Assembly: GCF_004324755.1 (NCBI RefSeq)
Contig: NZ_SDMQ01000003.1
Span: forward strand, 62,001-126,000
Direction: 5' to 3'
DNA: 64,000 nucleotides
Source: Propioniciclava sinopodophylli
Lineage (GTDB): Bacteria; Actinomycetota; Actinomycetes; Propionibacteriales; Propionibacteriaceae
Below are positions 1-64,000 of this stretch, piece by piece. The notes under the pieces are model-generated. The model was not told where the DNA came from, made no database searches, and saw only the letters and a program-made list of their open reading frames with translations. The position numbers were made by a program, and so were the translations under genes. The first letter of the stretch is position 1; every line of letters starts with the position of its first letter.

Positions 1-606
1 TTGGCCACCCAACTGGGCATCGGACGCTCTTCGGTTCGCGAGGCCATCCGGGCGCTGGAGTCCCAGGGCGTCCTTGACTCCGCCGTGGGTGCGGGGCCGG
101 CCTCCGGCACGCGCGTCACCAGCGATCAGAGCAGGGCGCTGACCCGCCTGCTGAAGCTGCACGTCTCGCTGGGCAAGTATCCGGTCGACGACGTCGTCGA
201 GGCCCGGGTGTCCCTGGAGCGGGGATCCGCTGCGCTCGCCTCGACGCACGCCACCGCGGACGCGCTGGCCCGACTGGCGGAGGTCGTGGAGGCCATGGAG
301 GCGGCCGAGTCCATCGCGGAGTTCAGCCCGCTCGACACCGGCTTCCACGTCCTGATCGCCGAGGTCAGCGAGAACACCCTGATCAGCGACCTGACCCGGG
401 CTGTGCGCGAGGCCCTGCTGCAACCGATCGCGAGGGCGTCCGCCCGCATGGCGGACTGGCCGGGCTTCCGCGACGGGCTCAACGAGCAGCACCGCCGGAT
501 CTTCGCCGCGATCCAGGCCGGCGACCCCGACGCGGCCGCCGACCTGATGGAGCACCACATCCGGCACGCGTACTCGATCCTGCCGATGAACGGGGCGATG
601 CCCTGA
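1..606 (+). CDS. FadR-family (GntR) transcriptional regulator, 5' end cut by window
   Basis: One-component DNA-binding regulator whose beginning lies outside the window. The first visible residues are the end of a winged helix-turn-helix, with the GntR recognition-helix pattern SSVREAIRALE around residues 10-20. The rest is an all-helical FCD ligand domain typical of FadR/LldR/PdhR proteins; it ends with the usual metal-site-like HRRIF and HH residues. The TTG at position 1 is not taken as the real start, because the first helices of the wing are missing. The gene converges on a D-lactate dehydrogenase-type gene whose promoter carries a TNGTNNNACNA operator, so lactate or a related 2-hydroxyacid is a reasonable ligand (inference). 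Confidence 0.9.
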   Translation: MATQLGIGRSSVREAIRALESQGVLDSAVGAGPASGTRVTSDQSRALTRLLKLHVSLGKYPVDDVVEARVSLERGSAALASTHATADALARLAEVVEAMEAAESIAEFSPLDTGFHVLIAEVSENTLISDLTRAVREALLQPIARASARMADWPGFRDGLNEQHRRIFAAIQAGDPDAAADLMEHHIRHAYSILPMNGAMP

Positions 607-672
607 TGCCATACCCGCGGCCCTGGGGTTGAGCGCCGAGGGACTCGGTCCGTACGCGTGCGGCCGCCGTGA

Positions 673-690
673 GCGCCTGCGGACAGGCGC
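673..690. terminator. Candidate bidirectional terminator hairpin
   Basis: A perfect 7-bp inverted repeat (GCGCCTG / CAGGCGC, 4-nt loop) lies between the stop codons of the convergent regulator and dehydrogenase genes. There is no T-tract, as is common in high-GC actinobacteria. Confidence 0.5.
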
Positions 691-692
691 CC

Positions 693-3533
693 CTAGCCGG
701 TCAGCTCCGCGAGCAGCTCCAGGGCGTGGCGGTAGGTTCGCCCCGTCGCCCGCGACATGCCCAGCTCGCACGTGCGGTTGCTGGACAGGTACGCGTCGTA
801 GCGCCGCTCCCCCACCTCCGCGGCCTCCAGGTGCGAGGCGGACGCCGTGAGCTCGGGATGCAGCATCCCCCGGTCTCCGGCGAAGCCGCAGCACCCGGCC
901 GCCCCCGGCACGACCACGTCCTCGGCGCAGGCCCGCGCCACCGCCAGCAAGTGCGGCAGGTCCCCCGCATGCCGGTCGGAGCAGGTCGGGTGCAGCACGG
1001 CCGAGGGAATGCGGCTGCGCACCGTCAGGTGCGGCAGCAGGTGTTCCGCGGCGTAGGCCACCGAGTCGACGATGCGCACCGTGCTGAACCGCTGCGCCAG
1101 CTCGTGGAGACCGACCTTCTCGAGGTCGGACGCCACCTCGTGCAGCCCGTGGGTGCACGAGCTCGCATCGGTCACCACCGGCACCTCACCCTCGCGCGTG
1201 GCGCGCAGCAGGGCCGACGCCGTGCGCTGCGCCATGGCCGCCAACCCGTCGGTCAGGCCCTTGGAGCGCCACACGGTCCCACAGCACAGGCCCGCGATGT
1301 CCTCCGGCACGTGGACGCCCACCCCCGCGCGGTCGCACAGGGCCAGGAAGGCGCGCCAGGCGCCCATCCGGGAGCCCTGGGGCGGGGGGTCAGCAGGGCC
1401 GAAGATCTCATTGAGGCAGGAGGCGAACAGCACGACCTCGCCCGGGGCCGAGCGCTCCGGTGATCGGCGCGGCGCGCCCGGGCCGGGCAGGTCGTCGCCG
1501 ACGCGCGGGATCAGGTCGGTGGGCAGCACGCGGCGGGCGACGTCTGTGACTGCCGAGAGCACCGGCGCCGGGATCACCGAGGCCGCCCCCATGCCGAGAC
1601 GCAGGCCCTTCACGGTGGTGGCCCAGTTGTTGGCCAGCGTGAGGGCCACCTTCTGGGAGACCGGCGTCTGCGCCTCCTTGCGGAAGCCCTTCATGACCTT
1701 GCCGGTGTCGATGGAGACCGGACAGTTGAGCAGGCACAGCGAGTCGGCGGCGCAGGTCTCGACCGCGTCGTAGCCGAAGTCGGCCTCGATAGCAGCGCGT
1801 CGCCCGGGGTCGGCGGCGGCCATCTCGCGCATCAACGCGATGCGTTGGCGCGGTGTGGTGGTGAGGTCGCGCGAGGGGCAGACGGGCTCGCAGTAGCCGC
1901 ACTCGACGCACCGGTCCACGGCCTCGTCAACCAGCTCGGGCAGCTTGAGGTCACGCAGGTGGAGTTGGGCGTCCTCGGTGATGATGACGCCGGGGTTGAG
2001 CACCCCCTCCGGGTCGAACAGCGCCTTGAGCTCGCGCATCACGCGGTAGAGCTCCGCGCCGAACTGGCGCTCGACGAAGGGGGCCATGATGCGGCCGGTG
2101 CCGTGCTCGGCCTTCAGCGAGCCATCGGCGGCCAGGACGAGGTCGACCAGTTCGTCGCTGAAGCGGACGTAGGTCTCGACCTGCGCGGGGTCGCGCAGGT
2201 CGGGGTTGATCATGAAGTGCAGGTTGGCGTCCTTGGCGTGGCCGAAGATCACCGCGTCGTCGTAGCCGTGGCGTACGCACAGGGCCTGGATCTCCCCCAC
2301 CGTGCCGGTGAGGGCGGGCATGGGGACGACGACGTCCTCGAGCAGCGCCGTCGAGCCGGGTGGCCGTGCGCCCGCGACCGCCGTGTAGAGGCCCTTGCGG
2401 ACGACCCACGCCTGGGCGCGCTCGGTCGCGTCGGTGGAGAACGCGTACGGCTTCGGGAGCGGGGTGAGGCCGCCGAGGCCGGCCACGATGCGGGACAGTC
2501 CGGCCACGGTGCCGGCGAGTTCCGCGGGCTCCTCGGAGCGGGCCTCGACCAGCAGTGCGGTGTGCTCGGCCACGTCGAGCCCCACCAGGGCCGGGACGAC
2601 GGTGGCGAGGCTCTGCGCCACGCGCAGTGACGCCGCGTCCATGAGTTCGGCGGTGGCCGCCCCGGCGGCGACCAGGCCGGGCAGGGCGGCTGTGGCGTGG
2701 TCGATCCGGTCGAACACCAGCAGCGTGGTGGCCAGGTGGGCGTAGTTGGGCACGGTGTTGAAGGTCGCCGACAGGATGAACCCGAGCGTTCCCTCGGAGC
2801 CGACCATGAGGTGGGCCAGGATCTCGGCGGGGGTGTCGAAGTCGAGGAAGGCGTTCACGCCGTAGCCCATGGTGTTCTTCATCGAGAACTGGTGGGTGAT
2901 GCGTCGCACCGAGTCGGGGTTGCCGCGCACGCGGTCGCGCAGCCGCTGCAGGCCCTCGAACAACTCCGGCTCGGCGGCGCGCAGCCGCTCGTCGGCGTCG
3001 GGGGCAGCGGTGTCGATCCGGGTGCCCGACAGCAGGACGACCTCGAGACCGGCAAGGGTGCGGTAGGTGTTGGCGGTCGTGCCGCACGACATGCCCGAGG
3101 AGTTGTTGGCCACCACGCCGCCGATCGTGCAGGCGACTTCTGAGGCGGGGTCGGGGCCCAGCGCCCGGCCGTACGGCGCGAGGGCAGCGTTGACCGCCCG
3201 CACGGTCGCCCCCGGTTGGCAGCGGACGCGCGCGCCGGCGTCCAGCACCTCGACGCCGCGGAAGCCGCGCCGGGTGTCGATGAGGACGCCGTCGGTCTGG
3301 GCCTGCCCCGACAGGGAGGTGCCGCCGGAGCGGAACGTGACGGGGACGCCGTGCCGCGCCGCGAGGCGAACCGCCTCGGCCACGTCGCCGCCGTCGCGCG
3401 CGGTGACGACCACGCGGGGCTGCAACAGGTAGTGGGAGGCGTCGTGCGCCATCCTGGCCAGGTCGAGGGGGCGGTCGGCCACCTGGTCGTCGCCCAGTCG
3501 GAGTCGAAGGTCGGTCGTCAGCGCCGTGCTCAT
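693..3533 (-). CDS. FAD-linked oxidase fused to Fe-S/CCG domain (D-lactate dehydrogenase-type)
   Basis: A 946-residue fusion of a GlcD-like FAD enzyme and a GlcF-like iron-sulfur protein, probably oxidising D-lactate or another 2-hydroxyacid and passing electrons to the quinone pool at the membrane. The PCMH-type FAD domain occupies about residues 35-220 (FRSGGTSLSGQ, IGGVVANNSSG), followed by the FAD-oxidase C domain. A ferredoxin-like CxxCxxCxxxCP motif lies near residue 540, with a second, looser Cys cluster (C-x5-C-x3-CP) near 595. Two CCG motifs near 750 and 880 mark the cysteine-rich domain. The ATG at 3533 is chosen over the one at 3545 because GGAG sits 6 nt upstream of it. Substrate is not provable from sequence. 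Confidence 0.88.
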   Translation of the reverse strand: MSTALTTDLRLRLGDDQVADRPLDLARMAHDASHYLLQPRVVVTARDGGDVAEAVRLAARHGVPVTFRSGGTSLSGQAQTDGVLIDTRRGFRGVEVLDAGARVRCQPGATVRAVNAALAPYGRALGPDPASEVACTIGGVVANNSSGMSCGTTANTYRTLAGLEVVLLSGTRIDTAAPDADERLRAAEPELFEGLQRLRDRVRGNPDSVRRITHQFSMKNTMGYGVNAFLDFDTPAEILAHLMVGSEGTLGFILSATFNTVPNYAHLATTLLVFDRIDHATAALPGLVAAGAATAELMDAASLRVAQSLATVVPALVGLDVAEHTALLVEARSEEPAELAGTVAGLSRIVAGLGGLTPLPKPYAFSTDATERAQAWVVRKGLYTAVAGARPPGSTALLEDVVVPMPALTGTVGEIQALCVRHGYDDAVIFGHAKDANLHFMINPDLRDPAQVETYVRFSDELVDLVLAADGSLKAEHGTGRIMAPFVERQFGAELYRVMRELKALFDPEGVLNPGVIITEDAQLHLRDLKLPELVDEAVDRCVECGYCEPVCPSRDLTTTPRQRIALMREMAAADPGRRAAIEADFGYDAVETCAADSLCLLNCPVSIDTGKVMKGFRKEAQTPVSQKVALTLANNWATTVKGLRLGMGAASVIPAPVLSAVTDVARRVLPTDLIPRVGDDLPGPGAPRRSPERSAPGEVVLFASCLNEIFGPADPPPQGSRMGAWRAFLALCDRAGVGVHVPEDIAGLCCGTVWRSKGLTDGLAAMAQRTASALLRATREGEVPVVTDASSCTHGLHEVASDLEKVGLHELAQRFSTVRIVDSVAYAAEHLLPHLTVRSRIPSAVLHPTCSDRHAGDLPHLLAVARACAEDVVVPGAAGCCGFAGDRGMLHPELTASASHLEAAEVGERRYDAYLSSNRTCELGMSRATGRTYRHALELLAELTG

Positions 3534-3570
3534 GGGGAACTCCATTCGCCACCCGCTCCGCTGCGGGTTT

Positions 3571-3581
3571 TGGTCTGACCA
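3571..3581 (-). promoter_or_regulatory. LldR/PdhR-type FCD-GntR operator
   Basis: The perfect palindrome TGGTCTGACCA matches the TNGTNNNACNA consensus of FadR-subfamily (FCD) regulators such as LldR. It sits about 40 bp before the dehydrogenase start and abuts a CATAAT -10 hexamer (3581-3586, minus strand). A bound repressor would block this promoter. The neighbouring FadR-type regulator is the obvious candidate. Confidence 0.7.
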
Positions 3582-3640
3582 TTATGGGCACCAAGTCAGC
3601 CGCCCCGTCAACCCAGGTGCGCGTCGTGGGCGGGTCCTGT

Positions 3641-3660
3641 CGCGCGGGCAAGCCCGCGCG
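3641..3660 (-). terminator. Hairpin after murI
   Basis: A 9-bp perfect stem (CGCGCGGGC / GCCCGCGCG) with a 2-nt loop begins 2 nt after the murI stop codon on the minus strand. It lacks a U-tract. Confidence 0.55.
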
Positions 3661-3662
3661 GG

Positions 3663-4475
3663 TCACCGGGCGATCGTGAAGACCTGCCGGACGCCCGCGA
3701 CGAAGTCGCCGCCCATCAGGCGGGCACCGATCCCCTCGAACTGGGCGGGGTCGCCGGTGGTCAGGAACTGCCGGGACGCCGTGCGCGGCAGGTCGTGCAC
3801 CAGGTCGAGGTCGGTGAGGGTCTGGTAGGTCTCGCGGGCGCACTCGTCGGCGCTGCTGACCAGGGTGACGCGGTCCCCCAGCACGTAGCTGATCAGGCCG
3901 GCGAGCAACGGGTAATGGGTGCAGCCCAGGATGAGGGTGTCGACGTCGGCGAACTGCAGCGGGGCCACGTACTGGCGGGTGATGTCGAGCAGCTCAGGGC
4001 CGCCGGTGATCCCCCGCTCGACGTACTCGACGAACAGCGGGCACGGCGCCGTGGTCAAGGAGACGTCCGGCACCGCGGTCAGGGCGTCGTCGTAGCTCAG
4101 TGCGTTGGCGGTGGCGACCGTGCAGATCACGCCGACCCGCCCGTTGCGGGTGGCCCGCACCGCGCGCTTGGCGGCCGGCAGGATCACGTCGATCACCGGC
4201 ACGTCGTAGCGCTCGCGGGCGTCGCGCAGCACCGCCGAGCTCGCCGAGTTGCAGGCGATGACGAGGGCCTTCACGCCCAGCCCGACCAGGTGGTCGAGGC
4301 ATTCGAGGGCGTACTCGCGCACCTCGGGCAGCGACTTGGGCCCGTACGGCGCGCGGGCGGTGTCGCCCAAGTAGATGATGTCCTCGTTCGGCAGCTGGTC
4401 GGTCACGGCGCGCGCGACCGTCAGCCCCCCGAAACCGGAGTCGAAGATGCCGATCGGCCGGTCGATGCCACTCAC
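3663..4475 (-). CDS. murI: Glutamate racemase
   Basis: Cytosolic cofactor-independent racemase making D-glutamate for peptidoglycan. The N-terminus has [17 protein letters not shown], and the two catalytic cysteines lie in the [10 protein letters not shown] and [11 protein letters not shown] motifs. At 270 residues it has normal length. The GTG at 4475 is chosen because family homology starts there; a TAGGCT -10-like hexamer ends 8 nt before it, overlapping the upstream stop codon, so murI may have its own leaderless transcript besides read-through from the feo genes. Gene order near pncB and clpS resembles mycobacteria. Confidence 0.95.
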
Positions 4476-4486
4476 GAGCGCCGAGC

Positions 4487-4714
4487 CTACTCCCGCCGTT
4501 GGTCGGACGCCGTGCACGCCAGCGCGCACGACCCGCACCCGGCCGAGGGGCAGCCGAACGTCGCGACATTGCGTTCGAGGAGCCCCAGTCGCACGAGGTG
4601 GTCGACGGCAGCCGACACCATATCGAGCGACAGCCCGGTGACCCTGGACGCCTCCGCGTGGGTCACGGCTCCGGCGCGGTAGGCGTCCAGCACAGCAGAC
4701 ATGGGTCCGCTCAC
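4487..4714 (-). CDS. feoC: FeoC-like small winged-helix protein with Cys cluster
   Basis: About 71-75 residues. The body reads as a small winged helix (helix-turn-helix around residues 12-45 counted from the ATG at 4702), followed by cysteines 51, 56, 59 and 63 (C-x4-C-x2-C-x3-C) that could bind Zn or an Fe-S cluster. Starting at the GTG at 4714 gives a 4-nt GTGA overlap with the feoB stop, the arrangement used repeatedly in this window; ATG 4702 is the alternative. Position as third gene after feoA-feoB supports a FeoC-type role in controlling FeoB abundance or activity. Assignment rests on context and fold pattern. Confidence 0.7.
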
Positions 4715-6759
4715 CAGAACAACCGCCCGACCTGGAAGATCGCCACGGCGCCGACCCAGGCCACCACGAGGCCGATCGCGACGCCGAACACGGCCCACTT
4801 CAGGCCGACCTCGCGGCGCTGGGCGGCGAGCGTGGCCACGCAGGGGGTGTAGGCCATGAGGAACCACAGAAACGCCCAGACCGCTGGCAGCGGGTGGCCG
4901 CCCGAGGAGCTCTCGAACGCCGCGGCCACCTGGTCGCCGAAGTCGCCGAGGTCCTCGGCACCTTCCTCGGGCTCCTCGACCGCGTACGTCTGGGCCCACG
5001 AGCTGATCACGGCCTCCTTGGCGACGAAGCCCACCACGAGCGCGGACGCCGTCTGCCACTGCGCGAAGCCTGCCGGAGCGAACACGGGGGCGATCGTCTG
5101 GGCCGCCACGCCGTAGGCGGAGTCGCGGACCGGCACGTCGCCGAACCCGTAGCCCGGCTTGGTCGGGATCGCCTGCAGCAGCCAGACCGCGCACACCGTG
5201 ACGACGATGATCCCGGACGCCGTGCGCAGGAAGCCCTGCAGGCGCGTCCAGGAGACGGCCGCGGTCAGGCGCGCGGTGGGGGCCTGATAGGGCGGGAGGT
5301 CGATCACGAGGGGCTCGGCGCCCATGGTGCGCCAGAGGGTCCGGCGCAGGACCAGTCCGACGCCGACGACCGCGAAGATCGAGGCCAGGTACATCACGAA
5401 CACGGCCGTACCGGCGGCGCGCTCGAAGAAGATCGTACCGAGCATCACGTAGACGGTGAGCCGGGCGGTGCAGGAGGTGAACGGCACCAGCAGCGACACC
5501 AGCACGCGCTGACGCGCGTCACCCAGGATGCGGGTCGCGGCGATCGCCGGCACGTTGCAGCCGAAGCCCACCACGAGCGGCAGGAACGCCTTGCCGGGCA
5601 GGCCGATCGTGCGCATGAGGCGGTCGGTCACGACGGCTGCGCGGGCCATGTAGCCGGAATCCTCCAGCAGGGCCAGCAGCACGAACATGAGCGCCATCAG
5701 CGGCACGAACGTCAGGAGCATGCCGACGCCGGCGACCAGGCCGTCGACGATCAGGCCTTCGACCCACGTCCCGCCCAGGCCGATCGCCCCGAGGACGGCG
5801 GACGCGGCGTCCGAGACCGGGCCGGAGAAGAAGCCGTCGAGCCAGTCCTGCAGGGGCGCGGCCACGGTGGTGGTGACCTGGAAGACCAGCCACATCACCG
5901 CGAGGAACAGCAGGGGCCCGGCGACGGGGTGCGTCGCCACGCGGTCGATGCGGTCGGAGGTGCTGACACGCTCGGCGCCGCTGCCGGTCGTGCCGGCGCT
6001 CACCGCTGACTCCACCCAGGCGAACCGCTCGTCGTCGCGGGACAGGTCGTCCAGCGCGGGCGTGCCGGTGAGCCGGGGTGCGGGCGTCGGGCGGGCCAGC
6101 GCCTCGCGGACCACTCGGGCGAGGTTGTCCAGCCCCTGGCGCCGGCGGGGGTCGAGCACGACGACCGGGCAGCCCAAGGCCTCCGCGAGCGCGTACGAGT
6201 CGACCTCGATGTCGGCCTTGCGAGCGACGTCGTTCATCGTCAGGGCGACCACGACCCGGTGGGTGGTCTCGCGGAGCTGCGCGACGAGGTAGAGCGAACG
6301 GGCCAGGTGAGCGGCGTCGGCGACGACGACCACGGCGTCCGGACGCTCGGCGACGGGGGCGTCCACGAGCAGCGTGCGGGTGAGTTCCTCGTCGCGGCTG
6401 AGCGGGTCGAGGCTGTAGGCGCCGGGCAGGTCGATGAGGGTGAACTCGCTGGTGCGGTTGACCGCACAGTCGCCCGAGCACTCCGTGCAGGCACACACCT
6501 TGCCGTCGGGCTTGAAGCGCCACGCACCGCGCCCGACGTCGACGGTGGTGCCGGGCCAGTTCCCGGTGGTGGCGCGCAGGCCGGTCAAGGCGTTGAACAG
6601 GGTCGACTTGCCCACGTTCGGGGCGCCCGCGAGGGCGATGATCGGGGCGTCGGCCCCGGCGCCCTCCCCCACCGGGCCGTGGCAGGCTGCACGGACGGTC
6701 GGCAGGGCCGGCGCGATCGGCAGGGTCCGGACCGGGCGCGTGGACTGGGGCGCGCTCAC
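4711..6759 (-). CDS. feoB: Ferrous iron transporter FeoB
   Basis: Membrane Fe2+ importer of 682 residues. An N-terminal G-protein domain has G1 at 45-53 (GAPNVGKST), switch-I residues WPGTTVDVG and G3 DLPG at 110-113. It is followed by a polytopic permease with two Gate motifs, including [13 protein letters not shown] and [11 protein letters not shown], and about ten membrane segments. Oddly, four cysteines (89, 91, 94, 98; [10 protein letters not shown]) sit in a loop between switch I and G3. The start ATG overlaps the feoA stop by 4 nt (ATGA), implying translational coupling. Iron control comes from the box before feoA. Confidence 0.97.
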
Positions 6760-6989
6760 GCGACGTCCTCCACCATGAGGTGCGCCAGGACGCCGGCGTC
6801 CACGGCGATGCGGCCGCCGTTGACCGACAGGATGCGGCCACCGCCGGCCAGCTTCTGGACGAGGCTGACCCGGACGCCGCGGCGCAGGCCGAGCGACGCG
6901 AGGCGCCGCGCGACGTTCGCGTCGGGATGCGTCGCCGTCAGCAGCAGTGGGGCCCCCAGCGGGGCCCGGTCCAGCGTGGTCGGGGTCAC
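6756..6989 (-). CDS. feoA: FeoA family protein
   Basis: A 77-residue SH3-like accessory protein of the Feo ferrous iron uptake system, required with FeoB for Fe2+ import; it acts on the cytoplasmic face. It contains the usual glycine-rich beta-barrel pattern with ASLGLRRGVRVSLVQKL and a C-terminal GGRIAVDAGVLAHLMV. The GTG start has no ribosome binding site and lies 6 nt after a -10 hexamer, so the message is probably leaderless. It is the first gene of feoA-feoB-feoC. Confidence 0.93.
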   Translation of the reverse strand: MTPTTLDRAPLGAPLLLTATHPDANVARRLASLGLRRGVRVSLVQKLAGGGRILSVNGGRIAVDAGVLAHLMVEDVA

Positions 6990-6993
6990 GCAG

Positions 6994-7024
6994 TTAGGTT
7001 AGGCTTACTTGGGTACGACGTCCA
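6994..7024 (-). promoter_or_regulatory. feoA promoter with IdeR/DtxR iron box
   Basis: On the minus strand TGGACG (7024-7019), a 17-nt spacer and TAACCT (7001-6996) form a promoter whose predicted start is at the feoA GTG. The plus-strand bases 6994-7012 match the 19-bp DtxR/IdeR consensus TTAGGTTAGGCTAACCTAA at 15 of 19 positions and cover the -10. Fe2+-IdeR would therefore repress feoABC. Confidence 0.85.
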
Positions 7025-7027
7025 GTA

Positions 7028-7047
7028 GTAACGCCCCTTTTCGTTAC
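7028..7047. terminator. Small hairpin between DUF2017 gene and feoA
   Basis: GTAACG and CGTTAC form a 6-bp perfect stem around an 8-nt loop. It lies downstream of the DUF2017 stop and upstream of the feoA promoter, so it could insulate the two units. Weak evidence. Confidence 0.3.
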
Positions 7048-7069
7048 GCGCCCCGCGTGAAATTCTCCG

Positions 7070-7090
7070 TCGAGGGCTTGCCCTCAGCCG
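7070..7090 (-). repeat. Solo unit related to family-A 22-bp repeats
   Basis: Read on the minus strand, CTGAGGGCAAGCCCTCGACGG matches the units at 32110-32190 (CTGAAGGCAAGCC then CTCGGCGG) at 19 of 21 positions. Its TGA is the stop codon of the DUF2017 gene, the same phase as in the arrays. It also forms a 6-bp hairpin with a 2-nt loop (7072-7085). Confidence 0.5.
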
Positions 7091-7638
7091 TGAAGGGCCT
7101 CGATCAGGCTCTCCAGCACGAGGCCGAGCCAGTCGTAGAGGGCCACCAGCTGTGTGCGCGGGTCACGGGCGGGCAGGCGCTCCAGTTCGGCGTGGTCGTC
7201 CTCCGAATCGATCCCCAGCCGGACGGCCAGGCTCAGCCGGACTCCGTTGAGCGTCTTCAGCCACGCCTCGACGTCGTCGGCGTGCACCACGAGCGGCTCC
7301 GCGCCCTCGCGGGTGGCATCCAGCCCGGCCAGCACGACGTCGGAGTCGGCGACCCGCGCGCAGCGCAGGGCCTCCTCGGAGAAGCGCCGGTGCTCGGCCG
7401 CGGCGGTCTCGTCGGCGTAGGCGTCCGGGAACAGGCGGGCCACGACGGGGTCGGAGCGGTCCAGCCGGGGGCCCGCGCCCATCTCGCGGGCCCACCTGTC
7501 GAAGGGGTCGGACGGCGCGTCGGGTGTTCCTCCCCCGACGAGCTCGACCACCTGGGAGACCAGCGAGGCGATCAGCGCCACCTCGAAGTCGTCCAGCTCG
7601 GCGACGAGGTCGTCGCCCTCACGCACGAAGGGGATCAC
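7084..7638 (-). CDS. DUF2017 family protein
   Basis: A 184-residue cytosolic protein of the actinobacterial DUF2017 family, with an N-terminal [19 protein letters not shown] stretch and several helices; molecular role not established. It starts at a GTG that shares GTGA with the clpS stop codon, so it is translationally coupled to clpS. The clpS-DUF2017 pairing is conserved in actinobacteria as I recall, which hints at a role linked to regulated proteolysis (inference). The final stop codon lies in a solo repeat unit. Confidence 0.85.
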
Positions 7639-7946
7639 GAATCGCGCTCCAGGGTGGCCCACAGGCCGAACCCGTGCATCGCGTTCACGTGCTGCTCCAT
7701 CTCCTCGCGCGTGCCGGACGCGACGACGGCCTTGCCCTCGGTGTGCACCTGCATCATCAGGCGGTTCGCCTTGGCCCTGTCGAACTTGAAGTAGGAGACG
7801 AACACGTGCGTGACGTAGCTCATCAAGTTGACCGGGTCGTCCCAGACGATGGTGACCCAGGGGGTCAGCGCCAGCGCCTCGTCGGCGGGGCGTTCGGCCA
7901 CGGCGGTGCCCGACGCTGGCCGGATGGGCACGACGGGCGAGGACAT
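7635..7946 (-). CDS. clpS: ATP-dependent Clp protease adaptor ClpS
   Basis: Adaptor that binds N-end-rule substrates and delivers them to the ClpC/ClpA unfoldase. The 103-residue protein has a flexible N-terminus, then [20 protein letters not shown] with the N-degron pocket residues, and [12 protein letters not shown] and the closing helix [13 protein letters not shown] 7946 is preferred to ATG 7955, because CACAAT ends exactly 7 nt before it, a -10 arrangement repeated elsewhere in the window. It is divergent from pncB. Confidence 0.93.
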
Positions 7947-7963
7947 GGCGTCCATTGTGTCAC

Positions 7964-7969
7964 TAGTCT
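7964..7969 (+). promoter_or_regulatory. -10 of leaderless pncB
   Basis: TAGTCT ends 6 nt before the pncB ATG, and no Shine-Dalgarno sequence is present. Confidence 0.55.
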
Positions 7970-7975
7970 GAAACC

Positions 7976-9319
7976 ATGCTGGAGACGACAGCCCTGCTCA
8001 CCGACCACTACGAGCTGACCATGGTGCAGGCCGCCATGGGCTCGGGTACGGCGTTCCGCCGCTCGGTCTTCGAGCTGTTCCCCCGCCGCCTGCCCGAGGG
8101 CCGCCGGTACGGCGTCGTGGCCGGCACGGGCCGCGCGCTCGACGCCGTCGAGAACTTCCGCTTCGACGACGAGACGGTGTCGTTCCTGCGCGAGGCGAAG
8201 GTCGTCAACGACGAGGTCGCGCAGTGGCTGTCGACCTACCGGTTCAGCGGCGACATCTGGGGCTACCCCGACGGCGAGATCTACTTTCCGGGCTCGCCGA
8301 TCATGGTGGTCGAGGGCACGTTCGCCGAGGCCGTCGTTCTGGAGACGGTCCTGCTCAGCATCTTCAACTACGACTCCGCCGTCGCCTCGGCCGCGTCCCG
8401 CATGACCGCGATGGCCGGCGACCGCCCCTGCATCGAGATGGGCTCGCGCCGCACGAACGAGTGGTCCGCTGCCGTCGCCGCGCGCGCCGCCTACATCGCG
8501 GGCTTCGCGTCCACCTCCAACCTCGAGGCCGGCCGGACGTTCGGCGTCCCGACCGCGGGCACGGCCGCGCACAGCTTCACCCTCCTGCACGACACCGAGG
8601 AGGACGCCTTCCGCTCCCAGCTCGCGGCCCTTGGCAACAACACCACCCTGCTGGTGGACACCTACGACGTGATCGAGGCCGTCAAGAAGGGCGTCGAGCT
8701 GACGAACGGACGCCTCGGCGCCGTCCGCCTCGACTCGGGCGACCTGCTCACCCAGGCCGTGGATGTCCGCAGGCTGCTCGACTCCCTCGGCGCGGTGAAC
8801 ACCCGCATCATCGTCACCTCCGACCTGGACGAGTTCCAGATCGCCGCCCTGCGCGCCGCCCCGGTCAACGGCTACGGCGTGGGCACGCAACTGGTCACCG
8901 GCTCGGGCGCCCCGACCTGCGGGTTCGTCTACAAGCTCGTCTCCCGCGCCGACTCCGAGGACCCGGCCGCCCCGCTCGAGCCCGTCGCCAAGAAGTCGCT
9001 CAACAAGGGGTCGGTCGGCGGCCGCAAGTTCGCTCTGCGCCGGCTGGACGCCAACGGCATCGCCGAGGCGGAGGTCATCGGCGTGGGCGCCCCGCCCGAG
9101 GGCGACACCAACGACCGCCCGCTGCTGGTCGAACTGGTGCGCGGCGGCGAGATCGTCGGGCGCGAGCCGCTGTCGGACGCCCGCGAGCGCCACCAGCGCG
9201 TGCGCGGTGAGTTGCCCAGCGCGGCGTTCAAGATGAGTAAGGGCTACCCCGCCATCGTCACGATCATGCTCGATGCCGAGGGCGACCAGACCTTCAACCC
9301 CTACGCCCCGGAGGCCTGA
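7976..9319 (+). CDS. pncB: Nicotinate phosphoribosyltransferase
   Basis: Converts nicotinate and PRPP to nicotinate mononucleotide in the Preiss-Handler NAD salvage pathway. The 447-residue sequence has the family pattern [14 protein letters not shown] at the N-terminus, [24 protein letters not shown] near residue 160 and [14 protein letters not shown] near 250. The stop overlaps the pncA start by 1 nt (TGATG), placing nicotinamide deamidation and nicotinate capture in one operon. Confidence 0.97.
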
Positions 9320-9888
9320 TGCGCGCGCTCATCGTCGTCGACGTCCAGAACGACTTCTGCGAGGGCGGCTCGCTCGCCGTCGCCGGCGGGGCCGCGGTGG
9401 CGGCGTCCATCAACGACCTGCTGGTCGGCGACCACGGGTACGACGTCGTCGTGGCCACCCGCGACCACCACATCGACCCGGGCCCCCACTTCTCCGACAG
9501 CCCCGACTACGTCGACTCGTGGCCCCCGCACTGCGTCGTCGGGACGCCGGGCGCCGACTTCCATCCCGACCTCGGCGAGCGGGCCTTCGACGGCGTCTTC
9601 GACAAGGGCGAGTACTCGGCCGCCTACTCCGGCTTCGAGGGCCGAGACCACGCGCAGGAGGTCACGCTGGCCGACTTCCTCACCGCGCGCGGCGTGGACC
9701 AGGTGGACGTCGTCGGCATCGCCACCGACCACTGCGTCAACGCCACCGCCCGGGACGCCGTGGCCGCCGGCTTCGACACCACCGTGCTGCTCGCCTTTAC
9801 GGCTGCGGTCACCCCCGCCAACACCGCGGCGCTGGTGGAGCAGTGGCAGGACGCCGGCGTCTGGGTCAGCCGGGACACCGGCGACTGA
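9319..9888 (+). CDS. pncA: Nicotinamidase (isochorismatase family)
   Basis: Hydrolyses nicotinamide to nicotinate, the substrate of the preceding pncB product. The catalytic triad D8, K96 and C139 is visible, in VVDVQNDFCEGGSL, FDKGEYSA and IATDHCVNATARDA, and the metal ligands D49, H51 and H71 are present. Its 189 residues are normal length. It is translationally coupled to pncB by a 1-nt overlap and ends just before a nested inverted-repeat element. Confidence 0.96.
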   Translation: MRALIVVDVQNDFCEGGSLAVAGGAAVAASINDLLVGDHGYDVVVATRDHHIDPGPHFSDSPDYVDSWPPHCVVGTPGADFHPDLGERAFDGVFDKGEYSAAYSGFEGRDHAQEVTLADFLTARGVDQVDVVGIATDHCVNATARDAVAAGFDTTVLLAFTAAVTPANTAALVEQWQDAGVWVSRDTGD

Positions 9889-9891
9889 CCC

Positions 9892-10023
9892 GTGCGACAC
9901 GCCTGAGTGCGCATCCTCGCGAGCGTGCGACAAATCTGGCTGACCCCTCGTGTGCCAGGGCGTTGAAGAGCGCAGCCAGATCTGTCGCACGCGGGCACGG
10001 ATCAGCACTCAGGGATGTCGCAC
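9892..10023. repeat. Nested inverted-repeat element in a convergent gap
   Basis: The 19-nt outer arms (9892-9910 and 10005-10023) match at 17 of 19 positions. The 18-nt inner arms (9925-9942 and 9973-9990) match at 17 of 18. All four arms carry GTGCGACA at the same end. The 132-bp element fills the gap between the convergent pncA and thioesterase genes and could fold into a long cruciform or hairpin. It codes for nothing recognisable and may be a MITE-like or REP-like element, or a strong terminator. Confidence 0.75.
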
Positions 10024-10044
10024 GCCGCGCAGCCCGTGGCTCCC

Positions 10045-10992
10045 CTAGTGCTCGTGCGGCTCGCTGCGGCCCAGTCGGGAGCGGATCTCGATGAGGTCCA
10101 CGGCGTGGCGCTCCAGGGCCCGATCCTCGGGCAGGCGTGGCACCCAGGGGCGCACCGTGACCTCGTGGTCGTCCTCGTCGAGGGCGGTGTACACGATCGT
10201 GCAGTGCGTGGTGGTCTGCAGGTCGGTGCCGCGCGGGTCGCCCGAACGCACCCAGACCGACACGTGCATCTCGGCGCCGTCGGTGTAGATGAGGCGGGCA
10301 TCCACCTCGACGAGGTCGCCGATGTACATGGGCCGGTAGAACCGGAAGCCACCGGCGTAGGTCGCCCGCGCGTGGCCGTGGAAGTACCGCTCGGCGATGA
10401 GCTTGCCGGCGGTCATGATCCAGTGCATGACGTAGCCGCCGTGCACCTTGCCGCCCCAGTTGACGTCGGTCGGCGCCGCCAGGAAGCGCAGCGTCTCCCG
10501 GCACGTCTCGGTGGCGTCGGAGTACACCTGCAGCGCCATGGCGTCGTCGACCTCGCGGCGCACGGCTGTGAGTATCTGGGCGCGCTCGTTCTCCTCGCGC
10601 TCCCAGTCGTCTTCGGGCTCGAAGGGGGGCACGGGCGTGGGCTTGCCGTCGCTGTCCATCGCGACGAACACCAGAAGGCACTGCGTGTTGGTGACGCGCA
10701 CCTCGTCGCGCGGGTTGTAGCTGGTCACCGTGCAGACGACCTGCAGCGAGGTGCGGCCGGTGTAGACCACCCGAGCCTCGACCTCGACCATGTCACCCAC
10801 GTTCACGACTCGGTGCAGGTGGATGTTCCCGACGTAGCCGGTCACGCAGTAGTGCCCCGACCAGGCGGCCGCCGCGGCGTACCCCGCCTTGTCGATCCAC
10901 TCCAGGATCTTTCCGCCCCCGACGTAGCCGCGGACGTTGGCGTCCATCGGCGCCGCCAGGAAACGCAGGGTGACAGACTTCTGCCCGCTCAT
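10045..10992 (-). CDS. Double-hotdog acyl-CoA thioesterase
   Basis: A 315-residue protein with two tandem hotdog domains (about 5-130 and 165-300), each with the acyl-CoA thioesterase pattern of an Asn/Asp in the first strand and a Gly-rich helix start (DANVRGYVGGGKILEWID; DVNWGGKVHGGYVMHWI). It resembles YciA/Acot-type enzymes hydrolysing acyl-CoA. It begins 1 nt after the malQ stop, with GGAGG in the end of malQ as ribosome binding site, so it is cotranscribed with malQ. Acyl specificity cannot be read. Confidence 0.88.
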   Translation of the reverse strand: MSGQKSVTLRFLAAPMDANVRGYVGGGKILEWIDKAGYAAAAAWSGHYCVTGYVGNIHLHRVVNVGDMVEVEARVVYTGRTSLQVVCTVTSYNPRDEVRVTNTQCLLVFVAMDSDGKPTPVPPFEPEDDWEREENERAQILTAVRREVDDAMALQVYSDATETCRETLRFLAAPTDVNWGGKVHGGYVMHWIMTAGKLIAERYFHGHARATYAGGFRFYRPMYIGDLVEVDARLIYTDGAEMHVSVWVRSGDPRGTDLQTTTHCTIVYTALDEDDHEVTVRPWVPRLPEDRALERHAVDLIEIRSRLGRSEPHEH

Positions 10993-10993
10993 C

Positions 10994-13138
10994 TCACCGC
11001 CTCCCGATCGCGTGCACGCTGAAGTCGTTCATGACCGCAGCCAGGCGTGCCGCACACTCGGAACGGAAGACCTCCTCCAGCGACAGGGGCTCGCCGTCCG
11101 GGCCGGACAGCGGCACCCGCCAGTTGGGGTACTCGTCGACGGTGCCGGGCTGGTTCTGGGTCTTGCGGTCACCCACGGCGTCCGTGAGCGCGGCGCACAG
11201 GACGCGGGCGGGTGAGGCGACGATCCAGCGGTGCATGGCGAGCACCTTCTCGGCGACGTCGGACTCCCCCTCGGCCAGGAACCCACGCTCGGTGAGCACC
11301 CGGTTCCAGGTGTCGAAGGTGCGCTCGGCCAGGGCGAGCTCCTCGTCCAGGCTCTCGGTGAGCATGCCCAGGAGGTGCTGCAGCCGGATGTGGTCGAGTG
11401 CGAGGTAGCCCGCCGTGGGCGGCATGTCGTGGGTGGTGACCGACGCCATGCAGTACTCGCGGTACGCCTCGGGCGGCAGCGGGTTGCCGTCGTCGCCCCG
11501 CTCGAACCACGCCACGGACGTGCCGAGGATGCCCCGGTCGCGCAGGTAGTCGCGCACCCACGGCTCGACGGTGCCGAGGTCCTCGCCCACCACGAGCGCG
11601 CCGGCGCGGTGCGCCTCGAGCAGCAGGATGCCGACCATGGCCTCGTGGTTGTACCGGACGTAGGCGCCCTCGGTCGGGGGCATGCCTTCGGGGATCCACC
11701 ACAGGCGGAACAGGCCCATCACGTGGTCGACCCGCAGGCCGCCGGAGTGGCGCAGGTTGCCTGCCACCATGGCGCGGAAGGGCGCGTAGCTCAGCTCCTC
11801 CAGGCGGTCCGGACGCCACGGCGCCTGGCCCCAGTCCTGGCCGAGCTGGTTGTAGTGGTCGGGCGGGGCGCCGACGCTGATGCCCTGGGCGAACGCGTCG
11901 CCCAGGACCCACGCCTCGGCGCTGGAACGGCTCACCCCGACCGCGAGGTCGCTCATGATGCCGATCCGCATCCCGGCGGCGCGCGCGGCCGACTGCGCCT
12001 CGCGCAGCTGGTCGTCGGCCACCCACTGCAGCCAGACGAAGAAGTCGACCTCGCGGGCGTACTGGGCCGCGAAAGCCGCCACCTCGGGCGAGCTGGGCCG
12101 CAGGTACTCAGCCGGCCACTCGCGCCAGTTCAGCCCGAACCGGCTGACCAGGACGCACCAGGTGGCGAATTGCGTCAGCGTTCGGCCCTCGCCGCGGACG
12201 AAGTTCTCCTTGGCCATCATGCGCACCTCGGACAGACCCTCGTCGTAGATCACGCGCAGGGCGGCGATCTTGGCCTCCCACACGGCGTTGCGCTCGATGC
12301 GCTCCGAGCCGGCCAACTCCTTGTCGAGGGCGGCCTTGAGCTGGGCGACCCGCGTCCGCTTGTTCTCGTTCAGGCGTGCGTACTCGGGGATCAGCTCGGG
12401 GCGGATGTAGAGCGGGTTCACGTAGCGCCTGGAGCTCGGCAGGTACGGGGAGGGCTCCAGGGGCGGTTCCGGCTGGGCCGCGTGCAGCGGGTTGACCAGT
12501 AGGTAGTCGGCGAAGTGCTGCGTGCCCGACCAGGTCGCCAGGTCGCCCAGGTCGACGAGGTCGCCCAGGCCCCACGAGTTCGCCGAACGGACGCTGTACA
12601 GCTGAGTGGCGTAGCCCCACACGCGACGGTTGCCCATGGCCGCGGGGAAGCCGAGGAAGTGCGGCGTCACCACCAGGGTCTCCTCGCGGTTGCCGGACGG
12701 GGTCTCCAGCACGAGGCGGTGGTAGCCGATCGGCAGGTCGCCGGGGATCACGAAGGTGGCCTCACCGGTCCACTGGCCGTCGACGTCCCGGTCGGGCACA
12801 TCGTTGTCGACCTGCCACGCCTCGCGGCGTCCGCCCTCCTCCAGGCGCACGTGGACGGAGGCCGGCGAGCCGGCGGGCACGTGGACCCCGATTGCGGTCT
12901 CGTTGCCCGCGCGCATGACCGTGCAGGCGGGCAGTGCCCGGCGCCAGGAGCGCAGCGCGTGCTCGGCGAGCGCTTGGTGGGCGGCCTCGTCGGTGGAGGC
13001 GTCCACCCCCATCCCGGCCAGGATTCCGACCACCGTGGAGTCTGAGACCTCGGTGAGTCGGCCCTTCCAGTCCCAGAACTCGGTGGAGATGCCGAAGGCG
13101 GCGGCGAGGTCCGCGAGCACGCGGTTGATGGAGGGCAT
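10994..13138 (-). CDS. malQ: 4-alpha-glucanotransferase (amylomaltase)
   Basis: A GH77 enzyme transferring alpha-1,4-glucan segments in maltodextrin and glycogen turnover. At 714 residues it has the actinobacterial length with an N-terminal beta extension. GH77 motifs in order are GLRVDHVMGLFRLWWIP (nucleophile Asp region), VVGEDLGTVEPWV (acid/base Glu) and SVTTHDMPPTAGY (third Asp). ATG 13138 is used because AAGGTG lies 6 nt before it; an upstream ATG at 13168 lacks a site. Confidence 0.95.
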   Translation of the reverse strand: MPSINRVLADLAAAFGISTEFWDWKGRLTEVSDSTVVGILAGMGVDASTDEAAHQALAEHALRSWRRALPACTVMRAGNETAIGVHVPAGSPASVHVRLEEGGRREAWQVDNDVPDRDVDGQWTGEATFVIPGDLPIGYHRLVLETPSGNREETLVVTPHFLGFPAAMGNRRVWGYATQLYSVRSANSWGLGDLVDLGDLATWSGTQHFADYLLVNPLHAAQPEPPLEPSPYLPSSRRYVNPLYIRPELIPEYARLNENKRTRVAQLKAALDKELAGSERIERNAVWEAKIAALRVIYDEGLSEVRMMAKENFVRGEGRTLTQFATWCVLVSRFGLNWREWPAEYLRPSSPEVAAFAAQYAREVDFFVWLQWVADDQLREAQSAARAAGMRIGIMSDLAVGVSRSSAEAWVLGDAFAQGISVGAPPDHYNQLGQDWGQAPWRPDRLEELSYAPFRAMVAGNLRHSGGLRVDHVMGLFRLWWIPEGMPPTEGAYVRYNHEAMVGILLLEAHRAGALVVGEDLGTVEPWVRDYLRDRGILGTSVAWFERGDDGNPLPPEAYREYCMASVTTHDMPPTAGYLALDHIRLQHLLGMLTESLDEELALAERTFDTWNRVLTERGFLAEGESDVAEKVLAMHRWIVASPARVLCAALTDAVGDRKTQNQPGTVDEYPNWRVPLSGPDGEPLSLEEVFRSECAARLAAVMNDFSVHAIGRR

Positions 13139-13177
13139 GGGCAGCACCTTACGGCAGGGCGACGACACGGAGAAAAG

Positions 13178-13672
13178 TCAGGGGCTGTTCGGCTCGAATG
13201 GCTCGACGAGACGCCGCAGCAGGTCGGCCACGTTCGTCCGCTCGATCGCCGACAGCCCGGAGAGGATCTGCTCCTCGCGCGCCAGCAGGTCGGCCAGCGC
13301 CGCCCCCACGAGCGCGCGTCCCTCGGGCAGCAGGCGCACCCGGACGCCCCGGCGGTCGCGGGGGTCGGGCAGGCGCTCGACGAGGCCGCGCTCGGCGAGC
13401 CGGTCGATGCGGTTGGTCATGGTGCCGGACGTGGACAGCGTCTGCTGGATCAGCTGGCCGGGCGACAACTCGTACGGCGCCCCCTCCCTGCGTAGGGCGG
13501 CGAGCACGTCGAACTCCCAGGTGTCGAGGTTGTGCCGGGCGAAGGCCTCGCGGCGGGCGAAGTCGAGGTAGCGGGCCAGACGGCTCACCCGCGAGAGCAC
13601 TCGCAGCGGCGACACGTCGAGGTCGGGGGTCTCACGCGCCCATGCCTTGAGGATCCGGTCCACTTCGTCCAT
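13178..13672 (-). CDS. MarR-family transcriptional regulator
   Basis: A 164-residue winged-helix repressor with the MarR pattern: helix-turn-helix SPGQLIQQTLSTSGTMTNRIDRLAERGLV, then the wing RLPDPRDRRGVRVRLLPEGRAL. The start at 13672 is supported by GGAGGT 6 nt upstream; the longer form from 13705 would begin inside this site. It lies directly downstream of the MFS transporter on the same strand, with an inverted repeat in its promoter region, suggesting autoregulation and control of the exporter (inference). The ligand is unknown. Confidence 0.92.
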   Translation of the reverse strand: MDEVDRILKAWARETPDLDVSPLRVLSRVSRLARYLDFARREAFARHNLDTWEFDVLAALRREGAPYELSPGQLIQQTLSTSGTMTNRIDRLAERGLVERLPDPRDRRGVRVRLLPEGRALVGAALADLLAREEQILSGLSAIERTNVADLLRRLVEPFEPNSP

Positions 13673-13692
13673 CGCCCCACCTCCTCCACCTC

Positions 13693-13733
13693 TAAGAATC
13701 TCCACGTCGAGAATGCGTGTGTGAAGATTCTAA
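13693..13733 (-). promoter_or_regulatory. Candidate MarR operator (spaced inverted repeat)
   Basis: TAAGAATCT (13693-13701) and AGATTCTAA (13725-13733) are inverted copies, 8 of 9 matching, in an AT-rich patch just upstream of the marR ribosome binding site. The arms are separated by 23 nt. Confidence 0.45.
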
Positions 13734-13767
13734 CCGCCGAGATGCCCGCACCGTGAGGAAACGAGGG

Positions 13768-15153
13768 TCACGTTTCCGCCACGGCGAGCGAGTGGTTCTT
13801 CACGTGGCCGATGCGGGTGGCGGTCCAGACGCCGAGTGCGGTGAGCCCCGCCATGGCGGTCATCACCCAGCCGAAGGTCACGGCGTCCGGCGCGAGGGGG
13901 TTCAGGGCGGCGAAGATCGTGCCCGCCGCCCCCGCGAACAGGGCATTGCCGGTGGTCTCGCCCACCTGCAGCGACGAGGTGTTCCGGCCGATCTCGTGCT
14001 CGGGCGACAGCTGCATGGTCGCCAGCGCGGTGGACGAACTCTGCAGACCCATCCCGATGCCGGCCAGGATGCTGCCCACCGAGGGCAGGACCAGTCCCGC
14101 CCCACCGAACCAGGCGCTCAGCGCCAGCACCGCGACACCGGACGCCACGCACCCCGCGCCGACCAGGATGATCCGGTCGCGGGACAGCCGCAGCCACGGG
14201 CGGGCCTGCAGCCACGAGCCGACCATCCAGCCCACCGAGCCGACGGTGATGACGAGCCCGGCCACCTGCAGCGCGACGCCGCGGGTGGTCAGCATGAGCG
14301 GCAGGAACGCCTGCGAGCCGAAGAACGTGCCCGAGACCAGCAGGCGCACCGCGACCACTGCCGGCAGGCCGGACGCCCCGGGTGCGAACCCGCGCGGCAT
14401 CAGGCGACCGAACCAGAGGACGAGGGCGCCCACGCCCAGCGCGAGCCACACCAGCGACAGGGGCTCCAGCCGCTGGCCCGCGAACTGGACCAGCGCGATC
14501 CCGGCCGCGACCAGGACGGCGGCGTGCGTCGGCACCGGGGACGCCGCGGCGTCGGCGTCCGGCCCCTCACGGCCGGCGAGGTGGGCCAGCCCGGGGGCCA
14601 TCAGGGCGGCGCCGGCCGCGACGAACGGCAGCACGGCCCAGAACACCCAATGCCACGACAGGTTCTCGCTCAGCCAGGCGGCGACCGCCGGGCCGACGAA
14701 GGAGGGCAGCATCCAGCAGGCGGAGTACCACGTCATCACCTTGGCGCGCTCGGCGGGGTCGTAGGCGACGGCGGTGACGACCATGAGCGTCAGGGAGACC
14801 GCCCCGCCGCCCAGGCCCTGGACGAACCGCCCGATGAGCAGCACGAGCATCGAGGGCGCGAGCGCGGCGACGACGATGCCCACGGCGAAGACGACCAGGC
14901 CGGCCAGCAGCGGCTTGACCGGACCCACGGCATCCGCCACCCGCCCGGACACCACGATCGAGACGAGCTGGGCGATCATCACGGCGGTGAACGCCCAGGC
15001 GTAGAGGTGCAGGTCACCCAGGTCCGCGGCGGCTGCCGGCATGGCGGTGACGACGGCCATCCCCTCGAACGCGACGGCCGTCACGCACGTCAGCAGGCCG
15101 ACGGTGAGGCCGCGCCTGGAGGTGGTTGAAGACACGGAGAGCCATTTCACCAC
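13768..15153 (-). CDS. MFS transporter, drug-efflux type
   Basis: A 461-residue major facilitator protein with about 14 hydrophobic segments, a gly-rich motif after helix 2 (SGRVADAVGPVKPLLAG) and LIGRFVQGLGGGAVSLTLM typical of DHA2-like multidrug exporters. It probably exports small molecules using the proton gradient. The MarR gene 95 bp downstream is its probable regulator. Two successive GTG codons at 15153 and 15150 can start it. Substrate unknown. Confidence 0.9.
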   Translation of the reverse strand: MVKWLSVSSTTSRRGLTVGLLTCVTAVAFEGMAVVTAMPAAAADLGDLHLYAWAFTAVMIAQLVSIVVSGRVADAVGPVKPLLAGLVVFAVGIVVAALAPSMLVLLIGRFVQGLGGGAVSLTLMVVTAVAYDPAERAKVMTWYSACWMLPSFVGPAVAAWLSENLSWHWVFWAVLPFVAAGAALMAPGLAHLAGREGPDADAAASPVPTHAAVLVAAGIALVQFAGQRLEPLSLVWLALGVGALVLWFGRLMPRGFAPGASGLPAVVAVRLLVSGTFFGSQAFLPLMLTTRGVALQVAGLVITVGSVGWMVGSWLQARPWLRLSRDRIILVGAGCVASGVAVLALSAWFGGAGLVLPSVGSILAGIGMGLQSSSTALATMQLSPEHEIGRNTSSLQVGETTGNALFAGAAGTIFAALNPLAPDAVTFGWVMTAMAGLTALGVWTATRIGHVKNHSLAVAET

Positions 15154-15163
15154 CCATCCGGCC

Positions 15164-15169
15164 TAGGAT
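15164..15169 (+). promoter_or_regulatory. -10 of leaderless DUF3039 gene
   Basis: TAGGAT ends 7 nt before the ATG at 15177; no ribosome binding site. Confidence 0.5.
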
Positions 15170-15176
15170 GAAATGC

Positions 15177-15461
15177 ATGACCCAGCTGACACCGGCCCCC
15201 GGCTCCCAGACGGTGCTCGATGAGCGCACCGAGTTCCGGCTCGACGAGGGCGACCACGAGCGCTTCAGCCACTACGTGCCGAAGAACAAGCTGACCGAGG
15301 CGATGGTCATGGGCACGCCGGTCGTGGCGCTGTGCGGGAAGGTCTGGGTCCCGAGCCGCAACCCCGACCGCTTCCCGGTCTGCCCCGAGTGCAAGGAGAT
15401 CTGGGAAACGTTCCGCAACGAGGGCGGAGGCGCCGGCGACGGGTCCGGCGACCCGTCGTGA
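15177..15461 (+). CDS. DUF3039 domain protein
   Basis: A 94-residue actinobacterial protein of unknown function. It contains HYVPKNKLTEAMVMGTPVVALCGKVWVPSRNPDRFPVCPECKEIWE in outline; the cysteines of ALCGKVW and VCPECK look like a small metal site. The start at 15177 is set by the leaderless promoter. It shares GTGA with the next gene, forming a three-gene operon with a SixA-like phosphatase and a YgjV-type membrane protein. Confidence 0.88.
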   Translation: MTQLTPAPGSQTVLDERTEFRLDEGDHERFSHYVPKNKLTEAMVMGTPVVALCGKVWVPSRNPDRFPVCPECKEIWETFRNEGGGAGDGSGDPS

Positions 15462-15958
15462 CGACGCCCCGGACGATCGTCGTCGTCCGCCATGGCAAGA
15501 GCTCGTGGAAGACGAACGACCCCGACATCGGCCGCCCCCTGTCGTCGCGCGGCACCCGGGACGCGGTCGTCGCCGGCCAACAGCTCGCGCGCCTCACCTT
15601 CGACGTGGCGCTGGTCTCCCCCGCCACCCGGGCCCAGCAGACGTGGTCGGCGCTGCAGATGGGCGGGGTCTCCTGCGCCGACGTCCGCACCACCGACGCC
15701 CTCTACCACGCGTGGACGCCGGAGGTCACCGGCCTGCTGCGTGAACTACCGGACGCCGCCCGCACGGTCCTGGTCGTGGGCCACGAGCCGACGCTGTCCG
15801 ACCTGATACTCACCCTGTCGGGGCCCTCCGCGGACCGCGCCGCGATCGAGGAGAAGTTCCCGACGTCGGGGGTGGCGGTGCTGGTCCACGACGGCGACTG
15901 GTCCGGCCTCGCCCCGGGCGCAGCCCGGCTGGCCGCCTTCGAGGTGCCGCGCGGATGA
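15458..15958 (+). CDS. sixA: SixA-like histidine phosphatase
   Basis: A 166-residue member of the histidine phosphatase superfamily. The RHG catalytic motif is at residues 11-13 (VVVRHGKSSW), with the second catalytic His in VVGHEPTLSDL. The short length fits SixA-type phosphohistidine phosphatases; the real substrate is unproven. GTG 15458 is chosen because homology begins there and it overlaps the DUF3039 stop as GTGA. It in turn overlaps the next gene by 4 nt (ATGA). Confidence 0.9.
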   Translation: MTTPRTIVVVRHGKSSWKTNDPDIGRPLSSRGTRDAVVAGQQLARLTFDVALVSPATRAQQTWSALQMGGVSCADVRTTDALYHAWTPEVTGLLRELPDAARTVLVVGHEPTLSDLILTLSGPSADRAAIEEKFPTSGVAVLVHDGDWSGLAPGAARLAAFEVPRG

Positions 15959-16563
15959 ACTGGGTCGAGCTGATCGGGTACGTGGCGTCCGCGCTGGTCG
16001 CGGTCTCCTTCATGATGAAGTCGCTGGTCCGGCTGCGCTGGGTGTCCCTCATCGGCTCGGTGATCTTCGCGCTGTACGGCGTCCTCATCGGTGCGTGGCC
16101 GGTCGTGATCACCAACTCGATCGTCGTCATCGCCAACGCGGTGCGCCTGCGCAAGGAGTTCGGTGCCGGGTCGGCGACCACGGCCGTCCCGATCGACGTC
16201 GAGGCGCCGTTCCTGAAGGACTACCTCGCCGCCAACGCCGACGAGATCGCGCACAGCCAGCCCGAGTACCACCCCTCCGAGCACGACACGTTCGTCCGGC
16301 TGGTCAACCGCGACGGCCTGCCCGCGGGCGTCCTCATCGGCGAGCCCGTCGGCAAGGAACTGCTGGTCAAGCTCGACTACGTGAGCCCCGCCTACCGCGA
16401 CAGCCTCGGGGCCCGCTGGCTGTTCGGCGCGGGCCGCTCCACGTTCACCGACGCCGGCTTCACCCGGCTGGTCGCGCACGCGCACACGTCGCTGCACCGC
16501 AGCTACCTCGAGCTGGTCGGCTTCCGGCCCGAGGGCAACGCCTACGTGCTCGACCTGGCGTGA
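15955..16563 (+). CDS. YgjV-type membrane domain fused to GNAT-like domain
   Basis: A 202-residue protein. Residues 1-65 form three hydrophobic segments with the YgjV pattern (LIGYVASALVAVSFMMKS, RLRWVSLIGSVIFALYG). The remainder is soluble and ends in SYLELVGFRPEGNAYVLDL, reminiscent of the last strands of a GNAT acyltransferase. Function is unknown. It is coupled to sixA by ATGA and ends 6 nt before the convergent ahcY stop. Confidence 0.75.
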   Translation: MNWVELIGYVASALVAVSFMMKSLVRLRWVSLIGSVIFALYGVLIGAWPVVITNSIVVIANAVRLRKEFGAGSATTAVPIDVEAPFLKDYLAANADEIAHSQPEYHPSEHDTFVRLVNRDGLPAGVLIGEPVGKELLVKLDYVSPAYRDSLGARWLFGAGRSTFTDAGFTRLVAHAHTSLHRSYLELVGFRPEGNAYVLDLA

Positions 16564-16569
16564 GCCTGC

Positions 16570-17988
<1,419 letters not shown>

Positions 17989-17996
17989 GAGGGGTA

Positions 17997-18002
17997 AGGC
18001 TA
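17997..18002 (-). promoter_or_regulatory. -10 of ahcY
   Basis: TAGCCT on the minus strand ends 8 nt before the ahcY GTG. Confidence 0.45.
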
Positions 18003-18058
18003 CCCGCTGGGGTGATCGCCGCAGGACGTGTGGCTGCTTCGCCGGCCAGCCGCGCCGG

Positions 18059-18931
18059 TCACCCGGCGCGACGGACGGCGTCCGCCCCCGCGAGCAGCAG
18101 GTCACAGGCCGCGACGAGGCGGGCGCGCAGGGCCTCACCCTGCTCGGCGATGCGGCGCTGTTCGGTGACGTAGGTGGCCTTGCCCTCGGCGGTCTCGACC
18201 CGGATCGGCTCGACCCCGAGCGCGGCCAGGTCGTAGGGCGCCGCGCGCATGTCGAGCTCACGCGCCTCGCGGGCCAGGGAGAAGGCGTCCATCACCAGCG
18301 CGGTCGGGATGCCCGGGGCGAGCTTGAACGACCACTTGTACAGGTCCATCGTCGCGTGGAGGCAGCCGGGCTGCTCGAGGTCGACCTGCCGCTCGCGGGT
18401 GGGCGCGAGCGAGTTGCGGCCCACGGCGTCCGGGGTGAAGAACCGGAAGGCGTCGAAGTGGGTGCAGCGCAGCTGGTGGTCCTCGACCACCGCGTCCGTG
18501 CCCGCGGCGCCCAGGCGCAACGGCCATGCGTGCCGGGTGGCGTCGGTGCGGTAGACCATCGCCCACTCGTGCAGCCCGAAGCACGACCACTGGGCCGGGC
18601 GCTCGCGGGTCGCGGCGAGCAGGCGGCGGACGAACGCGACGGTGTCACCGCGCTCGGCCAGATAGGTGGCGAGGTCGACCTCGACGAGGCCGTCGACCTC
18701 GCGATGGTACCGCCAGGCCAGCCGCTCGGACGCCCCCTCGAGCCGGACGCCCGGCCCCGGGTGCCAGCGGCGCAGCTGCCCGGGCCGGTGGGAGTAGTAG
18801 GTCCACAGGAAGTCCTCGACCGGGTGCTTCTCGCCCCGCCGACGGCGCTCCAGGTGGGCGGCCGCGAGCGCGTCGACGGCCACGGCGTGGGCGTCCGCGA
18901 GCGGCCGCCACTGGGACTCGGCGAGGATCAC
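18059..18931 (-). CDS. 3-methyladenine DNA glycosylase-type actinobacterial protein
   Basis: A 290-residue protein of the actinobacterial family usually annotated 3-methyladenine DNA glycosylase. Recognisable parts are [22 protein letters not shown] near residue 35, then [14 protein letters not shown] and [16 protein letters not shown]. The base-excision role is by annotation tradition and I see no standard HhH motif. GTG 18931 overlaps the aroQ stop (GTGA), giving an aroQ-glycosylase operon. Confidence 0.8.
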
Positions 18932-19353
18932 TGCCGCGAGGCGAGGTGGGCCAGCGCCAGGTCGTAGCCGCCCAGCCCCAGGCCCATGATCGTGCCCAGC
19001 ACGTACGGCGAGATGACGAGCCGGTGCCGCCACTCCTCGCGGGCGTGCACGTTCGAGATGTGCACCTCGACCACCGTCTCGACCTGCACGACCGCGTCGG
19101 CGATCGCGTAGGAGTAGTGCGACCACGCGGCCGGGTTGATGACGACCGCCCAGTCGTTCGCGGCGGCCTCGTGGAGCCAGCCGACCATCTTGGCCTCGGA
19201 GTCGGTCTGGCGCACCTCGACGTCGAGCCCCAGGCCCTGCCCCGTCTCGACGAGGTGCTCGGCGAGCTGGGCGTGCGTGGTGGCCCCGTACACCTCCGGC
19301 TGGCGCGTGCCGAGCCGGCCGAGGTTGACACCGTTGAGGACGAGAACCTTCAT
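18928..19353 (-). CDS. aroQ: 3-dehydroquinate dehydratase, type II
   Basis: Third step of the shikimate pathway. The 141-residue protein has LNGVNLGRLGTRQPEVYG (catalytic Arg and Tyr near 17 and 22), the VINPAAWSHYSYAIADA substrate loop and EVHISNVHAREEWRH with the catalytic His. The family usually has NGPNL and NPGA(Y/F)TH, so the Val and the AAWSHYS variation are slightly unusual. ATG 19353 is preferred to 19362 because CACAAT ends 7 nt before it. Confidence 0.93.
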   Translation of the reverse strand: MKVLVLNGVNLGRLGTRQPEVYGATTHAQLAEHLVETGQGLGLDVEVRQTDSEAKMVGWLHEAAANDWAVVINPAAWSHYSYAIADAVVQVETVVEVHISNVHAREEWRHRLVISPYVLGTIMGLGLGGYDLALAHLASRQ

Positions 19354-19405
19354 GGGCGCCATTGTGGCAGGGTCCGGGATGCGTTCCTTGTGGCTGTCGA
19401 GCGAT

Positions 19406-19473
19406 GACCGTCCGAAGTGGACGGTTGGTCGCAGCGCCCAGTCCCCGGAACCAATGGCCCACTTCGGACCGTC
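19406..19473. repeat. Long imperfect inverted repeat
   Basis: The 17-nt arms at 19406-19422 and 19457-19473 (GACCGTCCGAAGTGGAC type) match at 15 of 17 positions. A second inner pairing is TTGGT with ACCAA. The element lies between the SIS-domain gene stop and the aroQ promoter. It may act as a terminator or be a mobile-element remnant. Confidence 0.6.
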
Positions 19474-19476
19474 AGG

Positions 19477-20490
19477 TCAGCGGCGGTGCTCCCGGCCCAG
19501 GCCGATCTGCAGGTAGGCGGCGGCGAAAAGCCCCTTGGCGAGCACGGTGGCGTAGCGCTCCATCGTGGACCCGGTGGTGTGGGCCAGCGCGCAGACGCGG
19601 ACGTCCATGACGCGGGCGTTCTCCTCCAGGGCGTCGCGCTGCTCGTCGTTCTCCGCGTCGCCGTAGCCGTCGTCGACGATGACCAGTGCCGGGCGGGCCT
19701 CTTCCGACGCCTCGAACGGGTCGGCGAAGGGGTCACGCGGGCGGCTGCCGGCGATGATCGGCAGCAACTCAGCGGCGTCGGCGGCCAACGCCACCCGGCC
19801 GGACGCGGTGCGCACGGCCTCGGCGATGCGCCGCGAGGCGCGGGCGGCCAGCACCGACCCGCCCCAGATGACCGGCTGCGAGTCGGCCAGCTCGATGGCC
19901 AGCGCCTTGGCCGGGTTGGACGCGATGTCGAGGGCGTGCCCCGACTCGGCGGCGACCACGTCGAGGGCGTCCGCGACCGCGGGCGGCGAGATCGGGGCGC
20001 CCAGCCCCATTTCGTGCAGGGCCGCCAGCGCGACGATGGCGGCCGGCAGCGGGTCGCCGGAGGAGACCGGCAGCAGCGTCGTGGCCCGGGACTCCGACTG
20101 GCGCGCCAGCATGGAGTCCTCCGGGGCGGTGACGATCACGCGCGAGCCGCGGCGCAGGGCCTCGTGCACGCACGTGAGCGCCTGGGGCCCGCCACCGAGG
20201 ACGACGACGAGGTCGAGGGGGCCCACCCAGCCGGGCAGGCCGAGGCTCGGCCAGGCGACGAACGGGACGGGGCACACCGGCTCCAGGACGGCGCGCAGCA
20301 GCCGGGCCTCGGGGCCGACGGCGATGACGGCGCGGGGGCGCTCCTCGCCGGCGAGCGACGCGATCGCCGGCTCGGCGGCGGCTGCCTCGCGCCTCAGGCG
20401 CGCACCGGCCTCGGCCAGGGGCCGGAGCAACCGGTCGGCGCCCTCGAGCGCCTCCGCGTCGTCGAGGCGTCCGTCGTCGAACTCGACCAC
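19477..20490 (-). CDS. SIS-domain protein (phosphosugar isomerase-like, TobH-type)
   Basis: A 337-residue protein with two sugar-isomerase-like halves: LDLVVVLGGGPQALTCVHEALRRGSRVIVTAP, and a second half with LADSQPVIWGGSVLAARASRRIAEAV. It resembles the bifunctional glucose/mannose phosphate isomerase fold found next to manB in actinobacteria (called TobH). Catalysis is unproven. GTG 20490 lies 2 nt after the Trm112-gene stop, so it belongs to the manB-Trm112-SIS operon. Confidence 0.78.
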   Translation of the reverse strand: MVEFDDGRLDDAEALEGADRLLRPLAEAGARLRREAAAAEPAIASLAGEERPRAVIAVGPEARLLRAVLEPVCPVPFVAWPSLGLPGWVGPLDLVVVLGGGPQALTCVHEALRRGSRVIVTAPEDSMLARQSESRATTLLPVSSGDPLPAAIVALAALHEMGLGAPISPPAVADALDVVAAESGHALDIASNPAKALAIELADSQPVIWGGSVLAARASRRIAEAVRTASGRVALAADAAELLPIIAGSRPRDPFADPFEASEEARPALVIVDDGYGDAENDEQRDALEENARVMDVRVCALAHTTGSTMERYATVLAKGLFAAAYLQIGLGREHRR

Positions 20491-20492
20491 GA

Positions 20493-20678
20493 TCAGGACG
20501 CCTCGGGCGAGCGTGCCTCGTCCACCACGAGGATCGGGATGCCGCCGCGCACCGGGTACGCCAGCCCGCACTCGGGCGAGGTGCACACCAGTTCGGACGC
20601 CTCGTACGCCCAGGTCAGCTGCCCGTGGCAGGCCGGGCACACCAGCAACTCCAGGACACCGGGAACCAGGTCACTCAT
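20493..20678 (-). CDS. Trm112 family zinc-ribbon protein
   Basis: A 61-residue protein with cysteines 14, 17, 32 and 37 ([23 protein letters not shown]) forming a zinc ribbon, and the closing [11 protein letters not shown]. In other organisms Trm112 activates methyltransferases; its role beside manB is unknown. It overlaps the manB stop by 4 nt (ATGA). Confidence 0.88.
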
Positions 20679-22051
20679 CGTTCTCCTCCTCGGATCACAG
20701 CCAGGGCCTCGTCGCGCAGTCCGGCCATGGTGGCCGCGTCACGCGCCTCGACGTTGAGCCGCAGCAGCGGCTCGGTGTTGGACGGTCGGACGTTCACCCA
20801 CCAGTCGTCGCCGGAGATGGTGACCCCGTCCTCGTCGTCGATCGTGCCACGCCCGGCGAACGCGGCGCGCACCCGGTCGAGCACCGGTTCGACCGCCGGC
20901 ACGGTCGAGTTGATCTCGCCGGACGCCTCCCAGCCCGCGAACCGGGCCGCCAGCTCGGACATGGACGCCCCGCCGTGGCCCAGCATCGCCAGCACGTGCA
21001 GGCCCGCGAGCATGCCGGTGTCGGCGCCCCAGAAGTCGCGGAAGTAGTAGTGGGCCGAGTGCTCGCCGCCGAAGATGGCGTCGTGCTCGGCCATGTGCGC
21101 CTTGACGCTGGTGTGGCCGACCCGGCTGACCACGAGGGTGCCGCCGAGGGCGTCCACCACCTCGGCCACGGCGCGGGAGGTGATCTTGTTGATGACGATG
21201 GTGCTGCCCGGGTCGCGGGCGAGCTCCTGGCCGGCGATCATCGCGGTGATGACGGACGGGCTGACGACCTCGCCGCGCTCGTCGATGATGAAGCAGCGGT
21301 CGGCGTCGCCGTCGAAGACCAGCGCCACGTCGGCGCCGTGCTCGCGGACGGCGGCCTGCGCGGCCAGCAGGTTCTCGGGGATCAGCGGGTTCGGCATGTG
21401 GTTGGGGAACGTGCCGTCCAGGTCGAGGAACAGGCCGACGAGGTCGAGGCCGAGCGAGCCCAGCACCGCGGGGGTGGTCAGGCCGGCCATGCCGTTGCCG
21501 GCGTCCACGACGACCTTGAGCGGGCGCAGGCCGGTCAGGTCGACCAGCGAGTGCAGGTGGGCGGCGTAGCCCGTCAGCACGTCGATCGTCCGATAGGTGC
21601 CCTGAGCCTGTCGAAGGGCCTCGCCTGCCCCGGCGTCCAGCCCCATCGCGACGTCGCGCAGCTCGACCAGCGCCTCGGCGGGGACGGGGGCGGCGCCGGG
21701 CAGGCAGAACTTCACGCCGTTGTAGGCGGCCGGGTTGTGCGAGGCGGTGAACTGCACGCCGTGAAGGCCCAGCGTTCCCGACGCGTACCAGAGCGCGTCG
21801 GTGCTGGTGAGGCCGGCGTCCACCACGTGGGCACCCTCGGCGCGTGCGCCGGCGGCGAAGGCCTCGGCCACCTCGGCGCCGGTGACACGCATGTCGCGGC
21901 CCATGACGTACTCGGAGCCGGCCAGGCCGAAGACGCGCACGAACGCGGCTCCGACGGCGCGGACGCCGGCCAGGTCCCATTCGGCGCGCGGGACGCCGAT
22001 CAGGCCCCGGATGTCATTGGCCTTGAAGATGGTGGGTGAGAGCACCGTCAA
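20675..22051 (-). CDS. manB: Phosphomannomutase/phosphoglucomutase
   Basis: Interconverts hexose 6- and 1-phosphates, supplying mannose-1-phosphate for the GDP-mannose enzyme encoded nearby. The 458 residues contain the phosphoserine loop [12 protein letters not shown] (Ser104), the Mg site FDGDADRC, the sugar loop [10 protein letters not shown] and the phosphate loop RPSNTEP. Residues about 145-151 (ALRQAQG) are encoded by a REP-like word and have no counterpart in the family core, apparently a tolerated insertion. Gene order with whiB2, DUF3499 and the SIS gene is conserved in actinobacteria. Confidence 0.94.
21600..21618. repeat. REP-like word inside manB
   Basis: CCCTGAGCCTGTCGAAGGG lies within the manB reading frame. 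I recall this word as a dispersed repeat of high-GC actinobacteria; it was not checked here. Confidence 0.6.
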
Positions 22052-22054
22052 AGA

Positions 22055-22423
22055 CTACCGGCTGCGGTCAGCCGGATCGGCCACGACGCCGAGGTGGCCC
22101 TTGCGTCGGGTGAGCTGCGGTTCGGACGCCGCGGGCGGGCCGGGCTCGCCCCAGCTGAAGCCCACCTCGCGGACCGCGTCGGCCAGCGCGAGCAGGTCGT
22201 CGTGGGTGTGCGCGGGACCGCCCTCCTCGAGCGGGAGGCGGATGAGCTCCCACCCGCGCGGAGTCGACAGGCCGGCGCAGTGGTCGCGGCACAGGTCGTG
22301 GGATCCCGGCTCGTGGCGCAGGGCCAGCGGGCCGACCACGGCGGCGCGGTCGGCGTAGGCGTACGTCAGGGTGGCGACGGCCATCTGCTGGCACCCCGTC
22401 CGGGAACACTGCCGCTGCTTCAC
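22055..22423 (-). CDS. DUF3499 family protein
   Basis: A 122-residue actinobacterial protein of unknown function. It has CSRTGCQQMAVATLTYAYAD and HEPGSHDLCRDHCAGLSTPRGWELIRL, where the two CxxxxC/CxxxC pairs look metal-binding. GTG 22423 is chosen because TAGCGT lies 7 nt before it; GTG 22432 is the alternative. It is divergent from the metallopeptidase-family gene and precedes manB. Confidence 0.87.
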   Translation of the reverse strand: MKQRQCSRTGCQQMAVATLTYAYADRAAVVGPLALRHEPGSHDLCRDHCAGLSTPRGWELIRLPLEEGGPAHTHDDLLALADAVREVGFSWGEPGPPAASEPQLTRRKGHLGVVADPADRSR

Positions 22424-22479
22424 CCGCAGCACGCTACCGGCGCCGCGCGTCCGCCCCCTGGTGCGACACCCGCCGGGGC

Positions 22480-22485
22480 TACAGT
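22480..22485 (+). promoter_or_regulatory. -10 of metallopeptidase-family gene
   Basis: TACAGT ends 7 nt before the ATG at 22493. The divergent TAGCGT for the DUF3499 gene is at 22431-22436 on the minus strand. Confidence 0.5.
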
Positions 22486-22492
22486 GGCGGCC

Positions 22493-22939
22493 ATGCTGAA
22501 GAGTCGCGACCGCCACAACCGGGGGCTGCGCGGACGCCTCGCGTGGCCGAACCCGTACACCGGCGCCCCCGTGCCGCTGCGGTCGCGCCAGACGAAGGCG
22601 GAGTTCTTCACGATGTGCGTCCACGACGCGCTCACGCAGATCCAGGAGCACTGCCCACGCGCGCTCGCGGGCATCGACGTCGGCATCGAGGACGTCCCGG
22701 TGGTGGGCCTGGGCTGGACGCGGGAGCGGGTCCCGCTGGCCGCGGCCGTGTCGGCGACGCCCGAGGTGAACGGCCAGGTCGTGGTGTTCCGGCGCCCCCT
22801 GGAGCGGCGGGCGCGGACGCGGCAGGGCCTGCGCATCCTGGTGTTCCGGACGATCGTGGAGCAGCTCAGCGAGGCGACCGCGATCCCCGTGGACGAGATC
22901 GACCCGCAGGGGCACCGCGAGGACGACGACTGGGACTGA
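22493..22939 (+). CDS. Metallopeptidase-family (zincin-like) protein without HExxH
   Basis: A 148-residue member of the actinobacterial family beside DUF3499 and whiB2, annotated as metallopeptidase. It has FFTMCVHDALTQIQEHCPRAL and VEDVPVVGL-like strands, and closes with VFRTIVEQLSEATAIPVDEIDPQ. The helix that would carry HExxH reads VFRTIVEQLSE, so the zinc site is absent and peptidase activity is doubtful. It may be a structural or inactive homolog. Confidence 0.8.
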   Translation: MLKSRDRHNRGLRGRLAWPNPYTGAPVPLRSRQTKAEFFTMCVHDALTQIQEHCPRALAGIDVGIEDVPVVGLGWTRERVPLAAAVSATPEVNGQVVVFRRPLERRARTRQGLRILVFRTIVEQLSEATAIPVDEIDPQGHREDDDWD

Positions 22940-22957
22940 GGCCCCTGAGGAGATGGG

Positions 22958-23215
22958 TCAGACGGCGCGGCGCTTGAGCTTGCGGCGCTCGCGCTCGGAC
23001 AGGCCGCCCCAGATGCCGAAGCGCTCGTCGTGGGCCAGCGCATACTCGAGGCACTCGGAGCGCACGTCGCAGGTCTGGCACACCTTCTTGGCCTCACGCG
23101 TCGAGCCCCCCTTCTCGGGGAAGAAGGCCTCGGGGTCGGTCTGGGCGCACAGGGCGCGCTCCTGCCACCCCAACAATCCCTCGTCGGTCGTGGCGACAAT
23201 TGTGAGCTCGCGCAT
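22958..23215 (-). CDS. whiB2: WhiB-family Fe-S regulator (WhiB2/WhmD type)
   Basis: An 85-residue 4Fe-4S transcription factor, in this subclass linked to cell division and septation. The four cluster cysteines are C23, C46, C49 and C55 (C-x2-C-x5-C core), followed by the G(I)WGG turn at 67-71 and a basic tail ERRKLKRR for DNA contact. GAGGAGGG provides a strong ribosome binding site. Its neighbours match the mycobacterial whiB2 locus. Confidence 0.93.
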   Translation of the reverse strand: MRELTIVATTDEGLLGWQERALCAQTDPEAFFPEKGGSTREAKKVCQTCDVRSECLEYALAHDERFGIWGGLSERERRKLKRRAV

Positions 23216-23262
23216 GCTTCTGGACCCTCCTCGACTCGCCGACGACGATGCTTGACACAGGA

Positions 23263-23292
23263 ATTACACCCTTGTCATTACTCGTTAGTCAA
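23263..23292 (-). promoter_or_regulatory. whiB2 promoter
   Basis: Minus strand TTGACT (23292-23287), an 18-nt spacer and TGTAAT (23268-23263), in an AT-rich 70-bp patch. It leaves a leader of about 40 nt. Confidence 0.6.
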
Positions 23293-23336
23293 GCCGGATC
23301 CAGGATATCTGTCGACAAATCCCACTCAGGGACCGC

Positions 23337-24047
23337 TCAGGCGCGACCCTCGTCGCCCTCCTCCAGGGCCGGGCGAACGCCCGCGTCCTCGCCCCCGTCC
23401 AGGTCGGGCCGGGCCACCGGACGCCAGCCACCCCCCTCCCCCGGGACGCCGTACGAGGTCGGCTGGGCCCCGCTGGCGGCCTCGCTGGCCGACGTCCAGA
23501 CCGAGCCGGCCGCGGCGTCCGGGCGCCAGGTCGGGGCCGGCAGGGACTCCTCGGGCTCGGCGGGCGCGACCTCGGCGCCGGCCACCGGCGCCGGGCCGGC
23601 GACGTCGATGCGCCCCGCCGTCAGGCCGCGGTGGACGAGCCACAGGGTGACCATGCCCACGACCTTCAGCACGATGTCGAGCAGCACCCCGAGGAACTCC
23701 AACACCACGGCCAGCGCCCCCGCCGAGGCGGGCAGCCCCAACAGCGCGGCGACCACGGTGAGCACGGTGCCGATGGTCACGACGGTGGCGGCCGCGGCGA
23801 CGAGGCGGCGGGCGCTCGGGACCGGCGCGTGGAACACGCACGCGATGACCAGCGCCACCAGGGCCAGCAGCAGCGTGAGGCTCATCGCCTGCAGCGCCAC
23901 GTCCTGGGCGGCGGCGGACAACGAGACCCCGCCGGTGGTCAGGGCGAGCACGAAGCGGACGACCGCCAGGACGATGCTGACCGCGGTCACGCCGACCATG
24001 ATCCAGGCGGCGGGTTCGCGCAGGCGCATCAGGTTCTCGATCATCAC
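23337..24047 (-). CDS. Hypothetical four-helix membrane protein
   Basis: A 236-residue protein not recognised from any family. Four hydrophobic segments lie at about residues 15-35, 48-70, 80-103 and 110-137, followed by a soluble Pro/Glu/Ala-rich tail of about 95 residues that would probably be cytoplasmic. The start is a GTG-ATG pair (24047/24044) 8-11 nt after the manC stop, so it is expressed with manC. Role unknown. Confidence 0.7.
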   Translation of the reverse strand: MMIENLMRLREPAAWIMVGVTAVSIVLAVVRFVLALTTGGVSLSAAAQDVALQAMSLTLLLALVALVIACVFHAPVPSARRLVAAAATVVTIGTVLTVVAALLGLPASAGALAVVLEFLGVLLDIVLKVVGMVTLWLVHRGLTAGRIDVAGPAPVAGAEVAPAEPEESLPAPTWRPDAAAGSVWTSASEAASGAQPTSYGVPGEGGGWRPVARPDLDGGEDAGVRPALEEGDEGRA

Positions 24048-24055
24048 GGGGCCTT

Positions 24056-25132
24056 TCAGGTGAAGTCGGGGCCCGCGGCGTCCGCCACGGCGGCGACGAC
24101 GGACTTGACGGACTCGGCACCGGCCAGCGTGGTGACGAGCGTGGCGTCGGGGGTGTGCACGACGACCATGCCGGTGGTACCCGAGACGGCCACGACGTGG
24201 GCGTCCACGGTGTTGATCACCAGGTTGTCGCGGGCGTCGGTGAGCGCGGTCAGGCCGTCGACGACGTTGCCGTCGGCGTCGGCGGTCAGCACCTCCGCCA
24301 GGCTGGCGAAGCCACCGACGTCACGCCAGTCGATGGGGAGCGCGACCGCGACGACCCTCCCGGTGGCCGCCCCCCGGGAGACGGGCTCCATGATCCCGAA
24401 GTCGACCGAGGTCTTGCGCAGCGTGGGGAAGATCTCCTCCAGCCGGTCGGGCTCGGCGGCCAGCTCGGAGACGGCCGCGTGGGTGGCCGGCTCGAGCGCG
24501 GCGAGTTGGTCGAGGAAGGTGCTGGCGCGCCACACGAACATGCCGGCGTTCCACCAGTACTCCCCCGAGGCGAGGTAGGCGCCGGCGGTGTCGGCGTCCG
24601 GCTTCTCGCGGAATTCCCGCACGGTGCACGCGCTGGGGAAGCCCGCCAGCGGCTCGCCGCGGTGCAGGTAGCCGTACCCCGTGTGCGGGCTGGTGGGCAC
24701 CACGCCGAGGGTGACCAGCGCGCGGTCGTCGGACTCGGCGACGGCGAAGGCCTCCTCCAGGGCGGCGACGAAGGCGTCGACGGGCTCGATGAGCTGGTCG
24801 GCCGTCAGCTGCGCGATGACGGCGTCCGGGTCGCGGCGGGCCAGCACGGCGGCGGGCCAGGCGACCGCGTTGAGCGAGTCGCGACCGACGGGCTCGCCGA
24901 GCAGGTTCTGGGGGGCGACCTCGGGCAGGTCCTCGCGGACGGCGTCCAGGTAGGGGGCTCCGGTGACGACGAGGACGCGCTCGGCCGGGACGACCCGGGT
25001 CGCGCGCTCGAATGCGAGGCGGAGCAGGCTGGTGCCCCCGATGAGCTTGAGGAGCTGCTTGGGGGTGCCCCGCCGGGACAAGGGCCACAGGCGCGTACCC
25101 GAGCCGCCCGCCATGATGACGACATAGCGCAT
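24056..25132 (-). CDS. manC: Mannose-1-phosphate guanylyltransferase
   Basis: Makes GDP-mannose from mannose-1-phosphate and GTP for glycolipids and cell-envelope mannosylation. The 358 residues show the nucleotidyltransferase signature VVIMAGGSGTRLWPLSRRGTPKQLL at the N-terminus, with FREKPDADTAGAYL and WNAGMFVW further in. ATG 25132 is at the homologous start, and TAGCAT (25140-25145) ends 7 nt before it. It is divergent from the TIGR03089 gene. Confidence 0.94.
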   Translation of the reverse strand: MRYVVIMAGGSGTRLWPLSRRGTPKQLLKLIGGTSLLRLAFERATRVVPAERVLVVTGAPYLDAVREDLPEVAPQNLLGEPVGRDSLNAVAWPAAVLARRDPDAVIAQLTADQLIEPVDAFVAALEEAFAVAESDDRALVTLGVVPTSPHTGYGYLHRGEPLAGFPSACTVREFREKPDADTAGAYLASGEYWWNAGMFVWRASTFLDQLAALEPATHAAVSELAAEPDRLEEIFPTLRKTSVDFGIMEPVSRGAATGRVVAVALPIDWRDVGGFASLAEVLTADADGNVVDGLTALTDARDNLVINTVDAHVVAVSGTTGMVVVHTPDATLVTTLAGAESVKSVVAAVADAAGPDFT

Positions 25133-25139
25133 GATCCGC

Positions 25140-25161
25140 ATGCTACTGGCGAACCTATGCT
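25140..25161. promoter_or_regulatory. Divergent leaderless promoters manC / TIGR03089 gene
   Basis: TAGCAT on the minus strand (25145-25140) ends 7 nt before the manC ATG. TATGCT on the plus strand (25156-25161) ends 6 nt before the GTG at 25168. The two -10 boxes are only 10 bp apart. Confidence 0.6.
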
Positions 25162-25167
25162 GGGCCC

Positions 25168-25854
25168 GTGATCCCACTCCGCCCTGTCAGCGTCCAGTTG
25201 GAGCGCCTGGTGCGCACGTCCGGCGGCGCCCCGCTGCTGACCCACTACGGGCCGGCCGGTGAGCGCACGGAGCTGTCGGTGGCCAGCTTCGCCAACTGGG
25301 TGGCCAAGACCGTGAACCTCCTCGATGAGGTGGGAGCGGACGCCGACACCACCGTCGCGCTGCCCGTGCTGGCGCAGCGTCCGGCGCACTGGATGGGCCT
25401 GGTCTGGCCGTTCGCCCTGTGGCAGGCGGGCCTGCCCGTGACTCCTGCGGCGGACGCCCCGGACCTGGCCGTCGTCGGCCCGACCGACCCCGCCCCCGTG
25501 GCGGCCACGACCTTCGCCTGCTCGCTCGACCCGTGGGGGCGCGCGCTGGCCGGCCTGCCGGACGGCGTCGCCGACTACAGCAGCGAGGCGCTCGCGCAGT
25601 CGGACGCCGCGGCCCTGACCCCGGCGGCCCCGGACGCGCCGGCGTGGGCCGAGCCCGGGCGCGAACTGACGGTGGGTGACATCGCCGGTCTCGACCCCAT
25701 CGCCGACCGGGTGCTCGCCCGGCCCACCACCGCGTGGGAGGCGACGGAACTCCTCGCCCGGGCGATCCTGGGCGGCGGGTCAGTCGTGTTCACCGAATCC
25801 GAAGGCGACCCGGCGCGCACCGCATCCGCGGAGAAGGCGCGGGTCGTAGCATGA
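25168..25854 (+). CDS. TIGR03089 family protein
   Basis: A 228-residue actinobacterial protein related to the N-terminal part of AMP-dependent ligases, with LTHYGPAGERTELSVASFANWVAKTVNLL and LPVLAQRPAHWMGLVWPFALWQAGLPV. It lacks the ATP-binding P-loop and acyl-adenylation core, so it is probably not a full ligase. Function is unknown. The GTG start is set by the leaderless promoter. Confidence 0.85.
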   Translation: MIPLRPVSVQLERLVRTSGGAPLLTHYGPAGERTELSVASFANWVAKTVNLLDEVGADADTTVALPVLAQRPAHWMGLVWPFALWQAGLPVTPAADAPDLAVVGPTDPAPVAATTFACSLDPWGRALAGLPDGVADYSSEALAQSDAAALTPAAPDAPAWAEPGRELTVGDIAGLDPIADRVLARPTTAWEATELLARAILGGGSVVFTESEGDPARTASAEKARVVA

Positions 25855-25882
25855 GGCGACCCGCCCTCGGAAGGACCCTGCG

Positions 25883-26728
25883 ATGACCCTCTCCCGCCGC
25901 GGCCTCTTGCTCGGCGCGACCTCCGCCGTGGTGCTGGCCGGCTGTTCCCGCGGGCCGGCACCGCTGAAGACGCCCGAGGCACCCCCGACGGGCAGCGTGC
26001 GGGCCCAGCTGCAGTCGGTGATGGACACCTACGGCACCAACACCGACAAGCTCGGCCTGTCGGTCAAGGACCTGCGCACCGGCCAGGAGTTCTCCTGGCG
26101 GGGCGACTTTGCCACCAACTCGGCCTCGATGGCCAAGGTGATGATCGTCCTGCTCGCCCTCAACAAGGCACGCCGCGCGGGCGAGGAGCTGAGCTTCGAG
26201 AACTACGGGCGCGCCTCGCGGGCCATCATCGACTCGGAGAACGACCCGGCCGACGAGCTGTGGGAGTGGGCCGGCGGCCGCGACGCCTACACCGCGCTGG
26301 CCCAGGAGCTCAGGCTGCCCAACACCCGCGGGCACGCCGACAGCGAGTTCTGGTCCTGGACGCACACCACCCCAGACGACCAGCGCAGGCTCGCCGACCT
26401 GCTGGTGCACGGCACCCCGGCGGTCACCGACGAGGACCGCCTCTACCTGCTCGACCTGATGTCGAAGACCTCGTCGTCCCAGACGTGGGGCGTGGGGCAC
26501 GACAAGCGCCGCGGCGTCCGCGTCAGCATGAAGAACGGCTGGGTGCAGTTCAAGAGCATGGACAACCTGTGGGGTGTGAACTCCATGGGCCACGTGGTGG
26601 GCGAGGGCCGCGACTACGTGGCGGCGATCATGACCCGCATGCCCACCTTCGACGAGGGCCGCAACCTGCTCGACGCCATCGGTGCGGACCTGTTCTGCAT
26701 CCTCGAGGGCGAACTCACCGCCGACTGA
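25883..26728 (+). CDS. Beta-lactamase-fold serine hydrolase lipoprotein
   Basis: A 281-residue exported protein. The N-terminus SRRGLLLGATSAVVLAGC is a lipoprotein signal with twin-Arg, lipidated at Cys21. It has the class A beta-lactamase-like elements S82-M-A-K85 and S118-E-N120, with loops LDLMSKTSSSQTWG and KNGW standing for the KTG strand. It is more likely a cell-wall or regulatory hydrolase than a resistance enzyme, because the Glu166 omega loop is not evident. It converges on the LCP gene with 16 nt between stops. Confidence 0.82.
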   Translation: MTLSRRGLLLGATSAVVLAGCSRGPAPLKTPEAPPTGSVRAQLQSVMDTYGTNTDKLGLSVKDLRTGQEFSWRGDFATNSASMAKVMIVLLALNKARRAGEELSFENYGRASRAIIDSENDPADELWEWAGGRDAYTALAQELRLPNTRGHADSEFWSWTHTTPDDQRRLADLLVHGTPAVTDEDRLYLLDLMSKTSSSQTWGVGHDKRRGVRVSMKNGWVQFKSMDNLWGVNSMGHVVGEGRDYVAAIMTRMPTFDEGRNLLDAIGADLFCILEGELTAD

Positions 26729-26744
26729 GCCCGGCCGCAGCCCC

Positions 26745-28241
26745 TCAGTCCACGCTGCAGACCACAGCGAGGTCGTCGGCCCGGCTGTCCATCTTGAAGC
26801 CGGCGCCGGTCTCGGGGGCCGTGCTCGCGACCACCGGCGCGGGTTGGTCCGACGGCGCCCGGGTGGGCGCGGGGGCCGCCGGCGCCGTGGTCGGGGCGGG
26901 CTCGGCGCTCGGGCTCGCGGCCGCCTCGCGGTCGAGCTGCTTCGAGGCGCCGATCGCGTCCTTGACGGTCGACCGGATCAGGCCGAAGTCCGGCTTGGCC
27001 GGTTCGACCAGCGGCGGTGCGAAGCTCACCGAGGCGATGGGGAGGCGGCGTCCAGCGTCGGCCAGCTCGGCCAGGTGCGCCAGCTGGGTGGTGGGCACGT
27101 CGGTGCGCACCATGGAGCTGCCGGCGGCGGCCAGCTCCGTGAACCGCGTGACGACGTTGAGGGGCGTCACCTGCTTGGCCAGCGCGTTGATCACGCACTT
27201 CTGGCGGACCATCCGCTCGTAGTCGGACGAGCCGTGGCGCGACCGGGCGAACCACAGGGCCTGGAAGCCGTCCAGGTGGACCTCCTCGCCGGGCTGGATG
27301 TAGCCCTCGACCCTGGCCGAGCCGCCGCCGATCGGGACAGCCTTGGCGATGTCGAGCGTGACGCCGCCGAGGGCGTCCACCAGCGACCGGAAGCCGCGCA
27401 TGTCGACCATCGCGTAGTAGTTCAGCTTGAGCCCGAGCGTCTCGGAGATGACGTCGCGGGTGGCCACCAGGCCGGGGTTCTTGACGCCGGTGAACAGGGC
27501 GGGGTGCTTCTCGGCTTCGTGGTGGACGGCGTTGAGCAGGCAGCTCTGGTCCTCGCACCAGAAGCCCTGGGGGTAGAGCTTGCGCAGGGGCGACGACGAC
27601 GGGAACGGTGCCCGCTGCAGGTTACGGGGCAGGCTGAACAGGACGGTCCGGCCGGTGTCGACGCTGACCGAGGCGACCATCATCGTGTCGGTGCGGATGC
27701 CCGGGCGGTCGGGTTCGGCGTCCACGCCGAGCAGGAGGACGTTGATGCGCCCATCCACCGCGGCGGCGTCCCCGCCCCCGCCGAAGACCGCGCCGAACAG
27801 TTCGGCCTGGCTGCGCGACAGTGTCGAGGCCTGCACCGAGCCGAAGCCGATCGCGAGCGCGAGCACGCCCGACAGGGCGGCCATCCCCCACCCGCGGCGT
27901 CCCATCTGGGTCGGGCGTGAGATCCGCCAAGCGTCCAGCATGAGGAGGGCCCAGCCGGCGCCGAGCGCGAGCACGGCGACCGAGCCGAACCACTGGGTGG
28001 CGGGGTGCGCGTACAGGGCGATGGCCCAGTCGCGGCGCAGGAACACCAGGGCGGCGAACGCGATCCCGACGCCAACGACCGACATCCAGACCCGTAGGGC
28101 GAACCGGCCCAGGCCGACGCCGCCGGCGATCACCTGCGCGGAGCCAGGCACGAGCAACGTCAGCACCAGCAGCGACACGCCACGGCGGAACGCGATGCGT
28201 TCGCTGCGCTGGCGGGCCGTGGGCACGGTCGCGTCGGACAT
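26745..28241 (-). CDS. LytR-CpsA-Psr (LCP) family protein
   Basis: A 498-residue membrane-anchored phosphotransferase that attaches glycopolymers to peptidoglycan. Four hydrophobic segments occupy about residues 22-150, and an LCP domain follows from about 165 (INVLLLGVDAE, GIRTDTMMVASV, SLPRNLQ, QALWFARSRHGSSDYERMVRQK), including the conserved Asp and Arg residues that bind the lipid pyrophosphate. The C-terminal tail is Ala/Pro-rich. GAGGCGAGGT gives a ribosome binding site. Confidence 0.93.
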   Translation of the reverse strand: MSDATVPTARQRSERIAFRRGVSLLVLTLLVPGSAQVIAGGVGLGRFALRVWMSVVGVGIAFAALVFLRRDWAIALYAHPATQWFGSVAVLALGAGWALLMLDAWRISRPTQMGRRGWGMAALSGVLALAIGFGSVQASTLSRSQAELFGAVFGGGGDAAAVDGRINVLLLGVDAEPDRPGIRTDTMMVASVSVDTGRTVLFSLPRNLQRAPFPSSSPLRKLYPQGFWCEDQSCLLNAVHHEAEKHPALFTGVKNPGLVATRDVISETLGLKLNYYAMVDMRGFRSLVDALGGVTLDIAKAVPIGGGSARVEGYIQPGEEVHLDGFQALWFARSRHGSSDYERMVRQKCVINALAKQVTPLNVVTRFTELAAAGSSMVRTDVPTTQLAHLAELADAGRRLPIASVSFAPPLVEPAKPDFGLIRSTVKDAIGASKQLDREAAASPSAEPAPTTAPAAPAPTRAPSDQPAPVVASTAPETGAGFKMDSRADDLAVVCSVD

Positions 28242-28328
28242 ACCTCGCCTCTGGGGGAAGACAGCAGGAGCAGGTTTCTCCCAGTGTGGTGGGTCCGGAC
28301 GCCCGCGCCACGCAGGGCGCCCGGCGTG

Positions 28329-28823
28329 TCAGCGCCCCCGGATGGCGGCGCCCCTCGCCGTCGCGGCCGCGCGGAGGTCGTCCTGGAAGGCGAGCATCTT
28401 CTGCGTCAGCGCCTCGTCGCCGGCGGCGAGCATGCGGACGGCCAGCAGGCCGGCGTTGCGGGCGTTGCCGATGGCGACCGTGGCCACCGGGACCCCGGCG
28501 GGCATCTGGACGATCGAGAGCAGGGAGTCCATGCCGTCGAGGTACTTCAGCGGCACCGGGACGCCGATCACCGGCAGCGGCGTCAGCGAGGCGAGCATGC
28601 CCGGCAGGTGGGCCGCACCCCCGGCCCCGGCGATGATCACGCGCAGCCCGCGGGCGTGCGCCTCGCGGCCGTAGCGGACCATGTCCTCGGGCATGCGGTG
28701 GGCGCTGACCACGTCGGCCTCGAACGGCACGCCGAACTCGGCGCACGCCTGCGCGGCGGCCTCCATGGTCGGCCAGTCGGAATCGGAGCCCATGACGATC
28801 CCGACGAGGGGCTGCTCAGCCAT
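28329..28823 (-). CDS. purE: N5-carboxyaminoimidazole ribonucleotide mutase
   Basis: Purine biosynthesis: moves the carboxyl group made by PurK. The 164 residues have the PurE pattern [25 protein letters not shown] and [16 protein letters not shown]. The start overlaps the purK stop by 8 nt, and the pair forms the usual two-subunit pathway step. Confidence 0.96.
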
Positions 28824-30051
28824 GCGTCCTGCCTTCCAGGTGGTCGGACGCCCGGCGCGCGGCGTCCTGCGTGGTGGCGACGTCGGTGCCGCACACGGTG
28901 ACGTGCCCGACCTTGCGGCCGGGCTTGACGGACTTGCCGTAGAGGTGGACGCGGGCGTCCGGGTCGGCGAGCACGGTGGCGAGCGAGCCGACGAGGTCGG
29001 GGTTGTCGCCGCCGAGCACGTTGCTCATCACGACGACCGGCGCGGTCAGCGCGGTCGAGCCGAGCGGGAGGTCGGCGACCGCGCGCAAGTGGTTCTCGAA
29101 CTGGCTGGTGACCGCACCCTCGATGGTCCAGTGCCCGGTGTTGTGCGGGCGCATGGCGAGTTCGTTGACGACGATCTCGCCACCCGGGCGCTCCATGAGC
29201 TCCACCGCGAGGACGCCGACCACGCCCAGCTCGTCGGCGATGCGGGTGGCGAAGGCCTGGATCTCGGCGGCGTAGCCCTCGTCGAGGCCGGGTGCCGGCG
29301 TGGTGGTCTCGTGGCAGATCCCGTCGCGCTGGACGGTCTCGCTGACGGGGTACACCACCGACTCCCCGCCCGGACGGCGCACCACCAGGACCGACAGCTC
29401 GCGGGTGAATGGGATGAACTCCTCGGCCACGATGACGACCTCCGGCCCCTCGCCAGGCCCCTCAGGTGCGAGCGGAGCGAGCCTCGAAGGGCCGGCCGCA
29501 CCCGCGGCGTCCACCCGTTCGGTCGGGCCGAGCGCGCACCCGAGCGCGGCGAAGGGCTCGGCGGCACCGTCGGGGCCGTCGACCTTCCAGACGCCCTTGC
29601 CGTCGTAGCCACCGCGGGAGGTCTTGGCGATCAGCGGCCAGCCGATCTCGTCGCCGAACGCGACGAACTCCTCCGGCGTCCGGGTGACCCGCCAGGCCGG
29701 CGCGGGGATGCCGAGGGCGGTCAGGCGCTCGCGCATGGCGGCCTTGTCCTGGGCGTACACCAGCGCGTCGGGGCCGGGGCGGACGGCCACGCCGGCGTCC
29801 CGCAGCGTGCGGAGCAGGTCGGTCGGGACGTGCTCGTGGTCGAACGTCACGGCGTCGGCGCCGGCCGCGAAGGCGGACAGGGTGGCGGCGTCGGTGTAGT
29901 CGCCCACCTGGGCGCCGGGGACGACCTGGGCGGCGGAAGTGCCCTCCGCCTCGGCCAGCAGCCGCACGGCCAGGCCCAGCGGTGTCGCCGCCTCATTCAT
30001 CATGCGGGCGAGCTGCCCGCCGCCCACGATGCCGATGGTCAGGTCCGTCAC
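28816..30051 (-). CDS. purK: N5-carboxyaminoimidazole ribonucleotide synthetase with insertion
   Basis: ATP-grasp enzyme carboxylating AIR with bicarbonate. The 411-residue protein begins [18 protein letters not shown] and contains [22 protein letters not shown] and [17 protein letters not shown]. Relative to the family about 35 residues are added between the ATP-grasp strand ending EPFAALG and the next strand VIVAEEF; part of that insertion is encoded by a REP-like word. GTG 30051 follows TAACCT by 8 nt, without a ribosome binding site. It is coupled to purE. Confidence 0.93.
29457..29489. repeat. REP-like word inside purK
   Basis: The plus strand has CCCCTCAGGTGCGAGC running into GGAGCGAGCCTCGAAGG, a dispersed-repeat type I recall from actinobacteria. 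It lies in frame in purK and encodes [12 protein letters not shown]. Confidence 0.55.
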
Positions 30052-30059
30052 GAAACGGA

Positions 30060-30065
30060 AGGTTA
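30060..30065 (-). promoter_or_regulatory. -10 of purK
   Basis: TAACCT on the minus strand ends 8 nt before the purK GTG; no ribosome binding site. Confidence 0.45.
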
Positions 30066-30108
30066 TCTGGCTTCGCGTTCGGAGGGTGGTCGGTGCCAAG
30101 ATGGCGGC

Positions 30109-30822
30109 ATGACCGCTCACATCGTCGCGATGGGTGGCGGCGGGTTCGCAACGTCGCAGCTCGGAGCCCCCACCAACCTTGATCGCTACCTCGTCGAACT
30201 GACCGGGAAGTCCGCCCCGCTGGTCTGCTTCGTGCCGACCGCCGCCGCCGACGACCCGCAGTACATCAACAAGTTCCTGGTGGCCTACGGCACGCTGGGC
30301 ATCCGTCCGATGGTGCTGACCCTGTGGCAGGACGCGGCCAGAGCCGTCCAGCGCATCCAGGAGGCCGACCTCATCCTGGTCGGCAACGGCGCCACGGTGA
30401 ACATGCTGGCGCTGTGGAAGGCGCACGGCGTCCACAAGGCGATCAAGCAGCGCTACGAGCGCGGCGACGTCGTCCTCGGGGGCACGTCGGCCGGCGCCAA
30501 CGTGTGGTTCGAGGGGTGCGTCACCGACTCGTTCGGCGACTTCCGCCCCTGGCGGGGCGGCCTGGGCATCGTCCCGGGCAGCTTCTGCAGCCACTTCGGC
30601 AGCGAGGACGGCCGCGTGGGCGTCTACACCGACGCCGTGGCGACCGGCGACCTGCCCGGCGGCTGGGCCGCCGACGACGGCGCGGGCGTCCACTTCGTCG
30701 ACGGCAAGCTCGCGGGCTGCATCGCCGAGGCCCCGGGCCAGCGCGTGTTCTCCGTCCAGCCCTCCACGCTGCCCACGGCGTCCGGCGTGCTGGTCGAGCA
30801 GCAGAAGGTCGAACTCATCTGA
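30109..30822 (+). CDS. Peptidase E-like (S51, class I amidotransferase fold) protein
   Basis: A 237-residue cytosolic protein with the S51 pattern: VAMGGGGF at the start, DLILVGNGATVNMLALWK and the nucleophile elbow GGTSAGANVWF with Ser in TSAG, then SFCSHFGSEDGR. It probably cleaves small Asp-containing dipeptides, or is a related hydrolase. ATG 30109 is preceded at 6 nt by CAAGAT, a weak -10, so it may be leaderless and divergent from purK. Confidence 0.85.
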   Translation: MTAHIVAMGGGGFATSQLGAPTNLDRYLVELTGKSAPLVCFVPTAAADDPQYINKFLVAYGTLGIRPMVLTLWQDAARAVQRIQEADLILVGNGATVNMLALWKAHGVHKAIKQRYERGDVVLGGTSAGANVWFEGCVTDSFGDFRPWRGGLGIVPGSFCSHFGSEDGRVGVYTDAVATGDLPGGWAADDGAGVHFVDGKLAGCIAEAPGQRVFSVQPSTLPTASGVLVEQQKVELI

Positions 30823-30829
30823 TCCAGCG

Positions 30830-30860
30830 AACGCGGCGGTCCCACCGGGGCCGCCGCGTT
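30830..30860 (+). terminator. Strong GC hairpin terminator
   Basis: AACGCGGCGG (30830-30839) pairs perfectly with CCGCCGCGTT (30851-30860) around an 11-nt loop, 8 nt after the peptidase E stop, and is followed by a short T/C stretch. Confidence 0.75.
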
Positions 30861-30873
30861 CCTGCGCGCCCTC

Positions 30874-30983
30874 CCGCCGAGGGCTTGGGTTCAGCCCGCC
30901 GAGGGCTTGGGTTCAGCCCGCCGAGGGCTTGGGTTCAGCCCGCCGAGGGCTTGGGTTCAGCCCGCCGAGGGCTTGGGCTTGGG
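30874..30983. repeat. Family-A 22-bp tandem repeat array A1
   Basis: Five units starting CCGCCGAGGGCTTGG at 30874, 30896, 30918, 30940 and 30962. The period is exactly 22 bp, and the first four units are identical. The last unit runs into the convergent GtrA gene, where it encodes the C-terminal PSAG residues; each copy contains the TCA that on the minus strand is the GtrA stop codon. The polar end CCGCCGAG faces the peptidase E terminator. Confidence 0.9.
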
Positions 30984-31430
30984 TTCGGAGAAGATCCAGA
31001 TCCGCTGGACGATGAAGTTGACCGTGGTCGCCAGGCCCTGCGCGATGACGAACCCGACGACCTGCGCCACGGCGACCCCCCACAGGTCGGCCAGGGGCGG
31101 GTACAGCAGCGCGAAGGTGCCCACCTGCAAAGCGAAGGTCAGCACGTACAGGGTCGCGACCGCGACCAGCTTGCGGCGGCTGCCGTCGGACTGGAAGGTC
31201 CAGCGCGAGTTGATCGCATAGGCGGTGAGCGTCCCGAACACCCAGGAGATCGCCTTGGCGACGGTGTGCGACAGCCCCAGAGCCATGCCGAGCACGAGCA
31301 GCCCGTAGTCCACGACGGCCGAGACGCCGCCCGTGACCACGAACCGGAACAGCTGCGTGCCGAGCGGCAGTTGAGCGCGGGCGTCCGGATCGGTGGACGG
31401 CTGCGGGGCGGGACGGATCACGCCCACCAT
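30957..31430 (-). CDS. GtrA-family membrane protein
   Basis: A 157-residue protein with four membrane helices (FRFVVTGGVSAVVDYGLLVLG, KAISWVFGTLTAYAINSRWTF, LYVLTFALQVGTFALLY, VVGFVIAQGLATTVNFIVQR), the GtrA/DPMS family pattern. It probably helps flip or supply polyprenyl-linked sugars for cell-envelope glycosylation. The basic KPKPSAG tail and stop codon are encoded by repeat array A1. Gene order next to purK/purE and birA resembles mycobacteria. Confidence 0.9.
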   Translation of the reverse strand: MVGVIRPAPQPSTDPDARAQLPLGTQLFRFVVTGGVSAVVDYGLLVLGMALGLSHTVAKAISWVFGTLTAYAINSRWTFQSDGSRRKLVAVATLYVLTFALQVGTFALLYPPLADLWGVAVAQVVGFVIAQGLATTVNFIVQRIWIFSEPKPKPSAG

Positions 31431-31462
31431 CGTCCCACAGGGGCGGGCGGCCGCTCGCCGGG

Positions 31463-31468
31463 TAGATT
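31463..31468 (+). promoter_or_regulatory. -10 of leaderless hydrolase gene
   Basis: TAGATT ends 6 nt before the ATG at 31475. Confidence 0.55.
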
Positions 31469-31474
31469 TCGCGC

Positions 31475-32128
31475 ATGCGCCTGCTCGCCCTCCTCCACGG
31501 CCTTGGCCAAACCCCGCAGTCCTGGCAGGACCAGGTCACCGCCATGCCCGCCGGATTCAAGGCCGTCGCGCCCTGGCTGAAGGGCACCCGCCCCGGACGC
31601 GCCGAAGAGTTCAGCGTCGAGGGCGCAGCCGACGACGTGCTCGCCCTGCTGAACCAACACGGCGCCGAGCAGATGTCGCTGGTGGGCGTGAGCCTGGGCG
31701 CGATGGTCGCCCTGGACGCCGCCACCCGGGCTCCCGACACCGTCTCGCACCTCGTGCTGGCGGCCGGGCAGGTGAACCCGCCGAAGTCAGTGATGCGGGC
31801 CCAGCGGCTCGTGTTCTCCCTCGTGCCCGCCAAGCGGTTGGCGGCCATGGGCGTGGAGAAGAAGCGTTTCCTGCAGGCGCTCGACCAGGCCGCGCGCATC
31901 GACTACCGCTCCCGGCTCGGCCAGGTGACCGCGAAAACACTCGTGCTCGTCGGCGGCAACGACAGGGCCAACCTGCAGGCCGCCCGCGACCTCGCCGCCG
32001 GCATCGCGGGGGCACGCCTGGAGATCATCCCCGGCGCGGGTCACCAGCCCAATGTCGACAGCCCCGAGGCCTTCAACGCGCTGGTCTGGCCGTTCCTGAC
32101 GGACGAGGACAAGCCCTCGGCGGACTGA
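31475..32128 (+). CDS. Alpha/beta hydrolase
   Basis: A 217-residue alpha/beta-hydrolase fold protein. It has the oxyanion start LLHGLGQTPQSW, nucleophile Ser in LVGVSLGAMVALDAA, the acid region LVLVGGNDRANL and catalytic His in IPGAGHQPNVDSPEAF. Substrate unknown. Its last codons (KPSAD-stop) are the first unit of repeat array A2, so its C-terminus appears to have been remade by the repeat. Confidence 0.88.
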   Translation: MRLLALLHGLGQTPQSWQDQVTAMPAGFKAVAPWLKGTRPGRAEEFSVEGAADDVLALLNQHGAEQMSLVGVSLGAMVALDAATRAPDTVSHLVLAAGQVNPPKSVMRAQRLVFSLVPAKRLAAMGVEKKRFLQALDQAARIDYRSRLGQVTAKTLVLVGGNDRANLQAARDLAAGIAGARLEIIPGAGHQPNVDSPEAFNALVWPFLTDEDKPSAD

Positions 32129-32190
32129 AGGCAAGCCTTCGGCGGACTGGAGGCAAGCCTTCGGCGGACTGGAGGCAAGCCCTCGGCGGG
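32110..32190. repeat. Family-A 22-bp tandem repeat array A2
   Basis: Four units with CAAGCCYTCGGCGG at 32110, 32132, 32154 and 32176, exactly 22 bp apart, in the reverse orientation to A1. Internal units can form a 6-bp hairpin with AA loop (GAAGGC / GCCTTC type). The array runs from inside the hydrolase coding end to 3 bp before the birA stop codon, filling the convergent gap. Confidence 0.9.
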
Positions 32191-32193
32191 GGG

Positions 32194-32967
32194 TCAGGCC
32201 GGGCGCAGGTGCTCCACGTCGCCTGCGACGAACGTGCGGGGGCCGGACGCCGTGCGCACGACCAAGCCGCCCCCGGCGTCGACCCCCACGGCCTCGCCGG
32301 TGACGTCGGAGTCGGCCAGGTGCACCACGACCTCACGCCCGATGGTGTCGCAGCGGCGCCGGTACTCGGCCACGACGGAGTCGCCGCGGTCCCACGCAGT
32401 GAACCAGCTCTCCAGCGACCGCAGCACCGCGGCCAGCAGCGGCGTGGCACCCACGTCCGAACCCTCCAGGCGCGTCGAGGTGGCCGTCGGGACGGGCAGC
32501 TGGTCGGCCCGCAGGCCCACGTTGATGCCGAAGCCGAGCACCGCGCGCGGGTCGTCCACCCCGCCGACCGACTCGCACAGGATGCCGCACAGCTTGCGTC
32601 CGGCTACCAGCACGTCGTTGGGCCACTTGAGGCGGGCGTCCAGCCCGGTTGCCGCGCGGACGCCGTCGGTGACGGCCATGCCGACCAGCAGCGGCAGCCA
32701 GCCCCACTCGGGCATCGGACGCCGCGGCGCGACGAGGACCGAGCAGGCGATGGAGGTGTCCTGCGGGGCCTCCCAGCGGCGGGCCAGCCGGCCGCGTCCG
32801 GTGCTCTGGTGGCCACTGGCCAGGACCAGCCCCGGCGCGGCCCCCTCGGCGGAGGCGCGGGTGAGGTCGGCGTTGGTGGAGCCCGTCGTCGGCACCGTGT
32901 CGAGGTGCGTCCACAGCCCCCCGAGGACGGCGAGTCGGAGGGCGTCGGCATCGAGGAAGGCGCTCAC
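32194..32967 (-). CDS. birA: Biotin--[acetyl-CoA-carboxylase] ligase
   Basis: Attaches biotin to the lysine of biotin carboxyl carrier domains, here most obviously AccA3 encoded 4.4 kb away. The 257 residues lack an N-terminal DNA-binding domain, so it is a group I ligase. Motifs are [26 protein letters not shown] (biotinyl-AMP loop), [18 protein letters not shown] and the small C-terminal SH3-like domain. GTG 32967 follows TAGGGT by 7 nt. It is divergent from accD. Confidence 0.95.
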
Positions 32968-32974
32968 GCCCGCC

Positions 32975-32980
32975 ACCCTA
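32975..32980 (-). promoter_or_regulatory. -10 of leaderless birA
   Basis: TAGGGT on the minus strand ends 7 nt before the birA GTG. Confidence 0.55.
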
Positions 32981-33050
32981 TCCAGCGCGTCCCACCGCAC
33001 CGGGCACGTGGGCTTGGGTGCGGACCGGGGGTAGGCATTATGGTCAGCGC

Positions 33051-34625
33051 ATGGAGATCGACATCCACACAACGAAGGGTAAGATCGCCGATCTCGGGGA
33101 ACGCATTCTCGCCGCTGAGAACGCTGCTTCCCCTGCTGCCGTTGAAAAGCAGCACGCCAAGGGCAAGCTCACGGCCCGCGAGCGCATCGCCGCGCTGCTG
33201 GACGAGGGCACCTTCGCGGAGTTCGACGAGTTCGCCCGCCACCGCTCAACGGCGTTCGGCATGCAGGCCAAGCGTCCCTACACCGACGGCGTCATCACCG
33301 GCGTCGGCGCCATCCACGGACGCCCCGTCTGCGTGTTCAGCCAGGACGTCGCCCTCTTCGGCGGCGCGCTCGGCCAGGTCTACGGCGAGAAGATCGTCAA
33401 GATCATCGACTTCGCCATCAAGACCGGCTGCCCGCTCATCGGCATCAACGAGGGCGGTGGCGCCCGTATCCAGGAGGGCGTCGTCTCGCTCGGCCTCTAC
33501 GGCGAGATCTTCCGCCGCAACACCCTCGCCTCCGGCGTGATCCCGCAGATCTCGCTGATCATGGGTGCCGCGGCCGGTGGCCACGTGTACTCCCCGGCCC
33601 TGACCGACTTCACGATCATGGTCGACCAGACCTCCCAGATGTTCATCACCGGCCCGGCCGTCATCAAGACCGTCACCGGCGAGGACGTCACCCTGGAGGA
33701 GCTGGGCGGCGGTCGCACCCACGCCAGCAAGTCGGGCAACGCCCACTACCTGGCAGCGGATGAGGCCGACGCGATCGAGTACGTCCGTGACCTGCTCAGC
33801 TACCTGCCGCAGAACAACCTCGAGGACCCGCCGGTCTACGACGAGGACGAGGCCGACCTCACGATCACCGACCACGACCGCGAGCTCGACACGCTCATTC
33901 CCGACAGCCCCAACCAGCCGTACGACATCCGCACGGTCATCAAGACGGTGCTCGACGACGACGAGTTCCTCGAGGTGCAGGAGCTCTACGCCGGCAACAT
34001 CGTCAACGGCTTCGGCCGCATCGAGGGCCGCGTCGTCGGCGTCGTCGCGAACCAGCCGATGGTCTTCGCCGGCTGCCTCGACATCAACGCCTCGGAGAAG
34101 GCGGCCCGCTTCATCCGCACGTGTGACGCGTTCAACATCCCCGTGCTGACGTTCGTGGACGTCCCCGGCTTCCTGCCCGGCGTCGACCAGGAGCACAACG
34201 GCATCATCCGCCGCGGCGCCAAGCTGATCTACGCCTACGCCGAGGCCACCGTGCCGCTGGTCACCGTCATCACCCGCAAGGCCTACGGCGGCGCCTACGA
34301 CGTCATGGGTTCCAAGCACCTGGGGGCCGACGTGAACCTGGCGTGGCCGACCGCCCAGATCGCCGTCATGGGCGCCGAGGGTGCCGTCGAGATCCTGTAC
34401 CGCAAGGAACTCGCCGAGGCCGAGGATCCCGTGAAGCGTCGCGCCGAGCTGGTCCAGGAGTACAACGACGAACTGGCCAACCCGTACGTGGCGGCCGAGC
34501 GCGGCTACATCGACCAGGTGATCTACCCGCACAGCACGCGCGAGACGATCATCCGGGTCATGCGCCTGCTCCGCACCAAGCGGGAGACGCTGCCCCCCAA
34601 GAAGCACGGGAACATCCCGCTGTGA
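33051..34625 (+). CDS. accD: Acyl-CoA carboxylase beta (carboxyltransferase) subunit
   Basis: A 524-residue biotin-dependent carboxyltransferase of the propionyl/acetyl-CoA type (AccD5/PccB-like). It has the two crotonase-fold halves with acyl-CoA and carboxybiotin oxyanion sites: [15 protein letters not shown] and [13 protein letters not shown] in the first half, and [14 protein letters not shown] and [18 protein letters not shown] in the second. It ends with KKHGNIPL. It works with AccA3 (37341) and the epsilon subunit encoded next. CATTAT lies 9 nt upstream. Codon use is strongly biased, as expected for high expression. Confidence 0.95.
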
Positions 34626-34861
34626 CCGGCGCCGAGCAGCTCACGGAGCAGGGTCCGCTGTTCACGGTGGAGTCCGGCAACCTGACCGACGAGGAGTTGG
34701 CGGCCCTGACGGCCGTCATCGCCGTCGTCCGTCGGGGGCGTGGGCGTCCGCACGCGCCGGTCAACTCGGCCATCGCGGGCGGCTGGCGCTCGCACTGGCA
34801 CCTCGTCCGGCACGCCGTGCTCCAGGGTCACGGCGCATGGCGGAGCACTGCCCGCCGCTGA
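34622..34861 (+). CDS. accE: Acyl-CoA carboxylase epsilon subunit
   Basis: A 79-residue epsilon subunit that bridges or activates the actinobacterial acyl-CoA carboxylase. The family pattern is visible: [23 protein letters not shown] followed by an SxWxxxxR-like end ([21 protein letters not shown]). The GTG overlaps the accD stop as GTGA, so it is translationally coupled. Confidence 0.88.
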
Positions 34862-34869
34862 ATCTCTGT

Positions 34870-34921
34870 CCTTCGCTTGGTGGCGGCCGCTAGGCTCGTT
34901 GCGTCCGTCATCAAGCGAAGG
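34870..34921 (+). promoter_or_regulatory. 10-bp perfect inverted repeat flanking the DUF937 promoter
   Basis: CCTTCGCTTG (34870-34879) and CAAGCGAAGG (34912-34921) are perfect inverted copies 32 bp apart. TAGGCT (34891-34896) between them is the probable -10. The right arm overlaps the Shine-Dalgarno GAAGGAG, so read-through transcripts from accDE would fold and hide it. Confidence 0.6.
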
Positions 34922-34931
34922 AGTTTCGGCA

Positions 34932-35675
34932 ATGGCCGCCGTAGACGACATCAAGTCCAGCCTCGACGTCTCCCAGATCGCCCAGTTCCTCGGGACCGAC
35001 GAGCGGACCGCCAACGAAGCGGTCGATCAGGCCCTGTCGCAGCTGGTGGGCTCCATGGGCACCACCGCGACGGACGCCCCCAGTGCAGTCGGACTCTCCC
35101 GCGCCGCGCTGAACGACCACCTCGACAGCCCCGCGTACGGCGACAGCATCGACATCAACAACGTCGACAGCGCCGACGGCGAGAAGATCGTCAACCACAT
35201 CTTCTCCGGCCAGGAGATCCAGTCCCTCAGCGGCGGCACCGATGGCAGCCTGCTGCGTCGCCTCCTCCCGATCCTGGCCCCGATCGTCATGGGCTACCTC
35301 GCCAGCAAGCTGCAGGAGCGCATGGGTGGCGGCCGCGCGCCGGCCCCCCAGTCCGGCGGCGGTGGCCTCGGTGACATCCTCGGCGATCTGCTCGGGGGCG
35401 GCGCGCCGCAGGGTGGTTCCACCGGCGGTGGCGGATTCGGCGACATCCTCGGCGACCTGCTCGGCGGCGGTTCCGCCCCGCAGCAGCAGGCCCCGGCCCC
35501 GCAGGCCCCCTCTGCCGACCGCGGCTTCCAGGTCCCGGGCGCCGGCGACGGCGGCCTCCGCATGGATCCGGGCACGTCGTCGTCCACGACCCCGCAGCAG
35601 CGCCAGGCGCCCGCGGGTGGCGGTGACCTGCTGGGTGGCCTGCTGCAGGACATCCTCCTCGGCGGTCGTCGCTGA
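34932..35675 (+). CDS. DUF937 domain protein
   Basis: A 247-residue protein. Residues 1-125 form the helical DUF937/YidB-like domain (AAVDDIKSSLDVSQIAQFLGTDERTA, VNHIFSGQEIQSLSGG, LAPIVMGYLASKL). The remainder is low complexity with three copies of GLGDILGDLLGG-like motifs in Gly/Pro/Gln-rich linkers. No signal peptide; function unknown. A clear ribosome binding site GAAGGAG precedes ATG 34932. Confidence 0.85.
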   Translation: MAAVDDIKSSLDVSQIAQFLGTDERTANEAVDQALSQLVGSMGTTATDAPSAVGLSRAALNDHLDSPAYGDSIDINNVDSADGEKIVNHIFSGQEIQSLSGGTDGSLLRRLLPILAPIVMGYLASKLQERMGGGRAPAPQSGGGGLGDILGDLLGGGAPQGGSTGGGGFGDILGDLLGGGSAPQQQAPAPQAPSADRGFQVPGAGDGGLRMDPGTSSSTTPQQRQAPAGGGDLLGGLLQDILLGGRR

Positions 35676-35677
35676 GC

Positions 35678-36292
35678 GTGCGACTGATCCTCGCCTCGGC
35701 GTCGCCGTCGCGCCTGCAGACCCTGCGGGCCGCCGGCGTCGACCCGGTCGTCCACGTCTCCGGCGTGGACGAGAGCCAGATCGAGGGGGCGGACGCCACT
35801 GCGGTGGCGTCCGCCCTCGCCCGTCTGAAGGCCGAGGCCGTGCTGGCCGAGGTCGGCACGGACGCCGACGTGGTCGTCGTCGGCTGCGACTCGATCCTGG
35901 AACTGGACGGCGAACAGTTCGGCAAGCCCCACACCGACGAGGTCGCGCGCGAGCGCTGGCACGCGATGCGCGGCCGCACAGGCGTGCTGGTCACCGGCCA
36001 CCACGTGGCCGTGGTCCGCGGCGGTCAGGTGCACCGCGACACCCGCGCGGCCACCACGGCGGTCACGTTCGCCGACGTGACGGACGCCGAGGTCGAGGCC
36101 TACATCGCCACCGGCGAGCCGCGCCATTGCGCCGGCGCGTTCACCATCGACGGCTTCGGCGGCGCGTTCGTCGAGCGCCTCGAGGGCGACCACCACAACG
36201 TCATCGGTCTCAGCCTGCCGCTGCTGCGCCGCATGCTCGCGGACGCCGGCGTGGAGTGGACGGCCCTGTGGCGCCTCTCGGTGCCCGCCTGA
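35678..36292 (+). CDS. maf: Maf-family nucleotide pyrophosphatase
   Basis: A house-cleaning pyrophosphatase hydrolysing non-canonical or methylated dNTPs/NTPs. The 204 residues begin LILASASPSRLQTLRAAGV (phosphate loop) and contain VVGCDSILELDG with the catalytic Asp and FTIDGFGGAFVERLEGDHHNVIGL. It starts with GTG 2 nt after the DUF937 stop. The linkage accD-accE-maf is conserved in actinobacteria. Confidence 0.94.
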   Translation: MRLILASASPSRLQTLRAAGVDPVVHVSGVDESQIEGADATAVASALARLKAEAVLAEVGTDADVVVVGCDSILELDGEQFGKPHTDEVARERWHAMRGRTGVLVTGHHVAVVRGGQVHRDTRAATTAVTFADVTDAEVEAYIATGEPRHCAGAFTIDGFGGAFVERLEGDHHNVIGLSLPLLRRMLADAGVEWTALWRLSVPA

Positions 36293-36316
36293 GCGCTCCC
36301 TTACACTGGGCGGGCC

Positions 36317-37216
36317 ATGACTGAGCTCGAACACGCGCACGCGCGCCATCGCCTCCCCGCCGCGATCCGGGCCATGCGGCCCCGCCAGTGGGTCAAGAAC
36401 ATCCTCGTGTTCGCCGCCCCCGTCGCGGCCGGCACGCTCCTGCAGCCGGCGATCCTCCTCACCACGCTGTGGGCGTTCGTGGCCTTCTGCCTGGTCAGCG
36501 CGTCCATCTACCTCATCAACGACGTCCGTGACGTCGAGGCCGACCGCGCCCACCCGAAGAAGCGGTTCCGCCCGATCGCGGCCGGCGAGCTCTCCCCCAC
36601 CACCGCCCTCGTGCTCGCGGGCGCCGCGCTCGTGGCGAGCCTCGGGCTGGGCTTCTGGATGGCGCCGCTGCTCGGCGTGACGCTGGCCACCTACTGGGTG
36701 CTGCAGGTGGGCTACTCGCTCTTCCTGAAGAACCAGCCGATCATCGACCTGGCCATGGTGGCGTCGGGGTTCATCCTGCGCGCCGTGGCCGGCGGCGTGG
36801 CGTCCGGCATCGAGCTGTCGCAGTGGTTCCTGCTGGTGGCCGCGTTCGGGTCGCTGTTCATGGTGGCCGGCAAACGCTACTCAGAGATCCGCGAGCTGGG
36901 CGCCGGGGCCGGGACGCGGGCGTCCCTGGCCCGCTACACCGACAGCTACCTCCGCTTCGCCTGGACGGTCGCCTGCACCGCCGTGATCATGTCGTACAGC
37001 CTGTGGGCCTTCGAGCAGTCCCAGGACGCCACGTGGCTCCGCCTGCCGTGGCACGTGATCTCCATCGCGCCGTTCACCCTGGCGCTGCTCCGGTACGCCT
37101 ACGTCATCGACTCCGGCTCGGCCGGCGAACCCGAGGACGTCGTGCTCTCCGACCGTGTCCTGCAGGCCCTCGGGCTGCTCTGGGTGGTCCCCGTCGCCAT
37201 CGCCGTCTTCTTCTGA
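36317..37216 (+). CDS. Decaprenyl-phosphate phosphoribosyltransferase (UbiA superfamily)
   Basis: A 299-residue polytopic membrane transferase resembling UbiA/DPPR synthase. It makes decaprenyl-phosphoryl-phosphoribose, a precursor of arabinose in cell-wall polysaccharide. First Asp-rich motif NDVRDVEADRAHPKKRFRPIA near residue 75, second near YSEIRELG; about nine hydrophobic helices. TACACT precedes the ATG by 9 nt. Specific substrate is inferred from similarity to the actinobacterial enzyme. Confidence 0.85.
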   Translation: MTELEHAHARHRLPAAIRAMRPRQWVKNILVFAAPVAAGTLLQPAILLTTLWAFVAFCLVSASIYLINDVRDVEADRAHPKKRFRPIAAGELSPTTALVLAGAALVASLGLGFWMAPLLGVTLATYWVLQVGYSLFLKNQPIIDLAMVASGFILRAVAGGVASGIELSQWFLLVAAFGSLFMVAGKRYSEIRELGAGAGTRASLARYTDSYLRFAWTVACTAVIMSYSLWAFEQSQDATWLRLPWHVISIAPFTLALLRYAYVIDSGSAGEPEDVVLSDRVLQALGLLWVVPVAIAVFF

Positions 37217-37283
37217 TCGGGGGCCCCGGCCGCCCGTGCTGCGTGAAGGACCGGTCGATTACGGGCCGGTACTGCTTTGGTTC

Positions 37284-37289
37284 TAGACT
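37284..37289 (+). promoter_or_regulatory. Candidate accA3 promoter -10
   Basis: TAGACT lies 51 bp before the GTG, implying a leader of about 45 nt with AGGAGG (37331-37336) as ribosome binding site. No good -35 was found. Confidence 0.4.
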
Positions 37290-37340
37290 CCGGAACGGAC
37301 ACGGCCCTGCGCCGAAGACCGGGACTTTCAAGGAGGAAAT

Positions 37341-39107
37341 GTGCCTATCACCAAGGTTCTCGTCGCCAACCGCGGTGAGATCGCCGTCCGCGTGATCCGC
37401 GCCGCCCGCGATGCCGGACTGCCGAGCGTGGCCGTCTACGCCGACCCCGACGCCGACTCGCTGTTCGTGAAGCTGGCCGACGAGGCCTATGCGCTGAACG
37501 GCATGACCCCCGCCGAAACCTACCTCGATGTCGCCAAGATTCTGGGGATCGCCGAGCGGTCCGGCGCCAACGCCATTCACCCGGGCTACGGGTTTCTCGC
37601 CGAGAACGCACAGTTCGCGCAGGCCGTCCAGGACGCCGGCCTGATCTGGATCGGCCCCCCGCCGGCCGCCATCGACGCGCTGGGTGACAAGGTCAAGGCC
37701 CGCCACATCGCCAACAAGGTCGGCGCCCCGCTGGTGCAGGGCACCCCCGACCCGGTGTCCGGCGCCGATGAGGTCGTCGCCTTCGCCAAGGAGTACGGCC
37801 TGCCCATCGCCATCAAGGCCGCCTACGGCGGCGGCGGCCGCGGCCTGAAGGTCGCCCGCGAGCTCGACGAGGTCGCCGAGCTCTTCGAGTCCGCCACCCG
37901 CGAGGCCGTCACGGCCTTCGGCCGCGGCGAGTGCTTCGTCGAGCAGTACCTCGACAAGCCGCGCCACGTGGAGACCCAGTGCCTGGCCGACGCCCACGGG
38001 AACGTGGTCGTCGTCTCGACCCGCGACTGCTCGCTGCAGCGCCGCCACCAGAAGCTGGTCGAGGAGGCCCCCGCGCCGTTCCTGACCGACGAGCAGCTGG
38101 AGACGTTGTACACCTCGTCCAAGGCCATCCTCAAGGAGGCCGGCTACATCGGAGCCGGCACCTGCGAGTTCCTGGTCGCCCAGGACGGCCGCATCTCCTT
38201 CCTCGAGGTCAACACCCGCCTTCAGGTCGAGCACCCGGTCTCTGAGGAGGTCACCGGCATCGACCTGGTCCGCGAGATGTTCCGCATCGCCGACGGCGAG
38301 GAGCTGGGCTACGACGATCCCGTCGTGCGCGGCCACTCGATCGAGTTCCGCATCAACGCCGAGGACGCCGGCCGTAACTTCATGCCGGCTCCCGGCACGC
38401 TGACCGCGTGGCAGGCCCCGTCCGGCCCCGGCGTCCGCGTCGACCACGGCTACAACGCCGGTATGGCCGTTCCGGGCTCGTTCGACTCCCTCGTCGCCAA
38501 GATCATCGTGACCGGTGCCGACCGCGCGCAGGCCATTGCCCGCTCCCGCCGCGCCCTGTCCGAGACGGTGCTCGAGGGCATGCCGACCGTCATCCCGTTC
38601 CACCAGGTCGTGCTGAACGACCCGGCCTACGTGGCGGCCGACGGCACCTTCGGCGTCCACACCCGCTGGATCGAGACCGAGTTCGACAACACGATCCCGG
38701 CCTACACCGGCCCGCTGGGCGAGTCGGAGGAGACCGAGAAGACCAGCGTGGTCGTCGAGGTCAACGGCAAGCGCGTCGAGGTGAAGCTGCCCGCGTCCCT
38801 GGGTGCTGCGGCGCCCGCGGCGTCCAGCAGGGCGAAGAAGCCCACCAAGCGCGACCGCGGCGGCGCCAAGGCGTCCGCCCCGTCGAGCAACGCGGTGGCC
38901 TCGCCGATGCAGGGCACCATTGTGAAGGTGGCCGTTTCCGAGGGCGACACCGTCGCCGAGGGCGACCTGATCGTGGTCCTGGAGGCGATGAAGATGGAGC
39001 AGCCGCTCAACGCGCACCGCGCGGGCGTCGTCAAGGGCCTGAGCGTCGAGGCGGGCCAGACGGTCGCCTCCGGCGACACGCTCTGCGAGATCGTCGACGC
39101 GGAGTGA
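37341..39107 (+). CDS. accA3: Acyl-CoA carboxylase alpha subunit (biotin carboxylase + BCCP)
   Basis: A 588-residue two-domain protein. Residues 1-450 are an ATP-grasp biotin carboxylase ([65 protein letters not shown]). A linker with KKPTKRDRG leads to a biotinyl domain with EAMKMEQP, where Lys551 carries biotin. It carboxylates biotin with bicarbonate for the accD-encoded transferase. The GTG start follows AGGAGG by 4 nt. Confidence 0.96.
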
Positions 39108-39127
39108 CAACGACGCACAGCTGACAC

Positions 39128-39164
39128 CCAGCGGCCCCCGAGGCTTCACCTCGGGGGCCGCTGG
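39128..39164 (+). terminator. Strong intrinsic-type terminator after accA3
   Basis: A 16-bp perfect stem (39128-39143 with 39149-39164) encloses the 5-nt loop CTTCA, 20 nt after the accA3 stop. No U-tract. Confidence 0.85.
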
Positions 39165-39176
39165 CATGCTGGGGTC

Positions 39177-39941
39177 ATGGAGTACGTGATCGTCGGGGTG
39201 CTCGTCCTCGTCGCCCTCGGCATCTGGGTGACCGTCGCGCGGGGCGGGCGGAAGCTCGAGCGGCAGCAGGCCACCGAACTGGAGGGGGCCATGGCCGCCT
39301 CACTGCGCGCCGCCGAGGAGGACGTGACGCGGTTCGGCGAGGAACTGCAGGCCCTCGACGTCACCGGCGGGACGCTGGACGCCGCCGCCCGCCAGGACTA
39401 CGAGCGGGCTCTGGATTCCTACGAGCACGCCAAGCAGTCGCTGGCCGCGGTCACCCGGCCCGACGAGGTGCGGTTTGTCACCGAGATCCTCGAGGAGGGC
39501 CGCTACGCCGTCGCCTGCCTGCGGGCGCGATTGGCGGGGCAGCCACTGCCGGCCAAGCGCCCCCCGTGCTTCTTCAACCCCTCCCACGGCCCCTCCACGC
39601 AGAACGTGGAGTGGGCCCAGCAGGGCCAGCCGTCCCGCTCCGTCCCGGCCTGCGCCGCGGACGCCGAGCGTGTGCTCGCTGGGGGCGTCCCCTACATCCG
39701 CACCGTGCAGGTCGGCGCCCGCCGCGTCCCCTACTGGGAGGCCGGCCGCGAGTACGCGCCGTGGGCGGAGGGCTACTTCAGCAACTGGCAGGGTTCCGAC
39801 CTCATCAAGGGCGTCGCGGTGGGCTCCATGGTGTTGGGCGGCCTCGTGGCGCTGCCCAAGCTGCTGGACGAGCTCGGCGACTTCGAGGGCCTGGGTGACC
39901 TCGGCGAGATCGTCGAGGGCCTGGGCGACCTGTTCGACTGA
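39177..39941 (+). CDS. Hypothetical membrane-anchored protein
   Basis: A 254-residue protein I cannot assign to a named family. Residues 3-22 form one N-terminal membrane helix, then comes a charged helical region (about 25-125, coiled-coil-like, EL-rich), then a conserved-looking block PPCFFNPSHGPSTQNVEWA and VPYIRTVQVGARRVPYWEAG, and last a short hydrophobic segment near 205-225. The ATG follows CATGCT by 6 nt. Topology suggests an envelope role (inference). Confidence 0.7.
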   Translation: MEYVIVGVLVLVALGIWVTVARGGRKLERQQATELEGAMAASLRAAEEDVTRFGEELQALDVTGGTLDAAARQDYERALDSYEHAKQSLAAVTRPDEVRFVTEILEEGRYAVACLRARLAGQPLPAKRPPCFFNPSHGPSTQNVEWAQQGQPSRSVPACAADAERVLAGGVPYIRTVQVGARRVPYWEAGREYAPWAEGYFSNWQGSDLIKGVAVGSMVLGGLVALPKLLDELGDFEGLGDLGEIVEGLGDLFD

Positions 39942-40061
39942 CCCCGCCGCCGGGTGGCCCGCCGACCCGCCGAAGGGTGGAGGCGGCTGGGTGGCGCCCA
40001 ACCGATAGCCTGTCGGGGTACCGGGAAACACCCACCATCGACACGACGAAGAGGGATCTGC

Positions 40062-41114
40062 GTGACCACCGAGCATCCGTACAAGAGCCAGAAGGAGATC
40101 ACGTTCGTGATCCCCTGTTTCAACTCGGCCGAGTACATGGACCACTGCATCGACTCGATCCTGCGTGGCAAGGGCAACATCGAGATCATCATCGTCAACG
40201 ACGGCTCGACGAAGGACAACACGGCCGAGAAGGCCGACGAGTGGGCCGCCCGCCACCCCGAGACCATCAAGGTCATTCACCAGGAGAACAAGGGCCACGG
40301 CGGCGCCGTCATGGCCGGCCTGCGCGAGGCATCCGGCGTGTACTTCAAGGTCGTCGACTCCGACGACTGGCTCGACCACGTCGCCCTGAACCTGACCCTG
40401 TCGAAGCTGCGCCACTTCATCGCGTCCGGCTCGCCGGTCGACCTGGTCATCGCCAACTACGTCTACGAGCACACCGTCTCCGGCACCCAGAAGGTCATCA
40501 AGTACCGCGGCATGCTGCCGCAGAACCGCGTCTTCACCTGGAACGAGGTCGGCTTCTCCGGCCCCGGGCAGAACATCTTGATGCACTCGGCGATCTACCG
40601 CACCCAGGTGCTGCGGGAGTCGGGCCTCGACCTGCCCGAGCACACGTTCTACGTCGACAACATCTTCGTCTACCAGCCGCTGCCGAGCGTCCAGACTCTG
40701 TTCTACCTGCCCGTGAACCTCTACCGGTACTTCATCGGCCGCGAGGACCAGTCGGTCAACGAGAGCGTCCAGATCAAGCGCCTCGACCAGCAGATGCGGG
40801 TCACTCGCATCATGGTGGAGGCCCACAAGCTCCCCGAGGGCGCGGGCAACCGTCGCCTCGCGGGCTACATGGAGCAATACCTGGGCCTGATCGTCACCGC
40901 GTCCAGCATCTTCGCCCTGCTGGAGGGCACGGAGAAGGGGCTGCGGATGCGCCGGGAGATGTGGGAGCACATCGACTCGGTGGACCCGCTCCTGAAGGCC
41001 CGCCTCGGCCTGCGCCTACCGCTGGTGCTGGGTGCGAACCTGCCCGGCCCGATCGGACGCCGTACGTCGGTGGCCCTGTACCGGACCGCGCGGAAGCTCT
41101 ACCGCTTCAACTGA
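40062..41114 (+). CDS. Family 2 glycosyltransferase
   Basis: A 350-residue GT-A glycosyltransferase. It begins ITFVIPCFNSAEYMDHCIDSIL, with IIIVNDGSTKDNTAEKA for the nucleotide and VVDSDDWLDH as the DxD-like metal site near residue 98. No membrane helices, so it is cytosolic or peripheral. Acceptor unknown. GTG 40062 has GAGGG upstream. Its last 16 nt overlap the end of the convergent DMT gene. Confidence 0.9.
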   Translation: MTTEHPYKSQKEITFVIPCFNSAEYMDHCIDSILRGKGNIEIIIVNDGSTKDNTAEKADEWAARHPETIKVIHQENKGHGGAVMAGLREASGVYFKVVDSDDWLDHVALNLTLSKLRHFIASGSPVDLVIANYVYEHTVSGTQKVIKYRGMLPQNRVFTWNEVGFSGPGQNILMHSAIYRTQVLRESGLDLPEHTFYVDNIFVYQPLPSVQTLFYLPVNLYRYFIGREDQSVNESVQIKRLDQQMRVTRIMVEAHKLPEGAGNRRLAGYMEQYLGLIVTASSIFALLEGTEKGLRMRREMWEHIDSVDPLLKARLGLRLPLVLGANLPGPIGRRTSVALYRTARKLYRFN

Positions 41115-42025
41115 CCCGCAGCCGTCGACCCCAGCCCGTGGCCCCCGTGGTCATGGGTGGGGTGGAAGCGCGCGAGCGCGATGACGCCGGCGATGGCGAC
41201 GGCGCCGAGGGCCATCATCAGGGCGGCGGCGGTCGGCGTGATGCCGACGCCCTCCCCCAGCACGAGGATGCCGAAGGCCACGGCCACGACCGGGCTGGTG
41301 ACCGTCATGGAACCGACGACGATCTCGGCGGGCCCTGTCGCGTAGCCCTGCTGGATCAGCCAGCCGGCGGCGACGGCGCCCACGAGGAGCGCCACCACGA
41401 TGCCGTAGATGGCCGCCGAGTAGGGCCAGGTGTGCGAGCGGACGTACTCGATGATCGACTTCACCAGCGACGCCTCAAGGCCGTAGAACAGCGCCCCGCC
41501 GGACGACCAGAACAGGCTGCGCCATTTGTACGGGCCGCGGCCTCCCAGCGTCGAGAACAGGCCCACCACGGCGTACACGACCAGCGCGCCGATGACGACG
41601 CGGCGGATGACGAGGTCGGAGCCGGCCGACGCGTGGATGCTGGTGACGATGGTGAACGCCAGCGTCGCGGCGACCGTCACGGCGACCGCCAGCTGGATGC
41701 GCGGGGGCACCCACGTGCGAGTGGCACGGGCGGCAAGCAGCACCGACCACGGGAAGGCGAGCAGCCCGAGGGGCTGGACGACCGACAGGGGTGCCATCGA
41801 CAGGGCGACGATCTGGAAGACTGCCGAGACGCCCAGTAGCACGAGCCCGAGCATCCAGCGGGTGCTGCGCACGGCCTGCAGGAAGGAGCGGAAGCTCATC
41901 TGCTCCTTGTGCGCGTTGCCGCCCAGGTGGGTGTCGACGGCGCGGTGCTGCAGGTGGGCGGACAGGGCGAAGCAGAACGACCCGATGAGGACGAGCCCGA
42001 CGGCCAGGGGGATGTTCTGCGTCAC
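41099..42025 (-). CDS. DMT-superfamily (EamA-like) transporter
   Basis: A 308-residue protein with nine to ten hydrophobic helices and an internally repeated EamA-type layout. The His-rich C-terminal tail HPTHDHGGHGLGS could face the cytosol. Substrate unknown. GTG 42025 follows TAGCGT (42034-42039, minus) by 8 nt without a ribosome binding site. The final codons overlap the glycosyltransferase gene on the other strand. Confidence 0.82.
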   Translation of the reverse strand: MTQNIPLAVGLVLIGSFCFALSAHLQHRAVDTHLGGNAHKEQMSFRSFLQAVRSTRWMLGLVLLGVSAVFQIVALSMAPLSVVQPLGLLAFPWSVLLAARATRTWVPPRIQLAVAVTVAATLAFTIVTSIHASAGSDLVIRRVVIGALVVYAVVGLFSTLGGRGPYKWRSLFWSSGGALFYGLEASLVKSIIEYVRSHTWPYSAAIYGIVVALLVGAVAAGWLIQQGYATGPAEIVVGSMTVTSPVVAVAFGILVLGEGVGITPTAAALMMALGAVAIAGVIALARFHPTHDHGGHGLGSTAAGQLKR

Positions 42026-42128
42026 GTTTGCCTACGCTAGCCGCTCGGCGGGCCCAAGTCGCGCTCCCGACCCGTATGCCTACCCGGAGTTACCCACGAT
42101 TCGCCCCATGGGTGGGGATCGATCATCT

Positions 42129-43544
42129 TTAGTAGCTGATCCCCTCGTCGCCGCCGTGGCCGTGCAGGCGGCGGGCGGCCTCGGCGACCGTGCCCGACAA
42201 GGACGGGTAGACGGTGAACGCCTGGGCCATGTGGTCGACCGTCAGGCGGCGGCGCACGGCCAGGGCGAGGGAGTGGATCAGCTCGGACGCCCCGGGCGCG
42301 ACGACGACACCGCCGATGATGACACCGGACGGGCTGCAGAACACCTTCACGAAGCCGTGGTTCAGGTCCTGCATCTTCGCGCGCGCGTTGGAGTGCAGCT
42401 GCATCATGATCGCCCGGCCGCGGACCAGGTCGGAGTCGAGCTGGTCCTGCGTGACGCCGACGGTCGCGATCTCGGGCGAGGTGAACACGTTCGCGGAGAT
42501 GTGGCGCGGGTTGAGCGGGGCCACCGCGTCGCCGAGGGAGTGGTACATGGCGTTGCGGCCCTGCATGGCCGCCACGGACGCCAGCGGGTACACGCCGGTC
42601 ACGTCGCCAGCGGCGTACACGCCGCGCGCGCTGGTGCGGGAGACGCCGTCGACCTGGATGTGGCCGGACGGGGTGAGCTCGATGCCCGCCTCCTCCAGAC
42701 CCAGGTCCTCAGTGTTGGGGATCGAGCCGACGGCCATCAGCACGTGGCTGCCCTCGACCTCGCGGCCGTCCTCGAGGGTGACGATGACGCCGTCCTCGGT
42801 GCGCCGGGCGGCGATGGCGCGGGCCTGGGAGAGGATCTCCATGCCTCGGGCCTCGAACACGTCCTGGATGACGCGGGCGGCGTCCGAGTCCTGGCTGGGC
42901 AGCACCATGCGGCGCGAGCTGACGAGGACGACCTCACACCGCAGCGCGTGGTAGGCGCTGGCGAACTCGGCTCCGGTGACGCCCGAGCCGACGACGATGA
43001 GCTTCCGCGGCATCTCCGCCAGGTTGTACATCTGCTTCCAGTTGAGGATGCGCTCGCCGTCGGGCCTGGCGTCGGCCAGATCGCGCGGGCGGGTGCCGGT
43101 AGCGACCAACGTGATGTCGGCGCTCAGTCGCTCCTCGACGCCGTCGGGCGTGATGGCGATGACGTGCTCGGTGCCGTCGAGGCGGCCCTTGCCGCGGATG
43201 GTGCGGATGCCCTCCTCGTTCAGGCGGGCCTGGATATCGGCGCTCTGCTGGGCGGCGAGCTTCAGGAGGCGCTCGTTCATGGCCACAGCGTCGACCCGGA
43301 CGCCGTCGAGCAGGCTCGTGCGCGACGCGTCGGCGGGCACGAGGCCCAGCTTCGTGGCCTTGCGGATGCGCGTCATGACGTCCGCCACCGCGATCAGGCC
43401 CTTCGAGGGCACCACGTCGGTCAGCACGGCGGAGCCGCCGACACCCGCCTCCTCGACGATCGTCACGTTCCCGCCCAGGTGGGCGGCCACGAGTGCCGCC
43501 TCATAACCGCCGGGCCCACCACCGATGATCACCACGTTCGTCAC
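42129..43544 (-). CDS. NAD(P)H-quinone dehydrogenase of the lipoamide dehydrogenase fold
   Basis: A 471-residue flavoprotein with the pyridine nucleotide-disulfide oxidoreductase fold: FAD site VVIIGGGPGGYEAALVAAHLGG, NAD site LIVVGSGVTGAEFA and FAD strand GVYAAGDVTGVYPLASVA. The redox-active CxxxxC is replaced by GSAVLTDVVPSK, as in the mycobacterial Rv3303c type, so it should reduce quinones rather than lipoamide. GTG 43544 is preferred because AAGAAT ends 7 nt upstream; GTG or ATG at 43553 lacks support. Confidence 0.9.
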   Translation of the reverse strand: MTNVVIIGGGPGGYEAALVAAHLGGNVTIVEEAGVGGSAVLTDVVPSKGLIAVADVMTRIRKATKLGLVPADASRTSLLDGVRVDAVAMNERLLKLAAQQSADIQARLNEEGIRTIRGKGRLDGTEHVIAITPDGVEERLSADITLVATGTRPRDLADARPDGERILNWKQMYNLAEMPRKLIVVGSGVTGAEFASAYHALRCEVVLVSSRRMVLPSQDSDAARVIQDVFEARGMEILSQARAIAARRTEDGVIVTLEDGREVEGSHVLMAVGSIPNTEDLGLEEAGIELTPSGHIQVDGVSRTSARGVYAAGDVTGVYPLASVAAMQGRNAMYHSLGDAVAPLNPRHISANVFTSPEIATVGVTQDQLDSDLVRGRAIMMQLHSNARAKMQDLNHGFVKVFCSPSGVIIGGVVVAPGASELIHSLALAVRRRLTVDHMAQAFTVYPSLSGTVAEAARRLHGHGGDEGISY

Positions 43545-43602
43545 GTCCCGCATTCTTCCATGGACCCGCGGGGTGGTCGAAGCGAGAATGGCACGGCCTG
43601 AG

Positions 43603-43608
43603 TAGGCT
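43603..43608 (+). promoter_or_regulatory. -10 of leaderless pnp operon
   Basis: TAGGCT ends 7 nt before the GTG at 43616. Confidence 0.55.
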
Positions 43609-43615
43609 GCGACGG

Positions 43616-44422
43616 GTGATGACGCACGACGACCCGTACGCCCTGGCCCAGCAGGCCGCTGCAGCCCTCACGAGCCGTCTGGGGGTGGAGCACATCGACG
43701 TGGCCCTCGTCCTCGGATCGGGTTGGTCGACCGCCGCCGCCGACCTGGGCGACGTGATCGCCGAGGTGCAACTGGGCGACCTGCCCGGGTTCTCCGCGCC
43801 GGTCGTCGCCGGGCACGGCGGGGCCGTCCGCGCGCTGCGCCTGCCGTCCGGCCGCGTCGCCGCGCTGTTCACCGGGCGCACCCACTTCTACGAGGGCAAG
43901 GGGCCGGACGCCGTCGTCCACGGCGTCCGCACGGCGGCCGCCGCCGGCGCGACTCGCCTCGTCCTCACCAACGGCTGCGGGGGCCTGGACCCCGCGTGGG
44001 CGCCCGGCACGCCCGTGCTGATCGCCGACCACATCAACCTCACGGGCGCCACCCCGCTGCACGGCGCGAACTTCGTCGACCTGACCGACGCCTACTCTCC
44101 CGCGCTGCGCGACCTCGCCAGAACGGTCGACCCCGACCTCGACGAGGGCGTGTACGTCCAGTTCGCCGGGCCGCAGTACGAGACCCCGGCCGAGGTGGGC
44201 ATGGCCCGCGCCATCGGCGGCACGCTCGTCGGCATGTCCACCGCGCTGGAGTGCATCGCCGCCCGCGAGGCCGGCCTGGAGGTGCTGGGCATCTCCCTGG
44301 TCACCAACGCCGCCGCCGGCATCACCGGCGAGGTTCTCGACCACACGGAGGTCATCGAGGCCGGCCGCAACGCCGTCCCGCGCCTGCGCGCCCTGCTCGC
44401 GGGCCTGTTGGAGGTGCTGTGA
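43616..44422 (+). CDS. punA: Purine-nucleoside phosphorylase
   Basis: Trimeric-type PNP cleaving purine nucleosides with phosphate. The 268 residues show VALVLGSGWSTAAADL (phosphate loop), FTGRTHFYEGKG, LVLTNGCGGLDP, QFAGPQYETPAEVGMAR and LVTNAAAGITGE. It starts an operon with phosphohexomutase and uridine kinase genes, which together recycle nucleosides and the released pentose or hexose phosphates. Confidence 0.94.
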   Translation: MMTHDDPYALAQQAAAALTSRLGVEHIDVALVLGSGWSTAAADLGDVIAEVQLGDLPGFSAPVVAGHGGAVRALRLPSGRVAALFTGRTHFYEGKGPDAVVHGVRTAAAAGATRLVLTNGCGGLDPAWAPGTPVLIADHINLTGATPLHGANFVDLTDAYSPALRDLARTVDPDLDEGVYVQFAGPQYETPAEVGMARAIGGTLVGMSTALECIAAREAGLEVLGISLVTNAAAGITGEVLDHTEVIEAGRNAVPRLRALLAGLLEVL

Positions 44423-46071
44423 TGCTGAACGCCGAGCGCCTCGAGGCCATCCGGGCCTGGCAGGCCCAGGACCCCGACCAGGCCACCGTCACCGCGCTGG
44501 ACCACCTGGTCGAGCGCGCGGAGGCCGGCGAGTCGGACGCCGTCGCCGAGCTGGTCGACACGTTCGCCGGACGCCTCGAGTTCGGCACCGCCGGCCTGCG
44601 GGCCGCCCTCGGCCCGGGCCCGAACCGGATGAACCGCGTCGTGGTCGCCCAGGCCGCCGCCGGCCTGGCCCGTTGGCTGGTCGAGCACGGCCACGCCGGC
44701 GCGCGCGTGCTCGTGGGCTACGACGCCCGCTACAACTCCGACGTCTTCGCCCGCGACACCGCCGAGATCCTCGCCGGGCACGGGCTGCGTCCGATGCTGA
44801 CCGAGACGCACGTCCCGACCCCGGTCGTCGCCTTCGGGATCGGGCACTTCGACTGCGTCGCCGGCGTCGTGGTCACGGCGTCCCACAACCCGCCGCAGGA
44901 CAACGGCTACAAGGTCTACGTCGGCAAGTCGCAGATCATCCCGCCCATCGACGGCGAGATCGCCGCCCACATCGCCGCGGTCGCCGAGGAGCCGGTCAGC
45001 GCGATCGCGCGCTCGACGGCGTACGAGACCATCGGCGAGCCCCTGCTGTCCGCGTACGTGGCCCGCGCGGCGTCGCTGGTCGCCGAGGACGCCCCGCGCG
45101 ACCTGCGCTGGGTCTACACCCCGCTGCACGGCGTGGGCGCCGAGGTCGTGGCGCGCGTGCTCGACCGGACGGGCTTCCCCGCCCCGGCGCTCGTGGACGC
45201 CCAGGCCCTGCCCGACCCCGCGTTCCCGACCGTGGCCTTCCCCAACCCGGAGGAGAAGGGCGCCATGGACCTGGCGCTCGCGCTCGCCGTGGAGACGGAC
45301 GCCGACGTCGCCATCGCCAATGACCCGGATGCCGACCGGTGCGCCCTGGCCGCCCCGTTCGACGGCGGGTGGCGCATGCTCACCGGAGACGAGCTCGGCT
45401 GGCTGCTGGCCGACGACGCCCTGCGCCGGGGCACCCCGGGCGTCTACGCGTGCTCCGTGGTGTCCTCGACGCTGCTGGGCCGGATGGCCGCGGCAGCCGG
45501 CCAGCCGTTCGAGATGACCCTGACCGGCTTCAAGTGGATCGGCCGCGTGCCGGGCCTGGCCTTCGGCTACGAGGAGGCCATCGGCTACTGCACCGACGCC
45601 GAGGCCGTCGCCGACAAGGACGGCATCAGCACGCTCACCCGCCTGCTGGCCCTCGTGGCGGCGCTCCGGGCGGAGGGGTCGTCCGTCGCCCGGCGGCTGG
45701 ACGACATCGCCCGCACCCACGGCGTCCACCTGACGTCGCAGATGTCGTTCCGGGTCTCGGACCTGTCGATCATCTCCGACGCGATGGCCCGGCTGCGCGC
45801 CGACCTGCCCACCGAGCTCGCCGGGGTGCCGGTCACGGCGTCCGACCTCGGGGCGGGCTGGAACGGCCTGCCGCCCACCGACGGCGTCCTGTTGGAGGGC
45901 GACGGCGTGCGCGCGGTGGCGCGCCCGTCCGGCACCGAGCCGAAGCTGAAGGTCTACCTGCAGGTCGCCCTGCCCCCCGAGCGGTCGGCGGACCTGGCCG
46001 CGGCCCGGGCCGAGGCTTCCGAGCGGATGGAGGAGCTGAAGGCCGCCATGGCCTCGGCCCTGGGGCTGTGA
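44422..46071 (+). CDS. pmmB: Phosphohexomutase (phosphomannomutase/phosphopentomutase type)
   Basis: A 549-residue alpha-D-phosphohexomutase. The phosphoserine loop is VTASHNPPQDNG (Ser154), the Mg site is ANDPDADRC, the sugar loop GYEEAIGY and the phosphate loop ARPSGTEPKLK. Following pnp, it may act on ribose-1-phosphate or glucose-1-phosphate (inference). The ATG overlaps the pnp stop by 1 nt and the stop is shared with the next GTG. Confidence 0.92.
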   Translation: MLNAERLEAIRAWQAQDPDQATVTALDHLVERAEAGESDAVAELVDTFAGRLEFGTAGLRAALGPGPNRMNRVVVAQAAAGLARWLVEHGHAGARVLVGYDARYNSDVFARDTAEILAGHGLRPMLTETHVPTPVVAFGIGHFDCVAGVVVTASHNPPQDNGYKVYVGKSQIIPPIDGEIAAHIAAVAEEPVSAIARSTAYETIGEPLLSAYVARAASLVAEDAPRDLRWVYTPLHGVGAEVVARVLDRTGFPAPALVDAQALPDPAFPTVAFPNPEEKGAMDLALALAVETDADVAIANDPDADRCALAAPFDGGWRMLTGDELGWLLADDALRRGTPGVYACSVVSSTLLGRMAAAAGQPFEMTLTGFKWIGRVPGLAFGYEEAIGYCTDAEAVADKDGISTLTRLLALVAALRAEGSSVARRLDDIARTHGVHLTSQMSFRVSDLSIISDAMARLRADLPTELAGVPVTASDLGAGWNGLPPTDGVLLEGDGVRAVARPSGTEPKLKVYLQVALPPERSADLAAARAEASERMEELKAAMASALGL

Positions 46072-46637
46072 CCCGGGTCGTCCTGCTCGCCGGGCCCTCG
46101 GGCGGCGGCAAGTCCCGGCTGGCGCGGCTGGTCGGGGGGCTCCCGTTGCGACTGGACGACTTCTACCTCGACGCGGACGCCCCCGCGCTGCCCCGCGCGC
46201 ACGGCATCGTCGACTGGGACGACCCCGCCACCTGGGACGCCGCGGGCACCGTCCACGCGCTGTCGTGCCTGGTTCGGGACGGGCGGTGCGAAGTGCCGTC
46301 CTACTCGATCGCGGAGTCCCGCCGGGTGGGCTCCCACACGCTCGAGCTGGGCCACCACGACCTCATCGTCGCGGAGGGCATCTTCGCCATCGAACTGCTC
46401 GCCCCGGCACGCGCGGCCGGGCTGGACGTAGAGCCCATCTACCTGGACCGCTCACGGTGGCTGGTCGGGCTGCTGCGCCTGCGCCGCGACCTCGCCCAGC
46501 GCCGCAAGCCGCCGCGAGTGTTGCTGCGGCGGGGGTGGGCCTTGTTGCGCGCACAACCGGGCTTGCGTCGCCGCGCGGTCGCGGCGGGCTTCGTCCCCCT
46601 CTCCATGCGTGCAGCTGTGCGCCGGCTAAGTAGCTGA
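46068..46637 (+). CDS. Uridine kinase-like P-loop kinase
   Basis: A 189-residue P-loop kinase with Walker A GPSGGGKS at residues 9-16, RLDDFYLDADAPALPR and WDDPATWD typical of the uridine kinase/PRK family, and YLDRSRWLVGLLRLRRD near the end. The GTG overlaps the phosphohexomutase stop as GTGA. It is the last gene of the nucleoside salvage operon. Confidence 0.87.
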   Translation: MTRVVLLAGPSGGGKSRLARLVGGLPLRLDDFYLDADAPALPRAHGIVDWDDPATWDAAGTVHALSCLVRDGRCEVPSYSIAESRRVGSHTLELGHHDLIVAEGIFAIELLAPARAAGLDVEPIYLDRSRWLVGLLRLRRDLAQRRKPPRVLLRRGWALLRAQPGLRRRAVAAGFVPLSMRAAVRRLSS

Positions 46638-46693
46638 TAGCCTCCGGGCCAGCACCACCCCTCTTGCTCGCCCAGCACCCCGAGAAGGTTCCC

Positions 46694-48550
<1,857 letters not shown>

Positions 48551-48561
48551 CCCTGTCCCGG

Positions 48562-48590
48562 ACGGCCCGGCCCCTCAGGGGCTGGGCCGT
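48562..48590 (+). terminator. Terminator after the S8 protease gene
   Basis: A 13-bp stem with one G-T pair (48562-48574 with 48578-48590) and a TCA loop begins 12 nt after the stop and is followed by TCGTCGT. Confidence 0.75.
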
Positions 48591-48606
48591 TCGTCGTCCC
48601 ACCCTC

Positions 48607-48688
48607 CGCCGAGAGCCCCGGTGTTGTGCGCCGAGAGCCCCGGATTTGACTGCCCAGAGCCCCGGATTTGACTGCCCAGAGCCCCGAC
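48607..48688. repeat. Family-B 22-bp tandem repeat array B1
   Basis: Four units with core GCCGAGAGCCCCGG (two read GCCCAGAGCCCCG), 22 bp apart, the first starting CCGCCGAG. The 7-8 nt between cores vary (TGTTGTGC, ATTTGACT). The array lies between the protease terminator and the promoter of the epimerase gene. Confidence 0.88.
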
Positions 48689-48729
48689 CCCGTCCACCCA
48701 CAGCCCCTTGACCTGACAGAATCACCCCC

Positions 48730-49716
48730 ATGCGCATCCTGCTCACCGGGGGAACCGGAACGATCAGCCGAGCGGTTGTCCGCCGCATCCAGGCCGAAGG
48801 CCACGAGCTCACCGTCCTCAATCGCGGGCGGGGTGAGGCCCTCCCCGAGGGCGTCGAACATCTGGTGGGCGACGCCCGAGATGAAGCCGGCCTCGCCGCC
48901 CTGCTGGGAGACCGGGAGTTCGACTCGGTCGTGCAATTCCTGGCGTTCACTCCTGACGACGTCACCCGTGACCTGCGCGTGTTCGCCGGACGCGTCGGAC
49001 AGTACGTCCTGGTCAGCTCGTGCTCGACCTACCTCAAGCCGCTCCCCCACTTCCGCGTGACCGAGGACTCGCCCCAGGGCAACCCGTTCAGCGAGTACGC
49101 GCGCAACAAGATCGCCTGCGAGGAGGTGCTCCGGTCGTCCGACGCCGGCGTTCCTTGGACGATCGTCCGCCCCTCGCACACCTACGGCGAGCGCACGATC
49201 CCCACCAACTTCCACTTCGGCAACCCGTGGGCGGCGTGGCAGCGGCTCTTCGACGGCAAGCCGGTCATCGTGCACGGGGATGGCGAGTCCTTGTGGACCT
49301 TCACCTGGAACGAGGACTTCGCCGTCGGCCTCACCGGCCTCCTCGGCCATCCGGGCGCGTTGGGCCGACCGGTCCACATCACCTCGGACGAGTCGATCAC
49401 CTGGAACACGGCGTTCGACACCGTGGCCGCCACCCTCGGCGTCCCGATCGAGAAGGTGCACGTGGCCTCGGCGACATTGGGCGCGCTACGCGAGGACATC
49501 CAGGCCGCGCTGGTCGGCGACAAGGCGTCCACGATCATGTTCGACAACAGCCTCGTGAAGTCGCTCGTGCCTGCGTTCGACGCCCGGGTGACCTGGGCCG
49601 ACGGCGTGGCGCGCGCCTGGGAGTGGATGCAGGCGCACCCCGAGTCCATGCGTCCCGACCCCACCTACGACGCGTTCTGCGACGACGTCATTGCTCGGGT
49701 GCGTAGCTGGCGCTAG
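48730..49716 (+). CDS. NAD-dependent epimerase/dehydratase (extended SDR)
   Basis: A 328-residue Rossmann-fold protein with ILLTGGTGTISRAVVRR (GxxGxxS), a catalytic-type YARNK near residue 123 and VRPSHTYGER. It resembles sugar-nucleotide epimerase-like proteins. The true substrate is unknown. CAGAAT lies 7 nt before the ATG, so it may be leaderless. It converges on the SPFH gene across repeat array B2. Confidence 0.87.
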   Translation: MRILLTGGTGTISRAVVRRIQAEGHELTVLNRGRGEALPEGVEHLVGDARDEAGLAALLGDREFDSVVQFLAFTPDDVTRDLRVFAGRVGQYVLVSSCSTYLKPLPHFRVTEDSPQGNPFSEYARNKIACEEVLRSSDAGVPWTIVRPSHTYGERTIPTNFHFGNPWAAWQRLFDGKPVIVHGDGESLWTFTWNEDFAVGLTGLLGHPGALGRPVHITSDESITWNTAFDTVAATLGVPIEKVHVASATLGALREDIQAALVGDKASTIMFDNSLVKSLVPAFDARVTWADGVARAWEWMQAHPESMRPDPTYDAFCDDVIARVRSWR

Positions 49717-49722
49717 CAACGA

Positions 49723-49780
49723 GGGGCTCTCGGCGCACAACACCGGGGCTCTCGGCGCACAACACCGGGGCTCTCGGCGG
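49723..49780. repeat. Family-B 22-bp tandem repeat array B2
   Basis: Three copies of GGGGCTCTCGGC at 49723, 49745 and 49767, 22 bp apart, with GCACAACACC-type spacers. The array ends CTCTCGGCGG 10 bp from the SPFH stop codon. Oriented opposite to B1, it fills the convergent gap. Confidence 0.88.
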
Positions 49781-49790
49781 GACCGTCGAA

Positions 49791-50981
49791 TTACTCCTCG
49801 TCGCGCCAGGGCTCGGGGTCGGGCTGCGCGTCGGGCAGCAGGTCGGCGACCGGGTCGACGACCTCGCGCTGGGCGGTGAGCTCCGGGTTGGGTTGTCCGG
49901 TCGAGAGCCGCGCGGCCTTGCCGGCCTCGAGCTTCTGCGCCTCGGCGATGGCCTGCTCGACGGACGCCTGGCTCTTGGCCTCCTCGGCCTTCTTGGATGC
50001 CTCGATCTCGGCGAACACGTCCACCTTCTTCGGGGCCTCGAACTTCGAAGGGTCGACCCCAGCGAGGGCCTTGCCGGCCACCTCGCCGAGGTTGCCGCCG
50101 AGTCCCTTGAGGGCGTCGTTCAGCTCCGAGGGGATGATCCAGACCTTGTTCGCATCGCCGGTCGCCAGCTTCGGCAGCATCTGCAGGTACTGGTAGCTCA
50201 GCAGCGCCTGGTCCGGCTCGGCCGCGTGGATGGCGTGGAACACCGTCGTGATGGCCTGCGCCTCGCCCTCGGCCCGCAGCATGGACGCCTGGCGGTCGGC
50301 CTGGGCGCGCAGCACCTGGGACTCGCGCTCACCCTGCGCCCGCAGGATCGAGGACTCCCGGTCACCGGACGCCGAGAGGATCTGGCTCTGCCGCTGGCCC
50401 TCGGCGAGCAGGATCTGGGCGCGCTTCTCGCGCTCGGCGCGGGCGCCCTTCTCCATCGCGTCGCGGATCGTGGCCGGCGGCTCGATCGAGCGCAGCTCGA
50501 CGCGGTTGACCTTGATGCCCCACTTGCCGGTGGCCTCGTCGAGGACCGCGCGCAGCTTCTGGTTGATCTCCTCGCGCGAGGTCAGGGTCTGCTCCAGGTC
50601 CATGCCGCCGATGATGTTGCGCAGGGTGGTCATGGTGAGCTGCTCGATGGCCTGGATGTAGTTCTGGGCCTCGTACGCCGCCCGCTTCGGGTCGACGATC
50701 TGGTAGTAGATGACCGAGTCGATGCCGACCATCAGGTTGTCCTCGGTGATGACGCCCTGGGGCGGGAACGGCACGACGGCCTCGCGCATGTCCATGGTGT
50801 AGGCCACGCGGTCGATGAACGGCACGATCAGGTGCAGGCCCGGGCCGATCTCGCGGTTGAACTTGCCCAGCCGCTGGACGATGCCCACCTGCATCTGTTG
50901 GATCACCCGCACCGAGAGGCCCAGGGCCACCACGGCCACGACGGCCAGCAGGATGACGATGATCAGGAACGGGTCGGGCAT
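49791..50981 (-). CDS. SPFH/Band 7 (stomatin-like) membrane protein
   Basis: A 396-residue protein with one N-terminal membrane helix (residues 4-27), a Band 7 domain (IQQMQVGIVQRLGKFNREIGPGLHLIVPFID, EDNLMVGIDSVIYYQIVDPKRA) and a long charged coiled coil with AQILLAEGQRQSQILSASGD-like stretches. It probably scaffolds membrane microdomains or proteases, together with the NfeD protein encoded just upstream. GAGGAGG is the ribosome binding site. Confidence 0.92.
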   Translation of the reverse strand: MPDPFLIIVILLAVVAVVALGLSVRVIQQMQVGIVQRLGKFNREIGPGLHLIVPFIDRVAYTMDMREAVVPFPPQGVITEDNLMVGIDSVIYYQIVDPKRAAYEAQNYIQAIEQLTMTTLRNIIGGMDLEQTLTSREEINQKLRAVLDEATGKWGIKVNRVELRSIEPPATIRDAMEKGARAEREKRAQILLAEGQRQSQILSASGDRESSILRAQGERESQVLRAQADRQASMLRAEGEAQAITTVFHAIHAAEPDQALLSYQYLQMLPKLATGDANKVWIIPSELNDALKGLGGNLGEVAGKALAGVDPSKFEAPKKVDVFAEIEASKKAEEAKSQASVEQAIAEAQKLEAGKAARLSTGQPNPELTAQREVVDPVADLLPDAQPDPEPWRDEE

Positions 50982-51036
50982 GTGGGCCGCCTCCTCGAGG
51001 GTTCGGACATCTCCACCACCCAGAGTAGTAGGCGGG

Positions 51037-51501
51037 CTAAGTGCTCAGCGGCTTGTTGCGCGGCTGGACGACCACGGTGAGGCCGTCGACCTCGATGACC
51101 TCCACCTCGACGCCGGACGCGATGGGCTCGCCGTCCCAGCTGCGCGCCGACCAGGTCTCGCCGTTCACGTTGGCCTCGCCTCCGGATGCCGTGATCTCAC
51201 CCGCCGCCCGACCGGTGCTGCCGAGGAGCTGGTCGAACGTGCTGCGGTAGCCGGGGCCCTTGTGGAGCCGCTTGAGGATCTCCGGGCGCAGGACGCCCAG
51301 CAGCGCCACCGCGACGACGACCGCGACCAGCACCTGCACCCACAGCAGCCCGGGGAAGATCAGCGCCGCCCCCGCGCCGGCGAGCGCGCCGCCGGCCAGC
51401 ATGAGCAGGGTCATGTCGAGCGTCAGCATCTCCGACACGGCCAGGCCGCCCGACAGCACGAGCCAGGCCACCCACCAGTTCTGCTGGATCCACTCGATCA
51501 T
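51037..51501 (-). CDS. NfeD family protein
   Basis: A 154-residue membrane protein with three hydrophobic helices in the first 75 residues, then an OB-fold (GSTGRAAGEITASGGEANVNGETWSARS, GVEVEVIEVDGLTVVVQP). NfeD partners with SPFH proteins in membrane quality control. The gene is 3 nt downstream of the ABC ATPase gene and 55 bp upstream of the SPFH gene. Confidence 0.9.
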   Translation of the reverse strand: MIEWIQQNWWVAWLVLSGGLAVSEMLTLDMTLLMLAGGALAGAGAALIFPGLLWVQVLVAVVVAVALLGVLRPEILKRLHKGPGYRSTFDQLLGSTGRAAGEITASGGEANVNGETWSARSWDGEPIASGVEVEVIEVDGLTVVVQPRNKPLST

Positions 51502-51504
51502 GGG

Positions 51505-52317
51505 TCAGCCCTTCGCCGCCCGCTCGGGCTGGTGGCGCGCCGCGCGGGCCGCCCAGCGCCCGTCGGTCTGGGAGACCGTGAGCGGCAGGTCGAACGCCTC
51601 GCTCATGTGCTCGTCGGTGAGGACGCCCTCGATCGGCCCCGCCGCGACCACCTTGCCGCCCTTGAGCAGCATCGCGTGGGTCATGCCCGGCGGGATCTCC
51701 TCGAGGTGGTGCGTCACGAGCACGGTGGCCGGCGCGTACTCGTCTGCGACGATGTCGGAGATCGTGGCGACCAGGCGCTCGCGTCCGGCCAGGTCGAGGC
51801 CGGCGCCGGGCTCGTCCAGCAGCAGCAGCTCGGGGTCGGTCATCAGGGCCCGCGCGATCTGGACGCGCTTGCGCTCGCCCTCGCTGAGGGTGCCGAAGGT
51901 GCGCTTGCCGAGGTGCTCGATGTGCAGCTGCTTCATCAGGGACGCCGCCCGCCGGAAGTCGTCCACGTCGTAGCCCTCCTGCCAGCGCCCGACCACGGCG
52001 TACGCCGCCGAGACGACGACGTTGCCCACGGCTTCGGAGCGCGGGATGCGGTCGGCCAGCGCCGCCGACGTCACGCCGATGCGGGGCCGCAGCTCGAACA
52101 CGTCCACCGCGCCCAGGACCTCGTCCAGGATCGACGCGTACCCCGATGTGGGGTGCAGGTTGGCGGACAGGACCTGCAGCAGGGTCGTCTTGCCGGCACC
52201 GTTGGGGCCGATGACCACCCAGCGGTCCGTCTCGTCGATCGACCAGGTGATCTGGTCCAGCAGCGTGGCGCCGCCACGGACGATCGAGACGTCTGCGAGC
52301 TCAACGACGGGTGCCAT
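51505..52317 (-). CDS. ABC-type ATPase (ModF/YlmA-like)
   Basis: A 270-residue soluble ABC ATPase with Walker A GPNGAGKTT, signature LSEGERKRVQIARAL, Walker B LLLLDEPGAGLD and the switch His in LVTHHLEE. No permease gene is adjacent, so the partner is unknown. The ATG follows TAGGTT (52324-52329, minus) by 6 nt. It heads an ABC-NfeD-SPFH run. Confidence 0.9.
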   Translation of the reverse strand: MAPVVELADVSIVRGGATLLDQITWSIDETDRWVVIGPNGAGKTTLLQVLSANLHPTSGYASILDEVLGAVDVFELRPRIGVTSAALADRIPRSEAVGNVVVSAAYAVVGRWQEGYDVDDFRRAASLMKQLHIEHLGKRTFGTLSEGERKRVQIARALMTDPELLLLDEPGAGLDLAGRERLVATISDIVADEYAPATVLVTHHLEEIPPGMTHAMLLKGGKVVAAGPIEGVLTDEHMSEAFDLPLTVSQTDGRWAARAARHQPERAAKG

Positions 52318-52323
52318 GCCTCA

Positions 52324-52329
52324 AACCTA
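52324..52329 (-). promoter_or_regulatory. -10 of leaderless ABC ATPase gene
   Basis: TAGGTT ends 6 nt before the ATG at 52317. Confidence 0.55.
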
Positions 52330-52367
52330 CCGGGCCGGACGCCCGGGTGACGGCTGCGGCGTCCGTG

Positions 52368-53141
52368 TCACGCGCCGGTCGAGTGGAGCCCGCCGTCGAC
52401 GTGGATCATCTCGCCGGTGGTCGCCGGGAACCAGTCCGAGAGCAGGGCCACGACGGCCTTGGCTGTCGGGGTGGCGTCGTGGTCGTCCCAGCCGAGCGGG
52501 GCGCGATCGCCCCAGATGTCGTTGAACGTGTTGGCGCCCGGGATGGCCTTCTTGGCGATGGTGTCCAGGGGGCCGGCGGCGACGATGTTGGAGCGGATGC
52601 CGTCCGAGCCGACGTAGCGGGCCAGGTAGCGCGAGGTCGACTCGAGGGCGGCCTTGGCCACGCCCATCCAGTCGTACGTCGGCCACGAGACGCGCGCGTC
52701 GAAGGTGAGGCCGACGACGCTGGCGGGGTTGTTCAGGATCGGCTTGCAGGCCATCGTCAGGCTGACCAGCGAGTACGCCGACACGTGGATCGCCTGGGCG
52801 ACGTCTTCGGGCGGGGTGGTGAGGAACTTGCCCCCGAGCGCGGTCTCGGGGTTGGCAAACGCGACCGAGTGGACGATGCCGTCCAGGCGCTCGATCCCGG
52901 CCTCCGCGAGGCGGGCCGGCAGCGCGGCGAGGTGGTCGGCGTCCGTCACGTCGAGCTCGATCACGGGCGGGGCTGGGTCGAGGCGCTTGACGATGCGGTT
53001 GGTCAGCGACAGCGCGCGCCCGAAGTTCGACACGGCGACGGTGGCGCCCTCGGCGAGGGCGATCTCGGCGACCTTGTATGCGATGGAGGTGTTCATCGTC
53101 ACGCCGGTGACGAGGATGGTCTTGCCCTCGAGGATGCCCAT
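52368..53141 (-). CDS. fabI: Enoyl-ACP reductase (InhA/FabI type)
   Basis: Final reduction step of fatty acid elongation. The 257-residue SDR starts GILEGKTILVTGVTMNTSIAYKVAEIAL, typical of FabI/InhA rather than classical SDRs, and has the Y-x6-K active site (YDWMGVAK) and FPATTGEMIHVDGGLHSTGA. It is preceded by fabG in the same direction, the mycobacterial mabA-inhA order. Confidence 0.94.
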   Translation of the reverse strand: MGILEGKTILVTGVTMNTSIAYKVAEIALAEGATVAVSNFGRALSLTNRIVKRLDPAPPVIELDVTDADHLAALPARLAEAGIERLDGIVHSVAFANPETALGGKFLTTPPEDVAQAIHVSAYSLVSLTMACKPILNNPASVVGLTFDARVSWPTYDWMGVAKAALESTSRYLARYVGSDGIRSNIVAAGPLDTIAKKAIPGANTFNDIWGDRAPLGWDDHDATPTAKAVVALLSDWFPATTGEMIHVDGGLHSTGA

Positions 53142-53185
53142 GTGGCTCTGCCCTTCGATGATGGGAGTGGTAGGGGTGGCGTGGC

Positions 53186-53899
53186 CTAGTGGCCCATGCC
53201 GAGGCCGCCGTCGACGGGCAGCACGGCACCGGAGATGTAGCCCGCGGCGTCCGAGGCGAGGAACGCGACCGCGGCGGCAACCTCCGCCGGCCCGCCGAGG
53301 CGTCCGGCCGGGATGGCGGCCTTGTAGCCGGCGACCGTGTCCTCGGGGAGGACCGCGGTCATCTCGGTGTCGATGAAGCCGGGCGCGACGACGTTCGCGG
53401 TGATGTTGCGGCCGCCGAGCTCGCGGGTCAGCGAGCGTGCGATGCCGACGAGGCCGGACTTGCTGGCGGCGTAGTTGACCTGGCCCGGCGAGCCGTACAG
53501 GCCGACGACCGAGCCGATGAAGATGATGCGGCCGTGCCTGGCGCGCAGCATCGACTTCGAGGCCCGCTTGGCGACGTTGAAGGCGCCCTTGAGGTTGACG
53601 TCGAGGACCGCGTCGAAGTCGGCCTCGCTCATGCGCAGGATGAGGGTGTCCTTGGTGATGCCGGCGTTGGCCACGGCGACCTCGACAGGGCCGTGGGCCT
53701 CCTCGGCGGCCTTGAAGGCGGCGTCGACGGACGCGGCGTCCGCCACGTCGCAGGCGATGCCGAGGGCGCCCTCGGGCGCCTTGCCGGAGGTGCTCGCGGC
53801 GGCCACCTTGTGGCCCTGGGCGAGGAACTCCTCGACGATGGCCCGGCCGATGCCACGGGCGCCGCCGGTCACCAGGATGCTGCGCGGGGACTGAGTCAC
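53186..53899 (-). CDS. fabG: 3-oxoacyl-ACP reductase
   Basis: Reduces 3-ketoacyl-ACP with NADPH. The 237-residue classical SDR has SILVTGGARGIGRAIVEEF, NAGITKD, catalytic Ser in FIGSVVG and YAASKSG, then VAPGFIDTEMT. GTG 53899 follows TACGGT by 6 nt with no ribosome binding site. It is the first gene of a fabG-fabI operon. Confidence 0.95.
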   Translation of the reverse strand: MTQSPRSILVTGGARGIGRAIVEEFLAQGHKVAAASTSGKAPEGALGIACDVADAASVDAAFKAAEEAHGPVEVAVANAGITKDTLILRMSEADFDAVLDVNLKGAFNVAKRASKSMLRARHGRIIFIGSVVGLYGSPGQVNYAASKSGLVGIARSLTRELGGRNITANVVAPGFIDTEMTAVLPEDTVAGYKAAIPAGRLGGPAEVAAAVAFLASDAAGYISGAVLPVDGGLGMGH

Positions 53900-53905
53900 C
53901 GGACA

Positions 53906-53942
53906 ACCGTAGCGTGAAGCCGTCCGTGGCGAGGCGTAGGCT
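53906..53942. promoter_or_regulatory. Divergent leaderless promoters fabG / DUF3099 gene
   Basis: TACGGT (53911-53906, minus) ends 6 nt before the fabG GTG. TAGGCT (53937-53942, plus) ends 7 nt before the ATG at 53950. Confidence 0.6.
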
Positions 53943-53949
53943 GGCCAGC

Positions 53950-54285
53950 ATGGCTGGACGCGTCGCACCCGCAGAGCCGTCGCTCATCACGAGCGCGCGG
54001 TTCGGGACGAGCCTGTCCACCGACCAGCGGGCCAAGCGGTACGTCATCACGATGCTGTTCCGCGTGGTCTGCTTCATCGCCGCCGTCGTCGCCCCCATCC
54101 CGTGGAACGTCGTGCTGCTCATCGCCGCCGCGCTGCTGCCGGGCATCGCCGTGCTGCTGGGCAACGCGCGCGACAACCGGCCGGAGGCACCGGTGACCTT
54201 CGACGAGGAGGACGCCGCCCCGCGGCTGGCGATCACGGCGGGCGAGGTCATCAAGGGAGACGTGGAACAGGAGGACGTGCGGTGA
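53950..54285 (+). CDS. DUF3099 membrane protein
   Basis: A 111-residue actinobacterial protein with PSLITSARFGTSLSTDQRAKRYVITMLFRVVCFIAAVV, two membrane helices (about 35-55 and 58-78) and an acidic tail. Function unknown; it often neighbours fatty-acid or respiratory genes. It overlaps the SURF1 start as GTGA. Confidence 0.87.
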   Translation: MAGRVAPAEPSLITSARFGTSLSTDQRAKRYVITMLFRVVCFIAAVVAPIPWNVVLLIAAALLPGIAVLLGNARDNRPEAPVTFDEEDAAPRLAITAGEVIKGDVEQEDVR

Positions 54286-55100
54286 AGCGGGCGTGGCTGA
54301 GGTGGGTCCTGATGACGGCGTTCGTCGTCGCCCTCGGGTTCACCTTCGTGAACCTCGGCCAGTGGCAGCTCGACCGGCTCGACCAGCGGCGCGACCAGAA
54401 CGCCAACGTCGTCGCCCACGAGGCCCAGCCCGTGGTCCCCTTCGAGCAGGTGTTCAGCCGCGAGATCACGGACGCCGACCAGTGGCAGCGCGTCGAGGTG
54501 AAGGGCACCTTCCTCGCCGACAAGCAGCTGCAGGCCCGCTACCGCAGCTTCGACGGGCGGACGGGCTGGGAGCTCGTCACCCCCCTGGAGACGACCACCG
54601 GCCAGATTGTGCTCGTGGATCGCGGCTTCGTCGAGCGCCCGCCGGGCCAGGACTTCCCGCGCACGTTCCCCGCGCCGCCCGCGGGTGAGGTGTCGCTGGT
54701 CGGCTTCGTGCGCCGCAACGAGCAGGGCAACCCGAACCAGATGACGCCGACGGAGAACACCGTCCGCCTCATCAATTCCGACGCGCTCGCCGACTGGGTG
54801 GGGCGTCCCCTCGTGAACGGGTTCATCGGCCTGATCGAGGTCACGCCGGACCAGTCGGCCGAGCTCGAGCCCGTCACTCCCCCACCGATCACCGAGGGCC
54901 CGCACTGGAGCTACGCCATGCAGTGGTTCGCGTTCACCGCGATCGCCGGCATCGGGCTCATCGTTCTGATCCGCAACGACCTGCGTGACCGCAAGCGCGC
55001 GCAGGAGCGCAAGGCGCGCGCCGCTGCCGCACCCGATCCCGCCCCCGCACCCGACCACACACCCAGCCAGGAGGCCACCCATGGATCTCGGTCTGACTGA
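54282..55100 (+). CDS. SURF1 family protein
   Basis: A 272-residue membrane protein with helices at the two ends (about 8-25 and 205-225) enclosing a periplasmic domain with WQRVEVKGTF, GRTGWELVTPLETTTGQIVLVDRGFV and PHWSYAMQWFAFTAIAG, the SURF1 signature. It assists heme-copper cytochrome c oxidase assembly. It ends in a basic, Pro/Ala-rich tail. The 3' end overlaps the SDR gene by 20 nt. Confidence 0.92.
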   Translation: MKRAWLRWVLMTAFVVALGFTFVNLGQWQLDRLDQRRDQNANVVAHEAQPVVPFEQVFSREITDADQWQRVEVKGTFLADKQLQARYRSFDGRTGWELVTPLETTTGQIVLVDRGFVERPPGQDFPRTFPAPPAGEVSLVGFVRRNEQGNPNQMTPTENTVRLINSDALADWVGRPLVNGFIGLIEVTPDQSAELEPVTPPPITEGPHWSYAMQWFAFTAIAGIGLIVLIRNDLRDRKRAQERKARAAAAPDPAPAPDHTPSQEATHGSRSD

Positions 55101-55839
55101 CAAGGTCTTCGTCGTCACCGCCGCCTCGGGCGGCTTGGGCCGCGCGACCGCCGACCAGCTCGTGGCTGAGGGCGCGCGTGTCGTGCTCGTCGCGCGCCGC
55201 GAGCAGCCGCTGGCGGACGCCGTGGCCGCGCTGGGCGCCGACCGCGCGGTCACGCTCGCCGCCGACCTCAATGAGCCCGACACCGCCGCCCGTGCCGCCG
55301 CGCTGGCGGTCGAGACGTGGGGACGCCTCGACGGCGCCCTCGTCAGCGTGGGCGGGCCGCCCAAGGGCTCGGTGCTCGGCACGAGCGACGACACCTACCG
55401 CGCGGCCTTCGACACCGTCGTGGTCTCCGCGCTGCGCACCGCCCGCGCGGTCGTGGCCGCGGCGTCCGGCCCGGTCGCCCTGGGGTTCGTGCTGTCCACC
55501 TCGGTCAAGGAGCCCCTGGACACCATGGCGCTCTCGAACGTCACCCGGCCCGGCCTGGCGATGCTGATCAAGCAGCTCGCGAACGAGTTCGGCGACTCGG
55601 GCTCGCGCGTGGTCGGCATCATGCCGGGCACGATCCAGACCGACCGCATCAACTGGCTCGTCGACCAGTCCGACGACCGCGAGGCGGCGCTGGCCGGCAT
55701 GGGCGACTCCGCCCCGATGAAGCGCGTGGGCCAGCCGGTCGAGTTCGGCCGCGTGGCCGCGTTCCTGCTGTCGGACGCCGCGTCCTTCGTCACCGGCTGC
55801 ATCATCCCTGTCGACGGCGGGCGCCTGCGGGGCCTGTGA
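55081..55839 (+). CDS. SDR-family oxidoreductase lacking the YxxxK motif
   Basis: A 252-residue Rossmann protein with VFVVTAASGGLGRATADQL and VLSTSVKEPLDTMALSNVTRPGLAML. The usual active-site YxxxK reads SNVTRPG, as in a recognised SDR side branch, so its chemistry is uncertain. PVDGGRLRGL closes it. AGGAGG 6 nt upstream supports ATG 55081 inside the SURF1 end. Confidence 0.88.
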   Translation: MDLGLTDKVFVVTAASGGLGRATADQLVAEGARVVLVARREQPLADAVAALGADRAVTLAADLNEPDTAARAAALAVETWGRLDGALVSVGGPPKGSVLGTSDDTYRAAFDTVVVSALRTARAVVAAASGPVALGFVLSTSVKEPLDTMALSNVTRPGLAMLIKQLANEFGDSGSRVVGIMPGTIQTDRINWLVDQSDDREAALAGMGDSAPMKRVGQPVEFGRVAAFLLSDAASFVTGCIIPVDGGRLRGL

Positions 55840-56648
55840 CGCCGATGGGGTTGGACGCCGCACGCGGGCTGCTGGCCTGCCCGGTCTGCGCCGGCGCGCT
55901 GACGGTGGAGGGGCCGACGGCGTCCTGTCCGCAGGGGCACGCCTTCGACGTCGCCAGGCAGGGACACCTGAACCTGCTCGGCGCCGCCCAGCCCGCCAAT
56001 GCCGACACCGTCGCGATGGTGGAGGCGCGCTCGCGCGTGCTGGCGTCCGGGGCGTTCGACGCGGTGGACGCCGCGCTGGCCCGCCGGGCCGCCGGGTCAC
56101 GCACCGTGCTGGACGTCGGCGGCGGCACCGGCCACCACCTCGCCCGGCTGCTGGACGCCCTGCCCGGTTCCCGCGGGGTGTCGCTGGATGTGTCGGTGCC
56201 CGCAGCGCGCCGCGCTGCCAAGGCGCACGAACGTGCGGCGTCCGTCGTCGCGGACGCCTGGGGCACCCTGCCGCTGAGGGCCCGCCGGTTCGACCTCGTC
56301 ACCTGCCTGTTCGCGCCGCGCAACCTGGCCGAGTTCGCCCGTGTGCTGGGCGACGGCGGGCTGCTGCTGGTCGTCACCCCCGACCCCGAACACCTGGCGT
56401 CCGTCCGCGAGCGGTACGGGCTGCTCGGCATCGAGTCCGACAAGGACGACCGGCTGCTGCGCAGCGCGTCCGCCCAGTTCCAGGCCATCGGACGCCACCG
56501 CGTCCGCTCCTCCCTCGCCGCGGACGCCGACTTGGTGCGCGACCTGATCGCGATGGGCCCCAACGCGTTCCACGGCGTGCCCCAGGACGTGGAGGCCATC
56601 GAGACCCGCGTCGCGGTCAGCCTGTGGCTGTTCCGGCCGCTTCGCTGA
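55836..56648 (+). CDS. 23S rRNA guanine-N1-type methyltransferase (RlmA-like)
   Basis: A 270-residue SAM methyltransferase. An N-terminal zinc ribbon (LLACPVCAGALTVEG, ASCPQGHAFD) leads to GHLNLLG and the SAM loop TVLDVGGGTGHHLARLL, then FDLVTCLFAPRN. This layout matches RlmA/RlmAII enzymes, which methylate G745/748 of 23S rRNA. GTG 55836 overlaps the SDR stop as GTGA; ATG 55845 is the alternative. Confidence 0.88.
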   Translation: MTPMGLDAARGLLACPVCAGALTVEGPTASCPQGHAFDVARQGHLNLLGAAQPANADTVAMVEARSRVLASGAFDAVDAALARRAAGSRTVLDVGGGTGHHLARLLDALPGSRGVSLDVSVPAARRAAKAHERAASVVADAWGTLPLRARRFDLVTCLFAPRNLAEFARVLGDGGLLLVVTPDPEHLASVRERYGLLGIESDKDDRLLRSASAQFQAIGRHRVRSSLAADADLVRDLIAMGPNAFHGVPQDVEAIETRVAVSLWLFRPLR

Positions 56649-56653
56649 CCGGG

Positions 56654-56659
56654 TAGCTT
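56654..56659 (+). promoter_or_regulatory. -10 of leaderless cysK
   Basis: TAGCTT ends 6 nt before the ATG at 56666. Confidence 0.55.
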
Positions 56660-56665
56660 GCACCC

Positions 56666-57595
56666 ATGAACGTGTTCGAGAACGTGACCGACCTGATCGG
56701 CCGCACGCCGCTGGTCAAGATCAACAAGCTGCTGCCCGACTCGAAGGCCACCGTGCTGGCCAAGCTCGAGTTCTACAACCCCGCCAACTCGGTCAAGGAC
56801 CGCATCGGCGTCGCCATGGTGGACGCCGCCGAGGCGTCCGGCGAGCTGACCGCCGGCGGGACGATCGTCGAGGCGACCTCCGGCAACACCGGCATCGCGC
56901 TGGCGATGGTCGGCGCCGCCCGCGGCTACAAGGTGGTGCTGACGATGCCGGAGACCATGTCCAAGGAGCGCCGCGCGCTGCTGCGGGCCTTCGGCGCCGA
57001 GCTGATCCTCACCCCGGGCCCCGAGGGCATGCGCGGCGCGGTCGAGAAGGCCAACGCGATCGCCGACGAGCGCGGGGGCGTCCTGGTGCGCCAGTTCGAG
57101 AACCAGGCGAACGTCGACGTGCACCGCCGCACCACCGCCGAGGAGATCTGGAACGACACCGACGGCTCTGTCGACATCGTCGTGGCCGGCATCGGCACGG
57201 GCGGCACCATTTCGGGCGTCGGCCAGGTGCTCAAGGAGCGCAAGCCCGACGTGCGCCTGGTCGCCGTCGAGCCGGCCGAGTCCCCGATCCTGTCCGGCGG
57301 GCAGCCCGGGCCGCACAAGATCCAGGGCATCGGGGCGAACTTCATCCCGGCGATCCTGGACCGGTCGGTGATCGACGAGGTCCTCACCGTGACGTCCGAG
57401 GACGCGGTGGCGACGGCGCGCGACGCCGCCCGCACCGAGGGGCTGCTGGTCGGCATCTCGTCCGGCGCGGCGCTCAAGGCGGCCGGCGAGGTGGCCGCGC
57501 GCGAGGAGAACGCGGGCAAGACCATCGTCGTGGTCATCCCGAGCTTCGGCGAGCGGTACCTGTCGTCGGTCCTCTATGCGGACCTGATGGATTGA
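56666..57595 (+). CDS. cysK: Cysteine synthase A (O-acetylserine sulfhydrylase)
   Basis: PLP enzyme making cysteine from O-acetylserine and sulfide. The 309 residues include the PLP lysine in [14 protein letters not shown], the substrate loop [12 protein letters not shown] and the phosphate-binding [12 protein letters not shown], ending [10 protein letters not shown]. The usual partner gene cysE follows only as a broken fragment. Confidence 0.96.
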
Positions 57596-57649
57596 GCCTC
57601 GCCCGACGTGCTGGAGTAGCGCCATGAGTGGGCCCACACCCCCGCCTCG

Positions 57650-57766
57650 CGGGGCGGCTTCAAGCGGCACCCCACCATCGGCGACGGCGTCCTGTTGGGC
57701 GCGGGCGCCAAGGTGATCGGCCCCATCAGGGTCGGGGCGGACAGCCGGGTCGGCCCGGTCGCCTGA
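57650..57766 (+). pseudogene. cysE: cysE (serine acetyltransferase) 3' remnant
   Basis: Read in one frame after a TAG at 57617, about 38 codons give [20 protein letters not shown] then [16 protein letters not shown]-stop. This is the left-handed beta-helix end of CysE (KRHPT...GAGAKILGPI). The catalytic part, about 150 residues, is missing and the end stops before the usual AVV...PPGATVVGVPA. The position after cysK fits a decayed cysK-cysE operon. Confidence 0.75.
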
Positions 57767-57785
57767 CCCCTTTCGAAGGAGAATC

Positions 57786-58514
57786 GTGAAGCCGTTCCTG
57801 CACCTGTCGATCCGCGACCACGACCGGGCCGTCGCGGCCGAGTTCGACGCCATCGCGTCGTTCGGTGGGCTGAAGCCGGGACAGCTCGTCCAGCTCCGCG
57901 TTGAGCAGGCGCCCCTGCCCGTGATCCGGCCGGACGACTATTCGGGCCTCATCATCGGCGGCGGGCAGTTCAACACCTCCGACGAGATCAAGACCGACAA
58001 CCAGCGCCGCGTCGAGGGCGATCTGGCCAGGATCATCGACGTGGCGCTGGCCGAGCACGTCCCGCTGATCGGGCTGTGCTACGGCGTCGGCATCGTCACC
58101 CAGCACCTGGGCGGGCTGGTCGACCGCACCTACGGCGAGACCACCTCGGCGGTGGAGGTGACGCTGACCGAACACGGCCGCGTCGACCCGCTGTTCGAGG
58201 GCGTGCCGGACCGGTTCATGGCGTTCACCGGCCACAAGGAGGCCTGCTCGCGGACGCCGAACGACGCCGTGCTGCTGGCCACGGGGACGGCGTGCCCGGT
58301 GCAGTCGTTCCGCGTCGGCCAGCGCGCGTACGTGACGCAGTTCCACCCCGAGCTGGACGTCGAGCGCCTCGTCGAGCGGATGGTCATCTACCGCAACGCC
58401 GGCTACTTCGACCCCGACGAGTTCGACAACCTCGTCGAGGCCGCCCACGCCGCGGGCGTGGACGACTCCCCCGGCAAGATCCTTCGCAACTTCGTGGAAC
58501 TCTTCGCCCGCTGA
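57786..58514 (+). CDS. Class I glutamine amidotransferase
   Basis: A 242-residue amidotransferase-fold protein with catalytic C98 in LIGLCYGVG and H187/E189 in FHPELD. It stands alone without a synthetase partner, like GMP-synthase-type or gamma-glutamyl hydrolase-like amidotransferases in actinobacteria. GAAGGAG precedes GTG 57786. Substrate unknown. Confidence 0.87.
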   Translation: MKPFLHLSIRDHDRAVAAEFDAIASFGGLKPGQLVQLRVEQAPLPVIRPDDYSGLIIGGGQFNTSDEIKTDNQRRVEGDLARIIDVALAEHVPLIGLCYGVGIVTQHLGGLVDRTYGETTSAVEVTLTEHGRVDPLFEGVPDRFMAFTGHKEACSRTPNDAVLLATGTACPVQSFRVGQRAYVTQFHPELDVERLVERMVIYRNAGYFDPDEFDNLVEAAHAAGVDDSPGKILRNFVELFAR

Positions 58515-58522
58515 CGCCCCCT

Positions 58523-58625
58523 CCGCCGAGAGCCCCGGGTTTGGGTGCCGAGAGCCCCGGGTTTGGGCGCCGACAGCCCCGGGTTTGGGCGCCGAGAGCC
58601 CCGGGTTCGTGTGCCGACAGCCCCG
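58523..58625. repeat. Family-B 22-bp tandem repeat array B3
   Basis: Five cores (GCCGAGAGCCCCGGG type) starting at 58525, 58547, 58569, 58591 and 58613, exactly 22 bp apart, with GTTTGGGT-type spacers. It begins CCGCCGAG 8 bp after the amidotransferase stop and ends next to the diacylglycerol kinase stop, filling the convergent gap. Confidence 0.9.
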
Positions 58626-58626
58626 T

Positions 58627-59586
58627 TCAGGGCCCGGGCGTCCGCACCAGCAACGCTCCCTCCTGGACACGGATGCGCAGGTCGGCCACCTCGCCCACCA
58701 CGTCCCCGTCGAGGTGGAGGGGGGCGGGTTCGTCGGGCACGGCCCACAAGGTCCGCATGCGCGAGTAGCGCAGGGCGGCGGCCTCCCAGCGATGGTGCGT
58801 GATCCCGGCCCACGCGATGGAGGCCCACTGCGTCGGCGTCCGCAACGGCACCTCGAGGCAGTCGAGGTGACCGTCGTCCACCCGCGAGCCGGGGAACACG
58901 TCGATCCCGCCCGGGATGCTGCCCGAGTTGGCGACCAGGATCGTCCACGTGGAGAGGCGGCGGCCGGGTGCGCTGTCGATCGACAGGCGCATCCTGAGCG
59001 GCTTGCTCAGCAGGTGGCGCGACCCCATCGCGAGGTAGGCGAGCCAGCCGAGGCGTGACTTGGTGCCCCGATCGGTGGCCAGCACGGTCGCGGCGTCGTG
59101 CCCGAGCCCGGCCATGACGAGGAACACGTACTCGTCTGTCGGCGCGCCGCTCGTGCCGTCGGTGACGAGGCGCCAGCTCGCCCAGCCCACGTCGATCGGA
59201 CGCGGTGCGCCGTACAACGCGCGGTGGACCATCAGGCGCGGGTCGCGCGTGCGCAGGCCGAGGTTGAACGCGAACAGGTTGGCGGTGCCCAGCGGCAGGA
59301 CGCCGAGGTGTACGCCCGTGCTCGCCACCGCACGGGCCACCTCCCGGACCGTCCCGTCGCCACCGCCGACCACGAGGTGCCGGGCGCCCTGGGCCACGGC
59401 CTCGCGGGCCTGCGCCCAGCCGGTCTCCTCGGCCGTCGTCTCGAGGATGCGGGGCGCGGGCAGGCCGGCGTCCGCGCACGTCCGCTCGAGCGTGTGCCGC
59501 GCAACGGCGTAGCGCTTAGCGGTCGGGTTGAGCACCGCCCAGACCGGGACGCCGGCGTACGGGGCTCGTTCTGGAGCGGCACTCAC
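58627..59586 (-). CDS. Diacylglycerol kinase-family lipid kinase
   Basis: A 319-residue lipid kinase with VWAVLNPTAKR, the nucleotide loop VVGGGDGTVREVARAV, PLGTANLFAFNLGL and the C-terminal beta sandwich (IPGGIDVFPGSRVDDGHLD, LHLDGDVVG). It phosphorylates diacylglycerol, a sphingoid base or a related lipid. GTG 59586 is preferred because CACAAT ends 7 nt before it; ATG 59595 is the alternative. It is divergent from the chorismate mutase gene. Confidence 0.89.
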   Translation of the reverse strand: MSAAPERAPYAGVPVWAVLNPTAKRYAVARHTLERTCADAGLPAPRILETTAEETGWAQAREAVAQGARHLVVGGGDGTVREVARAVASTGVHLGVLPLGTANLFAFNLGLRTRDPRLMVHRALYGAPRPIDVGWASWRLVTDGTSGAPTDEYVFLVMAGLGHDAATVLATDRGTKSRLGWLAYLAMGSRHLLSKPLRMRLSIDSAPGRRLSTWTILVANSGSIPGGIDVFPGSRVDDGHLDCLEVPLRTPTQWASIAWAGITHHRWEAAALRYSRMRTLWAVPDEPAPLHLDGDVVGEVADLRIRVQEGALLVRTPGP

Positions 59587-59604
59587 GACCCCCATTGTGC
59601 TCGC

Positions 59605-59610
59605 TAGTGT
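59605..59610 (+). promoter_or_regulatory. -10 of leaderless chorismate mutase gene
   Basis: TAGTGT ends 6 nt before the ATG at 59617. Confidence 0.55.
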
Positions 59611-59616
59611 GAGCGC

Positions 59617-59913
59617 ATGAGCGAGATCCCGGCCGACTTGGCTGGCCTGCGTGCCAGCATCGACAACCTCGACCAGGCGCTCGTGTGCCTGCTGGCCGAA
59701 CGGTTCCGCATCACCCAGGAGGTTGGTGTCCTCAAGGCGACGCGCGGCCTGCCGCCCGCCGACCCCGAGCGCGAGAAGGCCCAGATCGCACGGCTGCGTG
59801 CCCTGGCGGACGCCGCGGGTCTCGATCCCGAGTTCGCGGAGAAGTTCCTGACCTTCATCGTCACCGAGGTCGTCCGCCACCACGAGCAGATCGCGCGCGA
59901 CCACCACGGCTGA
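59617..59913 (+). CDS. Chorismate mutase (AroQ-fold)
   Basis: Converts chorismate to prephenate for Phe/Tyr synthesis. The 98-residue all-helical protein has LRASIDNLDQALVCLLAERFRITQEVGVLKA with the catalytic Arg and Lys, DPEREKAQIARL and a C-terminal helix ending EVVRHHEQIA. It is a monofunctional short form. The stop codon abuts repeat array B4. Confidence 0.92.
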   Translation: MSEIPADLAGLRASIDNLDQALVCLLAERFRITQEVGVLKATRGLPPADPEREKAQIARLRALADAAGLDPEFAEKFLTFIVTEVVRHHEQIARDHHG

Positions 59914-59970
59914 GGGCTGTCGGCGGACAAGGCCGGGGCTCTCGGCGCACGGAACCGGGGCTCTCGGCGG
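59914..59970. repeat. Family-B 22-bp tandem repeat array B4
   Basis: Three units of GGGGCTCTCGGC (the first reads GGGCTGTCGGCGG) 22 bp apart, the first touching the chorismate mutase TGA, the last ending CTCTCGGCGG 24 bp before the next gene. Confidence 0.85.
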
Positions 59971-59981
59971 ATGGGGGGCAC

Positions 59982-59987
59982 TAGGGT
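59982..59987 (+). promoter_or_regulatory. -10 of leaderless App1-type gene
   Basis: TAGGGT ends 6 nt before the GTG at 59994, just after repeat array B4. Confidence 0.55.
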
Positions 59988-59993
59988 GCAAAC

Positions 59994-61160
59994 GTGCCCA
60001 TCGAACAAGACCTCATCGTCACGCTCCTGCAGGGGCACACCGACCGCAAGGAGGAGGCGCATGTTCTCGAGCTTCTCCGCGAAGCGTCCGCCCCCACCCT
60101 CGACAAGGTGCTGCGCGAGGTGGACGCCGCCCTCCTGTTCCGCAGCCTGGACGACCACCTGCTCGGCCCCGCCAACCACGCGGCCCTGCGTGACCTGCTG
60201 GTCGAGCGCATCGGCGAGCTGTCGATCGCCGCACAGGCCAACGTTGCCTACGGCTTGCAGGCCGGCATCACCGGCCGCGCCGACGAGGAGGCCATCTCGG
60301 CGATCTTCCACGCGCGCAAGGGCATCGAGCTCACCCAGCTCAAGAACCAGATGAACAGCCGCACCGACGCACACGACCTCGAGGGGCTCGTCTTCGGCGA
60401 CATCGACGACGAGGGCATCCGCGTCGAGATCCTCGACCACATCGCCGAGCAGGCCGCGGGCGTCCACACCGGCGAGTCCAAGGTGCTGTGCGACATTGAC
60501 GACACGGTGATCTGCGCGCTGCACGACGACCGCTACCCCAAAGGGACGATCTACCCCGGCATCCTTGCCCTGCTGGAGGCGCTCGACCGCGGGCACGACG
60601 ACGAGCCCTTCTCGACCGGCGACCTCACCTTCGTGACCGCTCGGCCCGGCGACGCCCTCGGGCTCATCGAGAACCACACCCGGAGCAGCCTGCGGCGGGC
60701 CGGCATCGCGACCCACTCCGTGCTGACCGGCACGCTGTCGGCGCTCGTCACCCACGACCTGATGGCCGGGCAGAAGATCGCCAACATCGACCACTACCGC
60801 CAGCTGTTCCCGGAGTATCGCAAGCTGTTCATCGGCGACTCGGGCCAAGGCGACGTCCGCGTCGGCGAACTGCTGCTGGAGCGCTTCGGCGACGTCGTCG
60901 ACATCGTGGTCATCCACGACGTGGTCGGCACGCCGGAGGACGAGCGCGCCGCGCACGCTGCGGCCGGCATCCACTTCGTCGACACCTACATCGGCGCCGC
61001 CCGGCTGATGCACGAGCGCGGGCTGATCGCCGAGGCAGGCCTCGAACGCGTGATCTCCGAGTCGTACGCCGCGCTGGACGCCATCGCGTGGCGCTCCCCC
61101 GAGCAGCGCGCCGCCATCCAGGCCCTGCTCGACCGGGACGCCGCACCGGCCACCGCCTGA
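59994..61160 (+). CDS. App1/DUF2183 HAD-type phosphatase domain protein
   Basis: A 388-residue protein. Residues 1-155 are helical and unassigned (EF-hand-like DIDDEGIRVEI near 136). Residues 160-350 match the App1 phosphatidate phosphatase-like HAD domain: CDIDDTVI with nucleophile D167 and D169, FVTARPGDALG, HDLMAGQKIANI and LFIGDSGQGDVRVG. The family acts on phosphatidate in yeast; the bacterial substrate is open. Confidence 0.85.
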   Translation: MPIEQDLIVTLLQGHTDRKEEAHVLELLREASAPTLDKVLREVDAALLFRSLDDHLLGPANHAALRDLLVERIGELSIAAQANVAYGLQAGITGRADEEAISAIFHARKGIELTQLKNQMNSRTDAHDLEGLVFGDIDDEGIRVEILDHIAEQAAGVHTGESKVLCDIDDTVICALHDDRYPKGTIYPGILALLEALDRGHDDEPFSTGDLTFVTARPGDALGLIENHTRSSLRRAGIATHSVLTGTLSALVTHDLMAGQKIANIDHYRQLFPEYRKLFIGDSGQGDVRVGELLLERFGDVVDIVVIHDVVGTPEDERAAHAAAGIHFVDTYIGAARLMHERGLIAEAGLERVISESYAALDAIAWRSPEQRAAIQALLDRDAAPATA

Positions 61161-61317
61161 ACCCACCGGGCGACACCATGGAACGCGAATCCCTGTCCGC
61201 ACGCACCGGCTTCACGGCACCCTGACCGATGCTGCCCGGCAAGCGTTCGGTGGGTGTGGTCGACGGACGCCGCACGTACGGCAACGCGATCATGCTGCGG
61301 GCGGTGCTGAGTTCGGT
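61161..61317. other. Non-coding gap before repeats; holds a guaA relic
   Basis: The first about 65 bp hold nothing I can recognise. The rest contains the guaA-like fragment listed separately. No promoter or RNA gene was seen. Confidence 0.6.
61229..61306 (+). pseudogene. guaA: guaA (GMP synthase) C-terminal remnant
   Basis: In frame from 61229 the codons give MLPGKRSVGVVDGRRTYGNA then IMLRAV, which resembles the GuaA dimerisation domain (LP-KSVGV-GD-RTY----LRAV). The downstream MTADW...NRVVYD...PPATIEWE end is absent: repeat array A3 begins 11 bp later. GuaB3 lies 2 kb away, and guaA usually clusters with it. Confidence 0.6.
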
Positions 61318-61405
61318 CCGCCGAGGGCTTGGGTTCAGTCCGCCGAGGGCTTGGGTTCAGTCCGCCGAGGGCTTGGGTTCAGTCCGCCGAGGGCTTGGGT
61401 TCGGG
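61318..61405. repeat. Family-A 22-bp tandem repeat array A3
   Basis: Four units CCGCCGAGGGCTTGG plus GTTCAGT, at 61318, 61340, 61362 and 61384, same orientation and nearly same sequence as A1. It runs without a gap into the inverted family-B array B5. Confidence 0.92.
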
Positions 61406-61548
61406 GCTCTTGGCACAAAACACCGGGGCTCTCGGCGCACAAGACCGGGGCTCTCGGCACAAAACACCGGGGCTCTCGACACAGAACACCGGGGCTCTCG
61501 GCACAGAAGGCCGGGGCTCTCGGCGCAGAAGACCGGGGCTCTCGGCGG
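61403..61548. repeat. Family-B 22-bp tandem repeat array B5
   Basis: Seven copies of GGGGCTCTCGGC (variants CTTGGC, CTCGAC) at 61403, 61425, 61447, 61469, 61491, 61513 and 61535, exactly 22 bp apart. Spacers are ACAAAACACC, GCACAAGACC and GCAGAAGACC. The array ends CTCTCGGCGG directly against the PBP stop codon. With A3 it forms a 231-bp block with CCGCCGAG at both outer ends. Confidence 0.92.
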
Positions 61549-63432
61549 TCAGGCGGTCGCGCCCAGCAGGGCGGACGCCAACGCCACGGCATCGCTGGAG
61601 CCGGTGGCGTCCTCGACAAACGCCGCGACGGCCAGGTCTCCGCGGGTCGCGACGACCCAGCCGTGGTACTTCACCGGCGCCGGGCCCCAGCTCGCGGTGC
61701 CCGTCTTGGCCGCCACGTCGCCGAGCGACCCCAGCGCCGACGCCGTCCCGCCGGTGACCACGCCGCGCATCAGCTCGCGTAGCGCCGCCGCCTCACCAGC
61801 CGTCAGAGGCGTGGCGGGCGCAGCCGCAGCACGCCCCGGCTCCTCCACCAGAACCGGCGAGACGGTCTTCTGAGCAGCCACCGAGGCGGCCACGGTGGCC
61901 ATGCCCAACGGGGAAGCGAGCACTCGGCCCTGACCGATCATGGCGCCGGCCGTCTCGGCGGGCGTCCCGTCGGTCGGCACCGACCCCAGGAACCCACCCA
62001 CGACGAGGTTCGGCTCCGCCGTCAGGCCCAGCGAGCCCGCGGCGTCCACCAGCGCGTCGACGCCCAGGGCGTCCGCCTGAACCAAGAACGCCGAGTTGCA
62101 CGACCACGCGAACGCCTCGCGCAGCGGGACTTGGCCCAGCGCCGAGGCCGGGTAGCCGGCCCAGTTGTCGAAGCGGTAGCCGTCGACGACGTAGCCGTCG
62201 TAGCACTCGACGAGCGTGTCCGGTGTCGCCCCCGCGCGCAGCATCGCCAGCGCGGTCACGATCTTCATCGTCGACCCGGGCGCGTACTGCCCCAGCGTCG
62301 CCGTGGACAGCCCCCCGCCCCCCGGGCCCGACGCCGCCACGAGCACCGAGCCGTCCGAGGGCCGCAGCATGACCAGCGCGCTCGCCGACCCGATCGGCGC
62401 CAGCAGCGCCTCGGCCCGCTCCTGCAGGGGAACGTTGATGGTCGTCCACACGTCGGTGCCGGGCAGCTCGTCCACCCGGAACACCTCGCGGTCCTCTTCC
62501 TCAGGGTCCACGATCGCTATGAGGAAGCCCGTCGTGCCCGCCAGCACGTGGTTGCGCGCCTCCTGCAGGCCACCGCGCCCGACGAGGTCGCCGGCCCGGA
62601 TGGCGCCGCCCGACTTCTCGACCTGCTCGGCCGTCGCGTCGCTGACGTAGCCCAGGATCGGGCGCAGGAACGAAGACGTGCGCCCGAGCGGGAAAGTGGT
62701 CTCGATGGCGCGCACGCCGATCCACTGCTGCGCCTTGCGCGCGAGCTCGCGGTCGGCGGTGTCGTGCTGGCGCAGGATGCGCGCCTCGATGAACGCTCGC
62801 GGCCCGGCCTTCCGGACCCGCTCGACGAACGCCGCCTCGTCCAGCCCGAGTTCGGCGGCGAGCTTCCCGGCCGAGTCGACGGCGGTCGCCGCGTCCGTCA
62901 GTGTCTTGTCGACCCCGAGCCGCCATGCGGCGGTGTTGGTCGCGATCGGCTGGCCGGCTTCCCCCAGAACGGACGCCCGCGGGGGCGTCCGCCGGGTGGC
63001 GCGCAGTACCTCGCCTTCGGCCAGCCCCGGAGCGACCAGGGCGGGATGGTACCGGGCCTTCCACGCGTCGCCCTCACGCACCATGACCAGGGGCGTCGTG
63101 TATTCCCACGCGGGCTTGCCCTCGTGGATCACCCACGACCACGCCAGGTCGGTGGACATCTCGCCCGGCTGGGTCGGCCGCGGCTCCCCCGCGACGGTGA
63201 CGGTGGGGCGCAGCGCACCCATGCCGGCGTAGATAGCGGCGACCTGCTCGGACGCCGGCTGCAGGAAGTCCTCGTCTGAGACCTCGCCCGAGGAGAACCC
63301 CGCCGTGATCCGCGCGAGGGCGGCGTCCAGCTGTTGCGCCGGCCGGACGCCGAACCACCACACGCCCCCCGCCAGGCCCGCCACGCCGAGGATCAGCGTG
63401 AGGGCCAGGGCCAGGGCGACGGGTCTGCGCAT
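61549..63432 (-). CDS. Class B penicillin-binding protein with NTF2-like N-domain
   Basis: A 627-residue transpeptidase crosslinking peptidoglycan. Membrane anchor residues 7-28, an NTF2-like MecA-N domain about 33-145, a PBP dimerisation domain to about 320, then the transpeptidase with S387-T-M-K390, S444-C-N446 and K576-T-G578. It starts 1 nt after the guaB3 stop. The MecA_N-type layout is normal in actinobacteria and does not by itself imply resistance. Confidence 0.93.
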   Translation of the reverse strand: MRRPVALALALTLILGVAGLAGGVWWFGVRPAQQLDAALARITAGFSSGEVSDEDFLQPASEQVAAIYAGMGALRPTVTVAGEPRPTQPGEMSTDLAWSWVIHEGKPAWEYTTPLVMVREGDAWKARYHPALVAPGLAEGEVLRATRRTPPRASVLGEAGQPIATNTAAWRLGVDKTLTDAATAVDSAGKLAAELGLDEAAFVERVRKAGPRAFIEARILRQHDTADRELARKAQQWIGVRAIETTFPLGRTSSFLRPILGYVSDATAEQVEKSGGAIRAGDLVGRGGLQEARNHVLAGTTGFLIAIVDPEEEDREVFRVDELPGTDVWTTINVPLQERAEALLAPIGSASALVMLRPSDGSVLVAASGPGGGGLSTATLGQYAPGSTMKIVTALAMLRAGATPDTLVECYDGYVVDGYRFDNWAGYPASALGQVPLREAFAWSCNSAFLVQADALGVDALVDAAGSLGLTAEPNLVVGGFLGSVPTDGTPAETAGAMIGQGRVLASPLGMATVAASVAAQKTVSPVLVEEPGRAAAAPATPLTAGEAAALRELMRGVVTGGTASALGSLGDVAAKTGTASWGPAPVKYHGWVVATRGDLAVAAFVEDATGSSDAVALASALLGATA

Positions 63433-63433
63433 G

Positions 63434-64000
63434 TCAGGCGTGGACGACGATTTCCACGCGCTGGAACTCCTTGACCTCGGTGTAGCCGGTGGTGCCCATC
63501 GCCTTGCGGAGGGCGCCGACGAGGTTCATGGTGCCGTCGGGCGTGTGCGACGGACCGAGGACGATCTCCTCCAGCGAGCCGACCCGGCCCATCCGGACGC
63601 GCTCGCCGCGCGGCAGCGTGCCGTGCCAGGCCTCGGGGCCCCAGTGCCAGCCCCGGCCGGGGGCCTCCTCGGCGCGGGCAAGCGGGGTCGAGACCATGCA
63701 GGCGTCCGCGCCGCAGGCGATGGCCTTGGCGATGTCGCCCGAGCGGCCCAGTGCGCCGTCGGCGATGACGTGCACGTAACGGCCGCCTGACTCGTCCATG
63801 TAGTCGCGGCGCGCGGCAGCCACGTCGGCGACGGCCGAAGCCATCGGCACCTCCACGCCCAGCACGTGGCGGGTGCGCCCGGTGGCCGCACCGCCGAACC
63901 CGACCAGGACGCCGGCCGCGCCCGTCCGCATCAGGTGCAGCGCCGCCTGGTAGGTGGCGCAGCCGCCCACGATGACGGGCACGTCGAGCTTGCGGATGAA
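63434..64000 (-). CDS. guaB3: GuaB3-family IMP dehydrogenase-related protein, 5' end cut by window
   Basis: The last about 188 codons of a GuaB3-type TIM-barrel protein. It has VPVIVGGCATYQAALHLMRTGAAGVLVG, HVIADGALGRSGDIAKAIACGADACMV and the GuaB3-specific end HTPDGTMNLVGALRKAMGTTGYTEVKEFQRVEIV. The beginning lies beyond the right edge; an ATG at 63982 is internal. Classical IMPDH loses its active-site loop in this family. Confidence 0.92.
   Translation of the reverse strand, partial: FIRKLDVPVIVGGCATYQAALHLMRTGAAGVLVGFGGAATGRTRHVLGVEVPMASAVADVAAARRDYMDESGGRYVHVIADGALGRSGDIAKAIACGADACMVSTPLARAEEAPGRGWHWGPEAWHGTLPRGERVRMGRVGSLEEIVLGPSHTPDGTMNLVGALRKAMGTTGYTEVKEFQRVEIVVHA

Follow-up and report, generated by a model that had tools for sequence, protein, structure and literature searches.

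What are the 22-bp tandem repeats that occupy gaps between genes in this DNA, and what placed them there? An earlier note on the window (the whole analysed stretch, 64,000 nucleotides long) described two related, intergenic families with an exact 22-bp period at seven sites. All of this holds, and TRF finds eight arrays (A1, A2, B1, B2, B3, B4, A3, and B5) at the places given there. With at most two mismatches, the core of family B is matched 23 times in the window, against a mean of 5.2 in shuffled sequence, and that of family A 22 times, against 2.3. The claim that five of the seven sites lie in convergent gaps is correct. The broader statement that nearly every convergent gap exceeding 50 bp contains an array or an inverted repeat stands in part: when only arrays are scored, five of seven such gaps have one and those at 607-692 and 9889-10044 have none. 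An Rfam search of the window matched no family, in agreement with the view that no known RNA lies behind the arrays.

The arrays of the window form pairs that point toward each other. Array A1 (30873..30977, plus strand, family A, five units of CCGCCGAGGGCTTGGGTTCAGC) is the left member of a facing pair with A2 (32105..32189, minus strand, family A, four units). The segment inside this pair (30957..32128) carries a GtrA-like gene on the minus strand and an alpha/beta hydrolase gene on the plus strand, with the same order and strands in the related genome G001. Arrays B1 (48606..48707, plus strand, family B, four to five units; 48606-48686 according to TRF) and B2 (49723..49779, minus strand, family B, three units) are the left and right members around an NAD-dependent epimerase-like gene (48730..49716, plus strand), also on the same strand in G001. 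Arrays B3 (58524..58625, plus strand, family B, five units) and B4 (59914..59971, minus strand, family B, three units) likewise enclose, from left and right, a diacylglycerol-kinase-like gene on the minus strand and a chorismate mutase gene on the plus strand (58627..59913). The head-on pair consists of A3 (61311..61402, plus strand, family A, four units) as left arm and B5 (61402..61546, minus strand, family B, seven units) as right arm, 5 bp apart.

This polarity is general in the genome of the window (G000). Among neighbouring arrays less than 1.5 kb apart, which share one gap or flank genes, 31 of 35 pairs face each other, one of these facing pairs (L090) including an array inside a called gene. 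A manual count at loci of G001, G007, and G008 gave 10 of 12. For neighbours 1.5 to 6 kb apart, the counts of the four possible arrangements are 2, 3, 4, and 3. The segments between facing arrays span 0.2-1.3 kb and can be resident genes. The rule does not hold in G006, where dispersed arrays at close range (L242, L244) point in one direction.

Counting the cores genome-wide, a check proposed in the earlier note, revealed many further copies: 233 matches for family A and 257 for family B in 3.07 Mb with at most one mismatch, against 4 and 10 for reversed controls. Hence, the arrays are not a local VNTR. The exact pattern gave a sole match in public genomes (L005), to a 21-bp repeat that apparently lies within a gene of an unrelated MAG contig. 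The G000 DNA that we read amounts to 629,670 bp, i.e., the window and the stretches L056-L094, chosen around core matches, and its array counts do not represent a genome-wide sample. Of its 94 arrays of families A and B, 26 lie in convergent and 13 in divergent gaps of the genes called by our own script, while those in tandem gaps are 26 times sense and 21 times antisense, i.e., without bias relative to genes; five arrays inside called genes and three at stretch ends were set aside in these gap counts and kept in the 35 neighbour pairs. Many arrays closely follow a stop codon. Array borders are sharp: a C precedes the first core in 95% of family A (44 arrays) and 97% of family B (45 arrays), and the arrays of family B stop at core base 12. 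Identity between arrays is 0.88-0.94 for the core and 0.51-0.58 for the linker, showing that the core is conserved and the linker drifts. Units are more alike within arrays than between them, with mean linker identities within arrays of 0.84 (A) and 0.73 (B); such similar linkers are not the unique spacers of CRISPR, which we rejected. The units are direct repeats, and their consensus has, by eye, no long palindrome.

The earlier note considered that no protein explains the arrays, a view that does not stand now that a candidate cognate gene has been found. Three paralogous genes of G000 lie between facing tandem arrays: L066 with family A, L077 with family B, and L072 with family C. Judging from sequence, their product is predicted to join an AbiEi-like DNA-binding N-terminal half to a restriction-nuclease-like C-terminal half. 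A PADLOC AbiEi model matched 26 of 28 members at E up to 0.1 (best 5.5e-21; P0001 4.4e-6), and Pfam AbiEi_4 matched five of 28 (best 8e-7). The nuclease assignment is a putative one, based on PD-(D/E)XK-like invariant residues (D, ExDG, K; D168, E179, D181, and K185 are invariant in all 28) and one weak Pfam match, to REase_MTES_1575 (7.5e-3, one of 28 members). Stray matches concerned CMD (two of 28 members, best 2.3e-6) and IS4_FS_Nterm (one of 28, at 0.0095). A PDB sequence search gave no match, and the array-flanked genes matched AbiEi models and no Y1 model. The six scanned neighbours of the three G000 genes correspond to MazG, enolase, an ArsR-type HTH protein, an H+-PPase, an AAA_21 ATPase, and MerR, with no AbiEii nucleotidyltransferase among them. 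A putative AbiEii toxin is named in the title of AAA_21 (PF13304), but the neighbouring AAA_21 gene also occurs in G001 without the partner. At L072, one of the two family C arrays lies beyond the neighbouring ATPase gene, which is resident in G001. Arrays are also found downstream of the cognate gene, and of the 94 arrays of families A and B only four flank the gene at L066 or L077, the remainder being at unrelated genes.

Homologues of the array-flanked gene are present in 120 of 198 genomes of one bacterial family (E at most 1e-10) and, to our knowledge, have no assigned function. Across these 198 genomes, the subclade defined by at least 264 bits has eight members, which belong without exception to G000, G001, G007, and G008; the best match outside it has 248 bits. 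Tandem-pattern matches number 281, 41, 5, and 34 in these four genomes, three in G002 (one of them B-like), which has no subclade gene, and 0-2 in the remaining ones. Subclade genes are thus found only in the four of 198 genomes with five or more tandem matches, a co-occurrence that counts for less because these genomes are closely related. The protein tree places the A-linked, B-linked, and C-linked members on lineages of their own within one 100/100 clade.

In other genera, distant homologues have different repeats at their flanks, again inverted and of 19-23 bp. The pattern scored, a core with 19-23-bp spacing on one flank that returns in inverted form on the other, was found at 15 of 26 homologue loci in a first set and, in a test set hand-picked down the homologue listing (one or two loci per genome, non-random), at 18 of 40, against 2 of 91 control genes (test set versus controls, p 2e-9). 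The other 22 of the 40 fail this strict test. For the motif count, 69 of 70 loci had sufficient upstream DNA. In G006, arrays of 20-bp units occur in three of ten sampled 20-kb stretches, to which the core count was restricted and from which L042, overlapping the cognate gene's own locus, was left out; this points to dispersal in a second genome. In G031, arrays lie near the gene with no dispersal within 200 kb, and the G000 paralogue L238, a distant one, is bordered on both sides by an inverted repeat instead of tandem arrays. No relative was found in phages, nor in viral contigs searched with one peptide pattern, and a plasmid gave one distant match. Searches of open-access literature listed no publication that deals with these arrays or with genes of this kind flanked by arrays.

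Arrays are associated with breaks of synteny, and inversions are bounded by arrays. The segment at 58627-59913 is inverted relative to the relatives, and its breakpoints are the arrays B3 and B4. Synteny is broken at 19 of 48 array gaps versus 14 of 209 other gaps, counting only genes mapped to the fetched G001 stretches (348 of 639) and dropping 16 gene pairs whose partners map to different stretches (3 array gaps, 13 others). The array-gene-array unit at L077 is missing from the corresponding gap in G001 and G012. The maps show no array in G001 at the place corresponding to most compared G000 array sites, and some array pairs have kept their position across several species (L093 with L098 and L110; L066 with L101, L108, and L112). 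An aldehyde dehydrogenase gene present in G001, G012, and G007 and a DEAD helicase gene present in G001 and G012 are absent from array gaps of G000. Since their homologues elsewhere in G000 have no flanking arrays, relocation of genes through arrays is not supported.

In our view, the arrays are probably the dispersed, non-autonomous component of a repeat system that also includes a chromosomal gene encoding a two-domain AbiEi-like/REase-like protein. Gene location, facing polarity, the match of one gene to one array family, co-occurrence across genomes, the synteny breaks, and the array-bounded inversions support this system, and its layout is found again in further genera, where the repeat sequences differ and the periods are close to 19-22 bp. 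Our best reading is that the dispersed arrays are non-autonomous copies of the recognition sites of the protein, which would bind DNA, cut it, and bring about movement. The protein would bind array units about two helical turns apart, a spacing that would place them on one face of the DNA, and the possible protein-binding role suggested in the earlier note is retained here. Nuclease action at or near arrays, followed by repair copying from another array, would spread arrays into gene gaps. Breaks at two arrays would allow the enclosed segment to flip, to be lost, or to be gained, and the facing arrangement of arrays would be explained if both chromosome ends at a break received a copy.

Alternatively, the arrays could serve a domesticated host function, as boundaries or loop anchors bound by the cognate or another protein, the gene being a resident regulator and not a mobiliser; facing polarity would then be needed for pairing two arrays up to ~1.3 kb apart. 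The short range of the facing rule, the conserved core beside drifting linkers, and the array pairs shared between species agree with this. However, most compared sites lack an array in G001, the L077 unit is missing from relatives, and synteny breaks are enriched at arrays, which makes such a function unlikely. Autoregulation only, with the arrays beside the gene as its operators and the distant ones arising by slippage and chance, has a precedent in AbiEi and Rv2827c, which bind 23-bp repeats in their own promoters (PMC7319586). Yet arrays also lie downstream of the gene, few flank it, and the others, including 26 in convergent gaps, lie beside unrelated genes, leaving this account little chance.

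The arrays recall transposon ends of the Tn7 or Mu kind, i.e., several 22-bp transposase sites per end, inverted between ends, and L077 does resemble an inserted unit. But no target-site duplication (lengths 3, 4, 5, 6, 8, and 9) was found in 32 facing pairs, no transposase model matched 19 scanned proteins, most of them products of enclosed genes, and resident housekeeping genes are enclosed in place, and we regard such ends as highly improbable. A role as one-way terminators or insulators, the latter suggested in the earlier note, seems just as improbable: three folded family B arrays beat shuffles on the sense strand (z -2.3, -2.6, and -4.4) and many arrays closely follow stop codons, whereas one folded family A array does no better than shuffles (z -0.2), divergent gaps hold 13 arrays, and the lack of orientation bias in tandem gaps speaks against any 3'-UTR or terminator rule. 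The earlier note also invoked slippage-driven variation and an analogy with mycobacterial MIRU/VNTR. Slippage may set array copy number, and units are indeed more alike within arrays than between them, but neutral VNTRs in tolerant gaps are scarcely credible given one core at hundreds of places, sharp borders, the facing rule, and a candidate cognate gene, and on these grounds the analogy is not supported either.

These genes are of interest because many have a matching DNA target beside them, i.e., the locus names its own candidate binding site and function becomes directly testable. If the reading as a two-part repeat system is true, repeat elements with a resident gene gain a second origin, unrelated to REPIN/RAYT, and small inversions and gene turnover between close species gain a source. 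We see even chances that arrays and cognate protein form a class of bacterial genome element not described before, in which an AbiEi-like/REase-like protein has private 19-22-bp tandem arrays, spread across a whole bacterial family, each protein lineage having its own repeat sequence and period, and some chromosomes being filled with facing non-autonomous pairs that flip or exchange genes by break and repair copying.

Among known systems, mycobacterial MIRU/VNTR share tandem repeats between genes; their units are longer, and we know of no facing pairs or cognate gene among them. Tn7 and Mu ends have multiple inward-facing 22-bp sites at both ends, but here the arrays flank resident genes, without target-site duplication or a transposase among the scanned genes. 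DRT10 or telomerase-like synthesis makes tandem-repeat DNA of a fixed unit (PMC12632851). Repeat addition of this type was rejected for G000, which has no RVT_1 match, the same model being positive in three of 14 control genomes. AbiEi antitoxins resemble the N-terminal half, and AbiEi and Rv2827c read 23-bp repeats in inverted orientation, one promoter having four of them in succession (PMC7319586). In contrast, the proteins studied here have an extra half predicted to be nuclease-like, no AbiEii nucleotidyltransferase among the six scanned neighbours, and arrays on both sides of the gene and genome-wide. REPIN/RAYT (TnpA-REP) systems comprise dispersed extragenic short repeats, commonly in inverted pairs, and a resident gene flanked by the same repeats, with several classes per genome near their genes (PMC3116915). 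Our arrays are likewise dispersed, extragenic, and often in inverted pairs, and each repeat class has one resident gene flanked by its own repeats. They differ in that the units are 19-22-bp direct tandem repeats instead of palindromes, the gene is AbiEi-like/REase-like and not a Y1 (HUH) transposase, and what the arrays enclose, 0.2-1.3 kb of DNA, can consist of resident genes.

The earlier note had placed eight arrays of two 22-bp repeat families, A and B, in the window (A1 at 30874, A2 at 32110, A3 at 61318, B1 at 48607, B2 at 49723, B3 at 58523, B4 at 59914 and B5 at 61403). We confirmed all eight at these positions, with a period of 22 bp and with both cores far more frequent than in shuffled sequences. 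The outcome that it had named as refuting, a lack of further copies in the rest of the genome (G000; 3.07 Mb, 43 contigs), did not occur: allowing up to one mismatch, the family A core matches 233 times and its reversed pattern 4 times, and the family B core 257 times against 10. Among 198 genomes of the bacterial family, a two-unit 22-bp pattern matched 281 times in G000, 41 in G001, 34 in G008 (an assembly that is 72% complete), 5 in G007, 3 in G002, and 0 to 2 times in each remaining genome, with 0 to 1 matches per strand for the reversed controls. Genome G012, whose protein identity to G000 is about that of G001, has one match. The one exact match in public genomes was set aside as an unrelated 21-bp repeat.

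We surveyed 629,670 bp of G000 (the window and 39 stretches picked around core matches) and identified 94 arrays, 46 of family A (GCCGAGGGCTTGGGTTCAGTCC-like units) and 48 of family B (GCCGASAGCCCCGGnnTTnTGC-like), with 2 to 9 units each. A rarer family C has GCCGAGGACTC-like units. Arrays start sharply, a cytosine preceding the first core in 95% (A) and 97% (B) of them, and those of family B end sharply at core base 12. Between arrays, core identity is 0.88 (A) and 0.94 (B) and linker identity 0.58 and 0.51, while within arrays linker identity rises to 0.84 and 0.73. Hence, the core is conserved genome-wide and the linkers are more array-specific. One three-unit family A array is letter-for-letter the same in G000 (L061:6324-6379) and G001 (L102:5475-5530), next to genes sharing 99-100% identity along part of the locus; the array may have been exchanged recently or be under strong constraint. 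A subtilase gene carries 135-bp tandem repeats at its 3' end (window 47905-48547), and this gene had no match in the syntenic G001 stretch.

The arrays have a polarity. Among neighbours less than 1.5 kb apart in G000, 31 of 35 pairs face each other (+ then -), the others being 2 reverse, one ++ and one -- (binomial p 4e-15 against an expected quarter), and both arrays belong to the same family in 25 of the 31. A manual count gave 10 facing pairs out of 12 close ones in loci of G001, G007 and G008. At 1.5-6 kb the orientations are mixed (+- 2, -+ 3, ++ 4, -- 3), and there is no bias relative to genes (26 sense and 21 antisense in tandem gaps). In 16 of the 31 facing pairs the arrays lie 5-40 bp apart in a single gap, like the head-on pair A3/B5 of the window; the other 15 bracket 168 to 1,313 bp, mostly one or two genes, and one of these (L090) includes an array within a called gene. 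Facing pairs enclosing genes in the window are A1/A2, B1/B2 and B3/B4, and elsewhere another of the 15, a family B pair (L065:5815-6248), encloses a tRNA-Gln gene (6045-6126).

The genes enclosed at loci L066 and L077 are paralogues, and at a cutoff of 0.001 neither matches Pfam. L072 holds a third paralogue, flanked by family C arrays: one directly adjoins its stop codon, and a neighbouring ATPase gene stands between the paralogue and the other. A different array family therefore surrounds each of these candidate cognate genes: A (L066), B (L077) or C (L072). G001 and G012 lack the whole array-gene-array unit of L077 in the corresponding gap, whose flanks align on both sides; the L072 gene is absent in G001; G000, G001, G008 and G007 share the L066 gene and its arrays, and G012 lacks both. 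Searching the 198 genomes with a profile built from the three proteins gave eight best matches of 264-547 bits (3 in G000, 2 each in G008 and G007, 1 in G001), followed by 248, 225, and then at most 201 bits. The genomes with these eight are exactly the four with at least 5 tandem-pattern matches. Arrays of the expected family occur on every visible side of six genes (L066, L077, L072, and those of G001, G008 contig C88 and G007 contig C210, the last locus being cut by a contig end). The G007 C132 gene is flanked by two to three C-like units on one side and by just one C-like core on the opposite side, and the nearest family B-like match to the G008 C33 gene, whose locus a contig end also cuts, is about 1 kb off. 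A tree unites seven of the eight proteins at 100/100, with the four A-linked and two C-linked ones as supported groups and the B-linked one apart.

Homologues (E at most 1e-10) occur in 120 of the 198 genomes. In other genera, TRF detected 19-22 bp tandem arrays of different sequences beside the gene (30 loci, 26 outside the subclade of eight). A test set of 40 further loci was screened for a 9-mer that recurs at a distance of 19-23 bp on one flank of the gene and is present as an inverted copy on the opposite flank; 18 loci passed, compared with 2 of 91 other genes from the same loci (p 2e-9). At least one side had tandem arrays in 17/40 against 7/91 (p 7e-6), and both sides in 8/40 against 0/91. 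The corresponding numbers for the first 26 loci were 15, 14 and 5. The commonest periods were 19 and 20. G006 belongs to the same genus; the 20-bp arrays at its own homologue locus reappear in 3 of the 10 stretches of 20 kb that were sampled (core GACGAGTCGCCCGCG, 20 matches with at most one mismatch, 0 reversed), and one array of about 55 units (L239:71-1137) is far longer than any seen in G000. Arrays were not dispersed in the 200 kb searched of G031. In place of tandem arrays, both sides of a distant paralogue in G000 (L238, C33:132636-141388) carry an inverted repeat around CACCTCGAAAGTGAATCT.

Residues invariant in an alignment of 28 members include S133, E136, D168, E179, D181, G182, K185 and W220, and the C-terminal half reads as a putative PD-(D/E)XK-type nuclease. 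Proteins of this kind commonly carry the label DUF559 or AbiEi. A PADLOC AbiEi model matches 26/28 members at E values up to 0.1 (E 4e-6 over residues 17-107 in P0001) and Pfam AbiEi_4 matches 5/28. There are weak matches to AbiEi_1 and REase_MTES_1575 (1/28 each), matches to CMD (2/28) and IS4_FS_Nterm (1/28) for which we offer no explanation, and no sequence match among PDB entries. Within 350 bp upstream of genes of this AbiEi-like/REase-like type (L169-L238), the DnaA-box-like TTRTCCACAG is found in 34/69 cases against 0/138 controls, and in 57/69 against 3/138 with one mismatch, perhaps pointing to replication-linked control. PMC7319586 reports inverted 23-bp repeats as the binding sites of AbiEi and Rv2827c, one promoter carrying four in a row, in keeping with the 19-22 bp unit.

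Arrays also coincide with rearrangements. The segment between B3 and B4 (58627-59913), with a diacylglycerol-kinase-like gene and a chorismate mutase gene, is inverted relative to G001 and both breakpoints lie at the arrays. Of the 36 window genes mapped from 26745 to 63432, the remaining 34 retain G001 order and strand; in this region each genome holds a few genes missing from the other. The kinase gene is co-directional with its downstream gene in 9 of the 10 relatives possessing the latter, and was not seen in the fetched flank of the tenth (G005). Setting aside L077 (gene absent in G001) and L090, 3 of 14 gene-enclosing pairs hold a segment inverted relative to G001: B3/B4, L094 and L067. 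At L094 (5462-5536), a 75-bp, 24-codon ORF between facing arrays, with no tRNA by ARAGORN, is inverted relative to G001 and G012 and is 100% conserved in both. At L067 an alanine-racemase-like gene is inverted relative to the same two genomes and further gene differences adjoin. Overall, G001 gene adjacency is broken at 19/48 array gaps against 14/209 other gaps (p 6e-8), or 9/84 when the comparison is confined to non-array gaps of 50 bp or more (p 3e-4). The flanks of L076 in G001, G012 and G007 enclose a gene that we take to be an aldehyde dehydrogenase (L147:3886-5409, L159:5997-7586); G000 has a facing array pair in its place, and a 90%-identical gene without arrays on another contig.

The arrays, their polarity, the cognate gene and their spread are matters of observation. 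The predicted protein would bind each unit, adjacent units lying on one face of the helix, and might cut at or beside arrays, with another array serving as the copied template for repair. If both ends of a single break received a copy, a facing pair would result, and with breaks at two places the fragment between could be kept, flipped, replaced or lost. Such a scheme agrees with the facing rule, with the variable content between arrays, and with the lack of target duplications at the 32 facing pairs inspected. However, the dispersed arrays of G006 do not follow the facing rule, and more than half of the distant homologue loci fail the strict repeat test.

We found no description of the system in the open-access literature searched. 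As described in passages of PMC3116915, REPIN/RAYT systems comprise dispersed repeats, inverted pairs and one resident gene per class, and the arrays share these three traits. However, their units are not palindromic and the cognate gene is no Y1 transposase, while, unlike in AbiE toxin-antitoxin systems, the partner gene is missing among the scanned neighbours. Since it belongs to neither, we rate the system as a new kind, one that works like REPIN/RAYT without being one.
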